The notes beneath the pieces were generated by a model. It had not been told where the DNA came from. It saw only the letters and a list, made by a program, of their open reading frames with translations, and did no database searches. Below, one piece after another: positions 1 through 53,865 of a DNA stretch of 53,865 nt. Location of the stretch: contig CADANF010000015.1 of assembly GCA_902789175.1 (NCBI GenBank), positions 1 to 53,865 of the forward strand, given 5' to 3'. The stretch comes from an uncultured Lachnospiraceae bacterium. Lineage in GTDB: Bacteria > Bacillota > Clostridia > Lachnospirales > Lachnospiraceae. Numbering within the stretch: the first letter of the stretch is position 1; the number at the start of each line of letters is the position of its first letter. The position numbers and the translations under genes were made by a program.

Positions 1-50
1 TCACCCAGCTGTTTTATTTTTGTAACAAGAAATCCACCATTTGTCTTCAT
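1..50 (-). CDS. MarR-family regulator, N-terminal fragment (cut by window edge)
   Basis: Only the first 16 codons are visible, reading MKTNGGFLVTKIKQLG and running off the window. This opening resembles MarR-family regulators of Lachnospiraceae (recalled from the family, not searched). An AGGAG lies 9 bases before the ATG, inside the right arm (read on the minus strand) of a 20-bp perfect palindrome. MarR proteins are winged-helix dimers that usually repress their own promoter, which fits a palindrome at this place. The identification rests on very few residues. Confidence 0.5.
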   Translation of the reverse strand, partial: MKTNGGFLVTKIKQLG

Positions 51-54
51 AATT

Positions 55-110
55 AAATACTCCTATATCGTAGTTTTATACTACGATATAGGAGTATTTT
101 TGTCAAGCAC
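55..110 (-). promoter_or_regulatory. Promoter and 20-bp perfect palindrome upstream of the marR-like gene
   Basis: Positions 55-74 and 80-99 are exact reverse complements around a 5-base centre (TTTAT). Read on the minus strand, TTGACA (about 104-109) is followed 17 bases later by TAGTAT, so the palindrome covers the spacer, the -10 and the ribosome binding site of the gene starting at 50. An autoregulatory operator is the likely reading. The RNA could also fold and hide the AGGAG. Confidence 0.6.
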
Positions 111-167
111 ACATATCATAACTTCCGATATAACACGCCAACTTCAGCCCGACAAATTTGAAGTAGT

Positions 168-542
168 CTAACGCAAATATTCTTTTATTAACGCTATATC
201 TTTATAGTCTTTTGCCCTACCAAGCTCTTCTTTCATTTCAATGAGCCCAGCAATTGTAATTATAGGCACGTCTTCAATTAACGTAACTGTATCATTTAGC
301 CAGTTTTCAAAAACCTCGATACAATCACCATATTTAAAATGTCTATTACCACTTTCTGATAGGTTGAAAAGGTAACCATCACGCTCTAGCTCGTCAGCCA
401 TCTTTTTTTTGCACCCCAGATCAATATCAGATGTCTGTTCCTTAATTCCATATAGTACCATAGCACCACCTGTAAGAAGCCAATAGTTGTCTTTACTATA
501 TGGAAATCTATTCAGTTCTTTAATAATTTCGATTTTGTCCAT
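168..542 (-). CDS. Nucleotidyltransferase-like protein (AbiEii/DUF6036-type)
   Basis: 124 aa. The pattern TGGAMVLYG followed by TSDIDLG (about residues 24-42) matches the GG...DxD metal-binding core of minimal nucleotidyltransferases such as AbiEii and DUF6036 proteins. The C-terminal RAKDYKDIALIKEYL also matches the closing helix of that group. Family members are often antitoxin- or toxin-like partners in two-gene modules, but no clear partner is next to it here. The ribosome binding site is weak (GTAGGT). It probably belongs to the flanking chromosome rather than the element. Substrate unknown. Confidence 0.6.
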   Translation of the reverse strand: MDKIEIIKELNRFPYSKDNYWLLTGGAMVLYGIKEQTSDIDLGCKKKMADELERDGYLFNLSESGNRHFKYGDCIEVFENWLNDTVTLIEDVPIITIAGLIEMKEELGRAKDYKDIALIKEYLR

Positions 543-620
543 TGTCTACCTACAAACTTGAAGTTATCAGCTTTTATTTTTCAGCCAGAAAAACACTTCT
601 GTAATGCTCACCCTTAGGAA

Positions 621-1271
621 TCATACCCATTCAAAGCTGTCTTTTCCCGCTCCCAGCTCAAAGTGGTATTTCACAAGACCTGTATCCACACCGGTAAAGA
701 TGCCGTTATCGCAGGAGATAGATACCTTATTTCCTTTACCTTTGATGGTGAATGCCTTTGCCAGTGCGGTAGGTGCCAAGAGTGCTGCTTCAATGCCGTT
801 CTTAAACCACTGTGGTGCTTCTCCGTCGTATGAACTGACCTGTTCTGCTGTCTTTGTCTTATGTGGAACACCTTGTGTCTGGCCATAACCAACAGCGATG
901 ATTCCTACGGGCTTTGCACCTTCGATTTTTTCCTGTGCTCCTTTTCGGTTATAGGTTCCGCCGACCCACCATGTATTCAGTCCCAGCGTCTGTGCGTAAA
1001 GCATCAGATCAGCTCCACAGTATCCACACAGTTCATCTGCACCATCAGGCCCGGCCATGATAAAGAAATTGTTGACCCCCTTAGCGAGGATCAGTTTGAT
1101 CACACCGGGAACAGCACTATCATCATTGGTCATCAATTTGATAGATAGTCCATACTGCTCATTATTCTCTCTTACCCGACGATTCAACTTTTCTACGATA
1201 TCCTCCGGAATAGGTTCATCAGTGTACTTTCGAACCATATGACGTTCTTTCATTGCCTGCTTCATATCCAT
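621..1271 (-). CDS. Nitroreductase family protein
   Basis: 216 aa, a usual length for FMN-dependent nitroreductase-fold proteins. The start MDMKQAMKERHMVRKYTDEP has the typical R-x-x-R-x-(Y/F) opening that contacts flavin phosphate. The middle of the protein (GAD-LMLYAQTLGLNTWWVGG) matches the conserved stretch of the fold, and VGIIAVGYG follows. The family reduces nitro compounds, quinones or related substrates with NAD(P)H; the physiological substrate cannot be read from sequence. AGGAGGT lies 7 bases before the ATG. A promoter (TTGTAG, 16 bp, TATAAA) sits just upstream, so it is probably a single-gene transcript. Confidence 0.85.
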   Translation of the reverse strand: MDMKQAMKERHMVRKYTDEPIPEDIVEKLNRRVRENNEQYGLSIKLMTNDDSAVPGVIKLILAKGVNNFFIMAGPDGADELCGYCGADLMLYAQTLGLNTWWVGGTYNRKGAQEKIEGAKPVGIIAVGYGQTQGVPHKTKTAEQVSSYDGEAPQWFKNGIEAALLAPTALAKAFTIKGKGNKVSISCDNGIFTGVDTGLVKYHFELGAGKDSFEWV

Positions 1272-1301
1272 GTTATTTACCTCCTCGCACCTCGGTGCCT
1301 G

Positions 1302-1329
1302 TTTATAAGAGAAATGAATATTCCTACAA
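1302..1329 (-). promoter_or_regulatory. Promoter of the nitroreductase gene
   Basis: On the minus strand TTGTAG (1324-1329) and TATAAA (1302-1307) are separated by 16 bases, about 30 bases before the start codon. Read by eye from consensus only. Confidence 0.45.
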
Positions 1330-1384
1330 ATCCCTTATCACATCTCATATTTTAAAAAAGAAAATATTTTTAAAAAATTAAGAT

Positions 1385-1398
1385 TATAAGCTTATAGG
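1385..1398. repeat. Palindrome TATAAGCTTATA, copy 1 (inverted partner at 1860)
   Basis: TATAAGCTTATA is a perfect 12-bp palindrome immediately after the XRE gene. With the following GG it matches, in inverted orientation, CCTATAAGCTTATA at 1860-1873. The pair brackets the XRE gene and its upstream region. Confidence 0.6.
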
Positions 1399-1734
1399 TT
1401 AAATTAATCCAGCAATTCTTTGCTTAATAACCCAGAAAACATCTTCTTTATCCTTAGTAGAAAGCTGGTCGTATAACCTACATAAGGAGATGTATCTATT
1501 ACAAAGAATCTGCTCTTCACTTTCCTCTGCGTAAGATTCAAGTAATAATTCTCGTACATCTACCTTATAAAGTTTTGCAAACTCAACAATTTCATCAGAT
1601 GTAGGTTGATTATTGTTTGATTCAATATAACCTAATCTTCTCCGACTTATTTTCATTCTTTCTGACGCTTCATCTAATGATAACCCTGCTTTTGTTCTTG
1701 CTTCTTTTAACTTTTTTGCCGTAAAATCACTCAT
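1399..1734 (-). CDS. XRE-family helix-turn-helix regulator
   Basis: 111 aa from the chosen start MSDFTAKKLKEAR; GAGGAGG lies 7 bases before this ATG, so an upstream in-frame start was not used. Residues about 8-62 form a classic Cro/C1 helix-turn-helix (LKEARTKAGLSLDEASERMKIS, then YIESNNNQPTSDEIVEFAKLY). A C-terminal part of about 45 residues ends in LYDQLSTKDKEDVFWVIKQR, a tail frequent in regulators of clostridial elements. It lies beyond the recombinase terminator and is bracketed by a matched palindrome at 1385 and 1860, which could be its operator. Whether it belongs to the element or to the host is open. Confidence 0.8.
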   Translation of the reverse strand: MSDFTAKKLKEARTKAGLSLDEASERMKISRRRLGYIESNNNQPTSDEIVEFAKLYKVDVRELLLESYAEESEEQILCNRYISLCRLYDQLSTKDKEDVFWVIKQRIAGLI

Positions 1735-1859
1735 TTTCAAACCCTCCTCAAAGTGCAAGATTTTGCACTATTCGTTTTCAAACACAAAAATGCGTCCTTG
1801 AAATTACCTTATAATAATTCCCAGAACGCATCAATTATATGCCATATAAAATTTTTTTG

Positions 1860-1873
1860 CCTATAAGCTTATA
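1860..1873. repeat. Palindrome CCTATAAGCTTATA, copy 2
   Basis: Second copy of the palindrome found at 1385-1398, inverted relative to it, about 125 bp upstream of the XRE start codon and just outside the recombinase terminator. Candidate operator, or part of a boundary repeat. Confidence 0.55.
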
Positions 1874-1898
1874 CCCAAAACTTTTTTCATTTTTAGGT

Positions 1899-1930
1899 AA
1901 AAATATAGGGAGTCAAAATGACTCCCTATA
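1899..1930 (-). terminator. Terminator of the serine recombinase gene
   Basis: TATAGGGAGTCA (1904-1915) and its exact reverse complement (1919-1930) are separated by three bases and, on the minus strand, followed by TTTTTA. The recombinase stop codon lies inside the stem. Confidence 0.85.
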
Positions 1931-3740
1931 CTAGAAACAGCTTAAATTCAAGCTTTTCCGGGAACCAAAATCTGCGGTGCTCTCCATAGTAGAGCTTTGC
2001 AGCTTTCTGTATGTAAGATTTTGGAATCTCAAATGTTCCTAGAAATAGCGCATTTTCAATTAGTGTTTCTCTGCAATAGCAGCCTGTGCTGCTATCCCAG
2101 TAAGAAGGGAAATCGTCTGTAATAATAGAAGCATTCTTATCGGCATCAACGCTGGTAACTATAGTCGCTTTATCATTAAAGATCTTCAATTTCCATTCAA
2201 ACCTATCTTTGTACACCCTTATCTCATCAACCAAAGAAGCTATAATACCATCGGGTATATGATACGTGTTAAAATTCAGGCTATTATTAAGTTTATCTTT
2301 TAATGCTTTAATCTTTTTCTCTGCCTTGGACTCTGAATCCTCTGCATCAGCATTAAGTGTATCAATCATCGCCTGATTTGTTCTGATTTCATCTTCCAAA
2401 ACACTACGCTTCTTGACGTAATCTTCTTTCGTGATAATCTCATTAAGACACATATCAAGCAATTTTTCAAGCTTATTCTGCTGATTGCTTATTAGATTCT
2501 CATATCGCTGGATTTCCTTTTCACGACTAGACATACCACCTGATTCTTTTATACATTCATCAAGCAGTTCATTAGCAATTCTTAATACTTCAGACTTATC
2601 CTTCCATAAAGTATCAAGGATTACTTTAGCCATGAGTTCCAGCTTCCAATCTTGAATCATAGGAGAAGTACATACTCCTTCGATGCTTAAGCCTTTTTTC
2701 TGTCTTGTCTTGACTGTACCGGTTCTTATCTGTTTATTGCATTGGAAGGCAAACTGTTTTATACCGTCTTTCTTAGTATGCCATATCTTCCTGTTAAAAG
2801 AACCACCGCATTCACATTTCATTTTTCCTGACCAAACACACTCAAAAGGCTTTGTTCCGGTCTTTCTGCGATTGCTTGTCGTTGTTGTCTTCGAATCAAT
2901 GATTTTCTGAACAGCCGCAAACTGTTCCTTACTAATAATCGGTTCGTGACTACCTTCGACTGTAATCTTGTCAACAGCACCAAAATTGTTTATCTTCTTC
3001 TGTTCAAGATAATCCGGGACATACTGTTTACGGTAAACAATAATCCCACAATAAAATGGATTCTTTAATATACGGGTTATGTTGGCAGGACTCCAGTTTT
3101 TTAAGCCCATCGCAGTTAGTCTTCCTCTTTTCTCAAGCTCATACTGTATGGATCTTGCACCCATACCTTCCTGGTACAAATTATAAATCATTCTAACAGT
3201 CTCAGCTTGTTCTGGATTAATGATTAACTCTTTACCAACACGGTCATATCCTAAAATATTTCCATTACCGTACATTACACCATTTTGAAATGATACCTTC
3301 TGTCCTGCTTTAACTCTGAGTGAAGTCTTCTTGCTTTCATTCTGAGCTAATGTAGCCATTATTGTAAGTCTAAGCTCTCCGTCCTCATCATTAAGCGTCC
3401 AGATGTTATCTTCGGTGAAATACACCTCAACTCCGATTCTACGAAGTTTTCTCGTTTCTTGCAAAGTATCTACTGTGTTTCTTGCAAATCGTGAAACCTC
3501 ACGAGTCACTATCAGATCAAAGCAGCCTGTTTTTGCATCTTCCATCATCTGCATAAACTGCTTCCTCTTCTTGGTAGAAGTACCAGTAATACCTTCATCA
3601 ATATAACGATTATACAAAACCCAATCAGGATGCATTGCTAGTATGTTATCGTAATACTGTACTTGATTATCAAGTGCTGATAGCTGTGCTTCATGTTCAG
3701 TAGAGACTCTTGCATAAATAGCAACATTTCTCTTGGACAT
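1926..3740 (-). CDS. Large serine recombinase (site-specific integrase of the element)
   Basis: 604 aa from MSKRNVAIYARVSTEHEAQ. AGGAGG sits 4 bases before this ATG, so the longer frame reaching 3827 is not used. Domains in order: resolvase catalytic domain (about 1-150, with the active-site Ser in YARVSTE and arginines in VTREVSRFARN), recombinase domain (about 155-290), zinc ribbon (CECGG with a later Cys), then a coiled coil (about 400-520) typical of large serine integrases. Such enzymes insert and excise elements at short att sites without host factors, often helped by a directionality factor. It looks intact. It probably mobilises the element to its right; attachment sites usually lie next to the gene, but I could not locate them. 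Confidence 0.92.
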   Translation of the reverse strand: MSKRNVAIYARVSTEHEAQLSALDNQVQYYDNILAMHPDWVLYNRYIDEGITGTSTKKRKQFMQMMEDAKTGCFDLIVTREVSRFARNTVDTLQETRKLRRIGVEVYFTEDNIWTLNDEDGELRLTIMATLAQNESKKTSLRVKAGQKVSFQNGVMYGNGNILGYDRVGKELIINPEQAETVRMIYNLYQEGMGARSIQYELEKRGRLTAMGLKNWSPANITRILKNPFYCGIIVYRKQYVPDYLEQKKINNFGAVDKITVEGSHEPIISKEQFAAVQKIIDSKTTTTSNRRKTGTKPFECVWSGKMKCECGGSFNRKIWHTKKDGIKQFAFQCNKQIRTGTVKTRQKKGLSIEGVCTSPMIQDWKLELMAKVILDTLWKDKSEVLRIANELLDECIKESGGMSSREKEIQRYENLISNQQNKLEKLLDMCLNEIITKEDYVKKRSVLEDEIRTNQAMIDTLNADAEDSESKAEKKIKALKDKLNNSLNFNTYHIPDGIIASLVDEIRVYKDRFEWKLKIFNDKATIVTSVDADKNASIITDDFPSYWDSSTGCYCRETLIENALFLGTFEIPKSYIQKAAKLYYGEHRRFWFPEKLEFKLFLV

Positions 3741-3786
3741 AAAACCTCCTACTGGTTTTGTACCCAATGATAGGTTAACATAAGAT

Positions 3787-3966
3787 TCAGGTGGAGTCAA
3801 CCATCTCCCGTGCTCTTTTTTCAGCACTGAGATATTGTTTCACTGATATATCTTCGTCTATCACCAGTACATTAACCAATGCTAAAGCTAATGCCACATC
3901 AAGTTTTTGCCTAATATTTGGATTGACATCAAATGTGGCATTTCCCTTTTCAATTATATTATCCAA
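3787..3966 (-). CDS. Small protein upstream of the recombinase (unrecognised)
   Basis: Possible 59-aa ORF using TTG at 3966, with AAAGGAG 10 bases upstream. The product runs MDNIIEKGNATFDVNP... to ...SAEKRAREMVDST. It ends 46 bases before the recombinase ATG. The C-terminal V-x-IDEDIS...AEKRA resembles the small DUF6870-like proteins that accompany recombinases in Lachnospiraceae elements, but lacks their NPY/Cys tail, so it may be a truncated relative. Coding status uncertain. Confidence 0.35.
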   Translation of the reverse strand: MDNIIEKGNATFDVNPNIRQKLDVALALALVNVLVIDEDISVKQYLSAEKRAREMVDST

Positions 3967-4105
3967 ATAAGCATCGCTCCTTTCCGCTATATTTTTGCAG
4001 TCATAACTGCCGATATCATACCTTCAATTTAAATACAATTAGAGTGAGTATATATATAGAAGAAACTCATTCATTGAAAGTCTCATATCGAAAGTTATAG
4101 CAATT

Positions 4106-4141
4106 AAAAAGCCGGTGGTTATAGTTAGTAACCCACACTGG
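4106..4141 (-). terminator. Terminator-like hairpin at the end of a structured intergenic region
   Basis: On the minus strand a bulged stem (CCAGTGTGGGTTA pairing with TAACCACCGG) is followed by CTTTTT. It would end transcripts coming from the 4.1-4.5 kb region before the small ORF and recombinase. Confidence 0.55.
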
Positions 4142-4457
4142 ACTTACACCATCTTTATAGTTAGACCCTTACGGGGAGTATCATTATTAAGAGTAGCCGC
4201 AACCACGAGACCACCACAGTCTCTGTTTTGCAAGGATTTTCTCGCTCCGGATGTGTCACATGAAGAATTATCTTCCAACCATCATGGCGAATCTGCGATA
4301 CGGCGCAATGCGAAGCATACTCTGAACGTCCGACTTAGTAATACTTATTCAGTTTTCAAAGAACAAATTCAGCTTGTTAGCCTGATGAACACACGAATCA
4401 AATCTCAATGCTACTATCAACCCTGATTCATATGTCCAGCCAGGATAGCAAGAAATA
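4142..4457 (-). ncRNA. Gene-free, hairpin-rich stretch; possible structured RNA
   Basis: About 315 bases without a convincing gene on either strand. Read on the minus strand it holds several local hairpins, for example GAGAC...GTCTC (near 4200-4220) and CCC-GTAA-GGG (a GNRA-type loop near 4170), and ends in a terminator-like hairpin. A plus-strand open frame (4115-4426) lacks a ribosome binding site and a credible protein composition. This could be a leader or small RNA of the element. No known RNA family was recognised. Confidence 0.3.
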
Positions 4458-4489
4458 TCTGCAGAGAACTGCTACCAATCCTCTGCAGA
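4458..4489 (-). terminator. Hairpin just after the small HTH gene
   Basis: TCTGCAGAG (4458-4466) and CTCTGCAGA (4481-4489) form a perfect 9-bp stem, followed on the minus strand by a weak U tract (TATTTCTT). Probable terminator of the gene ending at 4503. Confidence 0.45.
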
Positions 4490-4502
4490 ACAATAGCAAT
4501 GA

Positions 4503-4724
4503 TTATTTAACCATTATATAAAACCCACCATATTCATCTTTGCTAAGTCTTCCATTTTCTACCTTTTTAGAAATCCATCCTGCTGCCACCATAAACTTAA
4601 TATCCCGTATTATGGTACGCTCGCTGACATGATATTTTTTTGCGAGTTTCTTATATGTATATAGATCACTATGATTTCTAAAGTACTTATACATTTTAAA
4701 TCTTCGTATTGTAGCACTATTCAT
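4503..4724 (-). CDS. Small HTH (DeoR/HTH_11-like) DNA-binding protein
   Basis: 73 aa, essentially one winged helix-turn-helix: LYTYKKLAKKYHVSERTIIRDIKFMVAAG (about residues 21-49) matches the HTH_11/DeoR pattern, followed by a short wing. Single-domain proteins like this act as repressors or excision/directionality factors in mobile elements; which one applies here cannot be told. AGAGG lies 8 bases before the ATG. A perfect 12-bp inverted repeat about 30 bases upstream is a candidate operator. Location near the recombinase suggests control of integration or excision (inference). Confidence 0.65.
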   Translation of the reverse strand: MNSATIRRFKMYKYFRNHSDLYTYKKLAKKYHVSERTIIRDIKFMVAAGWISKKVENGRLSKDEYGGFYIMVK

Positions 4725-4753
4725 CCTAATGTCCTCTCATCATCAACATAACC

Positions 4754-4782
4754 CTATGGGTGACAGAGCTTGTCACCCATAG
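4754..4782. repeat. Perfect 12-bp inverted repeat upstream of the HTH gene
   Basis: CTATGGGTGACA (4754-4765) and TGTCACCCATAG (4771-4782) around a 5-base loop. No U tract follows on either strand, so an operator is more likely than a terminator. The gene starting at 4724 lies 30 bases away. Confidence 0.5.
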
Positions 4783-4937
4783 AGAAAAAAAGTTGTGAAA
4801 CGCTTGATTTATCGGACTTCGTTAGGAGGATTTCTACTTGACAACCTTATAGGGGCACACCAAAATCCCACGATGTAACGCCACCTTCCCGCCTGTATTT
4901 ATAGAATAGGAGTTCAAAAAGAAATGACTTGCAACAC

Positions 4938-4967
4938 AAAAAAAGCCAAGGAAATAACACTTCCTTG
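4938..4967 (-). terminator. Rho-independent terminator (third in series)
   Basis: CAAGGAA (4947-4953) pairs with TTCCTTG (4961-4967); on the minus strand the hairpin is followed by GCTTTTTTTG. Confidence 0.75.
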
Positions 4968-5147
4968 ACTTCACCAGAACCCCCGATATTACGATTTACT
5001 TTAAATCTCATGAATACATCTTTTATAAATATGATTTTTTTTAGCAGCTTAATAATTTGAAAAACAGAGCAAAAAATCCCCATCATAATCTTTACCCTAA
5101 CTCTAGTCTACATGGACTACTGTCCCATAAAAATGCCTGCATAACGC

Positions 5148-5172
5148 AAAAAGCGGCAGCCCAAGCTACCGC
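5148..5172 (-). terminator. Rho-independent terminator (second in series)
   Basis: GCGGCAG (5153-5159) pairs with CTACCGC (5166-5172) with one G-U wobble; followed on the minus strand by TTTTT. Confidence 0.7.
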
Positions 5173-5199
5173 CATACAATATGATTTTATTCTCGACAT

Positions 5200-5235
5200 A
5201 AAAAAAGCAGAGCGAGTACAAAACTCTTCTCTGCT
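5200..5235 (-). terminator. Rho-independent terminator of the BREX/flavodoxin gene train
   Basis: AGCAGAG (5206-5212) pairs with CTCTGCT (5229-5235); followed on the minus strand by a run of T. It is the first terminator after the flavodoxin stop codon. Confidence 0.8.
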
Positions 5236-5339
5236 ATACATATCCATATTTTAATGATATCAGCTATTCAGTTATAACAAAATGACTTTCTGGTTTTTTT
5301 GGTTTTCTACACTAAAATAATCTTTTTCCTCATCAATAA

Positions 5340-5822
5340 TTATAAAAACTTCTCTGCAACCTTCTTAAACTCATCCTCAGAAGTTATACCATTCAGCATA
5401 GCTCCTTCTGTTATATGAGCACCAGGCGCACTTCCTTCAAGGTCTTCTACAGAACTACAAAAGCCCGTACTTCCTGATGTTGCGAAAAGAACAATATCCT
5501 TTCCAGATAAATCATAGCTCTCAAGAAATGTATTTATAATGCTTGGGGAAGTATACCACCAGATAGGATATGCAACAAATATCTTGTCATATTGCTGTAT
5601 ATTTTCTACCGGAGCACTTCCGATTGCAGGTCTAAAATTCTTCTTATCCTTCATTTCTACAGAACTACGAGACTGTTCATTTCTCCAATCGAGATCATCA
5701 TTTGTATAAGGAACCTCCGGAACTATCTCATATGTGTCAGCTCCTATAGCCTTTGCAAGACCTGTTGCTGCAACTCCTGTTGTTCCTGTCGCTGAAAAAT
5801 ACGCTACTAATACCTTTGACAT
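5340..5822 (-). CDS. Flavodoxin-family protein
   Basis: 160 aa, the usual length for short-chain flavodoxins. The FMN phosphate-binding loop is YFSATGTT (residues 8-15, the SxTGNT-type loop), followed by the typical YEIVPEVPYTNDDLDW stretch, and the mid-protein FVAYPIWWYTSPSIINTFLESYDLSGK and LFATSGSTG match the flavin-binding loops. Cytoplasmic FMN electron carrier or quinone/flavin reductase. AGGAGG precedes the ATG. It is the last gene before the tandem terminators, but a strong 25-bp palindrome sits between EcsC and it, so it may have its own promoter and regulator. A role in defence is not established. Confidence 0.85.
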   Translation of the reverse strand: MSKVLVAYFSATGTTGVAATGLAKAIGADTYEIVPEVPYTNDDLDWRNEQSRSSVEMKDKKNFRPAIGSAPVENIQQYDKIFVAYPIWWYTSPSIINTFLESYDLSGKDIVLFATSGSTGFCSSVEDLEGSAPGAHITEGAMLNGITSEDEFKKVAEKFL

Positions 5823-5845
5823 TATAATCTTCCTCCTTTATCTCA

Positions 5846-5870
5846 ACTTCTGTTCAAGTTGAACAGAAGT
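5846..5870. promoter_or_regulatory. 25-bp perfect palindrome, candidate operator for the flavodoxin gene
   Basis: ACTTCTGTTCAA, one central base, then its exact reverse complement. It lies 24 bases upstream of the flavodoxin start and before its ribosome binding site. Palindromes of this kind over a promoter spacer are typical of MerR- or MarR-class regulators, but no such gene is adjacent. Confidence 0.5.
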
Positions 5871-5882
5871 AAATTGCCATTT

Positions 5883-6758
5883 CTAATCATCGAGATTATC
5901 AGCATCATCTTCAATAATTACTTCTACTACATCGTCATCCTCAATATCCACTATTTTTTCTTCTTTCCTAAGCTTTTTATAATATTCCGGATCACTCAGG
6001 TATAGGTTCTTAAAACTATTTCTTAGTTTTTTAGCACACGGCTTGAATGTTGCATATGATAATCCACCAGTAACTACACCACCAACTACTGGTACAACTT
6101 TTGAGACACTCTCAGCAAAAATCTGTTTTGTCATTTTAATTCCAACAGCCTGCGCTATCTTTTTTACTATTGGATATATAGTAGTCTTGGTTAATGCCTT
6201 CTGTGCAAGAGATTTTGATACTTTACTTGCAGCCGCAGCAGCCACCTTTTTTACTCCGGCATTTGCACCTTGAACGCCAAACATAACACCCAAAAATATC
6301 ATTATCTGATTCATGGTATCATCGCTGACTTCATCTTCATTTAACTCAAAATCACCAAATCCATATAGATATGCCAATTTTTGCATAGTTCTAATCATAA
6401 AAGCAAAATACTGAGTAATATCAGCAGGTACTGTTGCAGCCATTGCAAATCCACCAGGTATTCCGGCTGCGAATGATAACGCTGTCACCTTATTTGTTTC
6501 ATAGTTGATTACTTGTCGGGCAATAGTATTAACACATTCCCTGCTAACACCAGCAGATGCTGGATTCTCTTTTATTGCCTTTCTTACAACTTTCTCAGGA
6601 TAGTATTTCCTCAATTCTTTTCTTAAGAAATTGCCTCGATTAACTCTGACGATTGGTAACTTAACAGCTTGTTTAACAATTTCAGCAGCATCTATATTTT
6701 TTGTTTTATCTACTACCGCATTAGCAACGGCTTTCACTGGATTTTTTGTTTTACCCAA
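5883..6758 (-). CDS. EcsC family protein
   Basis: About 291 aa. The body (VKAVANAVVDKTKNIDAA..., IARQVINYETNKVTALSFAAGIPGGFAMAATVPADITQYFAFMIR) is the EcsC-family pattern, named after the third gene of the Bacillus ecs ABC-transporter operon; function poorly known. A glycine/alanine-rich hydrophobic stretch near residues 90-120 and the segment VVPVVGGVVTGGLSYATF may associate with membranes; the C-terminus is very acidic. No ATG fits. GGAGGTG is 8 bases before a TTG at 6758, chosen as start; another in-frame TTG at 6773 is possible. Follows the RecD-like helicase by 45 bases in the BREX gene train. Its job there is unknown. Confidence 0.75.
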   Translation of the reverse strand: MGKTKNPVKAVANAVVDKTKNIDAAEIVKQAVKLPIVRVNRGNFLRKELRKYYPEKVVRKAIKENPASAGVSRECVNTIARQVINYETNKVTALSFAAGIPGGFAMAATVPADITQYFAFMIRTMQKLAYLYGFGDFELNEDEVSDDTMNQIMIFLGVMFGVQGANAGVKKVAAAAASKVSKSLAQKALTKTTIYPIVKKIAQAVGIKMTKQIFAESVSKVVPVVGGVVTGGLSYATFKPCAKKLRNSFKNLYLSDPEYYKKLRKEEKIVDIEDDDVVEVIIEDDADNLDD

Positions 6759-6803
6759 GACCAACACCTCCAAACATCAAAACAATATATAATCTGCTTA
6801 TAC

Positions 6804-9800
6804 CTAATCCAACTCTTCCTTTAGTCTATCAACAATCTCCTTAATCTCAGCAGAGTTGATAGCCCCATTCAAAGAATCTTTTGTCACGATAAGATTATCT
6901 CCTTCGACAATATCATGCTTTGCATATATCTTTTTCTTCTCTTCCCAACGCTTGCTATAGCCATAATCTCCAAGCATTCCACAATGCTCCCAGTAGTAAC
7001 ATATACCACTTTCCGCATCCTCTATAGTAAAGTCTGGAATACGCTGTCCATCCTCTCCTAAATCAAGTTCTTTTTCGTACTCGTATTCAATACCGGCTTC
7101 AAAAAGCATATTAGCAATTATTACTTCAGATTTTGAACGTACCAAATCACCTTTTAGCGTCATATGTATCAAAGACTTCTCAAAATATCTTCCCTTATAT
7201 TCTGTAATATCAGGGACTTTGAAGAGACAAGTAAGTCGTTTGGCAACCTCAGAATATGACATATCCGCATAATCACGAAGTTTAACAGCATCATCATTAT
7301 ATAAGATAACTATCTTATTTTTCTGTCTTGTTATAGCAGTATATAGAAGCTCTTTAGAAAGCATCCTGCTTGGTTCTCCAAGAACAAGAATTGCCGTACC
7401 AAATTCACTCCCCTGTGATTTATGGACAGTCAGCGCATATGCAAGTTCTATATCAGAATTCCCTTCATCTGATACTGTGGAAAACCATTTATATGCACAA
7501 TCCGGCTGTGACGAAAACCTAATCTGGTGAGTCTTTGGACTTCCTTTATCCCACAATCTTTCTACAATCCCGACTTCACCATTTGCCACATAATTATTAT
7601 CCGGTCCTTCAGGATAACCTTTACTTCTCTGATTTCGTATATTTATTACCTTGTCTCCATATACAATTCCATCAGTTCCAAGAACATACTTCGTTCCTCT
7701 GATTTTGCCATGCGGCATTTCTATCATAGAAGTAGATCTATATCTTTCATGGATATACCTGTTAATAGTTGATGTTCCTATACCTGCATCATTTCTATAT
7801 GCTGATAGTATTTGCCAATCTTCAACTTTCAATGGATATGTTCCAAAATTCATCCAACCATTGGTTATGACACCACCTAACGATAGATTAAAACCTTCTA
7901 TATCATCCGGGTCTGACATTTCCGTTTCGTTAGCTATAACCTCAAATATCTTTTCTTCCAGTTCTTCAGGCGTTGACCATTTCTTAAATTCAACTCTTTC
8001 GCCAAGCTTTCCCGACTGTAACTTAATGAATATATCTTCATCTAAATCCGATGGATTATCTGTATACCACTTTGCAAGTTCGGTATCTTCACGAATTTCA
8101 CCATCACCGGCAAATTGACGCATAATAATTGTAAGCTCACCAAAGCCTTTGGCTACCTTTGGAAATTCATTCGCATCTTTATTAAGCTCTTGCACCAAAT
8201 CAACAAATGGTCTTCCTGCTCCTATTGGCGGCAACTGGTTAGGATCTCCAACAAATATTATACGTTGAGCATTTTTCTTAAGTGCTTGAAGAAGTGCTCC
8301 AAACATTTCCTCAGTCAACATGGAGCTTTCATCTATAATTACTGTATACGGAACATTCTCAGCCTCTTTATCAGAAAGAGTATATTGCATTGAATAACCA
8401 TTATATCTCTTACTCTCACTTAAAAACTGAGCAACTGTCTTAGCTTTGCAATTAACCTCATGGTCTTTCATTGCCTGAACCATACGCACTCTTGCTTTGC
8501 CTGTTGGCGCAAGAAGGAGAACTCCACCATCTCTTACCTGCGGAGACTTGCAAAGCAATGCAAGAAGAGTCGTTTTCCCAGTTCCAGCTCCACCTATAAG
8601 AACAGAAAGTCGTGACTCAGCTAATTCCTTCAATATAGCAACTCTCTCATTTCTTGCCATATCCTTTTCTTTGAAGTCCGGAATATTTTTTCTTGCAAAC
8701 TCATCTTCAACTATCTTGTTCCAATCTTCGTTAATTACATGTCTTTTACCTTTAAGTCTCTTCTTTACCGAAGAACGTATCACTTCATCAAATTCATTTA
8801 GTCTATTAAGTTGATATGCCCTGCTATTATCCTCACATGTGACTACTTTTAACTCTTCCTCTAAGAAATCATCTATACTGTTAAGTACATCTCCTGTCAC
8901 ATGACAAGCTGGTTCAATAGCAAGCTCATTTAATCCTCTTATAATAAAATCCATAGGATAAACGGTATGTCCTTCAGCAGCCTGGTTCTCAAGATGACTT
9001 ACCACATATGCCCTTACTCTTCTTTCATCATTATCAGAATCAATCATTGTAGGTTCTTCTAGTGGTTTTATGTTTCTGATAATCTCCGGAGGGAATACAG
9101 CCATATCAATCTTCTTGGCAGTTATTATATACTCCGATACAAGACATCTGGTTTTTTCATAAAGAATATATGGATTCTCTAATATATCTTTATCAGAAAC
9201 AGTGATTCCAAGATGCATTCTCTCTTCCTGATTAAATATAGTGTATGCCTGCTCCTCACTTAATGAAATTCTGGACAATAGCCAAAATAACTTTTTTCTT
9301 TCTTCAGGAAGTGTTAGTAGAACCTTTGCTGCAGTTTTACTAACAGCTTTGAGAGCCTTTCCTTTCAAATATTTCTCAGGTTCAGCAAATATTTCCTCAA
9401 CCTTAACCTCAAAATCTGATTCATCATTTATAAGTCTCTTAATTTCATTATTCAGCACATAATTATGAGTAAAACCTACCGCATACAGCATTGACTCAAA
9501 GCCCGGATAAACACCTCTTTCAAGCCAAACTTCATTTAATCTTTCTCTTGTCCATTTAATACATTCATTCCAATTACCAGGAATACAATCCTTAATGATT
9601 TCAAGGCTCTTAATAATCTGCAATAGAACACTTATTACCGCATCATAAGATAAATGCTCAGTAGCATAAGAAAACTCATCAAAATACTCGTCATCTGCAA
9701 ATACAGTAATGCTCCTAATATCAAAATCAGGGTGTTCTTCTGCATATTCCATCATTTCCCGATACGGCAAGAGAAAACCATTTTTTCTATCATCTCTAAT

Positions 9801-10487
9801 AGAATGTCCAAGCATCGTTTCCCATAAAATAGAACGAATCTTTTTCTTTTCAGTATAATTATGCTCAGGAGGTTCTGTGATAGAAACAATATATCCTACT
9901 CCCATAACAACTCTTTTTGCATCATCTACAAAAGGAACCTGTTTAGCATATGGAATCATCAATGATTTATTTGGCTCTACGTTCTCATAAAAGGTTTTAA
10001 ATATCGCCCTCTGATTTTCCGCATCCTGCGCCCAGTTTGTTTTAAAATATAAATCAGGTTCTTTAGTCGGATCAAATCCTATATCATACTTTTCAATTAA
10101 CCCTTTTATATTCTCATTATTGTTCTGTCCACTCTTATTAAGCATTGTCCACGCATAAGGTCTGGCAGGGAATGAAAATGGTGGATAAACCAGTTCAGTC
10201 TCCGTAAAATGCCCATGCGTACTAGGCGAAGTATTTGTGTATGGATGAACTGTTGTCCGAATATATGTATCTTCAGACATAAAGCATCCGCCTTCGTTTA
10301 CACATGGTATTTCATTCTCATGTCCCTTAACCGCAGCTCCTGCAATGGTTGATTCAAATTCATCATTTCTTGCGCCTGCAATATTTTTCAACCTGAGACA
10401 CGCATTATTAAAACATGGCTTATTACAAACAAAACCGTTATATCCATTATCTTTCCAAGGTATTCTTACCGATAAATGTTGAGCCAT
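6804..10487 (-). CDS. RecD-like SF1 helicase with Cys-rich N-terminus and nuclease-like C-terminus
   Basis: 1227 aa. N-terminal domain (about 1-120) opens with SVRIPWKDNGYNGFVCNKPC and several further Cys/His, probably metal-binding. The helicase core has Walker A GGAGTGKTT (about 630), DESSM (about 715), GDPNQLPPIG (about 740) and TVHKSQGSEF (about 1015), as in RecD2/TraA-type SF1B helicases. The last 120 residues carry SKSEVIIANML, RIPDFTI and YYWEHCGM, the E...PDF...(E)xH spacing of a PD-(D/E)XK-type nuclease fold in which the final K is replaced by H. It lies 17 bases after the GHKL ATPase and is likely co-transcribed with BREX. Inferred role: DNA unwinding and cleavage in defence; catalytic activity is unproven. 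Confidence 0.8.
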   Translation of the reverse strand: MAQHLSVRIPWKDNGYNGFVCNKPCFNNACLRLKNIAGARNDEFESTIAGAAVKGHENEIPCVNEGGCFMSEDTYIRTTVHPYTNTSPSTHGHFTETELVYPPFSFPARPYAWTMLNKSGQNNNENIKGLIEKYDIGFDPTKEPDLYFKTNWAQDAENQRAIFKTFYENVEPNKSLMIPYAKQVPFVDDAKRVVMGVGYIVSITEPPEHNYTEKKKIRSILWETMLGHSIRDDRKNGFLLPYREMMEYAEEHPDFDIRSITVFADDEYFDEFSYATEHLSYDAVISVLLQIIKSLEIIKDCIPGNWNECIKWTRERLNEVWLERGVYPGFESMLYAVGFTHNYVLNNEIKRLINDESDFEVKVEEIFAEPEKYLKGKALKAVSKTAAKVLLTLPEERKKLFWLLSRISLSEEQAYTIFNQEERMHLGITVSDKDILENPYILYEKTRCLVSEYIITAKKIDMAVFPPEIIRNIKPLEEPTMIDSDNDERRVRAYVVSHLENQAAEGHTVYPMDFIIRGLNELAIEPACHVTGDVLNSIDDFLEEELKVVTCEDNSRAYQLNRLNEFDEVIRSSVKKRLKGKRHVINEDWNKIVEDEFARKNIPDFKEKDMARNERVAILKELAESRLSVLIGGAGTGKTTLLALLCKSPQVRDGGVLLLAPTGKARVRMVQAMKDHEVNCKAKTVAQFLSESKRYNGYSMQYTLSDKEAENVPYTVIIDESSMLTEEMFGALLQALKKNAQRIIFVGDPNQLPPIGAGRPFVDLVQELNKDANEFPKVAKGFGELTIIMRQFAGDGEIREDTELAKWYTDNPSDLDEDIFIKLQSGKLGERVEFKKWSTPEELEEKIFEVIANETEMSDPDDIEGFNLSLGGVITNGWMNFGTYPLKVEDWQILSAYRNDAGIGTSTINRYIHERYRSTSMIEMPHGKIRGTKYVLGTDGIVYGDKVINIRNQRSKGYPEGPDNNYVANGEVGIVERLWDKGSPKTHQIRFSSQPDCAYKWFSTVSDEGNSDIELAYALTVHKSQGSEFGTAILVLGEPSRMLSKELLYTAITRQKNKIVILYNDDAVKLRDYADMSYSEVAKRLTCLFKVPDITEYKGRYFEKSLIHMTLKGDLVRSKSEVIIANMLFEAGIEYEYEKELDLGEDGQRIPDFTIEDAESGICYYWEHCGMLGDYGYSKRWEEKKKIYAKHDIVEGDNLIVTKDSLNGAINSAEIKEIVDRLKEELD

Positions 10488-10504
10488 AATCTTCTACTCC
10501 ATTT

Positions 10505-13500
10505 CTACAGTATCCCCGTAATCACATATTTTTTTCCATTAAATCTGACTTCATCATCAACCTTATGTCCCAAGAACGCTTTATGCAGTGGAAATTTATC
10601 AGGTTGAATCGTATTATCATATACGGAGCCATCCTGCTTCTTATATGTCACAAAACTTCCTTCCACCACAACCTCTTCGTGCTCTGTTATAGCAGCCACC
10701 TCATCATCTGCAAATATATTTCTTCTTGAAACTCTTATGGTTGACGTATCACGCTTATCTTTTCCAACATCATCAAAAGCATCTCCGCTCTCAGCTTTTG
10801 GCAGTCCATATTCTTCTATAAGCTGAAGAAGTGTCTGTATCTCAGTAATATGAGTCTGTGTAAAATGAACAGTCATATCACCGGATATCTTTATATCGTA
10901 AGTATCGGCTTCACTTCTTGAATCTATGCTCTTAAGTGCATATCGAATCTTTGACTTAAAGTCCTCTTTATTTATATCCCTTATCCTCTTATAATTACTT
11001 GCACAATTAGGGCACAGACACATATTCATCTGAGGAAGCTCCATGCCAAAATTAGATATCTCAACAGCTTCCACATTATCTGTAGGATTCATACATATCT
11101 GACAGAGCTTAATATTGTCATCATTCGTATACATTCCAATAGCATAAGCTCTAGCATTCTTTGGCGATTTGCTAACTCTTATACTTCTCCATACTTCCTT
11201 ATAAGTTATAGGATCTGCACAGAAGAACTCTTCTCTAACATGACGCACAAGATTATCTATACTCTTAACCCTATGTATCGGAAAATCGTTAGATGTCCAT
11301 GCATTTGCATCAAATGTATCATCATCTTCATCATATGAACTATCACTATCGGATACGGTCTTGCCAAGACTTCTTGCTAACTGATTCAGAAGAATCATTT
11401 TGTCTCTTCTTGGCATACTATCAACCATTGCAAATGCATCTGCTGTTGTGTCTGCAGCTTTCTCAGTAAAACCAAGGATAGTATATGCCTCCTTCATGGG
11501 AAGCACCTGACCATATATAGTATCATCGAGTTCATATTTAGACAGTTCATCTATTGAATGAAGCTGACCATCCTTACCATAAAGCCATCTGTAATATGAA
11601 AAAGTTCTCAGCAAGTCTGCCTTTTCTTCCTGTTCATAAGGATTAGTTTTTCTATAACTGACATATCCTTTTAGTTTCCTTGCATTTAACAAGATTAGCT
11701 TAAACAAAGCTGCTGACTTTCTTTTTGTAAGCTCTATATCGGAACCATCTTCGATATATGATAAGTTATCTTCAAGAAAAACAATATCTGCTTTAGGGCA
11801 GAACTCTCCCTTTGCTACCCAGTGACTATCTCCATGTCCTTCCTGCCTTCTGATACCATCTTCAAAAGGACTTATAATAACTCCCAGCTTATCGAAAGCA
11901 TCCATAGAAATATCATTCTTCTCATAGAATTCAACATCAACGAAGTCAACTTCAAAGTCATATTCCTCATCATATAAGGTAAACGGAGCATAATAATCTT
12001 TCAGATTCACGCCTTCCTTTGATATTGGTAAGCTTGCATTTTCCGGGCATGCAAATATATCATCTTCCGCCTCTATCTTTATGATATATGCATCTTTCGC
12101 AAGTTCTTTTATCTCTTTCAGTTCACTTTCACTGTCTACTGACGATATAAGCTGCAATAACTGCTTCATATCTTCAAGATATTCAGGAATAAAATCATCT
12201 TCATTATCAAAATTTATCCTATCAGAGTCAGAAGCGTACTTTCTAAGTATCTTTTCCTTAACAAACTGGAAGTTATTAAACTCTGCAATCTGAAACCCAT
12301 CAATCAAAACATCCTTGCAGCTATCAGCTACAGAGCGTTTAACTATAGCAGATGATACTATCTGTTTGTAATTACTTGATGAAGAAAGATAGAGCATTTC
12401 CTGTCCATCAACATATGCAGGTACCATCTTATTATCTGCATTTAGCACTATAGGTGCTTCTCTAAGAGTCTCCCAAGCTTTAGGTAATTGCCTTCTTATG
12501 GTAGATACATAAGCTCCGCCTCTTGAATACTCAACCCCGGAATCGTAATATTTCTCAGTATTATGATTTAAGAATCTGTAAAAATCCAATAAATCCTCAA
12601 AATTCTTACTATGGCTATCTACAGTTCTGCCACCAATCCGCTTCAGATTAAAAGCCCAGTCTATAAGTCCAAACTGCTTAACCTTAAGATCATCTGTAAG
12701 CCAGATGAAATATTCCATAAAGTAGGATTCTCTCTCATTGTTAATAGAAACAAACCTTGGTACATTATCAAAGCTCTCAGCAAAAAGTGGTCTATCTCTA
12801 AAAGTGCCAATCTCATGAGGAACAGGTATACGCAAATCTTTTGCTCTTGCATAATCTCCCAAGCGGTTAGGGAATATAGCTTCCTTTAGGAATACATTTG
12901 TAACCTTCTCTTTAAGTCCCGGAATCGTATTATTCTCTTCTTCATCTTTAAAAGCCTGCATCAATGTACGACGAATAAACATCTGAGTAATAAGCTTCTT
13001 ATCCCTCAGTGTAATCATGGACTCTGCTATAAGGTCTCCCAATTTATCAAAAAGTGCATCATTAAAAGCTGATGGTGTCATCAGTTTTTCTCTTGATACT
13101 GCCGTTTCAAATGAACCATGAATAAGGAACGGAAGGTTTGTATTATCTCTCGTAGGGAAATATACCCACATATCCGTATCTTTCAGCTCATTTATGTTAT
13201 CGCCTCGGCTGTTCAGCTTATATGCAACACTTACCTCAGCATCCGTCATCTTCTCATGATCAAATGTCTTCTTAAATCGAAGATACTTGCTAATCTCTTC
13301 CTTATCGTTATGACCACTTCCCTCAATCCTACAAGTTACAAGCCTTTCATCAAGCTCATCTTCTTTGAGTGTAATCATTGCATATTTATTTGTAGACCTA
13401 TCAATCCAAAAGAGATTCCTGATTGAAGAAAGAAATAAAAGGATCTCCCCATTTAGGCTTTGAAGTTTATCAAGTACATCCTTCCCTGGTACAGAATACA

Positions 13501-14050
13501 GTTTTCCATCTTCATCTTTTTTCTTGAACGGTATAATAATCTTCGTGATATGGTCACTTTCTGTAAATGGAATAAACCCACCTTTCCCCTTCATCCTATC
13601 ATTTAACAGTCTTTTCTCCATATCAGGAGCAAAATTATCCTTAAGCTCAACCGGTAAAAGATAACTCTCAATTCTAAATGCCTCATTATCAGAATAAATC
13701 TCCGGTTGATATGTATATTTGAATACAGACTTAAATCCCATTCCAAACCTGCCTATGGTCTGACCTGAAGATTTATCCTTCGTTCCCATAAGCATAGATG
13801 AGACACCTATTACATCTCCTTCATCAAACGGATCACCATTGTGATAAAAGATAAGTTTGTCAGGATAATATTCAATTACAACCTTGGTCGCATTCTCATC
13901 TTCAGCATTCTGCAATAACTCATATACAAAGTGATTACTATCCGAGTAATGTCCTGCGAGAAGTGCTTCATACTTCTCAGGATGCTCCGTCATAGCGTGC
14001 CATTCAAATTTATTATTGTCATATATAGATTTGTAATCTATCTTCCCCAT
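10505..14050 (-). CDS. Sacsin-like GHKL ATPase with C-terminal zinc ribbon
   Basis: 1181 aa. Residues 40-110 contain a Bergerat-fold ATP site: N-box ELLQNAEDEN (E44, N48), G1 HNGDPF, G2 IGRFGMGFKS, in the arrangement of the sacsin N-terminal domain, related to Hsp90 and MutL ATPases. A very long unassigned middle follows. Near 980-1015 are CQIC and CLCPNC, a probable four-Cys zinc site, then an acidic linker and a small beta-rich end domain. AGGAGAAGG precedes the ATG. It sits between the HEPN-SNF2 helicase and the RecD-like helicase with gaps under 20 bases, implying a shared complex or pathway. Sacsin-like ATPases recur in anti-phage islands; the molecular role here is unknown. Confidence 0.75.
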   Translation of the reverse strand: MGKIDYKSIYDNNKFEWHAMTEHPEKYEALLAGHYSDSNHFVYELLQNAEDENATKVVIEYYPDKLIFYHNGDPFDEGDVIGVSSMLMGTKDKSSGQTIGRFGMGFKSVFKYTYQPEIYSDNEAFRIESYLLPVELKDNFAPDMEKRLLNDRMKGKGGFIPFTESDHITKIIIPFKKKDEDGKLYSVPGKDVLDKLQSLNGEILLFLSSIRNLFWIDRSTNKYAMITLKEDELDERLVTCRIEGSGHNDKEEISKYLRFKKTFDHEKMTDAEVSVAYKLNSRGDNINELKDTDMWVYFPTRDNTNLPFLIHGSFETAVSREKLMTPSAFNDALFDKLGDLIAESMITLRDKKLITQMFIRRTLMQAFKDEEENNTIPGLKEKVTNVFLKEAIFPNRLGDYARAKDLRIPVPHEIGTFRDRPLFAESFDNVPRFVSINNERESYFMEYFIWLTDDLKVKQFGLIDWAFNLKRIGGRTVDSHSKNFEDLLDFYRFLNHNTEKYYDSGVEYSRGGAYVSTIRRQLPKAWETLREAPIVLNADNKMVPAYVDGQEMLYLSSSSNYKQIVSSAIVKRSVADSCKDVLIDGFQIAEFNNFQFVKEKILRKYASDSDRINFDNEDDFIPEYLEDMKQLLQLISSVDSESELKEIKELAKDAYIIKIEAEDDIFACPENASLPISKEGVNLKDYYAPFTLYDEEYDFEVDFVDVEFYEKNDISMDAFDKLGVIISPFEDGIRRQEGHGDSHWVAKGEFCPKADIVFLEDNLSYIEDGSDIELTKRKSAALFKLILLNARKLKGYVSYRKTNPYEQEEKADLLRTFSYYRWLYGKDGQLHSIDELSKYELDDTIYGQVLPMKEAYTILGFTEKAADTTADAFAMVDSMPRRDKMILLNQLARSLGKTVSDSDSSYDEDDDTFDANAWTSNDFPIHRVKSIDNLVRHVREEFFCADPITYKEVWRSIRVSKSPKNARAYAIGMYTNDDNIKLCQICMNPTDNVEAVEISNFGMELPQMNMCLCPNCASNYKRIRDINKEDFKSKIRYALKSIDSRSEADTYDIKISGDMTVHFTQTHITEIQTLLQLIEEYGLPKAESGDAFDDVGKDKRDTSTIRVSRRNIFADDEVAAITEHEEVVVEGSFVTYKKQDGSVYDNTIQPDKFPLHKAFLGHKVDDEVRFNGKKYVITGIL

Positions 14051-14069
14051 AATCCTTCTCCTGTGCAGT

Positions 14070-17000
14070 CTACTCTACATGAAGTACCCCTTTCACGAGT
14101 AGATTTGTATGTATGTCGGCTTTAGAAATAGTTTCCTGCATTGTTTTTTCTTGATTCTCATAATCAACCTTGAGCTTATTAAGCTGCGAAGTTCTCATAC
14201 GGATAATCTTTTCATCCGTAGCATTTTGTATCATTCCTCTAATAATAAGCTCTCTCTGGTGGAATGACTGTGATAACTGCTCTATACGGTAATCACACTC
14301 TTCTTTTACATCATTTGTATATTTTCCTTTTATCTCCACCCATCTATTATAGTGAAGCTTATCCATATCATCCCACTTGCTCTCATATGCTGGAGCATCT
14401 ACCCCTACATCCGAAGCATACTGTAAGATTGATAATATATTCTTCTGGACATATTCGTTCTCACTGATAGCCATAAGCTTAATATCAGGTCGAAGTCCAA
14501 CGTATCTCCATGCATATATAAGAAATTCATAATCTCCTGCAGGTATATCTTCACTTGATACAGATATACCTATCTCGCACGGGAACTTACTACTTTCATA
14601 CTGTGCTGCCTGAACAACAAATGGGTGCATCTGTGTGAAGAATGCAACATCCCTGTTATCCTTGGCTGTGGCACTATCAAATGTAACAGATAAAGCCTGT
14701 TTATCTGATTTAAGATATGCATTCCAGAGTTTACTTGCTATATTGTTATTGACTATCTTAAGTTCTTTCAGGTTGTTAAGAAGCATCTGTCTCTTATCAG
14801 CAGATAATCTTAGTGTCTTTATCTCCTGCTTACCTCTCAGATACTCACCTTTTCCAAGGAAATCATCCATAAATACATTAACCATATTGTTGATGCTTTC
14901 AGGTGAAATCCATTCATTTTCAGCTTCCTGAACATCCTTATCGGCTATATAATTAGATAGGTCGAATCCAAAGAGAGTCTTCTCATCCTGTTCAAGTTTT
15001 CTCATCTCTTGAACTCTCATAACCTCATTATCAGCCATCTTTTCAATCTTCATATGACGTTCTTCTTCCGTAAGTTCGGAACTGAACATAATCTCCATGA
15101 TCTGATCAGTAATATCTCCAAGTATCTCAGAACAGTCACCGATGCTGTCCTCAAATACGCCAATCTTACTAAGACATCTGTTATAGATAACAGAATCTAT
15201 CGTATCATCAGTAATCATGTTATATATCTTAACGGTATCGCTCTTCTGTCCACGTCTGTCTATACGACCTATTCTCTGCTCGATTCTCATAGGATTCCAA
15301 GGAAGATCATAGTTTATCATAGTATCGCAGAACTGATAATCCAAACCTTCGCAACCCACCTCACTAAAGAGGAGCACATCAATCGCATCTTTATGGTCTC
15401 TTTCAAGAAGGAACCTCTGTCTCATCTTAAATCTATCTTCATCCGAAACAGAACCATCTACCTGTCCTACCCTTATGCCGTTCTCAACAAGTTTTTTATT
15501 AATATATCTTAGCGTGTGCCGGAAGGAACTAAAGATAATAACCCTATTGTTATCCTCTGTCTGCTTCTGTCTTATAACTTCAAGCATCTTATCAAACTTA
15601 GGATCATTCTCAGGAAGTTTTTCAACTAACCCGGCTATCTCGTCAGCAAGCTCAAAGAGAGAGTTTTCCTCATCACTATTTAAAGCATAATCATACTCGT
15701 ATAATTCTCCATCTTCCTGAATCTGCCCAAGCCTTCTTTCAACCAGATCATTAAGGAATGGAGCGAGTCCATATATACAACTTGCAGCCTGACGCATGAT
15801 AGTACACATCATAAACCTTACACTTCTGCTACCATGAAGCTGTGCAAGAGCATTTGACTCAAATTCTATAAGAGAATCATATAAATCTTTCTGAACACCA
15901 TTAAACGGTGCCGTAACTGTAATTGTCCTTCTGATACAGAAGTCTTCAATATCTCTTCGTCTTGTACGGTTAATCATCGTATTAAATGAATGAAGAGATT
16001 CTATCTTTGTTACAATATCTATCTTTTCCTCTCTTGTTACTTCCTGCTTCTCAAGGAAATTATAGATAGTTTCAAAGTTCGGATGCTGCTGAATGACATT
16101 TCTGCCCCATTCTGTCGTGAGAATGTTAGCTATCTCCTGCTTACCCTCTTCCTGCCAGTTTTCGCCTTGATTTCTAACAATACGAAGAAGACTGTTAATG
16201 TAAGCATTTGGTTCAGACATAGTGGCAAATGTATCTTTATCTATTACAACATCCGGTCGAAGTAAGTTAAGCAATGTATATAAGTCATTCTTACTATTCT
16301 GCAAAGGTGTAGCTGTAAGAAATACAACTGCATCAGCATTTCTGCAAAAAAGTTCTACACCCTTGTAAGCCCATGTATTTGCATTTCTTATATTATGAGC
16401 CTCATCTACAATAACAAGATCAAACCTTGGAAATGGATCCAGTTCCTCCAGTCCAAGAGACTTATTCTTCTTATTTGATGTGGACTGTTTTCCTTTTACG
16501 GAATCTTCTCCAAAAAGTGAATAAGGAATAATAGTCTTTTTATGTCTGTCAGGCCACTCGCCATCTCTATCTGTCTCAGATATAGCTTCTAGGAGCTGAC
16601 TACCATCCAACTGTGTGAAGTCCTCATCAAATCTCTTCATTTCAAGTTCCCACTTACGTTCAGCGACAAGTGGTCTTGGACATATGATAAGTACGGAATT
16701 GACACTTGATCTTGCTTCAAGCTCTTTTAAGATAAGACCTGCTTCAATAGTTTTACCGACACCTACATCATCAGCAACAAGAAGTCTTGGACTGTCTGAT
16801 TTAATCATCTTAAGCGCTGGTCTGAACTGATAAGGTACAAAATCAATTCTTGCCGAATTAAGCGAATAAAGGTTGGTAGAACCCGGATTATATATCTGAT
16901 ATGCGGTAAGAGCTGCTTTAACATTTTCTAAGCTTAAGTAATTCTTCGCCTCTGATTCCTGCTTAAGCTTAATCTGCTCTCGATAGAAGGTACGAACCGC

Positions 17001-17627
17001 ACCATCAATAAGTACAGAGAACTTATCTCCGGACACACCAATAACAGCACCTATCTTACTCTCATCACTTACAAGAGTAACAACGCTGCCGGCTCCTATT
17101 TCTGTATTAACAATATTTACTTCTTTAACCTTTGATGCACTCGGAGTTTCAGACTTTTCCTGCTGAATGTCCTTTTCTTCCTCAACATCATATATAAACT
17201 CATCAAGCTTTCTGGTTTCGTCATACTTTGCCCCAAAAGCTCCTAAAAGCTCAATGATTACATTTACATCATCCTTAACCTTCTGCTTTGTAATATCATT
17301 AGGCGTAATGTGTGCCCAGCTATTGCGAACCTCCTGCATTTTACGGATATATCTACGTTCTCGGTTGTTAATGAATATATAACCCGTTATCACAAACCAA
17401 TTTCGATCTAATATCCTTAGTATGGCAGCAAGGTCAAGTCCCTTTATATCATGAATATTGTTAGCTATTACTGTTTCTCTCTGGAGGACACTCAAATGAT
17501 TCATTACCAGATCATCCCACCAGTTATTTGTTATCCTTGGAAGAGTATTACTTAGCCAGTCCCCCATCTTCTCAGATAACTGAAACATATATTCATTCAT
17601 TTTGCTGATAATATATGCATCCGTCAC
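14070..17627 (-). CDS. SNF2-family helicase with N-terminal Swt1/HEPN-like domain
   Basis: 1185 aa from a GTG start with GGGAGGTG 8 bases upstream. Residues 1-130 match Swt1-type HEPN domains and hold VRNSWAH, the R-x4-H motif (R101, H106) that is catalytic in HEPN ribonucleases. The SNF2/RapA-like helicase follows: LQ-type ATP loop DDVGVGKTIEAGL (about 286-298), DEAH at 408-411, FLTATPLQN, and in the C-terminal lobe FSEVGCEGLDYQ and RIEQRIGRIDRRGQ. A long helical tail completes it. BREX types 2 and 6 carry BrxHI helicases and types 3 and 5 BrxHII; DISARM has the SNF2 protein DrmD. It is closest in place to these, directly after pglZ, where type 1 loci have brxL. Confidence 0.82.
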   Translation of the reverse strand: MTDAYIISKMNEYMFQLSEKMGDWLSNTLPRITNNWWDDLVMNHLSVLQRETVIANNIHDIKGLDLAAILRILDRNWFVITGYIFINNRERRYIRKMQEVRNSWAHITPNDITKQKVKDDVNVIIELLGAFGAKYDETRKLDEFIYDVEEEKDIQQEKSETPSASKVKEVNIVNTEIGAGSVVTLVSDESKIGAVIGVSGDKFSVLIDGAVRTFYREQIKLKQESEAKNYLSLENVKAALTAYQIYNPGSTNLYSLNSARIDFVPYQFRPALKMIKSDSPRLLVADDVGVGKTIEAGLILKELEARSSVNSVLIICPRPLVAERKWELEMKRFDEDFTQLDGSQLLEAISETDRDGEWPDRHKKTIIPYSLFGEDSVKGKQSTSNKKNKSLGLEELDPFPRFDLVIVDEAHNIRNANTWAYKGVELFCRNADAVVFLTATPLQNSKNDLYTLLNLLRPDVVIDKDTFATMSEPNAYINSLLRIVRNQGENWQEEGKQEIANILTTEWGRNVIQQHPNFETIYNFLEKQEVTREEKIDIVTKIESLHSFNTMINRTRRRDIEDFCIRRTITVTAPFNGVQKDLYDSLIEFESNALAQLHGSRSVRFMMCTIMRQAASCIYGLAPFLNDLVERRLGQIQEDGELYEYDYALNSDEENSLFELADEIAGLVEKLPENDPKFDKMLEVIRQKQTEDNNRVIIFSSFRHTLRYINKKLVENGIRVGQVDGSVSDEDRFKMRQRFLLERDHKDAIDVLLFSEVGCEGLDYQFCDTMINYDLPWNPMRIEQRIGRIDRRGQKSDTVKIYNMITDDTIDSVIYNRCLSKIGVFEDSIGDCSEILGDITDQIMEIMFSSELTEEERHMKIEKMADNEVMRVQEMRKLEQDEKTLFGFDLSNYIADKDVQEAENEWISPESINNMVNVFMDDFLGKGEYLRGKQEIKTLRLSADKRQMLLNNLKELKIVNNNIASKLWNAYLKSDKQALSVTFDSATAKDNRDVAFFTQMHPFVVQAAQYESSKFPCEIGISVSSEDIPAGDYEFLIYAWRYVGLRPDIKLMAISENEYVQKNILSILQYASDVGVDAPAYESKWDDMDKLHYNRWVEIKGKYTNDVKEECDYRIEQLSQSFHQRELIIRGMIQNATDEKIIRMRTSQLNKLKVDYENQEKTMQETISKADIHTNLLVKGVLHVE

Positions 17628-17655
17628 GTCTTTTGCACCTCCCGCTGTATATCGC

Positions 17656-20172
17656 CTACACGATATCTATCTCATACTTGTACTTCTTATATACCTTCTC
17701 TTCATCATCCATTTCAGCAAGTACAAGGTAATAATCTTTACCCCTTACATAGTTTCCACTCTTAAGAGTAAACTTCTCTACTATAAGTCTGTCCTTAGCA
17801 TCTGTCGAACGCTCCTTCGCTATAATCGGAACATCAAATGAAATCTTATGTCCATCCTCATCTGTAAAGAACGCAATTAAAGACTTTGGCTTTATCACAT
17901 CTGTAACTGCTTCCATCTGCATAAACTCAAGTTTAAATGTTGCTTCTGTAATCTTATAATTAAATGCAGATAGTTCGACATTTACATTCTTTGTTGCCTG
18001 ATAACCTTTTGCTGTCCTTACTTTGATGACCGGCACAATCATTTCCTGAAGTGATGAACCGCCATGCACATAATTCTGACCGCCACCTCTTGAACTAATA
18101 ATATCAGCCCCTACCGGCGTAGATACATATAACCTATTCAGCGCACTAAGATACACAAGGCTACGACTTATGAGAGCAGCTTCTCTCATTCCCTGAGTTG
18201 AAAGCAGATATCTCTTATTGACAAAGGACACATCACTCTTATCAGTCTTTATCTTGTCACTTTCTACAAGCTTATCTCTCTTATATATAAATCCATGATC
18301 TGCTGTAACAAGAAATCTGGTATTGGATACATATCCGGTAAGATTCTTTATAAGTTTCTGAATTTCAGCTATAGCTTCCTGACATGCATTAAATACTTCA
18401 TTTTCTGTTGGTTGCTTCTCGCCTCTTGCATCTATCTGGTCTTGATAGATATATACAACATCCTTATCTTGGAACATATCTCTAATCTCAGACTGTTTAG
18501 CCTGCATAACAGCATCGAACTTATAGCAAGCCGAACGTGATACATGACTTTGAAGTATCTTCTGTCTTTCTTTTAAGTCTTTACCACAGTGAGAACCATC
18601 TACATGTATATCAAGTTCTGCTGATACTTCTATCTCCTTATTAGGAAGAAGCGAAGCCATTCCGAGCGTAGTTTCTGAAGGAAGCACCGAAAGCATATGG
18701 TTCATACTTGCATCACATTTAGGATCAAGCTCAAGATTCTCATAAAGCTCTCTTGCACACTCATATCTCATACCATCAGATATGATTACAATTACTCTTC
18801 CGGAACGACCATCCTCTTTCATAAATGGTCTTACATATGTTTCAAAGAATTCACTTTCTCTATCTCCAGAATATGTATTATATGCATCATCCGTAAGGCT
18901 CTGATTCCACTTATAGGAGAAATCATTTAAGTATTTATTGGTATAAATATTTTCAACAAGCTCTCTTATAATCTCTATATTTTCAGTCATTCCAATCCTG
19001 TCAAGATAGTAATAGAACTTACGATAATGTGTATCTATAAGATATGTACTGCTTGTATAGTCATCAATTACCTCCTTAATGGTAGGCTTATATTCAAGTA
19101 AATCTACATTCTTAATAACTGAGTATCCGTGATATAACATCTGATACCACTCTTCATACTGTGCAGCATAGTGATAGCAATTCTTCATTCTGCTCTCACA
19201 TATATCCGGTATACTCATGCCTGCAATCTTTTCATCAAGCATTCCATCCTCTATCTTGGATATAATCCAGTCAATCAGGTTATCATCAAAGTCTTTAAAT
19301 GCATCTGATGCAACCACATTTTCAAGAGGAATATCCTTTATGAGCTTCGATACTTTTATTTCAGAGGCAAGAAGTTCTGCTGCTTCATCATAGAATACTT
19401 TCGTCTCATCGTTATTCATAAGGTTTTTGACAAAAACAACACAGTCATTTGCCTTAGCAGACAAAAACTGTTTCCATACTTTAGGTATATTGCCAAGTGC
19501 TATCGTGTCAAGATATGTAATAACAACACTCGCAAAGAATGATTTAATATTTGGAGATGCATCCTTATATCCATAACTCTTTTCAAGCTTATTCCAAAAT
19601 ACTGAATCTATCTTATAATGCTCCATCTTACTGATGATGGAATTGTCCTCAAAGCCTTCAAGAAGGATAGCCTTAGCAAGTTCATCGATGCTTAATACCT
19701 TTATGCCTGCAAGTACACACATGATTCCTAAATCAATATTATCTACTGAATACTCTGTAATTCCATAAGCCATAAACTTCTTTACATTGCCCGAACTCCA
19801 GAATCTCTTATACTTCTTAATTTCATCCTGGAATTCATTCGGAATATTCATATCACCCATAAGCTGTACAAGCTTATCTGAATAAAAATGCTCAGAATAA
19901 TAAAACATGTCAGCTAAGTGGTTGACTCTATCGTCAGGGCGTGGAAAAGGAGCATACAGCAGATAGTTTGTCTCTGTATCCCTCTCTTCAATCTGTAACT
20001 TTGTCTCAAACCAATTATTCTCAGTAACCTTCCATAGCTTGCTATTGCCATCTAACTGAATACTGTCGATTTCATCTATGTACTCTGCATCCTCGTCATA
20101 CCAGAAAACAAGCTTACGTCCTTCGCCATTTAACAGATTGTTTAACTTGTTTTGTATTTCTTGTAAATCCAT
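17656..20172 (-). CDS. pglZ: BREX phosphatase-fold protein PglZ (type A)
   Basis: 838 aa, the usual length for BREX-1 PglZ. The alkaline-phosphatase-superfamily core spans about 450-680: VIIISDGMRYECARELYENL-type metal site (IISDGMRYE near 457) and VTADHGFIYKR (near 618). The C-terminal domain with QGMREAALISRS, SRGGGQNYVHGGSSLQEMIVP and a beta-sandwich end matches PglZ-A proteins. PglZ is required for BREX restriction and host methylation; it is thought to work with BrxB, BrxC and PglX, and its enzymatic substrate is uncertain. AGAGGTG precedes the ATG. Here it is separated from pglX by about 8.3 kb of inserted genes, whereas in type 1 operons the two are adjacent. Confidence 0.93.
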   Translation of the reverse strand: MDLQEIQNKLNNLLNGEGRKLVFWYDEDAEYIDEIDSIQLDGNSKLWKVTENNWFETKLQIEERDTETNYLLYAPFPRPDDRVNHLADMFYYSEHFYSDKLVQLMGDMNIPNEFQDEIKKYKRFWSSGNVKKFMAYGITEYSVDNIDLGIMCVLAGIKVLSIDELAKAILLEGFEDNSIISKMEHYKIDSVFWNKLEKSYGYKDASPNIKSFFASVVITYLDTIALGNIPKVWKQFLSAKANDCVVFVKNLMNNDETKVFYDEAAELLASEIKVSKLIKDIPLENVVASDAFKDFDDNLIDWIISKIEDGMLDEKIAGMSIPDICESRMKNCYHYAAQYEEWYQMLYHGYSVIKNVDLLEYKPTIKEVIDDYTSSTYLIDTHYRKFYYYLDRIGMTENIEIIRELVENIYTNKYLNDFSYKWNQSLTDDAYNTYSGDRESEFFETYVRPFMKEDGRSGRVIVIISDGMRYECARELYENLELDPKCDASMNHMLSVLPSETTLGMASLLPNKEIEVSAELDIHVDGSHCGKDLKERQKILQSHVSRSACYKFDAVMQAKQSEIRDMFQDKDVVYIYQDQIDARGEKQPTENEVFNACQEAIAEIQKLIKNLTGYVSNTRFLVTADHGFIYKRDKLVESDKIKTDKSDVSFVNKRYLLSTQGMREAALISRSLVYLSALNRLYVSTPVGADIISSRGGGQNYVHGGSSLQEMIVPVIKVRTAKGYQATKNVNVELSAFNYKITEATFKLEFMQMEAVTDVIKPKSLIAFFTDEDGHKISFDVPIIAKERSTDAKDRLIVEKFTLKSGNYVRGKDYYLVLAEMDDEEKVYKKYKYEIDIV

Positions 20173-20176
20173 CTAT

Positions 20177-20407
20177 TCACACCTCTGCTTGAACTATATG
20201 CCCAAAATTAAGCTCATCTTGAAGCAAGCCATATACATATGATGGACTCTCTCTGTACAAACCTGTTTCAGTATCTATGAGCTTTTCATATACTTGTGAG
20301 TCATATATAGTACGCATAGCAACATCATATTCTATACTCTGTGTCTCTGTTAGCATTTCAACAAGATCCTGCACCATATATTCAATCATTTGCTGCTCTT
20401 TACCCAT
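20177..20407 (-). CDS. Small partner protein of the DUF3990 module
   Basis: 76 aa, no named domain recognised with certainty. It begins with GKEQQMIEYMVQDLVEML and contains DTETGLYRESPSYVYGLLQDEL, a pattern I recall from short genes that follow DUF3990 genes in Clostridia and Bacteroides. The start is 3 bases after the DUF3990 stop and the stop is 4 bases before pglZ, so translation is probably coupled. It may be a second antitoxin or specificity subunit (inference). Confidence 0.6.
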   Translation of the reverse strand: MGKEQQMIEYMVQDLVEMLTETQSIEYDVAMRTIYDSQVYEKLIDTETGLYRESPSYVYGLLQDELNFGHIVQAEV

Positions 20408-20410
20408 AAA

Positions 20411-20914
20411 TCAATCACTCACCTTTCTAAGTAAACTAATAGCCTTCTGTGTATGGAAAGAATACTGATTGGTAGTTTTCTTATAAATCATACCGCTAAG
20501 CATATTTTCAAATGTGATTACTCCATTCTCGTATTGCCTAAACAAAAGTGCCATATCATCATCTGCAATCGGACCTATAACTATGTCATATTTATTGTCA
20601 AAGTTACATTCAGGATTCGAAAAATCAGTAAATTTCTTACTTCTATTGTTTCTAACAAATCTTGCCCATTCTTCTGATGTCTCCGTACCAAAATCCTTAA
20701 TGTTTAAACCTTCCATCTGCATAAAAGTGTCATCAATCTCATATACATTCAAGACTGGTGAACCACCGTAGATACGTGCTACTCGATTAGCCATTTTCTC
20801 AGCTTGTTCTTTCATAACCGTAAGATAAAATCCCTGTCCAAAATCTTTATAAGGTCTACACATAGCAAGATTTATCTCTTTTATATCTGTATTACTTCCA
20901 TGATATAATAGCAT
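20411..20914 (-). CDS. DUF3990 protein (ADP-ribosyltransferase-like fold)
   Basis: 167 aa. The N-terminus LLYHGSNTDIKEIN and then DFGQGFYLTVMKEQAEKMANR are the hallmark pattern of DUF3990, a family related to ADP-ribosyltransferases: YHGS would be the NAD-binding H motif and GQGFYLT the Y motif. The C-terminal TNQYSFHTQKAISLLR is also typical. DUF3990 genes are regularly paired with DUF3791 genes in toxin-antitoxin-like units. The ATG shares one base with the stop codon of the upstream DUF3791 gene (TGATG), so the two are translationally coupled. Inferred role: an NAD-using effector that modifies a host or phage target; activity and target are unproven. Confidence 0.8.
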   Translation of the reverse strand: MLLYHGSNTDIKEINLAMCRPYKDFGQGFYLTVMKEQAEKMANRVARIYGGSPVLNVYEIDDTFMQMEGLNIKDFGTETSEEWARFVRNNRSKKFTDFSNPECNFDNKYDIVIGPIADDDMALLFRQYENGVITFENMLSGMIYKKTTNQYSFHTQKAISLLRKVSD

Positions 20915-21132
20915 CAGTAACCACCTCCATTGTTTCTACAAATCATAGTCAAATCATCAACAGCATCATCTATACTAAGCGTATGTTCAATATCATAATG
21001 CTCCTTAATAAACTCTATTCCTTTATGCTCATACAAGTAGATAAATGCTTCTTTTGAAGCAATATGAAACCTGTTAGCAAATTCATTTACACAGACAACT
21101 GTATAGTTGATTTTTTTCTTTAATTCACTCAT
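20914..21132 (-). CDS. DUF3791 protein, partner of DUF3990
   Basis: 72 aa from MSELKKKINYTVVCVNEFANRF; GAGGAGG lies 7 bases before this ATG, so a longer frame to 21198 is rejected. KKINYTVVCVNEFANRFHIASKEAFIYLYEHKGIEFIKEHYDIEHTLS is the complete DUF3791 pattern with the conserved closing H-T-x-S and D-x-VDDLT. These proteins nearly always precede a DUF3990 ART-like gene and probably act as antitoxin or adaptor (inference). An 83-base gap separates it from the NTPase gene upstream, enough for a promoter of its own, although none is clear. Confidence 0.8.
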   Translation of the reverse strand: MSELKKKINYTVVCVNEFANRFHIASKEAFIYLYEHKGIEFIKEHYDIEHTLSIDDAVDDLTMICRNNGGGY

Positions 21133-21215
21133 GTTCAATCCTCCTCGTTTTATCATATTAGATACTATAATCAAATCAGATACTTCCAGTAAATCCATAA
21201 TAAATCACACTCCAA

Positions 21216-24200
21216 CTACATTTTTTTCGCTTGTTTAACATAACCAACAATTGTAGCCGTTTCCTTCCCTAATAAATTCCTCTTTCCTGAAGTATGCCTA
21301 TTCGCGCTTGTCACATACTCCTTTTCAAGCAGTTTCTGAGTCAGTTCATCATTATATTTTGTATACGGAAGCGTATATTTATGGTTACTTCTTTCTATCA
21401 ACTGATGATAAATCTCACTAAATTGTCCAAATATACTCGGCAATTCTTCATTACTAAATGAAGCAATTTGATTAAGGAATAGCTGATATTTCTTGTCATC
21501 CGGCAGCAATTTCCATGCCGCATCAGTTGCTTTTCTATCAATATTAAAGTTTAAATCACGTATAATCATTGCATCATCTATTGCAAGAGTATCCAAGTCA
21601 TATAATTCTATAATTTGTTTTTTTTCATTTATATCAAATTGTTCTGAGTTTAATAGCATATTAATTTCAGAATTTTCGAGCTTTATTGAATCAATAGCCT
21701 CCACAAATTCCTTTGGATTATGCAATATAAAGTCTGTAACTAATGACGGTGCCAGAACTCTTATCTCTTGAAAAACCTCCAAATTAAAAGGAATATAACC
21801 ATTGTCTATAAGAGCTTTAATTTTTTCTATCGAAAGACCTTCTAAACTTTCGGCATATTGTTCTATTTCTGAACTCCTAATAAGCTTAACGAAATTGTTA
21901 GTTTCAAATTTTGATGATGCAAGTATTTCATATAAAAATGTGTCAACCGGAATATCAGAAGTAACAGCTTTATCCAACTGTTCATAATGTAGGTTTAAAT
22001 ATTCTTCCAACGTTTCAGTTAAGCCAAAACTATTAAAATAATGATATAAATTATCCCAATTACACAGAATCCTATCATTCTCAAGAAGCACATCCCATAT
22101 ATCTTTAACCTCATTAAAATCACTGTCCTGAACACCTTTTCCAACGTCAGACAAGTCATCCCAGACTAATATTTGTTTAGAAACAGAATCCACACATTGT
22201 GAATGTTCACTTACCACACTTCTTTCAATAATATCTTCTATCGCTTCTTTACCCTCTTGAACATTTGTTTCGACACCTATGATAATAGTATTCAAATAAT
22301 CTTCAAAATTTTCATGAATATACTTTAATACAGGCTCAAAGCCTATATCCCGCAATATACTATAATTCTTACGGCTTATTTCACTGGATAATTCTGGTTT
22401 TTTCCAGGTGATAAACTGACCTAACATTTTTTCATTAATAACATATCTGTTGTTTGTATAAATATCCTCTTTAAGCTTATCATCACCGTCTCTCAATTCA
22501 ATATCAGTAAATTTAATATCCAATTTATCTAGAACACAAATTGTTTTGCCAATTTCATCAATCTCAATTGAATCGACAATGTCTTCATGCGCCAAAATAT
22601 AGCTTGTTAATGTGTCATCACCATTATTACCATCTATATTAAGTCCGATAATATCATCAACATCCGCATATTTGATTATGTAGTTTAAATAAGTGAATTC
22701 TCTTTCTTGGGGAATACCCGGATCATTAATAACATCCCTCCATAAGTATTTATTATTGGCACACAGTTTATTAATAAAAATATCCATATGAATATTTCTA
22801 TCAACATATGCTTTAATAAATGACATGCTTGATTCACTTCTGTCTGACAATTGTTCGAATAAATACTTGGCAGACGTAGTATCTGATTTTTCCTCTAATA
22901 TATAGTCAATAAGTTTAAAGTTTAATGCCTCTGGCTGTTTTAATTCAAAGTCCTGAAGCATATCAAATATTCTACTGACTCTAGGCAAATCATATGTATA
23001 ATCGAAATCTGATCTATGATTTCTTATTCCGAGAATAAAATTCATTTCGTCTTTGGAAATACTGTTAGGATGAAAATAATTAATATAGTTATCATACGTT
23101 TCATCTATATAACCATTTCTAAGCAGAAATACCAATAAATCATTTTCTCTTACTTTATCATCCAAAAATCTAACACCATATTTATTTATAAGCATACTCA
23201 TAGATTCAGAACGTAAATTATATTGTTCTTTTTCTAATTCCTTTATTTTAAACCTGACTTTCTCTCTGCTTCTTTCTATGCCATCCTCAATATAATCCAT
23301 TCTTGAAAGATAATCTTCATCTCTATCTTCATAATGCTTAGCTAAATCATCAATATAGTTATTACCAGATGAACCATTTTTATTGTAGTAGACTCTAAAT
23401 CTTTTGTTTTTTAGAGACCGTATATCAAAGTCATCATCTATTATGTCGTTATAATACAAATTCTTATTATCAATATCTATTCTTTGAAATCCCGCCTCAA
23501 AGTTCGTTAAACTTGCCAACATGAGAGTTTTTATTTCTTTGATGCTTTTTAATACTTCACTATCTATAGAATTGAGTTTGTTTTTTTCATCGTCCTTTTG
23601 TGCATCTAATTCATCTATTCTATTTTTAATAAACTGTTTCTTATTTTTAAATGCCATCCTAACTATACTGCAATTCATTTCATCTTCCAACTCCGCAAAA
23701 TCTTTTGGATGAAGATTCTTAAATATAATAAGCGCAAGCATTTTTTCATCACTTAGGTTAAGATTCTGGTTTTCTTGAAGCGTTTCTCTAAAGATACTAA
23801 ACTCATTACAAATACACACCAAATCTCTCATATCACTTATGTATGGAGATACCATAGAAATAAATTTCTCAGAAATATCATAATAATGGTTATTCTCATT
23901 TGATATTCCAACTCTCAATTTATTTCTAAGAATATCAACAGAATTTGTAGAACTAATATATGGTACTACAGGTATAATGAAATCAAAAAATTTTGTGCGT
24001 TCTCCTTCATTTGGAAACATATCATCTTTAATGGAATAAATGAAAACAATTCTTCCTAAGTTTTCATATCCATTTAATATATTATTGAGTTCCCTAAGTG
24101 CGACAAAAATATTTGTATTGTTAAATCTATCAATATCCTCAATACAAACTATCTCAGTATTGGTTGATTCAAAATAATTAATAATTTCATCCAGGTTCTT

Positions 24201-24944
24201 GTTAAAAACTGATTGATCATTATTATCCGCTTCAAATTTGATATTATTAAAAAGATTTACCTCTCGAAGACGGTAACCTCTTCTAAACCAAAGAATAAAG
24301 TGATACAAGGATATCAGTAGCAATATGACAATACCTATCAGTGTCCATACCCCTGCATTATCAATAATCCCATCAAGGAACTCAACAACCTTGTCAGGAA
24401 ATAAAAAGAATGCGAGTATGGAACAAACAAATGCAAACAATACCGTATATAAAATATTCGATATAATAGACACTTTACCTTGCACTTTTCTGTATCTACT
24501 TTTAGGAATTTTCGTTGCATCTACAGAATACAACAAATGCTTAAGAATTCCTCTTTCTAATTGATGTTCCAAGGATTCATCTTTATTATCTTTATTTCCT
24601 CTACTATTTTCGACATTTTCCTCTTCAATATCATTTTTATCAACATCGTAATCAATAGCAAATGCAGCTAAAGAAATTTTTATCATTTTACTGCTTTGAT
24701 ACTTCTTAAAAAAACTATTAATAACACTACTTTTACCTGACCCGTACGGACCTGATATGGCAATATTATGAATATCATCTTGTTCAAGCGCCCATTTCAA
24801 AGCATTAAAATACTCTTGTCCATTTTTAATATCACTTGATGGAGAAAGAGACTCATATCTATCACTCAAATTCATTTTGGAATCAGTATTATTATTGTAT
24901 TCAGTTTTATATTCTTTTTTCTTTACTGATTTCACGTTAAACAC
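21216..24944 (-). CDS. KAP/YobI-type membrane P-loop NTPase
   Basis: 1242 aa. Walker A GPYGSGKSS at 65-73 and Walker B IVCIEDIDRF at 266-275, followed by the sensor-like IVFIYSIKDDMF, match the YobI/KAP group of STAND-like P-loop NTPases. Two membrane helices (about 160-183 and 199-220) interrupt the NTPase domain, as in KAP proteins, so the ATPase is anchored on the inner face of the membrane. The remaining 850 residues are helical and unassigned, possibly a sensor or repeat region. It starts 3 bases after the pglX stop. Not a standard BREX gene. Large membrane KAP NTPases occur in defence islands, so a membrane-linked abortive response is one possibility (inference). Confidence 0.72.
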   Translation of the reverse strand: MFNVKSVKKKEYKTEYNNNTDSKMNLSDRYESLSPSSDIKNGQEYFNALKWALEQDDIHNIAISGPYGSGKSSVINSFFKKYQSSKMIKISLAAFAIDYDVDKNDIEEENVENSRGNKDNKDESLEHQLERGILKHLLYSVDATKIPKSRYRKVQGKVSIISNILYTVLFAFVCSILAFFLFPDKVVEFLDGIIDNAGVWTLIGIVILLLISLYHFILWFRRGYRLREVNLFNNIKFEADNNDQSVFNKNLDEIINYFESTNTEIVCIEDIDRFNNTNIFVALRELNNILNGYENLGRIVFIYSIKDDMFPNEGERTKFFDFIIPVVPYISSTNSVDILRNKLRVGISNENNHYYDISEKFISMVSPYISDMRDLVCICNEFSIFRETLQENQNLNLSDEKMLALIIFKNLHPKDFAELEDEMNCSIVRMAFKNKKQFIKNRIDELDAQKDDEKNKLNSIDSEVLKSIKEIKTLMLASLTNFEAGFQRIDIDNKNLYYNDIIDDDFDIRSLKNKRFRVYYNKNGSSGNNYIDDLAKHYEDRDEDYLSRMDYIEDGIERSREKVRFKIKELEKEQYNLRSESMSMLINKYGVRFLDDKVRENDLLVFLLRNGYIDETYDNYINYFHPNSISKDEMNFILGIRNHRSDFDYTYDLPRVSRIFDMLQDFELKQPEALNFKLIDYILEEKSDTTSAKYLFEQLSDRSESSMSFIKAYVDRNIHMDIFINKLCANNKYLWRDVINDPGIPQEREFTYLNYIIKYADVDDIIGLNIDGNNGDDTLTSYILAHEDIVDSIEIDEIGKTICVLDKLDIKFTDIELRDGDDKLKEDIYTNNRYVINEKMLGQFITWKKPELSSEISRKNYSILRDIGFEPVLKYIHENFEDYLNTIIIGVETNVQEGKEAIEDIIERSVVSEHSQCVDSVSKQILVWDDLSDVGKGVQDSDFNEVKDIWDVLLENDRILCNWDNLYHYFNSFGLTETLEEYLNLHYEQLDKAVTSDIPVDTFLYEILASSKFETNNFVKLIRSSEIEQYAESLEGLSIEKIKALIDNGYIPFNLEVFQEIRVLAPSLVTDFILHNPKEFVEAIDSIKLENSEINMLLNSEQFDINEKKQIIELYDLDTLAIDDAMIIRDLNFNIDRKATDAAWKLLPDDKKYQLFLNQIASFSNEELPSIFGQFSEIYHQLIERSNHKYTLPYTKYNDELTQKLLEKEYVTSANRHTSGKRNLLGKETATIVGYVKQAKKM

Positions 24945-24947
24945 CTC

Positions 24948-27900
24948 TTAAATCTTAGATAATAAATCTATAGTCTGCTTCTTTTCTCCTTCACCACCGA
25001 CTTCAACACCTTGGAACTTAGCATAATTCACCTTCACTCCATCATCGAGATCAATGTCTATCCTCTGCATAGCCACATGAGATAAAGCCTGATAATATGG
25101 TTTTATCTCCGCAAGCTGCTTAATATACTTATCTCTTTTTCGTGTATTAGAGGCTCTATCTACAGCACTCTCAGTATTTGCAATAGCATATTCAGCATTC
25201 TTTAACGATGCTTCAATAGCATCCTGAGCTTTCTTTAAATACACTGAACGAATAAGCCCAACCGTATCGGGTGTATATCTATGCATGTAAATAAGACACT
25301 TAAATCCATTTTGCTTACCAGAATCAAAGAGCCAGTATATAGGTCTTTTTCCAGAACCAGTAACTGAATATGTACTACAGTGGTCTTTGAAGAAGTCATT
25401 TAAGAAGTAGTTTCTTATCACTTCTCTTGATGTATTTCCTTTATTACCAAGTGCTTTTGCTATGTAGTCCAGATTGCTTTCCAATGACTTATTGCCATAC
25501 ACAGTACGGATAAACTCTACAAATCTTGTAACTATATCATCATCAAAATATTCTTCATCTGTTATAGGAATAATAGCATCATCATCTGCTGCAAATGTTG
25601 TATATCTGGATGAATCAAAATCACCACCTGCATATATAAGTCCGGTTTCATCAAGAGAGTATCTTCCAAACATGCAACCTACTGCATATGAGATAAGTGA
25701 CTTTATATCCCTTGATAAATCTGCTTTGCGTACAGTCACATCCTTATCCTCTACCTCAGGAGTTAATTCATCTCGAAGCCCATAAATATCAATAAAGATA
25801 CCATTAAGTTCTTCTTCGTTTTTCTTAAGCTGTTCAAATCGTTCTATACACTCGTTTTCCCAGCAGGTAAAACATTCAGCTAAATCAATGTCATCTATAT
25901 CAGTAAATAGCATTCTGTTATTAGAGATAACTGAAATTAGTGGATGTCTTTCAAAATCCCATGATGCTTCAAATGAATCCCAATCGGATTTAGATAATTC
26001 AATATTATGTTTTGACAAATTATTTACTATGCTATCCTCATTACCTTCAATATATGGTAAAGCTAATATATTCATAACCTGATAACTAATGGTCGGATTA
26101 GTTACTTTAAAAATTTCATTTGCAACTTTTGAATTCATAAATGCACAAACATATTCGTTAGTAATCTTCTTTTTGGCATAAACCGAGGAACCTTTTGAAT
26201 CACTCAAATATCCATTCGGGAAGAATCTGCATGAAAAATCCCCCGAACTAATAGATGTCCATGTTACTCCAGAAACAAAATGATATTTTGCATTTTCAGT
26301 TCTTGCCCTAGTTAGTCCTTTTCCATCATCTATCCATTTCAAAACATAATAATTATTTCCATACCATTTCCTATAATCGCCCCCTTTGTTATAAGGAACC
26401 CAAACATTATTAGGATGTTCATCAAAGGACTTAACTGTTGTACAGAATCTCTTATAACTTATTTCATTCCATGAGCGTAAATATAGATTATTATCGCCAG
26501 TTATAATCCCTTGAAACGAAGCACAATAGTTTTCTAGTTTTTTTGCATTTTTAAAAACACTAATAAAATGTTCACTTATCCAATATGCTATTGGTTTGCC
26601 ATCAATGATATTGAAATTATCTTGATTTGACTCATATAAATAACTATTATCTTTACCAATAATTGCATCAATTACTTTCTGTTCTTGGATTTTCATTCCG
26701 CCTTTAAAATTTGTCAGTCTAAGATATTCTCCACATCTATTATATTTCTTATTACACATGACAAAAGTGCATAAAGGTACCGTTGCCTCTTCAAAAGCTG
26801 AGTATTCTAATTGGATTAATGTTACAATTTCTTTATTATCTATAATTTTCTTTCTTGTCTCTTCATATGTTTTCAAAAACATCCAAACCATTGGCGTCAT
26901 AAAACCTAAATAACCATCTGTTTTGCAATTTTCAAAATTTTTTATCATAAATATACTAAACATATCACTTGAATAATCTTTATAATTTTCAAGAACAAAT
27001 GATTTTAATTTAGAATCAAATCGATTCATATATGGAGGATTAGTAACAACAGCAGTATATTGTCCACACATTACTATTGCTTGATTTGCTAATACAATCA
27101 TAGCTTTAATATCACTTTCACTAATATAGTTTTCAAATGAAATTTCGTGGTTTTCTAACCACTCCTCACAATATGTTATGAAATTTTTGTAATCATATGT
27201 TTTAACACTTATAATAGAACCATATTCTTTTGCATCATAAAAAACACCATACAAATAATCAGCAATTTCTTTATGATTGCAATCCATCCAATCGAATGAT
27301 GTTTTACTTATACTGTTACTCTCATCTATCACATGAATATGTGGACTAACATCTTTTATTAGTATTCTTCTATCATATTGTCTAGCCTTCATTAAAACTG
27401 CAAAATACGCTAACTGATAAGCACGTTTATCTATATCAAGACCATATATATTATTTTCAAGAATTGAATGAATGGCATCTCTTTCGTTATAACCGCATTC
27501 TTCATAAATCATCATCAATACATCAATCACGTAGACAATAAAATGTCCAGAACCCATACAGTTGTCTAAAACACTTATCTCTTCTGGTTTAACCTTTTCA
27601 GAAATATAATTAACAACTCCATTCTTTGGTAACACTAAATACTTTAGTTTTTCGGCTAGTTCACTTTGAGGATTTCTTTCTATCCAATACCTACCAACAG
27701 AATTATCAACTATATATTTAACTACCCAATCAGTTGTAAAAAGTTGAGTAGCAGCAGGTATATCTTCTTTTTTTATTGAACCACCTTTTAAAACATTTAT
27801 CACCTTATTCTTGGGTTCAGTATTATAATATTGATAAAGCCATCCTATTATTTCTACTTGTCCTTTTTTTTCAACATTGAAATCATCTTCTTCAACATCA

Positions 27901-28499
27901 TCAACGAGCATACGAACAACACCGTCGCTTGTGTATGAAATATCAAGTAACAGCTCCATATAATCATCAGTCTTTTCAAAAAGTCCAGGCAATATCTTAT
28001 TAAGCTCATTACACTGTTTTACAAAGAGAAGTTGAAATGCATCATCAAATCTATTATCATCCTTTGCAGCTTGAATCTTATCTATCTCATCAGCAGACAG
28101 ATTCAGGTCTACATCAAGAGAATGTGTAACAATATCCGGTGTAGAGCTTCCAGTCTCTGATGATAAAACTCTTACTCTTGTTGGGAGATAATCATTTACT
28201 TCCATGAATCTGATTGCAATAAGTCGGTTAAACCAAGTATATGCAGTTTCTTCAATGACCTGCTCAAACCCTTTTTCCTTAATTACATTAACAAGATTAG
28301 AACGCATCTTTAGTTCTTTACTATAAAGGCGAATCTCATCTCCAGCTATCGTCTTATACACCTCGAAATCTGCGCCCTTTTGGATTGGCTTACTACATTC
28401 ATCTATGGTTATCCCATACATACCTGCCTTCTTAATAGCAGATTCTCTAAGTATCTTTCTTGATTCTATTGCAAAGTTTTTAATTGCAGTCTTATCCAT
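24948..28499 (-). CDS. pglX: BREX-1 adenine-specific DNA methyltransferase PglX
   Basis: 1183 aa from MDKTAIKNFAIESRKILRE, the standard PglX opening, with GGAG 7 bases upstream. The longer frame to 28550 would overlap brxC and lacks this support. SAM motif I is LDNCMGSGHF (about 310) and catalytic motif IV is TNPPYM (about 485), typical of N6-adenine methylases. A target-recognition-like region and a helical C-terminus follow. PglX methylates host DNA at a non-palindromic site as the self mark for BREX and is also needed for phage exclusion. No frameshift or phase-variable repeat is visible. The recognition site cannot be predicted from sequence alone. Confidence 0.95.
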   Translation of the reverse strand: MDKTAIKNFAIESRKILRESAIKKAGMYGITIDECSKPIQKGADFEVYKTIAGDEIRLYSKELKMRSNLVNVIKEKGFEQVIEETAYTWFNRLIAIRFMEVNDYLPTRVRVLSSETGSSTPDIVTHSLDVDLNLSADEIDKIQAAKDDNRFDDAFQLLFVKQCNELNKILPGLFEKTDDYMELLLDISYTSDGVVRMLVDDVEEDDFNVEKKGQVEIIGWLYQYYNTEPKNKVINVLKGGSIKKEDIPAATQLFTTDWVVKYIVDNSVGRYWIERNPQSELAEKLKYLVLPKNGVVNYISEKVKPEEISVLDNCMGSGHFIVYVIDVLMMIYEECGYNERDAIHSILENNIYGLDIDKRAYQLAYFAVLMKARQYDRRILIKDVSPHIHVIDESNSISKTSFDWMDCNHKEIADYLYGVFYDAKEYGSIISVKTYDYKNFITYCEEWLENHEISFENYISESDIKAMIVLANQAIVMCGQYTAVVTNPPYMNRFDSKLKSFVLENYKDYSSDMFSIFMIKNFENCKTDGYLGFMTPMVWMFLKTYEETRKKIIDNKEIVTLIQLEYSAFEEATVPLCTFVMCNKKYNRCGEYLRLTNFKGGMKIQEQKVIDAIIGKDNSYLYESNQDNFNIIDGKPIAYWISEHFISVFKNAKKLENYCASFQGIITGDNNLYLRSWNEISYKRFCTTVKSFDEHPNNVWVPYNKGGDYRKWYGNNYYVLKWIDDGKGLTRARTENAKYHFVSGVTWTSISSGDFSCRFFPNGYLSDSKGSSVYAKKKITNEYVCAFMNSKVANEIFKVTNPTISYQVMNILALPYIEGNEDSIVNNLSKHNIELSKSDWDSFEASWDFERHPLISVISNNRMLFTDIDDIDLAECFTCWENECIERFEQLKKNEEELNGIFIDIYGLRDELTPEVEDKDVTVRKADLSRDIKSLISYAVGCMFGRYSLDETGLIYAGGDFDSSRYTTFAADDDAIIPITDEEYFDDDIVTRFVEFIRTVYGNKSLESNLDYIAKALGNKGNTSREVIRNYFLNDFFKDHCSTYSVTGSGKRPIYWLFDSGKQNGFKCLIYMHRYTPDTVGLIRSVYLKKAQDAIEASLKNAEYAIANTESAVDRASNTRKRDKYIKQLAEIKPYYQALSHVAMQRIDIDLDDGVKVNYAKFQGVEVGGEGEKKQTIDLLSKI

Positions 28500-28518
28500 T
28501 CCACTTCTCCATTTCCTA

Positions 28519-31500
28519 TCAGCTAAGTCTGATAATCGTGTCCTTGCCAAGCTTACTCTTTAATTCTTTTCTTATCTCTTCTACAAAACTATCTATATCC
28601 TCTTCTGTTCTAATTGTATAAGCCTTATTTCTTGTAAGAGACCTCATAGTTACCGGAACTGTTCTCGGAGGTGTGACTTTTACTACAGGAGGAACTTCTG
28701 ATGGATGTGTATCATCCCCACCTTTTTCAGGCTTTTGTAAACTCTTCTGGTAGAAGTCCTCCTCGGTATTAATTTTTCCTAAGAATATCGTAAGAAGAGC
28801 ATTACTCTCATTTGGTATTCCATTTAATGCAGCTATATCATTAGTTGTTTCAAGCTTCTTTATAAGGTCTCCGAACTTAGTATCTACTTCCTTGGATAAT
28901 CTGTCAGAATATGGTCTGCCCTCCGGAACAGACTCTTTAGCAAGTTTCTGATCTGCTTCTACACCTGGTCTGATAACTTCTGCATCCTTATCAAGTAACT
29001 CTGTGATAGCAGCCGCAAGCTTGTTTGCATATTCTTCCATCTTAGAGATATGTCGATATGGCTTCTCTACATGCTTTATCTTTCTTATCTGCTCAGCATT
29101 ATCAATTATCTCTGCATCAGCTATATAATTCTTACTCTTTTCAAATATTGCATAAGCTTTACAAGCTTTCAGATATATAGCTTTCTGTGAACCACCAAGG
29201 AACTTCTCAAGGTCTATAAGGTCTTCCGATAATTCATCAAAATCATCAAACAGCTCATCTACTCTCTTATAGAAAGTCATAGGATCGCTTATTCCATACA
29301 CATCATCTATAAGTCTGATTGCCTTTTCTATAACCGGCTTACCGGGAAGTTCTGAACCCTCTCCATATTCTTTTGCAAGCGTTCCAAGAAGATTCTGTTT
29401 CTTGTTTGTGCAGTTGGTTCTAAAATCACGCATAAGCGAATCAGTGTCATCTGTCATGACTGTTCTATTAAAGAAGTCCTTAATAACATCTTTTACAGAT
29501 TTCACCCATTTAGGATTCGGAACTGCCTTAATCTCAAGAAGTATCTTTTCTCTGTATTCTCGTTTCGTTATATACTTATAAGCCTCATCCGCAGGAGTAC
29601 TTGCAGGACTATATATAACGCTGTTCATCTTAAGAGATATAGAGCCATTCTTATAAAGTTTAGCTATAAGAAATTCTATATCTTCTTCTGTATAACCATA
29701 AGGAGCTATCATATACTTATCAAAAGCCTGCTTTATTGATAACTTAGCTCCAGTTCTATTTGCATACTGTACTGTTGCTATTAAATCATTTAGAGCATCT
29801 ACATCTATATCCTCTTCTTCTATACCATCTAATGTAAGCTGAGTCTTGGTAGCACGAAGAAGCTCTAATATATCAGCCTGAGTTGGTTCAGATTTCATAT
29901 CATTGATTTTGCTATACTGAGACTGTATAAGCTTAGCAAATGCTTCATTTATCCTTGATGATGCATCCTTTGAATTTGTTGATATCTTAGCGCCATGTAC
30001 ATATATATCAGCTCCATCAAGAGAAAACTTAATATAATCCTTTATACGCTTTGCCTTCTCTGTTCTCTCTTTTCTCTTAGCAGCAGAAATTACATCATAA
30101 TCAACAAGATTTGTATAATCCGGCTTGTTAAGGAATGTCTCAATCTTCTGCATATCTTCGATTTCTGAAAGATACGGATAGGCATCAGATAATCTTACAA
30201 TTACGCTCTTTTCTCTTGTTGACATTACTCCAAGCGCATATTCATCTTCCTGACCACTGTAAGCTGTCAGTATATGAAGTCCAATAGCTCCAGTCTGATT
30301 CGTATTTCTATAAAATCTGTCATCTATCTGCTGATTAAATGAGAATGAATGTCTGTTATCGTATTTATATTTATTATTTGTGAATACAAGCAACTCTTCA
30401 AATACAACTCTTGCTGTGTAATTAACCACATCGGAAGGATCCACATGGATAGAACGGATAGCATTTTCTGCTTCCTGCTCTTCATTGGTAAGGAATATAT
30501 ATTTATCCCCATTCTTCTGTACGAGGAGTTCATCACACAATACTCTGAGAGACTTCTCAATCTTTTTCTTTAATTCAAGCGTATCCTCTGACACTGAAGA
30601 AATCATTAGAGTTGTAAGATTCTCAACATTGCCATCAAAATTGTTTACATGCTTTATCATAAAAAGAACCTTAAGCAGCTCCACATCAAAAGCGTCCAGT
30701 CTGGAATTTCTCGCAGCCTGAGTAATAACTATCCTATGTGTATGATCTATGAAATCGTCTAATGCGCTGTAAAAAGCATTGAAAGGAATAAGAACACCTT
30801 CATCCTCATCCTTATATTTTTGAGCCGCCTCCTTAAAGAGTGCCAGCATTGAACGCTCGCCATCTGCGAGGTGCTTTCCGCTTGAACTATACTGTCTTAC
30901 TGATGTAAGGACATTTCCAAGCAGTTTAAACTGATATGGAATAAATGGATATACTTCAACAAAATCGTCTGCATCCTTATAAAGTGGCATATCCGGTGTT
31001 CCGGAACTAAATGTAATAATATGCTTTAATGTATCTCCATGTTCGCTATAAAGTGCTTTAAGTACACCAACAGCCTTATCATCTTTATATAGAATACGCT
31101 TACGAATAACCTCATCAACATTAGCAGATGACAGAGCTATCCTTGTATCAAATCTACCCTGAATCTTAGAGAAATCATCACTCATAGTTTTGGTAATAGA
31201 ATCAATATCCTGCTGACTTGTCACTATAACCCAAGCTTTTCCTCGGCAAGCTGTACCTAAATCCTCAGCAACAGTCTGAAGATTAACCATAAGTTTACTG
31301 TCATCAGCTATATACTGACCTATCTCATCTACAAGGAATAAGATGTGATGATTACTCCCCTTGCTTTCGCAGTATCTTCTTACATAATCCGCAAACTTTT
31401 CTATTGATAAGCTATATGAACTCTGTGCATTTTCTGCCCAGTTCTTGGCTTCGCTTTCGCTCATGATACCAAGAGATACAACTGACTCGATAATCTCATC

Positions 31501-32139
31501 TTGAATAAAATAATAATCCTCTCTTGACTCTTCCCAAGAAGAACCATTTACCTCTGCAAACTTCTCTTTAAACTCTTCATATCTGCCATCCAAATCAAGT
31601 TTTCTTTCAAACTCAGCAAGGAATGGGATTGAGCCACAATAACCAAGATGATCATTAAATACTTTCATAAATACATCTTTAATTGCTTCTTTATTCATCT
31701 TAGAGTCGGATTCACTCTTAGAATCTATATTGAAGAGAATTACATCTGTATCATCTGCAAGCGATGATATATTATCAATCTTGTCTGCAAGGCTCTTATC
31801 CTCTACCTTTACACCATCCATGAAGAAGCTTGCAGCAGTCTTTTCAGAACCGTTCTCATCGGTAACAGATTTATTTGACAGTATATAAGACAGAATCTTC
31901 AAGAAATGCGACTTACCACTTCCAAAGAAACCGGAAATCCACACACCCATCTTATCAGTCTTTCCATCAATGCCTCTCTTATATGCATCAAAGAATCTTG
32001 ACATATATTTTGACAGTTCAGAAGTCACAACGTATTCTTCAAGCTCCTGATATACATTTTCTTCATCGGCTTGTCCAACTTTGATTACTCCCTTTATATC
32101 TCTGTCTATACCCTTATAAAACATATCTTGAATCTTCAT
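28519..32139 (-). CDS. brxC: BREX ATPase BrxC
   Basis: 1206 aa, the normal BrxC length. N-terminal MKIQDMFYKGIDRDIKGVIKVGQ is diagnostic for BrxC/PglY-type proteins. Walker A is SGFFGSGKSH (69-78) and the Walker B-like LFLVDEIGQYI lies near 265-276. A large helical body follows, with a proline-rich linker near the C-terminus (PPVVKVTPPRTVPV). BrxC is an essential AAA-type ATPase of BREX and is reported to interact with other core subunits. It begins 11 bases after brxB and ends 19 bases before pglX. Confidence 0.95.
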   Translation of the reverse strand: MKIQDMFYKGIDRDIKGVIKVGQADEENVYQELEEYVVTSELSKYMSRFFDAYKRGIDGKTDKMGVWISGFFGSGKSHFLKILSYILSNKSVTDENGSEKTAASFFMDGVKVEDKSLADKIDNISSLADDTDVILFNIDSKSESDSKMNKEAIKDVFMKVFNDHLGYCGSIPFLAEFERKLDLDGRYEEFKEKFAEVNGSSWEESREDYYFIQDEIIESVVSLGIMSESEAKNWAENAQSSYSLSIEKFADYVRRYCESKGSNHHILFLVDEIGQYIADDSKLMVNLQTVAEDLGTACRGKAWVIVTSQQDIDSITKTMSDDFSKIQGRFDTRIALSSANVDEVIRKRILYKDDKAVGVLKALYSEHGDTLKHIITFSSGTPDMPLYKDADDFVEVYPFIPYQFKLLGNVLTSVRQYSSSGKHLADGERSMLALFKEAAQKYKDEDEGVLIPFNAFYSALDDFIDHTHRIVITQAARNSRLDAFDVELLKVLFMIKHVNNFDGNVENLTTLMISSVSEDTLELKKKIEKSLRVLCDELLVQKNGDKYIFLTNEEQEAENAIRSIHVDPSDVVNYTARVVFEELLVFTNNKYKYDNRHSFSFNQQIDDRFYRNTNQTGAIGLHILTAYSGQEDEYALGVMSTREKSVIVRLSDAYPYLSEIEDMQKIETFLNKPDYTNLVDYDVISAAKRKERTEKAKRIKDYIKFSLDGADIYVHGAKISTNSKDASSRINEAFAKLIQSQYSKINDMKSEPTQADILELLRATKTQLTLDGIEEEDIDVDALNDLIATVQYANRTGAKLSIKQAFDKYMIAPYGYTEEDIEFLIAKLYKNGSISLKMNSVIYSPASTPADEAYKYITKREYREKILLEIKAVPNPKWVKSVKDVIKDFFNRTVMTDDTDSLMRDFRTNCTNKKQNLLGTLAKEYGEGSELPGKPVIEKAIRLIDDVYGISDPMTFYKRVDELFDDFDELSEDLIDLEKFLGGSQKAIYLKACKAYAIFEKSKNYIADAEIIDNAEQIRKIKHVEKPYRHISKMEEYANKLAAAITELLDKDAEVIRPGVEADQKLAKESVPEGRPYSDRLSKEVDTKFGDLIKKLETTNDIAALNGIPNESNALLTIFLGKINTEEDFYQKSLQKPEKGGDDTHPSEVPPVVKVTPPRTVPVTMRSLTRNKAYTIRTEEDIDSFVEEIRKELKSKLGKDTIIRLS

Positions 32140-32150
32140 TTGTAATCCTC

Positions 32151-32726
32151 CTAATCCACTAACGGAAATGCTCTATAGTAGTTTCCATCATTGATAGTTC
32201 CGAACAGTTCAAGCGTCTGTCCATTCCATCGTCCGGGATAAAACATAACAACCGGAACCTTATCAAGCACCTGATGCAAATTGTTAAGTACATTATGTGA
32301 TCTGACAAAAGGGAAAGCCTTTCCTACTCCAGTCAGAAATACAACCGACTTATCAGGTGTATTATTAACTATATGATTGACTATCAGATTATCATCATTT
32401 GTAAGTCTGAGTAGTTTTCCTACAGCGTTATATAAATAATCCTGCCCCTTAGTTTCTTCAAACTTTATACACTTATCTATATATCCTCTTTCTTCAAGGA
32501 TACCTATGATGATTTTATACAAGTCAAATTCTACTATCTGGAAGCCGTCAGCATCTTTGTTGTTCTGCTTTTCCAACGCTTTTATCTTTTCTCTCACCAC
32601 AAGCTCATCGCATGGCTCATAGTCAAATACATAATATCTGACTTCATTTGCTACACCTTTGTTAGCAAGGAAATCTTCATCTGATATTCTGTCCCATATC
32701 TTATCGAGTCTTTCTCCTAAATCCAT
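32151..32726 (-). CDS. brxB: BREX protein BrxB (DUF1788)
   Basis: 191 aa. GERLDKIWDRISDEDFLANKG at the start and the VVFLTGVGKAFPFVRSHNVLNNL and PVVMFYPGRWNGQTLELFG segments are the DUF1788 signature. BrxB is a core BREX subunit without a known enzymatic activity, needed for both methylation and exclusion in type 1 systems. The start codon directly abuts the brxA stop codon. Unlike BrxA, BrxB has no DNA-binding motif that I can see. Confidence 0.93.
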   Translation of the reverse strand: MDLGERLDKIWDRISDEDFLANKGVANEVRYYVFDYEPCDELVVREKIKALEKQNNKDADGFQIVEFDLYKIIIGILEERGYIDKCIKFEETKGQDYLYNAVGKLLRLTNDDNLIVNHIVNNTPDKSVVFLTGVGKAFPFVRSHNVLNNLHQVLDKVPVVMFYPGRWNGQTLELFGTINDGNYYRAFPLVD

Positions 32727-33338
32727 TTACTTATCTCCTGTCAGTGCGTATAAATATTTTTCCATATCATTTGACATCAATCCCTGTCTAAGTTCCTGCT
32801 CTATATAAGGCTTGATTACTATCTTTTCAGACTTTGAAGATTCTGAATTCTTGAGCAACTGAGCCTCAAGCATATATTTCTGAAAAGTCTGTTTTAATTT
32901 CTTGATGGCACTATCTGTCCACTTGGCGCATACATCACTTTGCTCCTGCTTACTACGAAAGAACATATTCAGATCTGAATCTTTAAGTGTCTCTTCTTCC
33001 ATTCTTATCTTTTCTCTAAAAACCTCATACATTAGCTCAAAGAAGAGCCTGTCTGTTGCCATGATTGATATAAGCACTATCAGCTTTGATGTCATAATGT
33101 CCGCATCAGATATCATATACCTTAATGATTCTGGTAAACTCATAATGCGTTTACTGATAACACTAAACTCACGATTTAATCTATCCTCTGACTTTTGCTG
33201 ATATAGATTATCGGAAATAACAAGATTCTTTACTTCATCTAAGCTCTTATCTTTTAATAACTTGACTGTTTCTTTAGTTTCTATATACCAAAACAGCTTA
33301 CTTACGCTACCTGCACTATATTCCATGATTTTAACCAT
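32727..33338 (-). CDS. brxA: BREX protein BrxA (DUF1819)
   Basis: 203 aa. YSAGSVSKLFWYIETKETVKLL, a helical middle with LPESLRYMISDADIMTSKLIVLISIMATDRLFFELMYEVFREK, and the end RQGLMSNDMEKYLYALTGD match DUF1819/BrxA. BrxA has a helix-turn-helix-like fold and binds DNA in characterised systems. Two starts are possible (33338 and 33326, M5); the second has GGATGG 8 bases upstream. Five bases separate it from the WYL regulator. Confidence 0.92.
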   Translation of the reverse strand: MVKIMEYSAGSVSKLFWYIETKETVKLLKDKSLDEVKNLVISDNLYQQKSEDRLNREFSVISKRIMSLPESLRYMISDADIMTSKLIVLISIMATDRLFFELMYEVFREKIRMEEETLKDSDLNMFFRSKQEQSDVCAKWTDSAIKKLKQTFQKYMLEAQLLKNSESSKSEKIVIKPYIEQELRQGLMSNDMEKYLYALTGDK

Positions 33339-33343
33339 CCACT

Positions 33344-34330
33344 TTATCTATAATTTTCCTGATTCAATGTCATCAAATCCTGAAGCTCATTTATAACTAC
33401 ATCAGGTGATTTAATAACAACCTTTCCTCCAAGAGATATTATCCAACCCAAGAACTGATCACTTACAACCACATCCACTCTGGCTTCAAAGTGTTCATCA
33501 TCTACTCTCATCAGATTAGTTTCTTTTCCAAACTGATCTATGATAACGTTAGCCATTTCATTCTTACAGAGAAGCGTTACCCTCTCTTCTTTTCCACCGA
33601 ACATTCTAAAATGCTTTTTGGTATATAGTTCTTTATCTAACTTATCAAACTTTACTTTACCTTGACGTTTTTGGTCAGTTTCTTCTGTATGAAGCATCTT
33701 ATCTACTCTATAGTGCTTGAATTCGTCAGCTTTTTTATCATATCCAACCAGATAATAATTCTCATCATCCCATAATAGCGCCCATGGACTTATATCGTAA
33801 AACGCCCCATTATGACGTAGCTCCATCTCGCCATCTACATTCCAGAAATAATACTGGAACTTTATCCGGTGATTATTAGCTATGGCATACTGGATGGCAT
33901 CTACCGTATAAAAGATGCTTTCATTCATGTTCTTTACACGGTTTGAAACATAGACATCTCTATCTATGAGTTTTGCATCATAATTACTAGCCATATGCTC
34001 AAGCTTTTCTATCAGCTCCTTTGACTTCTTAGTAGTAATAAACTTCGAAGAGGCTATCGCATCTATAATTATGTGCAACTCTGCAAGTTCAAAATCTCTC
34101 GCACCACAATAGTAATATGTCTTATTTCCAACCAGTTGCTTAATTATCTCTATCCCAAAATCACTAAGAGCAGCCAGATCGTCATATACACTTTTTCTTT
34201 GTGCCTCAATATCATACTTTTCGAGTTCTTTGATAATTTGAGGCATGGTAAGTCCATGAGTATCGTCTGTCTGCTCTTGCATTATTTTAGCCAAATATAA
34301 CAGCTTCAGTTTTTGATTTTTACCCCTCAT
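33344..34330 (-). CDS. WYL-domain transcriptional regulator, BrxR-like
   Basis: 328 aa from MRGKNQKLKLLYLAKIM, with AAGGAGC 8 bases upstream; a longer frame to 34387 has no ribosome binding site. Order: winged HTH (about 5-75, with TMPQIIKELEKYDIEAQRKSVYDDLAAL), WYL domain (about 140-230, with PWALLWDDENYYLVGYD), WCX C-terminal domain. BrxR proteins of this architecture sit directly upstream of brxA and repress BREX operons by binding inverted repeats; position and orientation here agree. An imperfect inverted repeat at 34415-34431 is a candidate binding site. The WYL ligand is unknown. Confidence 0.85.
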   Translation of the reverse strand: MRGKNQKLKLLYLAKIMQEQTDDTHGLTMPQIIKELEKYDIEAQRKSVYDDLAALSDFGIEIIKQLVGNKTYYYCGARDFELAELHIIIDAIASSKFITTKKSKELIEKLEHMASNYDAKLIDRDVYVSNRVKNMNESIFYTVDAIQYAIANNHRIKFQYYFWNVDGEMELRHNGAFYDISPWALLWDDENYYLVGYDKKADEFKHYRVDKMLHTEETDQKRQGKVKFDKLDKELYTKKHFRMFGGKEERVTLLCKNEMANVIIDQFGKETNLMRVDDEHFEARVDVVVSDQFLGWIISLGGKVVIKSPDVVINELQDLMTLNQENYR

Positions 34331-34377
34331 AGCACTCTGCTCCTTATACCCATAAATACGAACAAAAACTATCTCTG

Positions 34378-34440
34378 ATTGTACCATATTTTAGTGTATT
34401 ATTAAAGGGACAGTTACAACAAAATGTTGCATTTTTACGC
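34378..34440 (-). promoter_or_regulatory. Candidate promoter and operator upstream of the WYL/brx genes
   Basis: On the minus strand TGGTACAAT (extended -10, 34378-34386) lies about 48 bases before the WYL start; no strong -35 is visible. TACAACA-AAA-TGTTGCA (34415-34431) is a near-perfect 7-3-7 inverted repeat, a plausible WYL/BrxR operator. The motif CGTAAA..TGCAACATTT here recurs upstream of the CPBP gene at about 38790-38808. This would allow internal transcription in addition to readthrough from the microprotein genes. Confidence 0.4.
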
Positions 34441-34469
34441 AATAAGCATACAGTAGAAAACTTTATAAA

Positions 34470-34577
34470 TTATAGAAATAACCCTATCCCTATAAGCAGA
34501 ATCCATAAAACAGTTTTTATTGTCCATGCCATAAGCTTAAATGGCCAAATAATCAAATTCACTAACAGCTTAATCAT
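34470..34577 (-). CDS. 35-aa hydrophobic membrane peptide
   Basis: Sequence starts MIKLLVNLIIWPFKLMAW and continues TIKTVLWILLIGIGLFL, nearly all hydrophobic, with a few lysines near the N-terminus and middle. GGAGG stands 9 bases before the ATG and the ATG overlaps the stop of the Cys-rich gene upstream (ATGA overlap), so it is probably a real, coupled microgene. It would span the membrane once or twice. Function unknown; toxin-like or membrane-sensor roles are conceivable but unsupported. Confidence 0.55.
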   Translation of the reverse strand: MIKLLVNLIIWPFKLMAWTIKTVLWILLIGIGLFL

Positions 34578-34693
34578 ATGACACGCCTCCTTCTCATAAT
34601 ATCTTCTCTACACTCTTCATAGTATTTGCAGGTTACACAACAGCATTTGCAAGTCCTTTTCTTCTGAAGCCAAAACCAAATCCTTTGAATCAT
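34574..34693 (-). CDS. 39-aa Cys-rich microprotein
   Basis: MIQRIWFWLQKKRTCKCCCV followed by TCKYYEECRED and a basic tail. Six cysteines lie within 14 residues. GGAGG is 6 bases before the ATG. The pattern W-x-x-FW-...-C-x-CC-x-x-C-x-Y/F-x-E/D-C is shared with the 67-aa protein encoded at 35227-35430, so the two are paralogues. Such small Cys-rich proteins are recurrent in Lachnospiraceae elements, function unknown; metal binding is likely. Short, but the ribosome binding site, overlap with the next gene and paralogy support it. Confidence 0.6.
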   Translation of the reverse strand: MIQRIWFWLQKKRTCKCCCVTCKYYEECREDIMRRRRVI

Positions 34694-34706
34694 AGGCAAC
34701 CTCCAT

Positions 34707-35207
34707 TTAATCCCATAACACATCTCCATCAACCTTAAGTTTTTTATGACACTTAGGACATTTAAGTTTTTTAAACTCTTTTTCTGGAATTATTTTCATA
34801 TTCCCCTGGCATTTACTACACTTATGCGAATATTCCATTATTTTTTTGTATTGCCCCTTTTCTCTTAAATCCCATGGAGTAACAAACTTATAGCCTTCAG
34901 CCGGAAAGGCAACTGACCATCTGCCTCTTTCTTCATCTTTCATTTTACCTTCTACTGGAAGATATACTGTAAGATCATCGCCAACTTCAATATTTCCACA
35001 TTCCTCACAGAGTAAAACTGTCGAACCTGCATCTATCGCTGCATCGCCATGTTCTTCAAAGAATGCTTTTATTTCTTCTCCCAGTTCTCCATTCTTTATA
35101 TTTTCAATAGTGTCTGAATAGACTTGTGGATATGAAAAACCGGCTCCATAATTAGCAAAAATCTTGAAATCACAATCTGGGCACTCACCTATAAATCCTC
35201 TTCCCAT
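34707..35207 (-). CDS. Zinc-ribbon protein of unknown function
   Basis: 166 aa from MGRGFIGECPDCDFKIF, with GAGGAGG 6 bases upstream; an in-frame extension to 35297 lacks support. Four CxxC knuckles are visible: CPDC near residue 9, CEEC near 67, CSKC near 130 and CPKC near 153, giving probably two zinc sites. The middle holds a conserved-looking GYKFVTPWDLREKGQYKKIMEY segment. No enzyme motif. It lies between the two paralogous Cys-rich microproteins in the gene train leading to the WYL regulator. Confidence 0.65.
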   Translation of the reverse strand: MGRGFIGECPDCDFKIFANYGAGFSYPQVYSDTIENIKNGELGEEIKAFFEEHGDAAIDAGSTVLLCEECGNIEVGDDLTVYLPVEGKMKDEERGRWSVAFPAEGYKFVTPWDLREKGQYKKIMEYSHKCSKCQGNMKIIPEKEFKKLKCPKCHKKLKVDGDVLWD

Positions 35208-35226
35208 AAGAATCCTCCTCTCTATA

Positions 35227-35430
35227 CTACGCCGATTTACGATATTTCTCAGGCATTCTCTCCTTAATAATCGCCTCAATGACCATATCTCTCTCATAAG
35301 CTTCCTGCATTTCTACTTCACTTGCTTCTTCACAAATATCAGCTTTACACTCATCAAAGTAAGAACATCCAAGACAGCATCCTCCGCAGTCCTTTTGTCT
35401 GCTCATCCAAAACTTGAATCTTTCCCACAT
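35227..35430 (-). CDS. 67-aa Cys-rich small protein, first gene of the train
   Basis: MWERFKFWMSRQKDCGGCCL then GCSYFDECKADIC, followed by an acidic helical tail. Paralogue of the 39-aa protein at 34574-34693, sharing the aromatic opening and the clustered cysteines. GGAGGAAAG precedes the ATG. Only a weak promoter-like pair (TTGAAA, 17 bp, TTTAGA) is visible upstream on the minus strand. Function unknown; metal or redox sensing is possible. Confidence 0.65.
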   Translation of the reverse strand: MWERFKFWMSRQKDCGGCCLGCSYFDECKADICEEASEVEMQEAYERDMVIEAIIKERMPEKYRKSA

Positions 35431-35586
35431 ATATCTTTCCTCCGACTATTTTTCTAAAAAGTCATTCTTTACTTTTTTCAACTTTTCTTGTTGTACCCAT
35501 TATCTCAAATGTGCTGGTCGTTAAAAATGCCAGCTCTTGAAGCCAGTGTTTATGCGGTCTGCGAGGATTTTAAGGTTTATTTTTTA
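35431..35586. other. Divergent intergenic region
   Basis: Lies between the Cys-rich gene (minus) and the mob promoter (plus). GCTGG...CCAGC near 35513-35534 can form a hairpin. No gene is supported here. Confidence 0.4.
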
Positions 35587-35615
35587 TTGAATTTCATCAT
35601 TTCCACTGCTATAAT
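35587..35615 (+). promoter_or_regulatory. Strong promoter of the mobC-relaxase operon
   Basis: TTGAAT (35587-35592), exactly 17 bases, TATAAT (35610-35615) with TGC just before it (extended -10). Transcription would start near 35622, giving a leader of about 300 bases before mobC. Confidence 0.75.
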
Positions 35616-35638
35616 CAACTCATAAATCTCAAAATCAA

Positions 35639-35688
35639 ATGCTACTATCACACAGGCGAAGTGCGTCCTGAAGGTAGTAGCATTTTTA
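35639..35688 (+). terminator. Early terminator/attenuator in the mob leader
   Basis: ATGCTACTA (35639-35647) pairs with TAGTAGCAT (35675-35683), followed by TTTTT. Inside the loop CAGG...CCTG can form a second stem. It lies about 17 bases after the predicted transcription start, so it would stop most mob transcripts unless disrupted. Confidence 0.55.
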
Positions 35689-35689
35689 T

Positions 35690-35905
35690 TTCTGCTACCA
35701 ATTCATACCAAGGGCGGATACGCCCAATGTGGTGTAATCATACCTGCCTAAGCAGGCACACCACCATAATCCACTCGTGGATTATGCATTTAGCAAGCAT
35801 AGGGATTGTATATCAATCCCACTCAAAAACGAAAAACACCACTTTGTTTGTTTTTCATTTTTTCAAACAGCTTGTTGGTGGCTTCGCCCCCAAACCCCTA
35901 ATTTA
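35690..35905. other. Candidate origin of transfer (cluster of inverted repeats)
   Basis: Directly upstream of mobC are at least four hairpins in 110 bases: GGGCG/CGCCC (35712-35725), CCTGC/GCAGG (35743-35756) inside TGTGGTG/CACCAC arms, ATAATCCAC/GTGGATTAT (35766-35785) and GGGATTG/CAATCCC (35802-35820). Further on, CACCAC and GTTGGTGG flank a T-rich stretch. Such clusters beside mobC and relaxase genes are typical of oriT. No nic site is assigned. A folded mRNA leader is the alternative. Confidence 0.5.
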
Positions 35906-35925
35906 CTTACAAGGAGAATATTGAA

Positions 35926-36321
35926 ATGGCAAATAATACGAAAGGTATTTTTATTAGAGTTACCGATGAAGAATATGAGGAGCTTATACGCCAAAAGGAG
36001 TTTATGGAGTTTCCATCATATAGTGATTTGATAAGAATGTTTATAAACAATAATGTATGTCTGAAGATAGACTTCAATGGTCTTTTTGAAGTTGCTACAC
36101 AGATATCCAAAATTGGAACAAACATAAATCAGATAGCCAAAGCGGTCAATGAATCACACAGCATTACTCCTTGGCAAATTGAAGTTTTGAAAAATAACAT
36201 GAAAGATGTCCAGGAAGAAATGAAAAAAGTCATTAAAGAAAAAGGGAATCTTACAAAGTACATAGCTAGGGAAACATTTGGAGGTGGTAATCTTGGCAGT
36301 TACGAAGATTATAAGGGTTAA
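35926..36321 (+). CDS. mobC: Mobilization protein MobC (relaxosome accessory)
   Basis: 131 aa. N-terminal IFIRVTDEEYEELIRQKEFMEFPSYSDLIRMFI resembles a ribbon-helix-helix-type DNA-binding opening, and FEVATQISKIGTNINQIAKAVNE is the signature of the MobC/MbeC relaxosome family (MobC Pfam pattern GxNxNQIAK). It would bind oriT and help the relaxase open the strands. AAGGAG is 9 bases before the ATG. The 3' end overlaps the relaxase start. Confidence 0.9.
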   Translation: MANNTKGIFIRVTDEEYEELIRQKEFMEFPSYSDLIRMFINNNVCLKIDFNGLFEVATQISKIGTNINQIAKAVNESHSITPWQIEVLKNNMKDVQEEMKKVIKEKGNLTKYIARETFGGGNLGSYEDYKG

Positions 36322-37768
36322 GGATAATGTAAAAGGCTGCATCAACTATGTAACCAATAAAGATAAAACAGATGAAGGTACTCTTGTCTCCTACTCCGGT
36401 TGTCACGAAGGATCCGCCGACTATATTTTCAAACTTGCCCTTGATGCAAACCGCCGAAAAATCCAAGATGAACATTGTATAAAAGCCTATCATCTCATTC
36501 AATCATTTGCTCCTTCTGATGAAGTTGGCGAGGAAGAAGCTCACAAGATAGGTATGGAGCTTGTAGACCGACTTTTCGGTGGAAAGTATGCTTTTGTATG
36601 CGGCACCCATACAGATCGAGGACATTTGCATAATCATATAGTCGTTTGTGCAGCTAATATGGATATGTCTGGAAGCAAGATAAATGATTGCCTCGCTCTA
36701 TTGCATAAGCTCCAAATGACAAGTGATAACTTGTGCAGAGAACATGGTTTAAGCGTAATCGAAAAAAAGAAAGGGCGTGGAAAACACTATAAAGAATGGC
36801 TTGAAGATATCAAGAATCCAAACGGATCCAAGAAATCACAACTAAGGAATCTCATTGATGAACAAATAAAGCTGTCGAAGGATTTTGACGATTTTATATC
36901 TCATATGAAAGACGCTGGCGCTGAAATCGCATATGGTAATTCTAAGAAATATGGTCGTGTTACAAAGTACCGCTTACCAAATGCTACCGAGAAAGACAGA
37001 TGGAATCGAGGCTATAATCTCGGACAGGGCTATTCTGATGATATGATTTCCAAGAGAATTGCCAGAAGGCTGCAAATCCTTGAAGAACGAGAAACTCTCC
37101 GACTGGAAAGGGCTGAAAAAAGAAAAGCTGAAAAGGCTGCTATGACAAAAGCCGATAAAGCCATAGACCGCACAAAGTTAAAGATAAATCACATGATAGA
37201 TACATCTGACACTGAGATTTCCTCTTCTAATATCAAACTTCAGCAATGGAAGAATATTCAGGATGCAAGACTTGCCGAAAAACTAAAATCTGAACTTCGT
37301 GCAAAGTATGGAATCGACTATACTCAGATAAAAGCGAAAATCAAAGAACTCGAAGCTGAGAACAACAGAAAATCTGCAGATATAACAAGCAACAATAAAT
37401 CAATGGTGAACTTCCGAGCTTTCATCGAGAATAGCAAAATCTATATGGACACCTATAAATACAGTCAGAACTATGAGAAGTCCAAGAATCAGGAGAGATA
37501 CTATCAGGAGCATGATTCAGAACTAAACGCTTACGCTCATGCCATAGAAATGCTAAACCGTACCAAGATGGATCTAAGTCTGCTCAGAGATAAAGCCACA
37601 GGTCAGAGCTTTATTAAAGGCATGCAGGAGAAACTTCAAAAACTAGAAGAAATCAATTCTATACACGAACAAGATATCAAGAATAATCAAAAAGAAATTT
37701 CCGAACTTCGGAAGATTCAGAAAGAACTGGATATCTATCACAACCGGAATAATGATACTATCTCATAA
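36293..37768 (+). CDS. Relaxase (MobP/Relaxase family)
   Basis: 491 aa from TTG at 36293 (product MAVTKIIRVKDNVKGCINYV); GGAGGTGG lies just upstream, and an earlier in-frame TTG at 36278 is inside that region. The nicking domain (about 1-250) has YVTN near 20 and the metal-binding histidine triad in GTHTDRGHLHNHIVV (near 100-115). The second half is a long charged coiled coil (about 260-480). Relaxases cut one oriT strand through a Tyr and pilot it into the recipient. The gene overlaps mobC by 29 bases. Intact, so the element is at least mobilizable. Confidence 0.92.
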   Translation: MAVTKIIRVKDNVKGCINYVTNKDKTDEGTLVSYSGCHEGSADYIFKLALDANRRKIQDEHCIKAYHLIQSFAPSDEVGEEEAHKIGMELVDRLFGGKYAFVCGTHTDRGHLHNHIVVCAANMDMSGSKINDCLALLHKLQMTSDNLCREHGLSVIEKKKGRGKHYKEWLEDIKNPNGSKKSQLRNLIDEQIKLSKDFDDFISHMKDAGAEIAYGNSKKYGRVTKYRLPNATEKDRWNRGYNLGQGYSDDMISKRIARRLQILEERETLRLERAEKRKAEKAAMTKADKAIDRTKLKINHMIDTSDTEISSSNIKLQQWKNIQDARLAEKLKSELRAKYGIDYTQIKAKIKELEAENNRKSADITSNNKSMVNFRAFIENSKIYMDTYKYSQNYEKSKNQERYYQEHDSELNAYAHAIEMLNRTKMDLSLLRDKATGQSFIKGMQEKLQKLEEINSIHEQDIKNNQKEISELRKIQKELDIYHNRNNDTIS

Positions 37769-37775
37769 CTTTTTT

Positions 37776-37816
37776 CAGGAATTGTGCAATTTACTGTCAA
37801 GTTGCCATCAAGGACA
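37776..37816. repeat. 41-bp direct repeat, copy A
   Basis: Begins CAGGAATTGTGCAATTTAC and matches copy B (38788-38828) at 33 of 41 positions without gaps (counted by eye). The two copies flank the CPBP gene and its terminator. Confidence 0.6.
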
Positions 37817-37841
37817 TTTGACATGAATTGTGCTATGCAAA

Positions 37842-37892
37842 AAAGACATATCGAAGTAGAACCAATTTTCAGTTCCGCGGCGGTATGTCTTT
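37842..37892. terminator. Bidirectional terminator between relaxase and CPBP gene
   Basis: AAAGACATATCG (37842-37853) pairs with CGGTATGTCTTT (37881-37892), 12 pairs with one wobble, with an inner GAAC/GTTC stem. A and T runs flank both sides, so it can stop the plus-strand relaxase and the minus-strand CPBP transcripts. Confidence 0.7.
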
Positions 37893-37908
37893 ATTATCTT
37901 TATAGCAT

Positions 37909-38679
37909 TTATTCTCTAACTGGCTCTTTATGCAAGAATATAACAGCTACTATAAGAATAACAGCCAACATCACCCACTGCACATAATTATCCAGTATTA
38001 TAAACAGCGTCGATTCGTTCCACTCTTCTATAAACACTGAGATATTTAGGAAGATATCCGTAAAGAAATGAATGAACGATGCAGCAAGGATATTATGAGT
38101 ATATAAGTACACTGAAGCAAATGCAAATCCCCATACTCCTGTCATTATAAATCTGTAAACTGCCTGCTCCATCGAATCACATTCTATTGCGTGAACTGCC
38201 CCAAAAACTATCATACTTATGATGGCATAAATAAGCCTTCTCTTAAAGGTCGGCTGCCCACCCTGATAATATCCTTCGCAGACAAAGGCTCTGAATGTCA
38301 GTTCTTCCCATAATCCTGTTGCCAGTTGCATAAGAAACAGACAGGAAACAACGATTGGAACTGTCGTATTCAGCCAGCTCTTTGCACCTATTATGGCATA
38401 GGTTACAACATCGAATACCACATAAAGAAGCATGGCAATATATGCAGGAACAGCCTTGCTGAATCCTTCCAAGTTTATCACACTTCTTATGCTTTCTTTC
38501 CTATACAGTTTTACAAATATAATAAGCTCTGCCACAAAAAATACTATTCTCTGGAGGCTTTTAGCCACATATCCGGGAGCACCATCGAAGTTATTCTGTA
38601 TTTTCCCGGAGACAATATCAAACAGAATCAAAAACAGTATAGCAAGCAAAATGCCTATTATTCCCTTAAACCTCTTCAT
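37909..38679 (-). CDS. CPBP-family intramembrane metalloprotease (first copy)
   Basis: 256 aa with about seven to eight hydrophobic segments. The three CPBP/Rce1-type motifs are present: WEELTFRAF (EExxxR, near 125), FGAVHAIE (near 160), and HFFTDIFLN (near 205). The family includes CAAX-type prenyl proteases and bacterial proteins involved in bacteriocin self-immunity or peptide maturation. It is transcribed opposite to the relaxase and lies between two 41-bp direct repeats, suggesting a cassette. Only distantly like the second copy at 39695. Substrate unknown. Confidence 0.82.
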   Translation of the reverse strand: MKRFKGIIGILLAILFLILFDIVSGKIQNNFDGAPGYVAKSLQRIVFFVAELIIFVKLYRKESIRSVINLEGFSKAVPAYIAMLLYVVFDVVTYAIIGAKSWLNTTVPIVVSCLFLMQLATGLWEELTFRAFVCEGYYQGGQPTFKRRLIYAIISMIVFGAVHAIECDSMEQAVYRFIMTGVWGFAFASVYLYTHNILAASFIHFFTDIFLNISVFIEEWNESTLFIILDNYVQWVMLAVILIVAVIFLHKEPVRE

Positions 38680-38787
38680 AGATTTACCATTCCCTTCACT
38701 AATATTTTTTCATATATGCTAAAAAGGTTCACTATACTACTATAATATATCGTTTCGCATTAAGGAATCCTTAAGAGAATTATTTTC

Positions 38788-38828
38788 CAGAAATGTTGCA
38801 ATTTACGATCAATTTGCCATCATTGACA
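38788..38828. repeat. 41-bp direct repeat, copy B
   Basis: Begins CAGAAATGTTGCAATTTACG. Partner of copy A (37776-37816). It lies in the divergent region between the CPBP gene (minus) and the HTH gene (plus) and also resembles the sequence upstream of the WYL regulator at 34422-34440. Confidence 0.6.
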
Positions 38829-38929
38829 AACAACTGATTGCGATTGGTAGAGTTTTTCAAACTATCGTTAATTTCAATTTGCTGATACAATAAGCTCAAT
38901 CACGTGAATAAAACGACAAGGAGGCGCTT

Positions 38930-39628
38930 ATGTCAAAAGAAACAAGAACTTTTCATATTAACGGTAATGATTATTCCTTTGACTTCTCTGTATTCCACCG
39001 TTTCTTCGAAACATACCAAAAGAAAAATAGCTTTCTAATCAACGAAGCTGAACAGAATATAGCTGATGCAATCAGCGTATCAAAAGATACTATTCATAGT
39101 TGGAGATTTGAAAAGAACGCACCAGCAGATATGGATACAATACAGAAGTTAGCAGATTTCCTGGGAATAAAAGATTATCTCATACTACTTAACAAAAAGA
39201 TTGGAGAAAATACTATGGCAGCAAATGATAGAATCCTCGATTCATTAAAAAGAATATATGATGCAATAATACTCTATCTCGATGATTATGATACTTCCTT
39301 CGCATACCTTAATCAGTTCTATGAATTCAAGGAAAAGAAATATTCTGATGAAGAAGCACGTAGAGAAATATACTGTATTGCAAACGATAAGCTACATGAA
39401 GTTGAGCTAGTTCTTACTCAGGAATATATCATTCTTCATAAACTTGATATATATTCAACTCTGGAAACCTTCGTCCACAGAGACCTATGCAATATATGGG
39501 ATGAAAAATTAGAGTATGTATGTCCTGAAGGAATCCAGATATACGAGACAAACACCGGAATCAACTCTCACGAAGAATATGAAGTAGTATTCAACAGGCT
39601 TAATGAAATAATGAGCGAATACTTTTAA
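38930..39628 (+). CDS. HTH-domain protein, probable regulator between the two CPBP genes
   Basis: 232 aa, GGAGG 6 bases before the ATG. Residues about 35-85 (LINEAEQNIADAISVSKDTIHSWRFEKNAPADMDTIQKLADFLGI) form an XRE-like helix-turn-helix; the remaining 140 residues are helical and acidic, with no recognised domain. Single plus-strand gene between two minus-strand CPBP genes, divergent from the first. It may control one or both of them (inference). A terminator follows at 39639. Confidence 0.65.
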   Translation: MSKETRTFHINGNDYSFDFSVFHRFFETYQKKNSFLINEAEQNIADAISVSKDTIHSWRFEKNAPADMDTIQKLADFLGIKDYLILLNKKIGENTMAANDRILDSLKRIYDAIILYLDDYDTSFAYLNQFYEFKEKKYSDEEARREIYCIANDKLHEVELVLTQEYIILHKLDIYSTLETFVHRDLCNIWDEKLEYVCPEGIQIYETNTGINSHEEYEVVFNRLNEIMSEYF

Positions 39629-39638
39629 ACACAAAAAT

Positions 39639-39685
39639 AAGGCGTACCGCAGTCACACCCATAAAGTGTGGCCACGATACGCCTT
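39639..39685. terminator. Bidirectional terminator after the HTH gene
   Basis: AAGGCGTA (39639-39646) pairs with TACGCCTT (39678-39685), with an inner CACAC/GTGTG stem. T-rich on the right for plus-strand transcripts and A-rich on the left for the opposing CPBP gene. Confidence 0.75.
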
Positions 39686-39694
39686 TAATTTCAT

Positions 39695-40618
39695 TTACAT
39701 CATCAGCAGCATTCCCATAACTGTTACACATACTGCCAATGTTATATATCCTTCCTTCGTAATAAGCTTCCAAGGTTTGTATTTGCCCTCAGAACGACTC
39801 ATATGAGTGTCTATAGTATTTCTACTAAAGAAATACATTACAAGCGTTATAAAGCCAAATAAAGCTACTGCAAATACGATAAACACTACCACCGCAGGTA
39901 TCTCATCAAGCCTCATATAAGACATAAGAACATTTATTGTATTAAACAAACAATGCATAATTATGGTATATACCAGATTTCCGGTTGAAAGCCTTATTAC
40001 CGCAAAGAGAAGTCCAAAGAAGAATCCATACATCACTGATCCGAATGAGAAATGTAATAACGCAAAGAACAGACTGCTTATCACAATTCCTGCTTTTACA
40101 TCTACCTTGCTGTACGCACCAAGAATAACTCCTCTAAATACGAACTCCTCTACCACTGCAGGAACCACAGCAAATACCACCAATGACAGAATCAAAGGAT
40201 ATGTATTTACATCCTCTGCTGAGTCAGCTCCGGCACTTGATAGTATTCCTGCGAAATAATTGAGAAACAACGCTATTGGTATTCCACACACAGTTATAGC
40301 TGATAACTGCGCTAACTTTACTGGTTCTACCTTCTTAAGCTTAATCTCAATTTCACCCTTATGTTTTCTCCATAAAAAAAGTGAGAACATAAATGTCATA
40401 AAGTAGATAGACATCTGTGCTCCCACCATACCGAAGAAAAGTATTGTCATTATCCCGACCACCTCAAAGATGATGCAGAAAAGAAATGTTATATTTGCCA
40501 TCTTCACAGCTTTATAGTCTGTCGGATTATCCTTTAGGCTCCTCCCCTTTTTCTTCCGCGATTCATCACTCACTGTTATCTTATTAAATGGCTTTTCAGC
40601 CTTTACATCAGCCATCAT
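39695..40618 (-). CDS. CPBP-family intramembrane metalloprotease (second copy)
   Basis: 307 aa with about eight membrane segments after a charged 35-residue cytoplasmic start. CPBP motifs: VEEFVFRGVILGAY (near 155-168), LLHFSFGSVMYGFFFGLLFA (near 187-206) and HCLFNTINVL (near 220). Two consecutive ATG codons are available; the downstream one (MADVKAEK) is equally possible. The gene overlaps the end of the zeta/nucleotidyltransferase gene by 11 bases, so the two are co-expressed. CPBP proteins travelling with conjugative elements are common; substrate unknown. Confidence 0.88.
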   Translation of the reverse strand: MMADVKAEKPFNKITVSDESRKKKGRSLKDNPTDYKAVKMANITFLFCIIFEVVGIMTILFFGMVGAQMSIYFMTFMFSLFLWRKHKGEIEIKLKKVEPVKLAQLSAITVCGIPIALFLNYFAGILSSAGADSAEDVNTYPLILSLVVFAVVPAVVEEFVFRGVILGAYSKVDVKAGIVISSLFFALLHFSFGSVMYGFFFGLLFAVIRLSTGNLVYTIIMHCLFNTINVLMSYMRLDEIPAVVVFIVFAVALFGFITLVMYFFSRNTIDTHMSRSEGKYKPWKLITKEGYITLAVCVTVMGMLLMM

Positions 40619-43600
40619 CTATTCCCGCACCCTTTCCTTTCTTCCCTAATTCTGGACTCCCTTTGTCGGTAGCCTTGTCTGATTTCTCTTTTACCTGCTT
40701 CTTCTTATGTTCAATCATATTCTGCAGATAATTTGTTATATCATCATAAGCTATATTATTCTGCTTACAGAACGCTATAACCGTTTCCTTATCCTTGAAT
40801 TCGCCGATAGCTTGATCTTTGATAAGTTCCTTATCAGGCATCTTAATATCAGCAATAAGGAGATACTTGGCATCCTCAACATTCTTCTTGATTTTGAAAT
40901 TGGAATACTTTGCTCCAGGAAACGCTTTACTTGCGCTTATCTGCTTCTTTTCAGCCTCGCGTTCTTTCTTTGGTTCTACATTATTGATACGATTATCAAT
41001 CATGTTATAGTTCTGTTCTTCTATCTCCTCAACTTTTGCAAGCGGTTTATACTCTTCAAGTTCCTTAATGATTTCCTTCGCTCGAATGATAATAATATCG
41101 TTCTCATCACCTTCATCAATAGCCTCCTGAAGGTATTTCTTAAAACCATCAGTCTGACCATCCATAATACAAGCTGTTAGTTCTTCGACATGAGCCGAAC
41201 AATCATCAACGGTGTCGTTATATTCATAAATATTGAAATCCTGTCCCCATTCATCAAGCTTTGCAGCTATATCATAAGCCCTTTTATAATCTTCAGATTC
41301 CCTTACCACATTCTGATCAATTTGTACATTGACATCAGCCTGACGTATAGTTGACATTTTTTCTTCAAGATACTCCTCCGCCTTTGGAAGATACTCCGCT
41401 AGCGTTCCTGATTCCTGTGGCAAAATGGGATTGATATCCACTTCTACACCACCGATACAGAGTTTTTCTTCATTCAGAAGATTAAACAAGGAATCTTCAT
41501 GCTCATTCTCTCCACGAATCTCCACTACGACATCAATATCAGAATCTTCATTTTCGATACCTCTGCACCTGCTTCCGGTCAGAACCGCATCAATGGCTGT
41601 TGCATCAATATCATAATCTGCAAGAATGCTCTTTACTGTCGATAGTACATCCTGCTCAATTTCTGAAGCTGATCTATCATCAATCTTATGAAACAATTCA
41701 TCTGTTTTAGCTCTGAACTGTTCAACTATTTCTGGAGCTAAAGCTTCAGTTTCGTGACTGTTCTTAACCTTATCATTTTCATTTCGGTCCACGTTATTAG
41801 AAAGCTCCTTGAAGTTTTCTACCACTTCATATGTATCTTCTGGCATTATGTGCCCCGACACGAGGCCTACCATCTGTGGATATATAAGTGGCTGCATTCT
41901 CTGAACATTTGCTGTTTTAAGCTCATCTATAATGCTGTTCACCACTTCATCAATCCTTGCACCACTGTCAGGGTATTTACCGCCATAGAGAAGCCCAAAG
42001 CTCTCATCGCATATCATATACTCCCAGTCCTGCCCATTGGATTCCACGGAAATGTATCTGTCGGCTATCTTTACTGCAAGTGCCTTTGTATTTTCATCGA
42101 CGCCTTCAATGGAACGGTCATATACTGGCTCATTATTTTCATCCATATAAAGGACTTTTCTCTCTACTGAATCTGAGTTTCGTCCATGTACTTCCTCATT
42201 ATCTCTCGCCTCAGTTTGCTGGCTTCCTCTCTCGGAAGTGCCTTTATCTCCGCCCATCTCTCGTTTATCTCCATTGACGCCTTGTGCATCGCTTCCTCGG
42301 TCATTTCCACCATCTCCGATGACACGAAACTCGCCTGAGCCTCTGGTGTGAGATTCTTCATCATTTCTTCTGTCTGATTCATTTCCTTCATGGCTAATAC
42401 CTCCATTTTCTTTATTATCAACTACAGTTTCTGTTACCGCTTCTTTAATAGCTTCTCGCTTTTTCTTCGCATTTAGGTACATATCTTTCATAATATTGAG
42501 GTCCGATTCCTGCCTTGCCGCATAGTATTCAAAGTTTACTATCGAATCCTGAACATTTAGTGGAAGTGATTCACGTCCACCTTCTATCATTCTTTCAGCC
42601 TTATGGATTTCCTCTAAGGTGTACTGCATATCTGTTAGATTATCATCCATAGCATGTTTCAGAATAACCATATAATCTACGTCATCGACAGACTCAGGTT
42701 CCTCATAGAAATAATTCATATTAAGACGTTCATCTATACGGATGCTTAACTGCATTTCTATATCGTGATCTGATATGTAGGTGTCTATTCCGGATTTATC
42801 AAACAGTTCTCTGATGCCTTCAACTATCTTAGTATCCGTAAGGTCATTAAGCTCTGCATCAACTATGAACTTATCTGAAAGTCCTTTAGTTTCCTTAAGT
42901 TTAGGCAACTCGTTATACCCTACATCATTATCCCATTTGGACATACCATCCACCATGCCACTGTCAGCAAGTTCAGCGTATGCCTTGGCTATTCTGTTTC
43001 CATCTCTATCATTCGCATACTTATCTATCAGTTCAGGAGCAAGATAGCGTCCTTTATTGATGAATCTGTTCAACATACGACCAAGCGCCTTGTTTCTGTC
43101 CAAATCAACGAAGTGTACATTTACTTTATAACCTTGCAGCTTCGCCGGTAGGATATAATCCATAAGAAGCTTGTTCGCATCACTGCCGACTTTCGGAAGA
43201 ACTATGTTTTTACCTTGCATAATTGCATCCAGGTACACATCACGCTCTACCATCTGTGACTCAGCATGAACTACGCCTGCACCCCAACCCTTATTGAATT
43301 CTGGAAAGAGCCTTTTTGCTTCATCATTATCAATAAGCATTGAATGATGTTCTTTTGAAATTGTCTCAACTATTGCGGAAGATTTCCCAGAAGCGGGAAG
43401 ACCGATAACTATGTCAAGGCGACTGCCCTGATCGACAATATCATTGTACCGCGTATTTCCTCTTTCGTCAACGAGGGTTCTTCCATATTTGTCGGTACTC
43501 ACAGAACCGTAATTGCTTAAAATATCAAAGACATGAGCTTCAATTTGATCTCTGTCCTTAAGCTGTATTGTAGGTGTCTGGTGTGATACACAGGAAGCTG

Positions 43601-43736
43601 CTGTCTTCATCTCTGGAGTTGAATTTATTTCTTCAACCGAGACATACTCACCTCGCTCACACCGTTTCAAAACTTTCTTCATTTCTTCACTCACGGGCAA
43701 CCCCGTCAACGCTACTATCTGTTCAATATCTGCCAT
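40608..43736 (-). CDS. Polyvalent protein: zeta-toxin-like kinase plus nucleotidyltransferase
   Basis: About 1042 aa from the ATG at 43736 (MADIEQIVALTG), with AGAAAGGA upstream; GTG at 43754 is an alternative. Residues about 105-260 are a zeta-toxin-type P-loop kinase (DIVIGLPASGKSS, then DNDEAK and RDVYLDAIMQGKN). An acidic, Gly/Asn/Asp/Ser-rich linker (about 440-525) separates it from an LPD16-like segment (VKIADRYISVESN...YGGKYPDSG). Near 712-735 is a nucleotidyltransferase core, LTGSRCRGIENEDSDIDVVV. A charged C-terminal part ends in basic KKKQVKEKS. Such multi-domain proteins are thought to enter recipients or protect the element. The linker DNA also encodes a nested gene at 42164-42391. 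Confidence 0.8.
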   Translation of the reverse strand: MADIEQIVALTGLPVSEEMKKVLKRCERGEYVSVEEINSTPEMKTAASCVSHQTPTIQLKDRDQIEAHVFDILSNYGSVSTDKYGRTLVDERGNTRYNDIVDQGSRLDIVIGLPASGKSSAIVETISKEHHSMLIDNDEAKRLFPEFNKGWGAGVVHAESQMVERDVYLDAIMQGKNIVLPKVGSDANKLLMDYILPAKLQGYKVNVHFVDLDRNKALGRMLNRFINKGRYLAPELIDKYANDRDGNRIAKAYAELADSGMVDGMSKWDNDVGYNELPKLKETKGLSDKFIVDAELNDLTDTKIVEGIRELFDKSGIDTYISDHDIEMQLSIRIDERLNMNYFYEEPESVDDVDYMVILKHAMDDNLTDMQYTLEEIHKAERMIEGGRESLPLNVQDSIVNFEYYAARQESDLNIMKDMYLNAKKKREAIKEAVTETVVDNKENGGISHEGNESDRRNDEESHTRGSGEFRVIGDGGNDRGSDAQGVNGDKREMGGDKGTSERGSQQTEARDNEEVHGRNSDSVERKVLYMDENNEPVYDRSIEGVDENTKALAVKIADRYISVESNGQDWEYMICDESFGLLYGGKYPDSGARIDEVVNSIIDELKTANVQRMQPLIYPQMVGLVSGHIMPEDTYEVVENFKELSNNVDRNENDKVKNSHETEALAPEIVEQFRAKTDELFHKIDDRSASEIEQDVLSTVKSILADYDIDATAIDAVLTGSRCRGIENEDSDIDVVVEIRGENEHEDSLFNLLNEEKLCIGGVEVDINPILPQESGTLAEYLPKAEEYLEEKMSTIRQADVNVQIDQNVVRESEDYKRAYDIAAKLDEWGQDFNIYEYNDTVDDCSAHVEELTACIMDGQTDGFKKYLQEAIDEGDENDIIIIRAKEIIKELEEYKPLAKVEEIEEQNYNMIDNRINNVEPKKEREAEKKQISASKAFPGAKYSNFKIKKNVEDAKYLLIADIKMPDKELIKDQAIGEFKDKETVIAFCKQNNIAYDDITNYLQNMIEHKKKQVKEKSDKATDKGSPELGKKGKGAGIDDG
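42164..42391 (-). CDS. Nested 75-aa protein inside the zeta gene (+1 frame)
   Basis: Out-of-frame ORF within the polyvalent gene linker. GGAGG is 8 bases before the ATG at 42391; in the host frame these bases encode Gly-Gly followed by Ile-Ser-His. The product starts MKEMNQTEEMMKNLTPEAQ and is a normal-looking amphipathic helical protein (ending REIMRKYMDETQIQ), whereas the host frame over the same bases is low-complexity (Gly, Asn, Asp, Arg, Glu). That contrast suggests the nested frame is the one under constraint. Same strand, same phase and same geometry as the nested TnpV gene at 50641-50994. Family not recognised. Confidence 0.55.
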   Translation of the reverse strand: MKEMNQTEEMMKNLTPEAQASFVSSEMVEMTEEAMHKASMEINERWAEIKALPREEASKLRREIMRKYMDETQIQ

Positions 43737-43765
43737 ATATTTTCCTTTCTGCACTTAGGCATAAT

Positions 43766-43800
43766 AAAAAGGCGTTACAAGTATTTCTACTCATAACGCC
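43766..43800 (-). terminator. Terminator with GAAA tetraloop after the 2729-aa gene
   Basis: GGCGTTA (43771-43777) pairs with TAACGCC (43794-43800); on the minus strand the inner stem GAGTA/TACTT closes a GAAA loop and the hairpin is followed by TTTTT. Sister of the hairpin at 52563-52600. It lies between the big gene and the zeta gene, so it may only attenuate. Confidence 0.75.
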
Positions 43801-43813
43801 CTGTCGCTGTTTA

Positions 43814-46800
43814 TTATATCGCCTGCTGATTCTTTCTATCTGTTATCAATGGTTCCTTTTTCTGAATATCAGATGAATTTTCATCCTTATCTTTCGCTTC
43901 AATCAAGCTCTTCTTTTCAGCAATCCTGTCAAAGATTGATGATACAACCACCTTATCAGATGTTTTATCTTTTGACTCTTTGGACTGACCTACCTCTTCA
44001 CTCTCTTCTACTTGATTTGCACCTGTTTCATCCATATTCAGAAGGGCATTAAGTTCATTCAGTCTGTCTAATTTCTGAGCTAGTTCCTCTTCCTGTTTGA
44101 ATGGTTTTGTTACCTCAACCTTAGCGGTCTCAAGCTGAGTCTCGGTATTGGCAAGCTGGTCCTTTGCCTTTTCAAGTCTCCCTTCAATGCTACCCAGAAC
44201 ATTATTTAGCCTTGTCATATTTCCGACAGGATCCGTTCCGACATCTATATGATAGGTCATAGCTCCCTTGATGCTGAGATCAAACTTTCTCTCGAATGCA
44301 TCAAACGATACCGAAAGCTTGAAACCGTGATATTCTCCAACTCCCATAGGTACATTGGCATGTTTCATACCTCTGCACATTTCTATAAGAGCTGTTCCGG
44401 CATCTTTACGCTCAGTATAAGTTGTATTACCTATCCTAATCTCGAATGGTTCTTTCGTTTCTTCTTTCTTGTCGTTAAATGTGGAATTTTCTGTTTTTTC
44501 ATCTTTTGTCGTATTTAAGGACAGAAATCCGGAATTTTCATCTTTTTCATCATTTTTCCGGATTTCCGGAATTGATGTCTGCTCTAGTTCTTCTGTCTTC
44601 ACTCTCTCAGCAAGTTCCGCCTTACTTTCTTTAAGATGATTCATATCTATCTCATATCCTTGGATTCTACCTTTAAGGTCAGCTATCTTCTTCGGATAAT
44701 TCTTTGATATATCATCTTCCAGTCTGTACTTTTGGCTTGTATGATTTGCCTTTAAGAGCTTCAGCTTCGATACCTGGATATCCAGATCCATCTTTTCTTT
44801 TATATATGGATTTCCCGTACAAAGTGCCTTGACTTCAGCATAAGTAAGTGCAGCTTCATCTACATCCTCACAGCTTCTGACCGGAGATTTGCTTGTCATT
44901 ATCTGACCGATGAATTTCTGCTTATTCTCAATCACCTGCCAACTATATGAATCAAATGTACCCTCTGTAACATACCTAAAAATCTTTACCGGCTTTCCAA
45001 GCTCCTTATACATATTTCCCTGCCTGATGATACGACCTTCCTGCTGTTCAATGTCAGATGGTCTCCAAGGCACGTCCAGATGATGAAGAGCTATAAGTCT
45101 GTCTTGAACATTAGTACCAGCTCCCATCTTCTGTGTCGAGCCAAGCAAAAAGCGGACCTGTCCGCTTCGTACTTTAGCAAACAAATCCGCTTTCTTTGTT
45201 TCTGTATTTGCATTATGTATAAATGCTATTTCTTCAGGTGGAACACCCTTGGCTATCAGCTTGTCCCGTATATCCTCATATACAGAAAATGAACCATCAC
45301 CTTTCGGTGTTGAAAGGTCACAGAATATCAACTGCGCACCTTTATTATCTGTTTCTTCTACATATATTTCATAAGCCTTATCTACACATGCTGCCGCCTT
45401 AGAATTTTCATTTTCCAGAAGCATATCTGAAATAAGTCTCTGATCAAGTGCAAGCTTACGTCCATCATTTGTGATTTTAAGCATGTTATCGACTGATGCA
45501 TCAACACTTCCACTTCGTACTCTCTCTGCCCTGTCGGCAAGTGCCTTTACCATTTCCTTCTGTTCTTCAGAAGGTTTCAGTACTACATTCTCAAATACAG
45601 CATCTGGAACATCCAGTTTCAGCATATCAGGAGTTTTAATATCTGCACTTTCCTTAAATAAGGCTATAAGCTCAGGAAGATTAAAGAACTTGGCAAATCT
45701 CGTCTTTGCTCTGTATCCCGTACCTTCCGGTGCAAGCTCTATTGCCGTCTGCGTTTCACCAAATGCCGATGCCCACGCATCAAACTGAGTTAGATTCATC
45801 TTCTTAAGTGTATTATACTGAAGATATCTCATATTGGTATAAAGTTCGGTCATGGAATTACTTATCGGAGTTCCGGTAGCAAATGTAACACCTTTTCCTC
45901 CAGTCAGTTCATCCATGTACTGGCACTTTGCGAACATATCTGAAGACTTCTGTGCATCAGTCTGAGCTATACCTGCAACATTACGCATCTTGGTATAAAG
46001 GAAAAGGTTCTTGTAGTTGTGCGATTCGTCCACAAAAAGTCTATCCACGCCCAACTGTTCAAAGGTAACTACATCATCTTTCCTGCTTGTATCATTAAGC
46101 TTTTCAAGTTTTACCTTTAACTGTTTTCTGGTTTTCTCCATCTCTTTTATGGTATATCTCTCACCTCTTTCAGCCTTGGCAAGTGCTATGGCTTCCTCAA
46201 TTTCATTTATCTGAGCTTCTATAGTAGCAGCCTGTCTCTCGGTAGAAAGTGGTATCTTCTCAAACTGGGTATGACCTATAATAACAGCATCATAATCACC
46301 TGTCGCAATCCTTGAACAGAACTTCTTTCTATTGGCAGGTTCAAAATCTTTCTTTGTGGCTACAAGTATATTTGCTCCTGGATAAAGCTGAAGGAAGTCA
46401 GCTCCCCACTGCTCGGTAAGATGATTCGGAACTACAAAAAGACTCTTTCTGCATAGTCCAAGCCTCTTGCTTTCCATGGCAGCCGCAGCCATTTCCCAAG
46501 TCTTTCCCGCGCCAACGCAATGGGCAAGTAATGTATTATCACCATATAACTCATGTGCCACCGCATTCTTCTGATGAGGTCTCAAAGTAATCTCCGGAGA
46601 CATTCCCGGAAATACAAGGTGTGAACCATCATACTCTCTTGGTCTTGTGGAATTGAAAAGCTCATTATACTTCTTTACAAGAGTCTCCCTTCTTTCAGGA
46701 TCAGCAAATACCCAATCCTTGAATGCTTCTCTTATTGCTTCTTGCTTCTGACTTGCAAGTGTAGTCTCTCTCTTATTAAGGACTCTCTTTTCCTTACCAT

Positions 46801-49800
46801 CCTCTATGATAGTATCATAAACTCTGCTGTCCTTAAGATTAAGGGAATCCTCTAAAATCTTATAAGCATTTGCTCTTTCAGTACCATAGGTGGCATTTAC
46901 AAGAGGATTGTTTCTGTCGGCATTCTTACCTCTGATGTTCCACTGTCCTGTGATATCAGAATACTGGACACCTACTATACTCTGACTCCATCTGCTGTTA
47001 GTGAGATATTCAGGAGTCTTGAAGGTTTCCTTCATGAACTGTTCGTAATACTCCGGCTCTATCCATGTAGCACCAATCCTTACCTCAATCTCAGAAGCAT
47101 CAAGGTCCTTCGGCATAACCTTCTGCAAAGCCTGGACATTTATACTGTAATCAGAATCCGATTCAGCCATTGACTCAGCTATCCGAAGCTTATCCCTTAC
47201 ATTTCCGGAAAGGTACTCATCTGCAGTCTCCCATCTGTCTGTTTCGGGATTCTTATATATAACACCCATAAGGTCTTCTGTTATATCTTTCTCCGTCTTT
47301 CCTGTCAGCTCTGCCATAAATGGTACATCGACACCTGCCTTCTCATTAAGAGATACCGCAAGAGCTTCACTGGCTGTATCCACGCTTGTTACAACCTCGG
47401 CCTTCTTTATAGTTCGCTTTGTGAACATATCAGCCTTATCAAGGAAGTTGCCATCCGCATCGAACTTCTCCAATGAGGCAAGAAGTGAATAACTTGAATC
47501 CTGGCTGAAGGCACTCTTATTAGTCCTTGAATTGATACGACCGAACTTCTTCTCAAATGCGTCATATAACTCATTCAATTCTGTCTGCTTTGCTTCGATT
47601 GCATTATCAGAATACTCCTCAAGCTGCATATCAATAAGATTTCTGGTACAATCTCTGATTCCAACCATCTCCTTGATACGCTCCAGCTTGCTGTCAGCCA
47701 TATCCACAGGTTTCATTACCGAATTCTCACGATAATAAAGCTCATTATCTATTATGGTATAGCTGAAATTCTTTACGCTTGGATCCGCAGGAATAGTTCT
47801 GTCCTCAAGGTCATTCTCTACATCATCAAGAGTAATCTCTGGAAGGTCAATAAAGCCATCTATATGTTCAAGTGCCTCATTTAGTTGTTCCGAAAAGCTC
47901 TTTTCTGATGGTTCATCTGGCAAGCATGCACTCTCCATTCCAAAAGGCCCTGATATCATTTCCATGTGACCAACTATCATTTCCGGGTGGTCAGCGAAAT
48001 ATGCATTCATCTGTATGCCATCTGCATTCTCTTTTGTATGAATCCAGTCCGGTTCATCCTTAACAAGCCTATCTCTCTTTTTGAATATAAGAATATCAGA
48101 TGTAACCTCTGTTCCGGCATTAGCCTTAAATGCAGTATTTGGAAGTCTAACAGCACCAAGAAGCTCAGCCCTTTCAGCAAGAAACTTACGAACTGACTCA
48201 TTCTGCTTATCCATGGTTCCCTTTGAAGTGACAAATGCAATAACTCCACCAGGTCTCACCTTATCAAGTGTCTTTGCAAAGAAATAATCATGGATAAGGA
48301 AGTTATACTTATCATATTCTTTATCCTGAACCTTATACTGTCCAAAAGGGACATTTCCGATAGCAACATCAAAGAAGTCATTCGGATATGTTGTCTTTTC
48401 AAATCCTTTTATCTGAACATCAGCCTTTGGATATAACTGTCTTGCGATACGACCACTGATACTGTCCAGCTCTACGCCATAAAGTCTGCTCTGCTCCATA
48501 CTCTCAGGGAGCATACCGAAAAAATTACCAACACCCATTGATGGTTCAAGAATATTACCCTTTTCAAATCCGAATCTTTCAAGTGTATTATAGATACCTC
48601 TTATGATATCAGGACTTGTGTAATGCGCATTAAGAGTACTCTCCCTTGCCGAAGCATATTCTTCTGGTGACAGAAGATTTTTCAACTCTGTATATTGGGA
48701 AGACCAGTTACTCTTTGTTTCATCAAATGCATCTGCGAGCCCGCCCCATCCAACATACTGAGCAAGAATCTCCTGTTCTTCAGTAGTGGCAGTTCTGTTC
48801 TCTTCTTCAATCTTTTGCAATGTATTTATAGCAAGGGCATTTCTCTGAAACTTCTCCTTTTGAGTGCCTTCACCAAGATGGTTATCAGTAATGTGATAAT
48901 TTTTACCATCTAGCTTTTGGACTTTTCGTCCAGAAGTTTCCTCTTCGCTGCCAGCGAATTCTATGCCTTCATTCAATCGTTCGAGCGCATTATCCTGCAT
49001 TTCGAGCGCATTTTTGTCCACTGAGCCAGAATCCGTTATATTATTAGAGGTTATACCTTCATTTTCTATATCCGAATCTGTATGCTCTGTGCTGACACTT
49101 TCTGTATGCTCCGAGCTAACAGAATCCCGTTCTCTAACCTTATCCCATACATCATCGGGAACAGAAACAAGGCTATCAAAATTAAGATAATTCAGTTCAT
49201 ACTCTATAAGTGATTCAAGGCTCTCATACTTTTCTGTATCAAGCTTCTCGTCATCAATGAACATGCTGATACTATAATCAGTAAGATCCGCCGACACCTG
49301 AACTGTATGCTCGATTCCAGTCTCTTCATCCGTAACTTCCGTATAAGCAAGCTCCACATTGGACATATCCTTAAAATCAACTTCATGTGAAAATTCATCA
49401 ATACAGTAATCATTTATAAGGTTTATAGCCTTATCAAGTAATACATTTTCCGAATCAGCTATATCCGCCTGTGCAGCTTCAAGCGCTTTTCTATCATGTT
49501 CCTCTTTCTGCTCCGGAGTCAGATATCTGTTCTCAAATACAAGCTGTTCTATTCTCTTGGATACAACATTCCAGCTAAGTAGAACCTTTGCATAAGGCTC
49601 CATGATGTTACCCTTCTGAAGTTGTATACCCTTTGCATCATAATCCTCATAACTGTGCCACGATCCGCTTATAGCACTTGTACGACCTCCGGTTCCATAC
49701 TCCTTCTTCAGAAAGTCAGCCAGTTCCTTTCTGTCATGACCTTCCATCACAAAATCATATATACGGAACTTCCCTCCGGCAAATCCGCTGCCACCTGAAA

Positions 49801-52003
49801 GAACACTGTCAATCTCATCCTGAGTGATAAAGCTTTCCGACATTATCTCAACTGAATCCTTAGTAGGAAGCTCCCTCTTAGGTCCAGCAAATCCAGTTAT
49901 CTTATCCGCCAATTCTCCTGGTGAAGGAGTAAGTCTCCATTGCTGTTCTATTTCGCCACGTCTTAACGCTTCAACTCTATCCAAAATGTCATCACGGATA
50001 ATAGCAGCGCCCTCTTGTGTGGAAAGTATTTCTCTTATCTGCTCTGTTGAATCAGGATAATTATTCTGCTTAAGTTCAAAGCCTTTAGGTTTCTCGCTTA
50101 TAGCATCTCTGTAAAAAAAATAGATATTATCAGCAAGTTCAGCTCTGTAAGTCTGTTCAGAGATAAATGCTTCATTACCGGTAAAATAATCACCTGCTTC
50201 TATGATATTTCTTGTTCTGCTCTCAACATCATCCCATGTCAGATACACATCGGGACTGTTCACAGCACTGCGACCATGGGATATGCTCATGCCATCAGAG
50301 TTGTACCAGACAGATATATCACTTCCATTTATTTCAAAGCCTTTTCCTCCGGTACGATATTCCTTTTTGAGAAACTCAGACATATACTCAGGAGTATGTT
50401 CTTCTCGGTATTTCTCGAATATCCTTGCCCTGCTATCCTTCTGACCGCTTCCAGTCTTCAGAATCTCCGCTATATCTTCATCGGAAATAGAAAAAGCGGC
50501 AGGAGTTTTAACATTTGTCTCTGCTTCTGCCGCCAGTATCGTTCCCATCTGTTCTTCAAGCAATGGGAATAAACTCATCTGCTCATATTCAACTGAGGGA
50601 TTAAGTGTACTTAAAGAATCCGCTTCAAGCTCACTGCCCATTATAGGCTGTAAACGATCTCCCTCAGAACTATCTCGTCTGCTCTGTTCACTATCGAGTT
50701 GCGTCTGCGAACCCATTCCATCTGATCTGCCGCTTTCAGTTCCTCGGTTACTTCCTCTTCCTTCATCAGATGTTCTATTATTCTCTCGGCTCTCTCCTCT
50801 GCCTGCTTCTGAATCGTGAGGCAGTGCTCCAGAAGTGTTCCCATCAGGAGTTTCCCGTTGTAGATTCCTTTGTGGTGTTCCTTCAGAAATGTCCGTCTCA
50901 GCATTCCGTACTTCGTGAGTGTCTCCTGTGGTTCCTCCGGAAGTGTCAGGTTCGGTATCTGATAATCCCCTTCCTGTCTGTAAGTTATCTCCATAGCTTG
51001 TACCTCCTTCTTTAATCTCATTATTAGTTACAGGCTTCGTAAAAGCCTCATTTTCAGTTTTTTCAGTGTTTTTGATGAATATCTTGTCTGCGTCTTCACT
51101 TTCACGCTTTAAAGCATTATAGTGATGTTCTGATTCATTTTCAAGTCCTTTATCATAAGATTTTTCAGTTTTTATTTTTTCAGTTATTTCTTTAGCAAAT
51201 GTTCTGTCAATCTGCGCTTCGATATTTTTATCTTCTTCCTTTTCTGCCCTTTTCTCCAAAACTTCAATTGTACGCCCTATCTCCATAAGGACAGGCTCGC
51301 ACATATCGGTTGTAGCGGTTCCAAGAACCGACAATGTTTCAGGAGAATCAAAATCGGTAATATAATCAAAGTTCAGATCTCCCAGATATGCGTCCGCTTC
51401 TTCATCACATCTTGAAAGCAGAGAATACGCAATACTTGCTCCAAGAGTCTCTCGAAGACGCATTTTCACATTGAATTCATCAAGACCGGAAAGACTTGAA
51501 CTCTCCTGCACTTCAATAAGATCATTTACAACATCCGGAGCATATTCTGCTGCTATCCTATTTGATAATTCAATAAGTCTGTCAGCAAATGGTCTTGCTT
51601 CATTTGTTTTTCCGTAAATGCCTTCAAGTCTCCTAATAACGTCAGTCTCATAGTTTTCCTGCATCTCCCAGAGCTTCGGCAGCACACCATTTACTCTCGA
51701 TCTGTGAACATCAGATACATCGAACACATATCTAAGCTTTGGTCGTTCAGAACTGTCATCTATAAGAGCAATACCCTTTGCACCACGATTTACCCAGCAA
51801 TGCATACGATTATTCCACAGCTCAATAGGTGCACAAGCCTTTGCATCAGGTCTCTGCGCATAAACTAGAAGCTGATCACTAAATGAATAGCGATAGTTCC
51901 TTGACGCTGTTTTTAGAAAATCAACCCAGTCGCCAGGGCTGCTCGATACACGTTCAAATGTATCCTTGGCAAGACGAACTATCTCGTCAAATCTGTTAGC
52001 CAT
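43814..52003 (-). CDS. 2729-aa polyvalent element protein: ArdC-like, N6-methylase-like and SNF2 helicase domains
   Basis: N-terminus (1-120; [29 protein letters not shown]) is the ArdC/LPD-type domain of Clostridia ICE proteins. A charged linker (about 325-460) overlaps the nested tnpV. Two related repeats follow ([13 protein letters not shown]...GKFRIYDF and [26 protein letters not shown]), seen in these proteins. The methylase-like domain has [11 protein letters not shown] (about 1150) and GNVPFGQY (about 1214); the usual NPPY is NVPF, so catalysis is uncertain. The SNF2-like helicase has [11 protein letters not shown] (about 1830), DESHNYKN (about 1989), ATGTPISNS and EGRIIRQGN. Thought to protect or process incoming element DNA (inference). 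No frameshift seen over 8.2 kb. Confidence 0.88.
50641..50994 (-). CDS. tnpV: TnpV-family protein nested out of frame in the 2729-aa gene
   Basis: 117 aa, starting [27 protein letters not shown] is 8 bases before the ATG; the host frame reads the same bases as Glu-Gly-Gly-Thr-Ser. The product matches Tnp[30 protein letters not shown], a [18 protein letters not shown] helix, and the hallmark end [24 protein letters not shown]. TnpV proteins are small, transposon-associated and of unknown function. The host frame over this stretch is low-complexity, so the nested gene is probably the constrained one. +1 phase relative to the host. Confidence 0.82.
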
Positions 52004-52033
52004 AAATGCCTCCTTATAATAGTTTTTTATGTT

Positions 52034-52546
52034 CTATATATTTAAACTTTCGATAATAATCTGTTTAGGCAGAAAGTTATGACAGAAATAACTGCTACTG
52101 AATGTTATTCTCTTATCTATATTTCCCCTGTTATTGAATAGCATTCTTTGTTCAAACATCAACAGTTCCAACTGTTTATTTCTGAATAACTGTTTCGGTG
52201 CCGAATCATTAAGCCAAGTATTACTCATAATAAGTGCAAATGGCTTGTCGAATGATAATGCCCTTTCAAATATCTTTCTTTTTCCCGTAAATGGTGGATT
52301 CGATACGATAACATCCCATATTAGGGGTTCATATTCATAAAAATCCTGTCCATAATCTATATGAGAATAAATCACTTTATATCCTGCTGCTTTAATCTGT
52401 TTAACAAACTCTGAAGATTCTTTATCAAAAGGACACCATACGATGCTTCCGGGTGGTATATACTTGATAATGGGTTCTACCGCATAGGGAAGCGTCATGC
52501 ACTCATCATTTCTTCCAGCAGAATAAAGAATTTCTCTGCTATCCAT
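52034..52546 (-). CDS. Small N6-adenine DNA methyltransferase-like protein
   Basis: 170 aa from MDSREILYSAGRNDECMTLPYAVEPIIKYI, with GGAAAGGAG 4 bases before the ATG at 52546. It carries catalytic motif IV as DVIVSNPPFTGKRKIFERAL (near 78-95) and motif I is replaced by VWCPFDKESSEFV, as in the single-domain methylase-like proteins of phages and ICEs (the CPFD...NPPF group). It may methylate element DNA against restriction. It starts the gene run leading into the 2729-aa gene and follows a terminator-like hairpin. Confidence 0.75.
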   Translation of the reverse strand: MDSREILYSAGRNDECMTLPYAVEPIIKYIPPGSIVWCPFDKESSEFVKQIKAAGYKVIYSHIDYGQDFYEYEPLIWDVIVSNPPFTGKRKIFERALSFDKPFALIMSNTWLNDSAPKQLFRNKQLELLMFEQRMLFNNRGNIDKRITFSSSYFCHNFLPKQIIIESLNI

Positions 52547-52562
52547 CAATCTCCTTTCCACG

Positions 52563-52600
52563 AAAAAAAGCGCTACAAGTATTTCTACTCATAGCGCCTT
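52563..52600 (-). terminator. Terminator with GAAA tetraloop, second copy
   Basis: GCGCTA (52570-52575) pairs with TAGCGC (52592-52597). The loop region CAAGTATTTCTACTCA is identical to that of the hairpin at 43766-43800 and a T-A pair is replaced by C-G in the stem. TTTTTTT follows on the minus strand. Confidence 0.75.
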
Positions 52601-52639
52601 ATCGCTGTATCTTTAATATTCTGTTATAAAATATGTATT

Positions 52640-52834
52640 CTACTTTCTTATACTATTCTTTGCATCTTCTTCGGAAGAAAAAAGCCTGCTTTCATGAACT
52701 CTTATTCCTCCACCAGAATCAACAAACTTTATAATATACGAGCCTGCAATATGCTTTGTAATCTTCACCTTTCTGATAAAACGGTTTGATTCTACAATAT
52801 ATGCAGCATCTCCAACTTGATATTTCTGTGCCAT
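52640..52834 (-). CDS. 64-aa hypothetical protein
   Basis: From MAQKYQVGDAAYIVESNRFI, with GAGGTG 6 bases before the ATG; an in-frame GTG at 52843 is less supported. The sequence VGDAAYIVESNRFIRKVKITKHIAGSYIIKFVDSGGGIRVHESRLF looks like a small SH3/KOW-like beta barrel, followed by FSSEEDAKNSIRK. This type of short protein is common beside ICE methylase genes. Role unknown. Confidence 0.6.
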   Translation of the reverse strand: MAQKYQVGDAAYIVESNRFIRKVKITKHIAGSYIIKFVDSGGGIRVHESRLFSSEEDAKNSIRK

Positions 52835-52954
52835 AAACCTCACCTCACAGGTTCATTAGAAACAGTTTACTTGGATTATCTTCCGGTATTATGTTCTAAC
52901 GATCATCTCGACAAATCTCCGTTTATCACGTGCCTTAGAGAAAAAAAATGAAAT

Positions 52955-53239
52955 TTAAGATTTTCTATGAATAATCCAATCTCTTTCTGAATGGTCTTTT
53001 TCCGCGTATTCACCATAATTCAAATCAGCAAAATCAGCCATTGAATAGTCAATAGTTAATATATCGGCTAATGAAACTATCTTTGCTTCATCTTCTTTAT
53101 GAATGTCACCGCATAAAAACTGCCAATACCCGTCTTCATCATGTGATACATAAAGTATTGGCCTTTGTTTATACAAAACATGACAACAAGTAAAACAGGC
53201 TGTATCTAGAGAATCATAAAAAGGAATATTTATTTTCAT
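52955..53239 (-). CDS. 94-aa hypothetical protein (DUF2185-like pattern)
   Basis: MKINIPFYDSLDTACFTCCH with the core PILYVSHDEDGYWQFLCG and IVSLADILTIDYSM. The SHDEDGDWQFLCG-type pattern occurs in small proteins of Gram-positive bacteria that I associate loosely with DUF2185/immunity-like families. Several cysteines near 15-20 suggest metal or redox use. It reads in line with its minus-strand neighbours. Function not assigned. Confidence 0.5.
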   Translation of the reverse strand: MKINIPFYDSLDTACFTCCHVLYKQRPILYVSHDEDGYWQFLCGDIHKEDEAKIVSLADILTIDYSMADFADLNYGEYAEKDHSERDWIIHRKS

Positions 53240-53307
53240 TATTTTACACCTTTAACCTTCTGTTTTTTTCACTAAATAACTTAAAGAGATAAATTCATAA
53301 CAAGCAT

Positions 53308-53694
53308 TTAGCCCTGCTTAGATATGTCTGCGTAATTATGACTCAATTCAAGTTCTTTATTGACTCCATCTGGCAGCTTAAGCTTATCTCTAATAGTATT
53401 CATCATTGATAAATATCCATTCCACTTAAAGCCAAGTTCACAAATCATACAGTCACCCGTCTGAAATTCATATCTTTCAAAATCCCACGAACCGTTATAT
53501 GACAAAAAATTCTCAGTTATCAAAATCGCCTCATGGAGTGCTTCAGCATTTTGTGACGATAATATTATTTTTCCTTCACAATACTTGTCTTTTTCAATTT
53601 TATGAATTCTATCACCAAGATTTTGAAGCATGTCATTTATTTTAATATCTCTCCGAGTTGGAACTTTCACTTTCTCAGATATTTTTCCCTCCAT
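53308..53694 (-). CDS. 128-aa hypothetical protein
   Basis: From MEGKISEKVKVPTRRDIKIND, with GGGG 8 bases before the ATG at 53694. Helical N-terminal half, then ILITENFLSYNGSWDFERYEFQTGDCMICELGFKWNGYLSMMNTIRDKL. No family recognised. Minus strand in line with the element genes. Confidence 0.45.
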   Translation of the reverse strand: MEGKISEKVKVPTRRDIKINDMLQNLGDRIHKIEKDKYCEGKIILSSQNAEALHEAILITENFLSYNGSWDFERYEFQTGDCMICELGFKWNGYLSMMNTIRDKLKLPDGVNKELELSHNYADISKQG

Positions 53695-53865
53695 AATCAA
53701 ATCCCCTTTTACCGAACTATCAAGTTAACTTCCGGAATAACTTACTATCGCTTCACCTCAATATATTTGAATTTATTTTAAGCTATCACGTTTTACCTTC
53801 TTAAGCCTTACTATCATTACCATAGGAATTTCTTTGTTGGTTTTAAAACATTCTTCATAAAATCC
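53695..53865. other. Right edge of the window, no gene recognised
   Basis: The last 170 bases hold no supported ORF. The element probably continues beyond the window. Confidence 0.4.

Follow-up and report, generated by a model that had tools for sequence, protein, structure and literature searches.

The 53,865-nucleotide stretch of Lachnospiraceae DNA analysed here (the window) carries a BREX-1 operon in which the position usually taken by brxL is occupied by genes for a HEPN-SNF2 protein, a GHKL ATPase and a RecD-like helicase. Comparison with related loci supports the existence of a BrxL-less BREX-1 lineage with an SNF2-GHKL pair, with or without the RecD-like gene, in this position. The reading favoured here, at a probability of roughly one half, is that a BREX of the type 1 clade has lost BrxL and that a pre-existing HEPN-SNF2/GHKL defence module, with an optional RecD-like helicase-nuclease, fills the slot. 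From its upstream end, the region reads:

33344..34387, minus strand: WYL-domain regulator in a BrxR-like position, 5 bp before brxA (PF13280, 4e-11; PF25583, 5.6e-6)
32727..33338, minus strand: brxA (PF08849, 1.8e-49, over cut-off)
32151..32726, minus strand: brxB (PF08747, 6.5e-43, over cut-off)
28519..32139, minus strand: brxC ATPase (NF033441, 1144 bits, cut-off 400)
24948..28550, minus strand: pglX adenine methyltransferase, BREX-1 type (NF033452, 1294 bits, cut-off 500)
21216..24944, minus strand: YobI-type P-loop ATPase, 1242 aa, accessory (PF20693, 1.6e-105)
20411..20914, minus strand: DUF3990 protein, accessory (PF13151, 2.5e-48)
17656..20172, minus strand: pglZ, BREX-1 type A (TIGR02687, 532 bits, cut-off 270)
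14070..17627, minus strand: HEPN_Swt1 domain fused to a RapA-type SNF2 helicase (PF18731, PF00176, PF00271)
10505..14050, minus strand: GHKL (sacsin/Hsp90-like) ATPase (NF047352, 82 bits, cut-off 50)
6804..10487, minus strand: RecD-like helicase gene (PADLOC PDC-S68, 1439 bits)
5883..6773, minus strand: EcsC-like gene at the operon end (PF12787, 1.6e-5; 25.1, below the cut-off of 30.4)
5340..5822, minus strand: flavodoxin_4

Every gene named in the preliminary description was recovered by ORF and profile searches on one strand and in the order it gave, and the tight succession of three large genes is confirmed, the SNF2, GHKL and RecD-like genes together measuring 10.8 kb with gaps of 19 bp (SNF2/GHKL) and 17 bp (GHKL/RecD-like). 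That description overlooked the YobI-type ATPase and DUF3990 genes between pglX and pglZ, which are separated from each other by 301 bp, with a further 238 bp between DUF3990 and pglZ. The YobI gene is low in GC and is present in the related locus G395; it was not found in the G305 or L001 loci, and the DUF3990 gene precedes pglZ in L001 too. Such cargo genes (YobI, DUF3990, DUF2971, Fic) vary between operons. The pglX genes of the window and L001 are 96-99% identical at their ends and differ in an internal block of approximately residues 200-900. The regulator profile has no match at the corresponding place in G305 or G395. At the downstream end, neither the EcsC profile nor tblastn with the flavodoxin picked up a counterpart in the related loci searched, and the two genes were therefore rejected as parts of the module.

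By its core proteins the locus belongs to type 1 BREX. PglZ, PglX and BrxC score above their BREX-1 cut-offs, BrxA and BrxB exceed those of their Pfam families, and PglZ falls within the protein tree of BREX-1 PglZ-A. What sets the window apart from type 1 is the absence of brxL, the SNF2-GHKL-RecD-like genes directly after pglZ and the YobI and DUF3990 genes inserted ahead of it. BREX-related type 1 (Hma), in which a DUF499 ATPase stands for BrxC, is ruled out by the 1144-bit BrxC match, and Pfam shows only BrxC domains in this ATPase. In type 5 BREX brxC and pglX are duplicated, whereas the window operon has one of each. Types 3 and 5 resemble the window in having an SNF2 helicase and no BrxL, and BrxHII, the helicase of these types, resembles RapA (PMC12839542), as does the window protein. 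By raw score the latter reaches 380 bits against a DrmD profile, 210 against BrxHI and 139 against a BrxHII-labelled profile, and it differs in its N-terminal HEPN domain, its GHKL and RecD-like partners and the single brxC and pglX.

The absence of BrxL suspected in the preliminary description holds for the whole genome of the window (99.64% complete, 78 contigs), where PF13337 has no match and thus no brxL elsewhere completes a type 1 locus; as a control, the same search was positive in two of 14 named genomes. BrxL was absent genome-wide from all ten genomes checked, G635 included (completeness given for six of the ten), and five of these combine BREX with the module (G000, G305, G395, G001 and G013). 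BrxL is reported in 76% of type 1 systems and is hence not strictly required for the clade (PMC12839542). The first gene in its slot in the window is HEPN-SNF2, 28 bp from pglZ (33 bp in G395); in the 35 loci that have BrxL as the next gene behind pglZ, the median distance is 17 bp. The order pglZ-SNF2-GHKL-RecD-like, with brxA-brxB-brxC-pglX upstream, is repeated in G305 and G395, where each protein is 41-81% identical to its window counterpart, and is thus no recent accident. The RecD-like gene is the part of this order that did not hold throughout, its place after GHKL being taken by a Fic-domain gene in L001.

In the PglZ trees, one Lachnospiraceae clade of seven rows (SH-aLRT 100) comprises six loci with the module, none with BrxL and one, G635, with neither; the two rows nearest to the clade carry BrxL. 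The module label is clustered on the tree, as none of 500 shuffles gave a value as low (near-copies included). Among 57 PglZ-anchored BREX-1 loci outside the clade, BrxL or a remnant is found in 49 and the module in none, and the eight BrxL-less ones also lack the module within the stretch fetched. A consistent replacement of BrxL by the module thus fits this clade alone, with G635 as an exception inside it and the BrxL-less loci elsewhere as further ones. The sampling bears on these counts: the module-bearing members L001, L014, L017 and G305 came from SNF2 or RecD-like searches, so that the PglZ-anchored members are only the window, G395 and G635, two of three with the module and the window itself the starting point. 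The near-copies window/L001 and L014/L017 leave three BREX lineages in the clade. The contig of L017 breaks off within SNF2, and the BrxL search covered genomes other than this one; L014 has a 650-aa gene with no Pfam match between pglZ and SNF2. Contig ends removed three of 45 non-window PglZ places over the cut-off, and two of 22 non-window places were left out in a second search; from 62 loci fetched, one without a called PglZ ORF and two with less than 700 bp to the right were dropped, leaving 59 judged.

The HEPN_Swt1 domain of the window SNF2 protein spans residues 14-128 with the motif RNSWAH. In the SNF2 alignment the motif RNx[WY]AH is kept in all 25 rows that hold the domain, which is missing in 15 of the 40 rows (L006, one of these, is cut by its contig, and the L029 row is a second, more distant SNF2). 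The closest solved structural relative is RapA, although the protein stays under the curated cut-off for a RapA equivalog. SNF2 helicases of DISARM (DrmD) and Dpd (DpdE) are among its best helicase-profile matches, but at 298 bits against a cut-off of 610 for DrmD, by which it was rejected as a DrmD equivalog, and 188 against 500 for DpdE; neither DrmB nor DrmC profiles appear among the matches listed for nine window proteins. A comparable fusion of a HEPN Swt1-like domain to SWI2/SNF2, WQE_15321, was noted as 'active' by Anantharaman 2013 (PMC3710099), where, unlike the window gene, it is given with no BREX/Pgl link or GHKL partner in the part of the account that covers it; the same source does give links to Pgl for different HEPN families.

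The AF2 model of the GHKL protein (pLDDT 80) matches GyrB, Hsp90, MORC and MutL over residues 18-463. The C-terminal half is variable, gave no credible match in a Pfam search and has a conserved CxxC...CxxC element, which suggests a zinc element, perhaps HNH-like minus its histidines as judged by eye. Between G305 and G395, PglZ, SNF2 and the RecD-like protein are 87%, 88% and 95% identical and GHKL 50%. GHKL identity is below that of SNF2 in 78 of 79 pairs by a median of 25 points, a contrast inflated by the slowly evolving helicase core and drawn from pairs that are not independent; in five pairs the difference is about 3 points or less, or reversed. By these identities, GHKL shows much stronger divergence or exchange than the genes beside it in the operon, which fits a sensor role. 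In a plasmid collection, 16 records have partial GHKL matches, none covering 80%. Operons of GHKL (MORC/paraMORC) and SWI2/SNF2 genes were described in restriction-modification settings, linked to HNH/EcoRII-like nucleases and methylases (Iyer 2008, PMC2292703); the adjoining GHKL and SNF2 genes in a DNA-restriction setting are similar by description rather than family comparison, whereas the window pair lies inside BREX.

The RecD-like protein matches PDC-S68, a PADLOC single-gene candidate, over its full length, although the window gene stands third in a module. Its model (pLDDT 63, weak) matches RecD2/RecD folds in a comparison that mainly covered residues 460-1043, and the putative C-terminal nuclease is assigned from a conserved motif and predicted alpha/beta elements, with no Pfam name in the window and none over cut-off in G395. 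An order-level PDC-S68 search matched 286 of 295 genomes and was swamped by short matches, probably to ordinary RecD-type helicases; from the matches listed, five near-full-length non-window ones and one partial were taken up. In a phage collection 47 records have RecD-like matches, two of which cover at least 80%, both unannotated faecal contigs labelled phage. Sequence comparison shows conserved catalytic motifs and purifying selection (SNF2, window against L001: pN 0-0.02, pS 0.03-0.27; RecD-like, G305/G395: dN/dS 0.04).

Of 39 loci with enough sequence to tell, 36, the window included, have GHKL directly after SNF2; these loci, most of them with no BREX, are spread over several phyla and include an archaeal one. 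No pglZ or remnant is adjacent in 37 of 45 SNF2-GHKL contexts (some on short contigs), so that a dependence on BREX does not follow. The pair is the core of the module and the RecD-like gene is optional, as the Fic-domain gene in L001 and other SF1 helicases elsewhere indicate. As SNF2-GHKL is common without BREX and the third gene varies, the idea of the three genes as a fixed BREX set is rejected; the first of these findings also goes part of the way to the random occurrence beside unrelated operons that the preliminary description named as refuting its inference. By origin these genes do not belong to BREX, since the SNF2-GHKL pair stands by itself in many hosts, and the module looks like a widespread defence candidate in its own right. 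In the literature searched, no description or name of the arrangement was found, the PADLOC name TmtA included; the supplementary effector lists of PMC12839542 may include such loci.

This self-standing distribution gives weight to a possible but rather doubtful alternative, that two systems are co-transcribed, a BrxL-less BREX whose restriction needs only PglZ and, behind it in a defence island, a self-sufficient SNF2-GHKL(-SF1 helicase/nuclease) system, each sensing and acting alone with only expression coordinated. PglZ fragments lie directly before SNF2 in L002 and L003; this position agrees with the BrxL-slot reading, while the persistence of the module after pglZ decayed favours the alternative, as do G404 and L005, which belong to the same SNF2 clade and have no BREX. 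G364 carries a BrxL-type BREX and an SNF2-GHKL-UvrD-like triad on separate contigs. L023, where BrxL is encoded some 7 kb upstream of an SNF2-GHKL triad that lacks HEPN, was counted against replacement. Salmonella BREX defends without BrxL in the published account, and together with G635 and the eight BrxL-less loci without the module this suggests that a vacant slot may need no refill; why only some BREX need BrxL, and what it does, is unsettled (PMC11341690, PMC11842806, PMC12205998). Against such independence, the module lies right behind pglZ where BrxL would be, the 59 PglZ-anchored loci judged include none that combines BrxL with the module (which just one of them carries), and the pairings of three diverged BREX lineages match between the PglZ and SNF2 trees.

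It is improbable that BREX with PglZ restricts and HEPN-SNF2/GHKL is an abortive-infection backup that halts the cell through RNA cleavage when BREX is inhibited or fails. The invariant HEPN motif agrees with this, as do the backup nuclease effectors beside BREX, HEPN included, described as a theme (PMC12839542), but most of the HEPN-less SNF2 rows still have GHKL next, which places the main job of the pair apart from HEPN, and the helicase-nuclease in third place suggests DNA as the target. A chance or decaying neighbourhood of defence-island remnants with no joint function is very hard to credit: cargo genes come and go, and G404 and L014 have a split and a broken RecD-like gene, respectively, yet the SNF2 and GHKL frames are open in the window, L001, L014, G305 and G395, their motifs are conserved, the very low pN relative to pS largely contradicts decay, and the SNF2-GHKL adjacency is nearly constant.

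We infer that the SNF2, GHKL and RecD-like genes act jointly in defence. If the module does fill the BrxL slot, PglX would methylate self DNA, and the BrxB-BrxC-PglX-PglZ complex would engage unmethylated phage DNA, which PglZ would nick; both the complex and the nicking have been described (PMC12205998, PMC11842806). The SNF2 motor, in place of BrxL, would then load on the nicked DNA, licensed by GHKL, which may dimerise on ATP like other GHKL clamps and serve as switch or sensor. GHKL probably recognises an inhibitor or some feature of the phage, and such a role would account for its variation beside a stable PglZ and SNF2. The RecD-like enzyme would start unwinding at the nick or break, and its nuclease would degrade the DNA, with the HEPN RNase as a putative last-resort arm. 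More tentatively, the position after pglZ may be an exchangeable effector slot, in which BrxL was swapped for a widespread SNF2-GHKL(-RecD-like) defence machine with GHKL as cassette-exchanged sensor and HEPN-SNF2 as constant effector. The findings suggest an exchangeable working end in BREX. A natural BrxL-less lineage with a motor-clamp-nuclease module in place makes it testable which activity must follow PglZ, and the module itself is a candidate for a widespread defence with a strikingly exchangeable GHKL subunit.

The BREX genes and the module behind them, meaning an SNF2-GHKL gene pair with or without a RecD-like gene, form one minus-strand run, which leads from a WYL regulator through brxA, brxB, brxC, pglX, a YobI-type ATPase gene, a DUF3990 gene and pglZ to HEPN-SNF2, a HEPN_Swt1-RapA-type helicase fusion, and then to the GHKL (sacsin-like), RecD-like helicase, EcsC-like and flavodoxin genes.

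34387 to 5340, minus strand: BREX-plus-module run, 13 genes
24948-28550, minus strand: pglX
21216-24944, minus strand: YobI-type ATPase gene, between pglX and pglZ
20411-20914, minus strand: DUF3990 gene, immediately upstream of pglZ
10505-14050, minus strand: GHKL gene
35926-37768: MobC and relaxase
1926-3827: large resolvase/recombinase

The window PglZ, PglX and BrxC exceed the curated BREX cut-offs, and the gaps are 28 bp from pglZ to SNF2, 19 bp from SNF2 to GHKL and 17 bp from GHKL to the RecD-like gene (window coordinates). The preliminary description of a BREX order followed on the same strand by HEPN-SNF2, GHKL, RecD-like and EcsC genes is borne out, although its gene list omitted the YobI-type ATPase and DUF3990. 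GC is ~0.29-0.31 at the ATPase gene, and genome G395 (loci L117/L138) has a diverged YobI-type ATPase (33-37%) at the matching position. DUF3990 also precedes pglZ in locus L001 (99%), and the BrxL-type BREX locus L092 has a weak DUF3990 profile match at the corresponding place. The junction between pglX and pglZ seems to be a cargo site: L001 carries DUF2971 and a duplicated 5′ fragment of pglZ there, and G395 a YhcG nuclease. Mobilisation genes surround the window locus, which is probably carried on an integrative mobilisable element, given the nearby MobC, relaxase and recombinase. Two further proteins are probably mobile-element cargo: a methyltransferase-helicase protein of 2729 aa (43814-52003) and one of 1048 aa (40608-43754) whose domains are Zeta-toxin-like and nucleotidyltransferase.

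A profile search for BrxL (PF13337) gave no match in the window's genome (99.64% complete) or in nine further genomes, which have either the module, a relative of SNF2 or a PglZ of the window clade. All 10 of 10 genomes were thus without a match, completeness being known for six. The search itself works, since it detected BrxL in 9 of 28 genomes holding SNF2 relatives; the lack of BrxL noted for the operon holds, and no copy was found elsewhere in the genome.

Among the 397 genomes of the family to which the window belongs, 43 had a BREX-1 PglZ above the cut-off. Retrieval covered 42 of 45 non-window family places and 20 of 22 at class level (62 loci, 59 judgeable). In these 59 PglZ-anchored loci BrxL of at least 200 aa was present in 46, a remnant in three and neither in ten, one of which (G395) carried the module. 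In 35 of these 46 loci BrxL directly follows pglZ, and in 27 of those 35 the gap is 8-27 bp. In PglZ trees the window, L001, L014, L017, G305, G395 and G635 form one clade (SH-aLRT 100), and the two rows nearest to it carry BrxL. Once the clade members G395 and G635 are taken out, BrxL or a remnant was found in 49 of 57 loci and the module in none, absence being judged within the retrieved stretch. In the PglZ-anchored set BrxL is absent from 3/3 window-clade loci vs 8/57 others (Fisher test, p = 0.005), and the module is present in 2/3 vs 0/57 (p = 0.002; 0.03 without the window). Since L001, L014 and L017 were retrieved via SNF2 and G305 via the RecD-like gene, these support the arrangement and not its frequency. 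Within BREX, the module occupies the position of BrxL; as far as position goes, the suggested replacement fits the window PglZ clade, but not the loci outside it. In G635 (L119), whose pglZ belongs to the window clade, both BrxL and the module are missing, and a WYL regulator comes after pglZ. In L098 (4739-9319) a GmrSD restriction gene follows a BREX-1 pglZ, with no BrxL in the retrieved stretch, and is possibly another occupant of the slot; in L014 (Oribacterium) pglZ and SNF2 are separated by a gene (8026-9978) whose 650-aa product has no Pfam match. The literature searched did not yield a paper on BREX combined with GHKL and SNF2, and the main text of PMC12839542 contains no mention of GHKL, HATPase, HSP90 or RecD.

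The distribution of the module is wider than BREX. Scanning the SNF2 protein against genome contigs gave 38 loci; six more came from searches at family and order level, and adding the window brings the contexts to 45. In 39 of these, 700 bp or more of sequence lies to the right of SNF2, and in 36 of the 39 GHKL is the next gene, at a gap of -4 to 134 bp; the exceptions are L008, with the order GHKL, RecD-like, SNF2, and the broken SNF2 copies of L030 and L038, while in L018 the SNF2 gene itself is in two pieces. By record title, hosts of the pair include Lachnospiraceae, Oscillospiraceae, Candidatus Poribacteria, Crenothrix, Methylococcaceae, Alpha- and Deltaproteobacteria and the archaeon Methanocalculus. 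A full-length pglZ adjoins SNF2 or lies one gene off in six of the 45 (window, L001, L014, L017, G305, G395), and a pglZ fragment is near it in two (L002, L003). An SF1 helicase adjoins the pair in a minority of contexts: RecD-like in the window, G305, G395, L008, L024 and G404 (split over two frames), with a broken copy in L014 and a remnant left in G377; giant UvrD-like in L023, L026, G364 and G633, with a UvrD protein upstream in L019. The preliminary gene order recurs in the BREX loci of G305 and G395, but SNF2-GHKL is common without an adjacent pglZ and RecD-like is in the minority. In G250 and G140 (L079, L081-L082) GHKL, fragmented in G140, directly follows RecD-like, the retrieved stretch containing neither SNF2 nor BREX.

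A second version of the triad, HEPN-less SNF2, GHKL and giant UvrD-like (1131-1924 aa), occurs in L023, L026, L134 (G364) and L136-L137 (G633), and in L023 a BrxL gene lies ~7 kb upstream of it. L008 (1407-18815) encodes on one strand GHKL, RecD-like, SNF2, a PLD-fused SF2 helicase and another GHKL protein, in which a TIR match stays below threshold. In L005 (7604-18480) a DndB-domain gene lies upstream of an SNF2 66% identical to the window's, and the adjoining GHKL protein (1593 aa) has two sacsin-domain stretches.

In the SNF2 tree the BREX-linked copies and those of L002-L006 and G404 form a 12-row clade (SH-aLRT 100), in which G305/G395 branch first (support 87 for the remaining ten), and the PglZ and SNF2 trees agree in the three pairings window/L001, L014/L017 and G305/G395. 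While the tree alone does not separate gain from loss, the simplest reading is that a BrxL-less BREX captured the module and that BREX was then repeatedly lost with the module kept, because G305/G395 branch first and pglZ fragments precede SNF2 in L002 and L003.

The window and L001 are 98% identical in PglZ and 99% in SNF2, and differ strongly in GHKL residues 600-900 (pS 0.66-0.81) and PglX residues 200-900 (pS 0.58-0.73). As the first 600 residues of GHKL and both PglX ends are 96-100% identical in protein, the divergent internal stretches are exchanged blocks, which possibly represent paired specificity changes. G305 and G395 likewise share 87% in PglZ, 88% in SNF2, 95% in RecD-like and 50% in GHKL. 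GHKL identity is below that of SNF2 in 78 of 79 pairs whose SNF2 proteins share at least 60% identity (median 25 points), the extremes including L020/L032 (90 vs 32) and the counter-examples including L015/G377 (83 vs 82), L007/L016 (97 vs 96) and L009/L011 (96 vs 100). Because the pairs are not independent and helicase cores evolve slowly, the within-operon contrasts outweigh this count; judged by sequence, GHKL appears to be the most changeable member of the operon.

BrxL is an MCM-like motor. It is reported as required in E. coli and Acinetobacter BREX and dispensable in Salmonella, and PglZ is described as a metal-dependent nicking nuclease complexed with BrxB, BrxC and PglX (PMC12205998, PMC11842806). 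BREX and the module, which also occurs widely away from pglZ, may be two independent systems transcribed together, a tentative reading to which we give less credence; in the window clade the module stands in BrxL's position. We favour, at a probability of about 0.5, that the module functionally replaces BrxL. It is plausible that the SNF2 motor, the ATP clamp and the helicase-nuclease would take over from BrxL, and such a substitution in the window BREX would parallel the helicases BrxHI and BrxHII.
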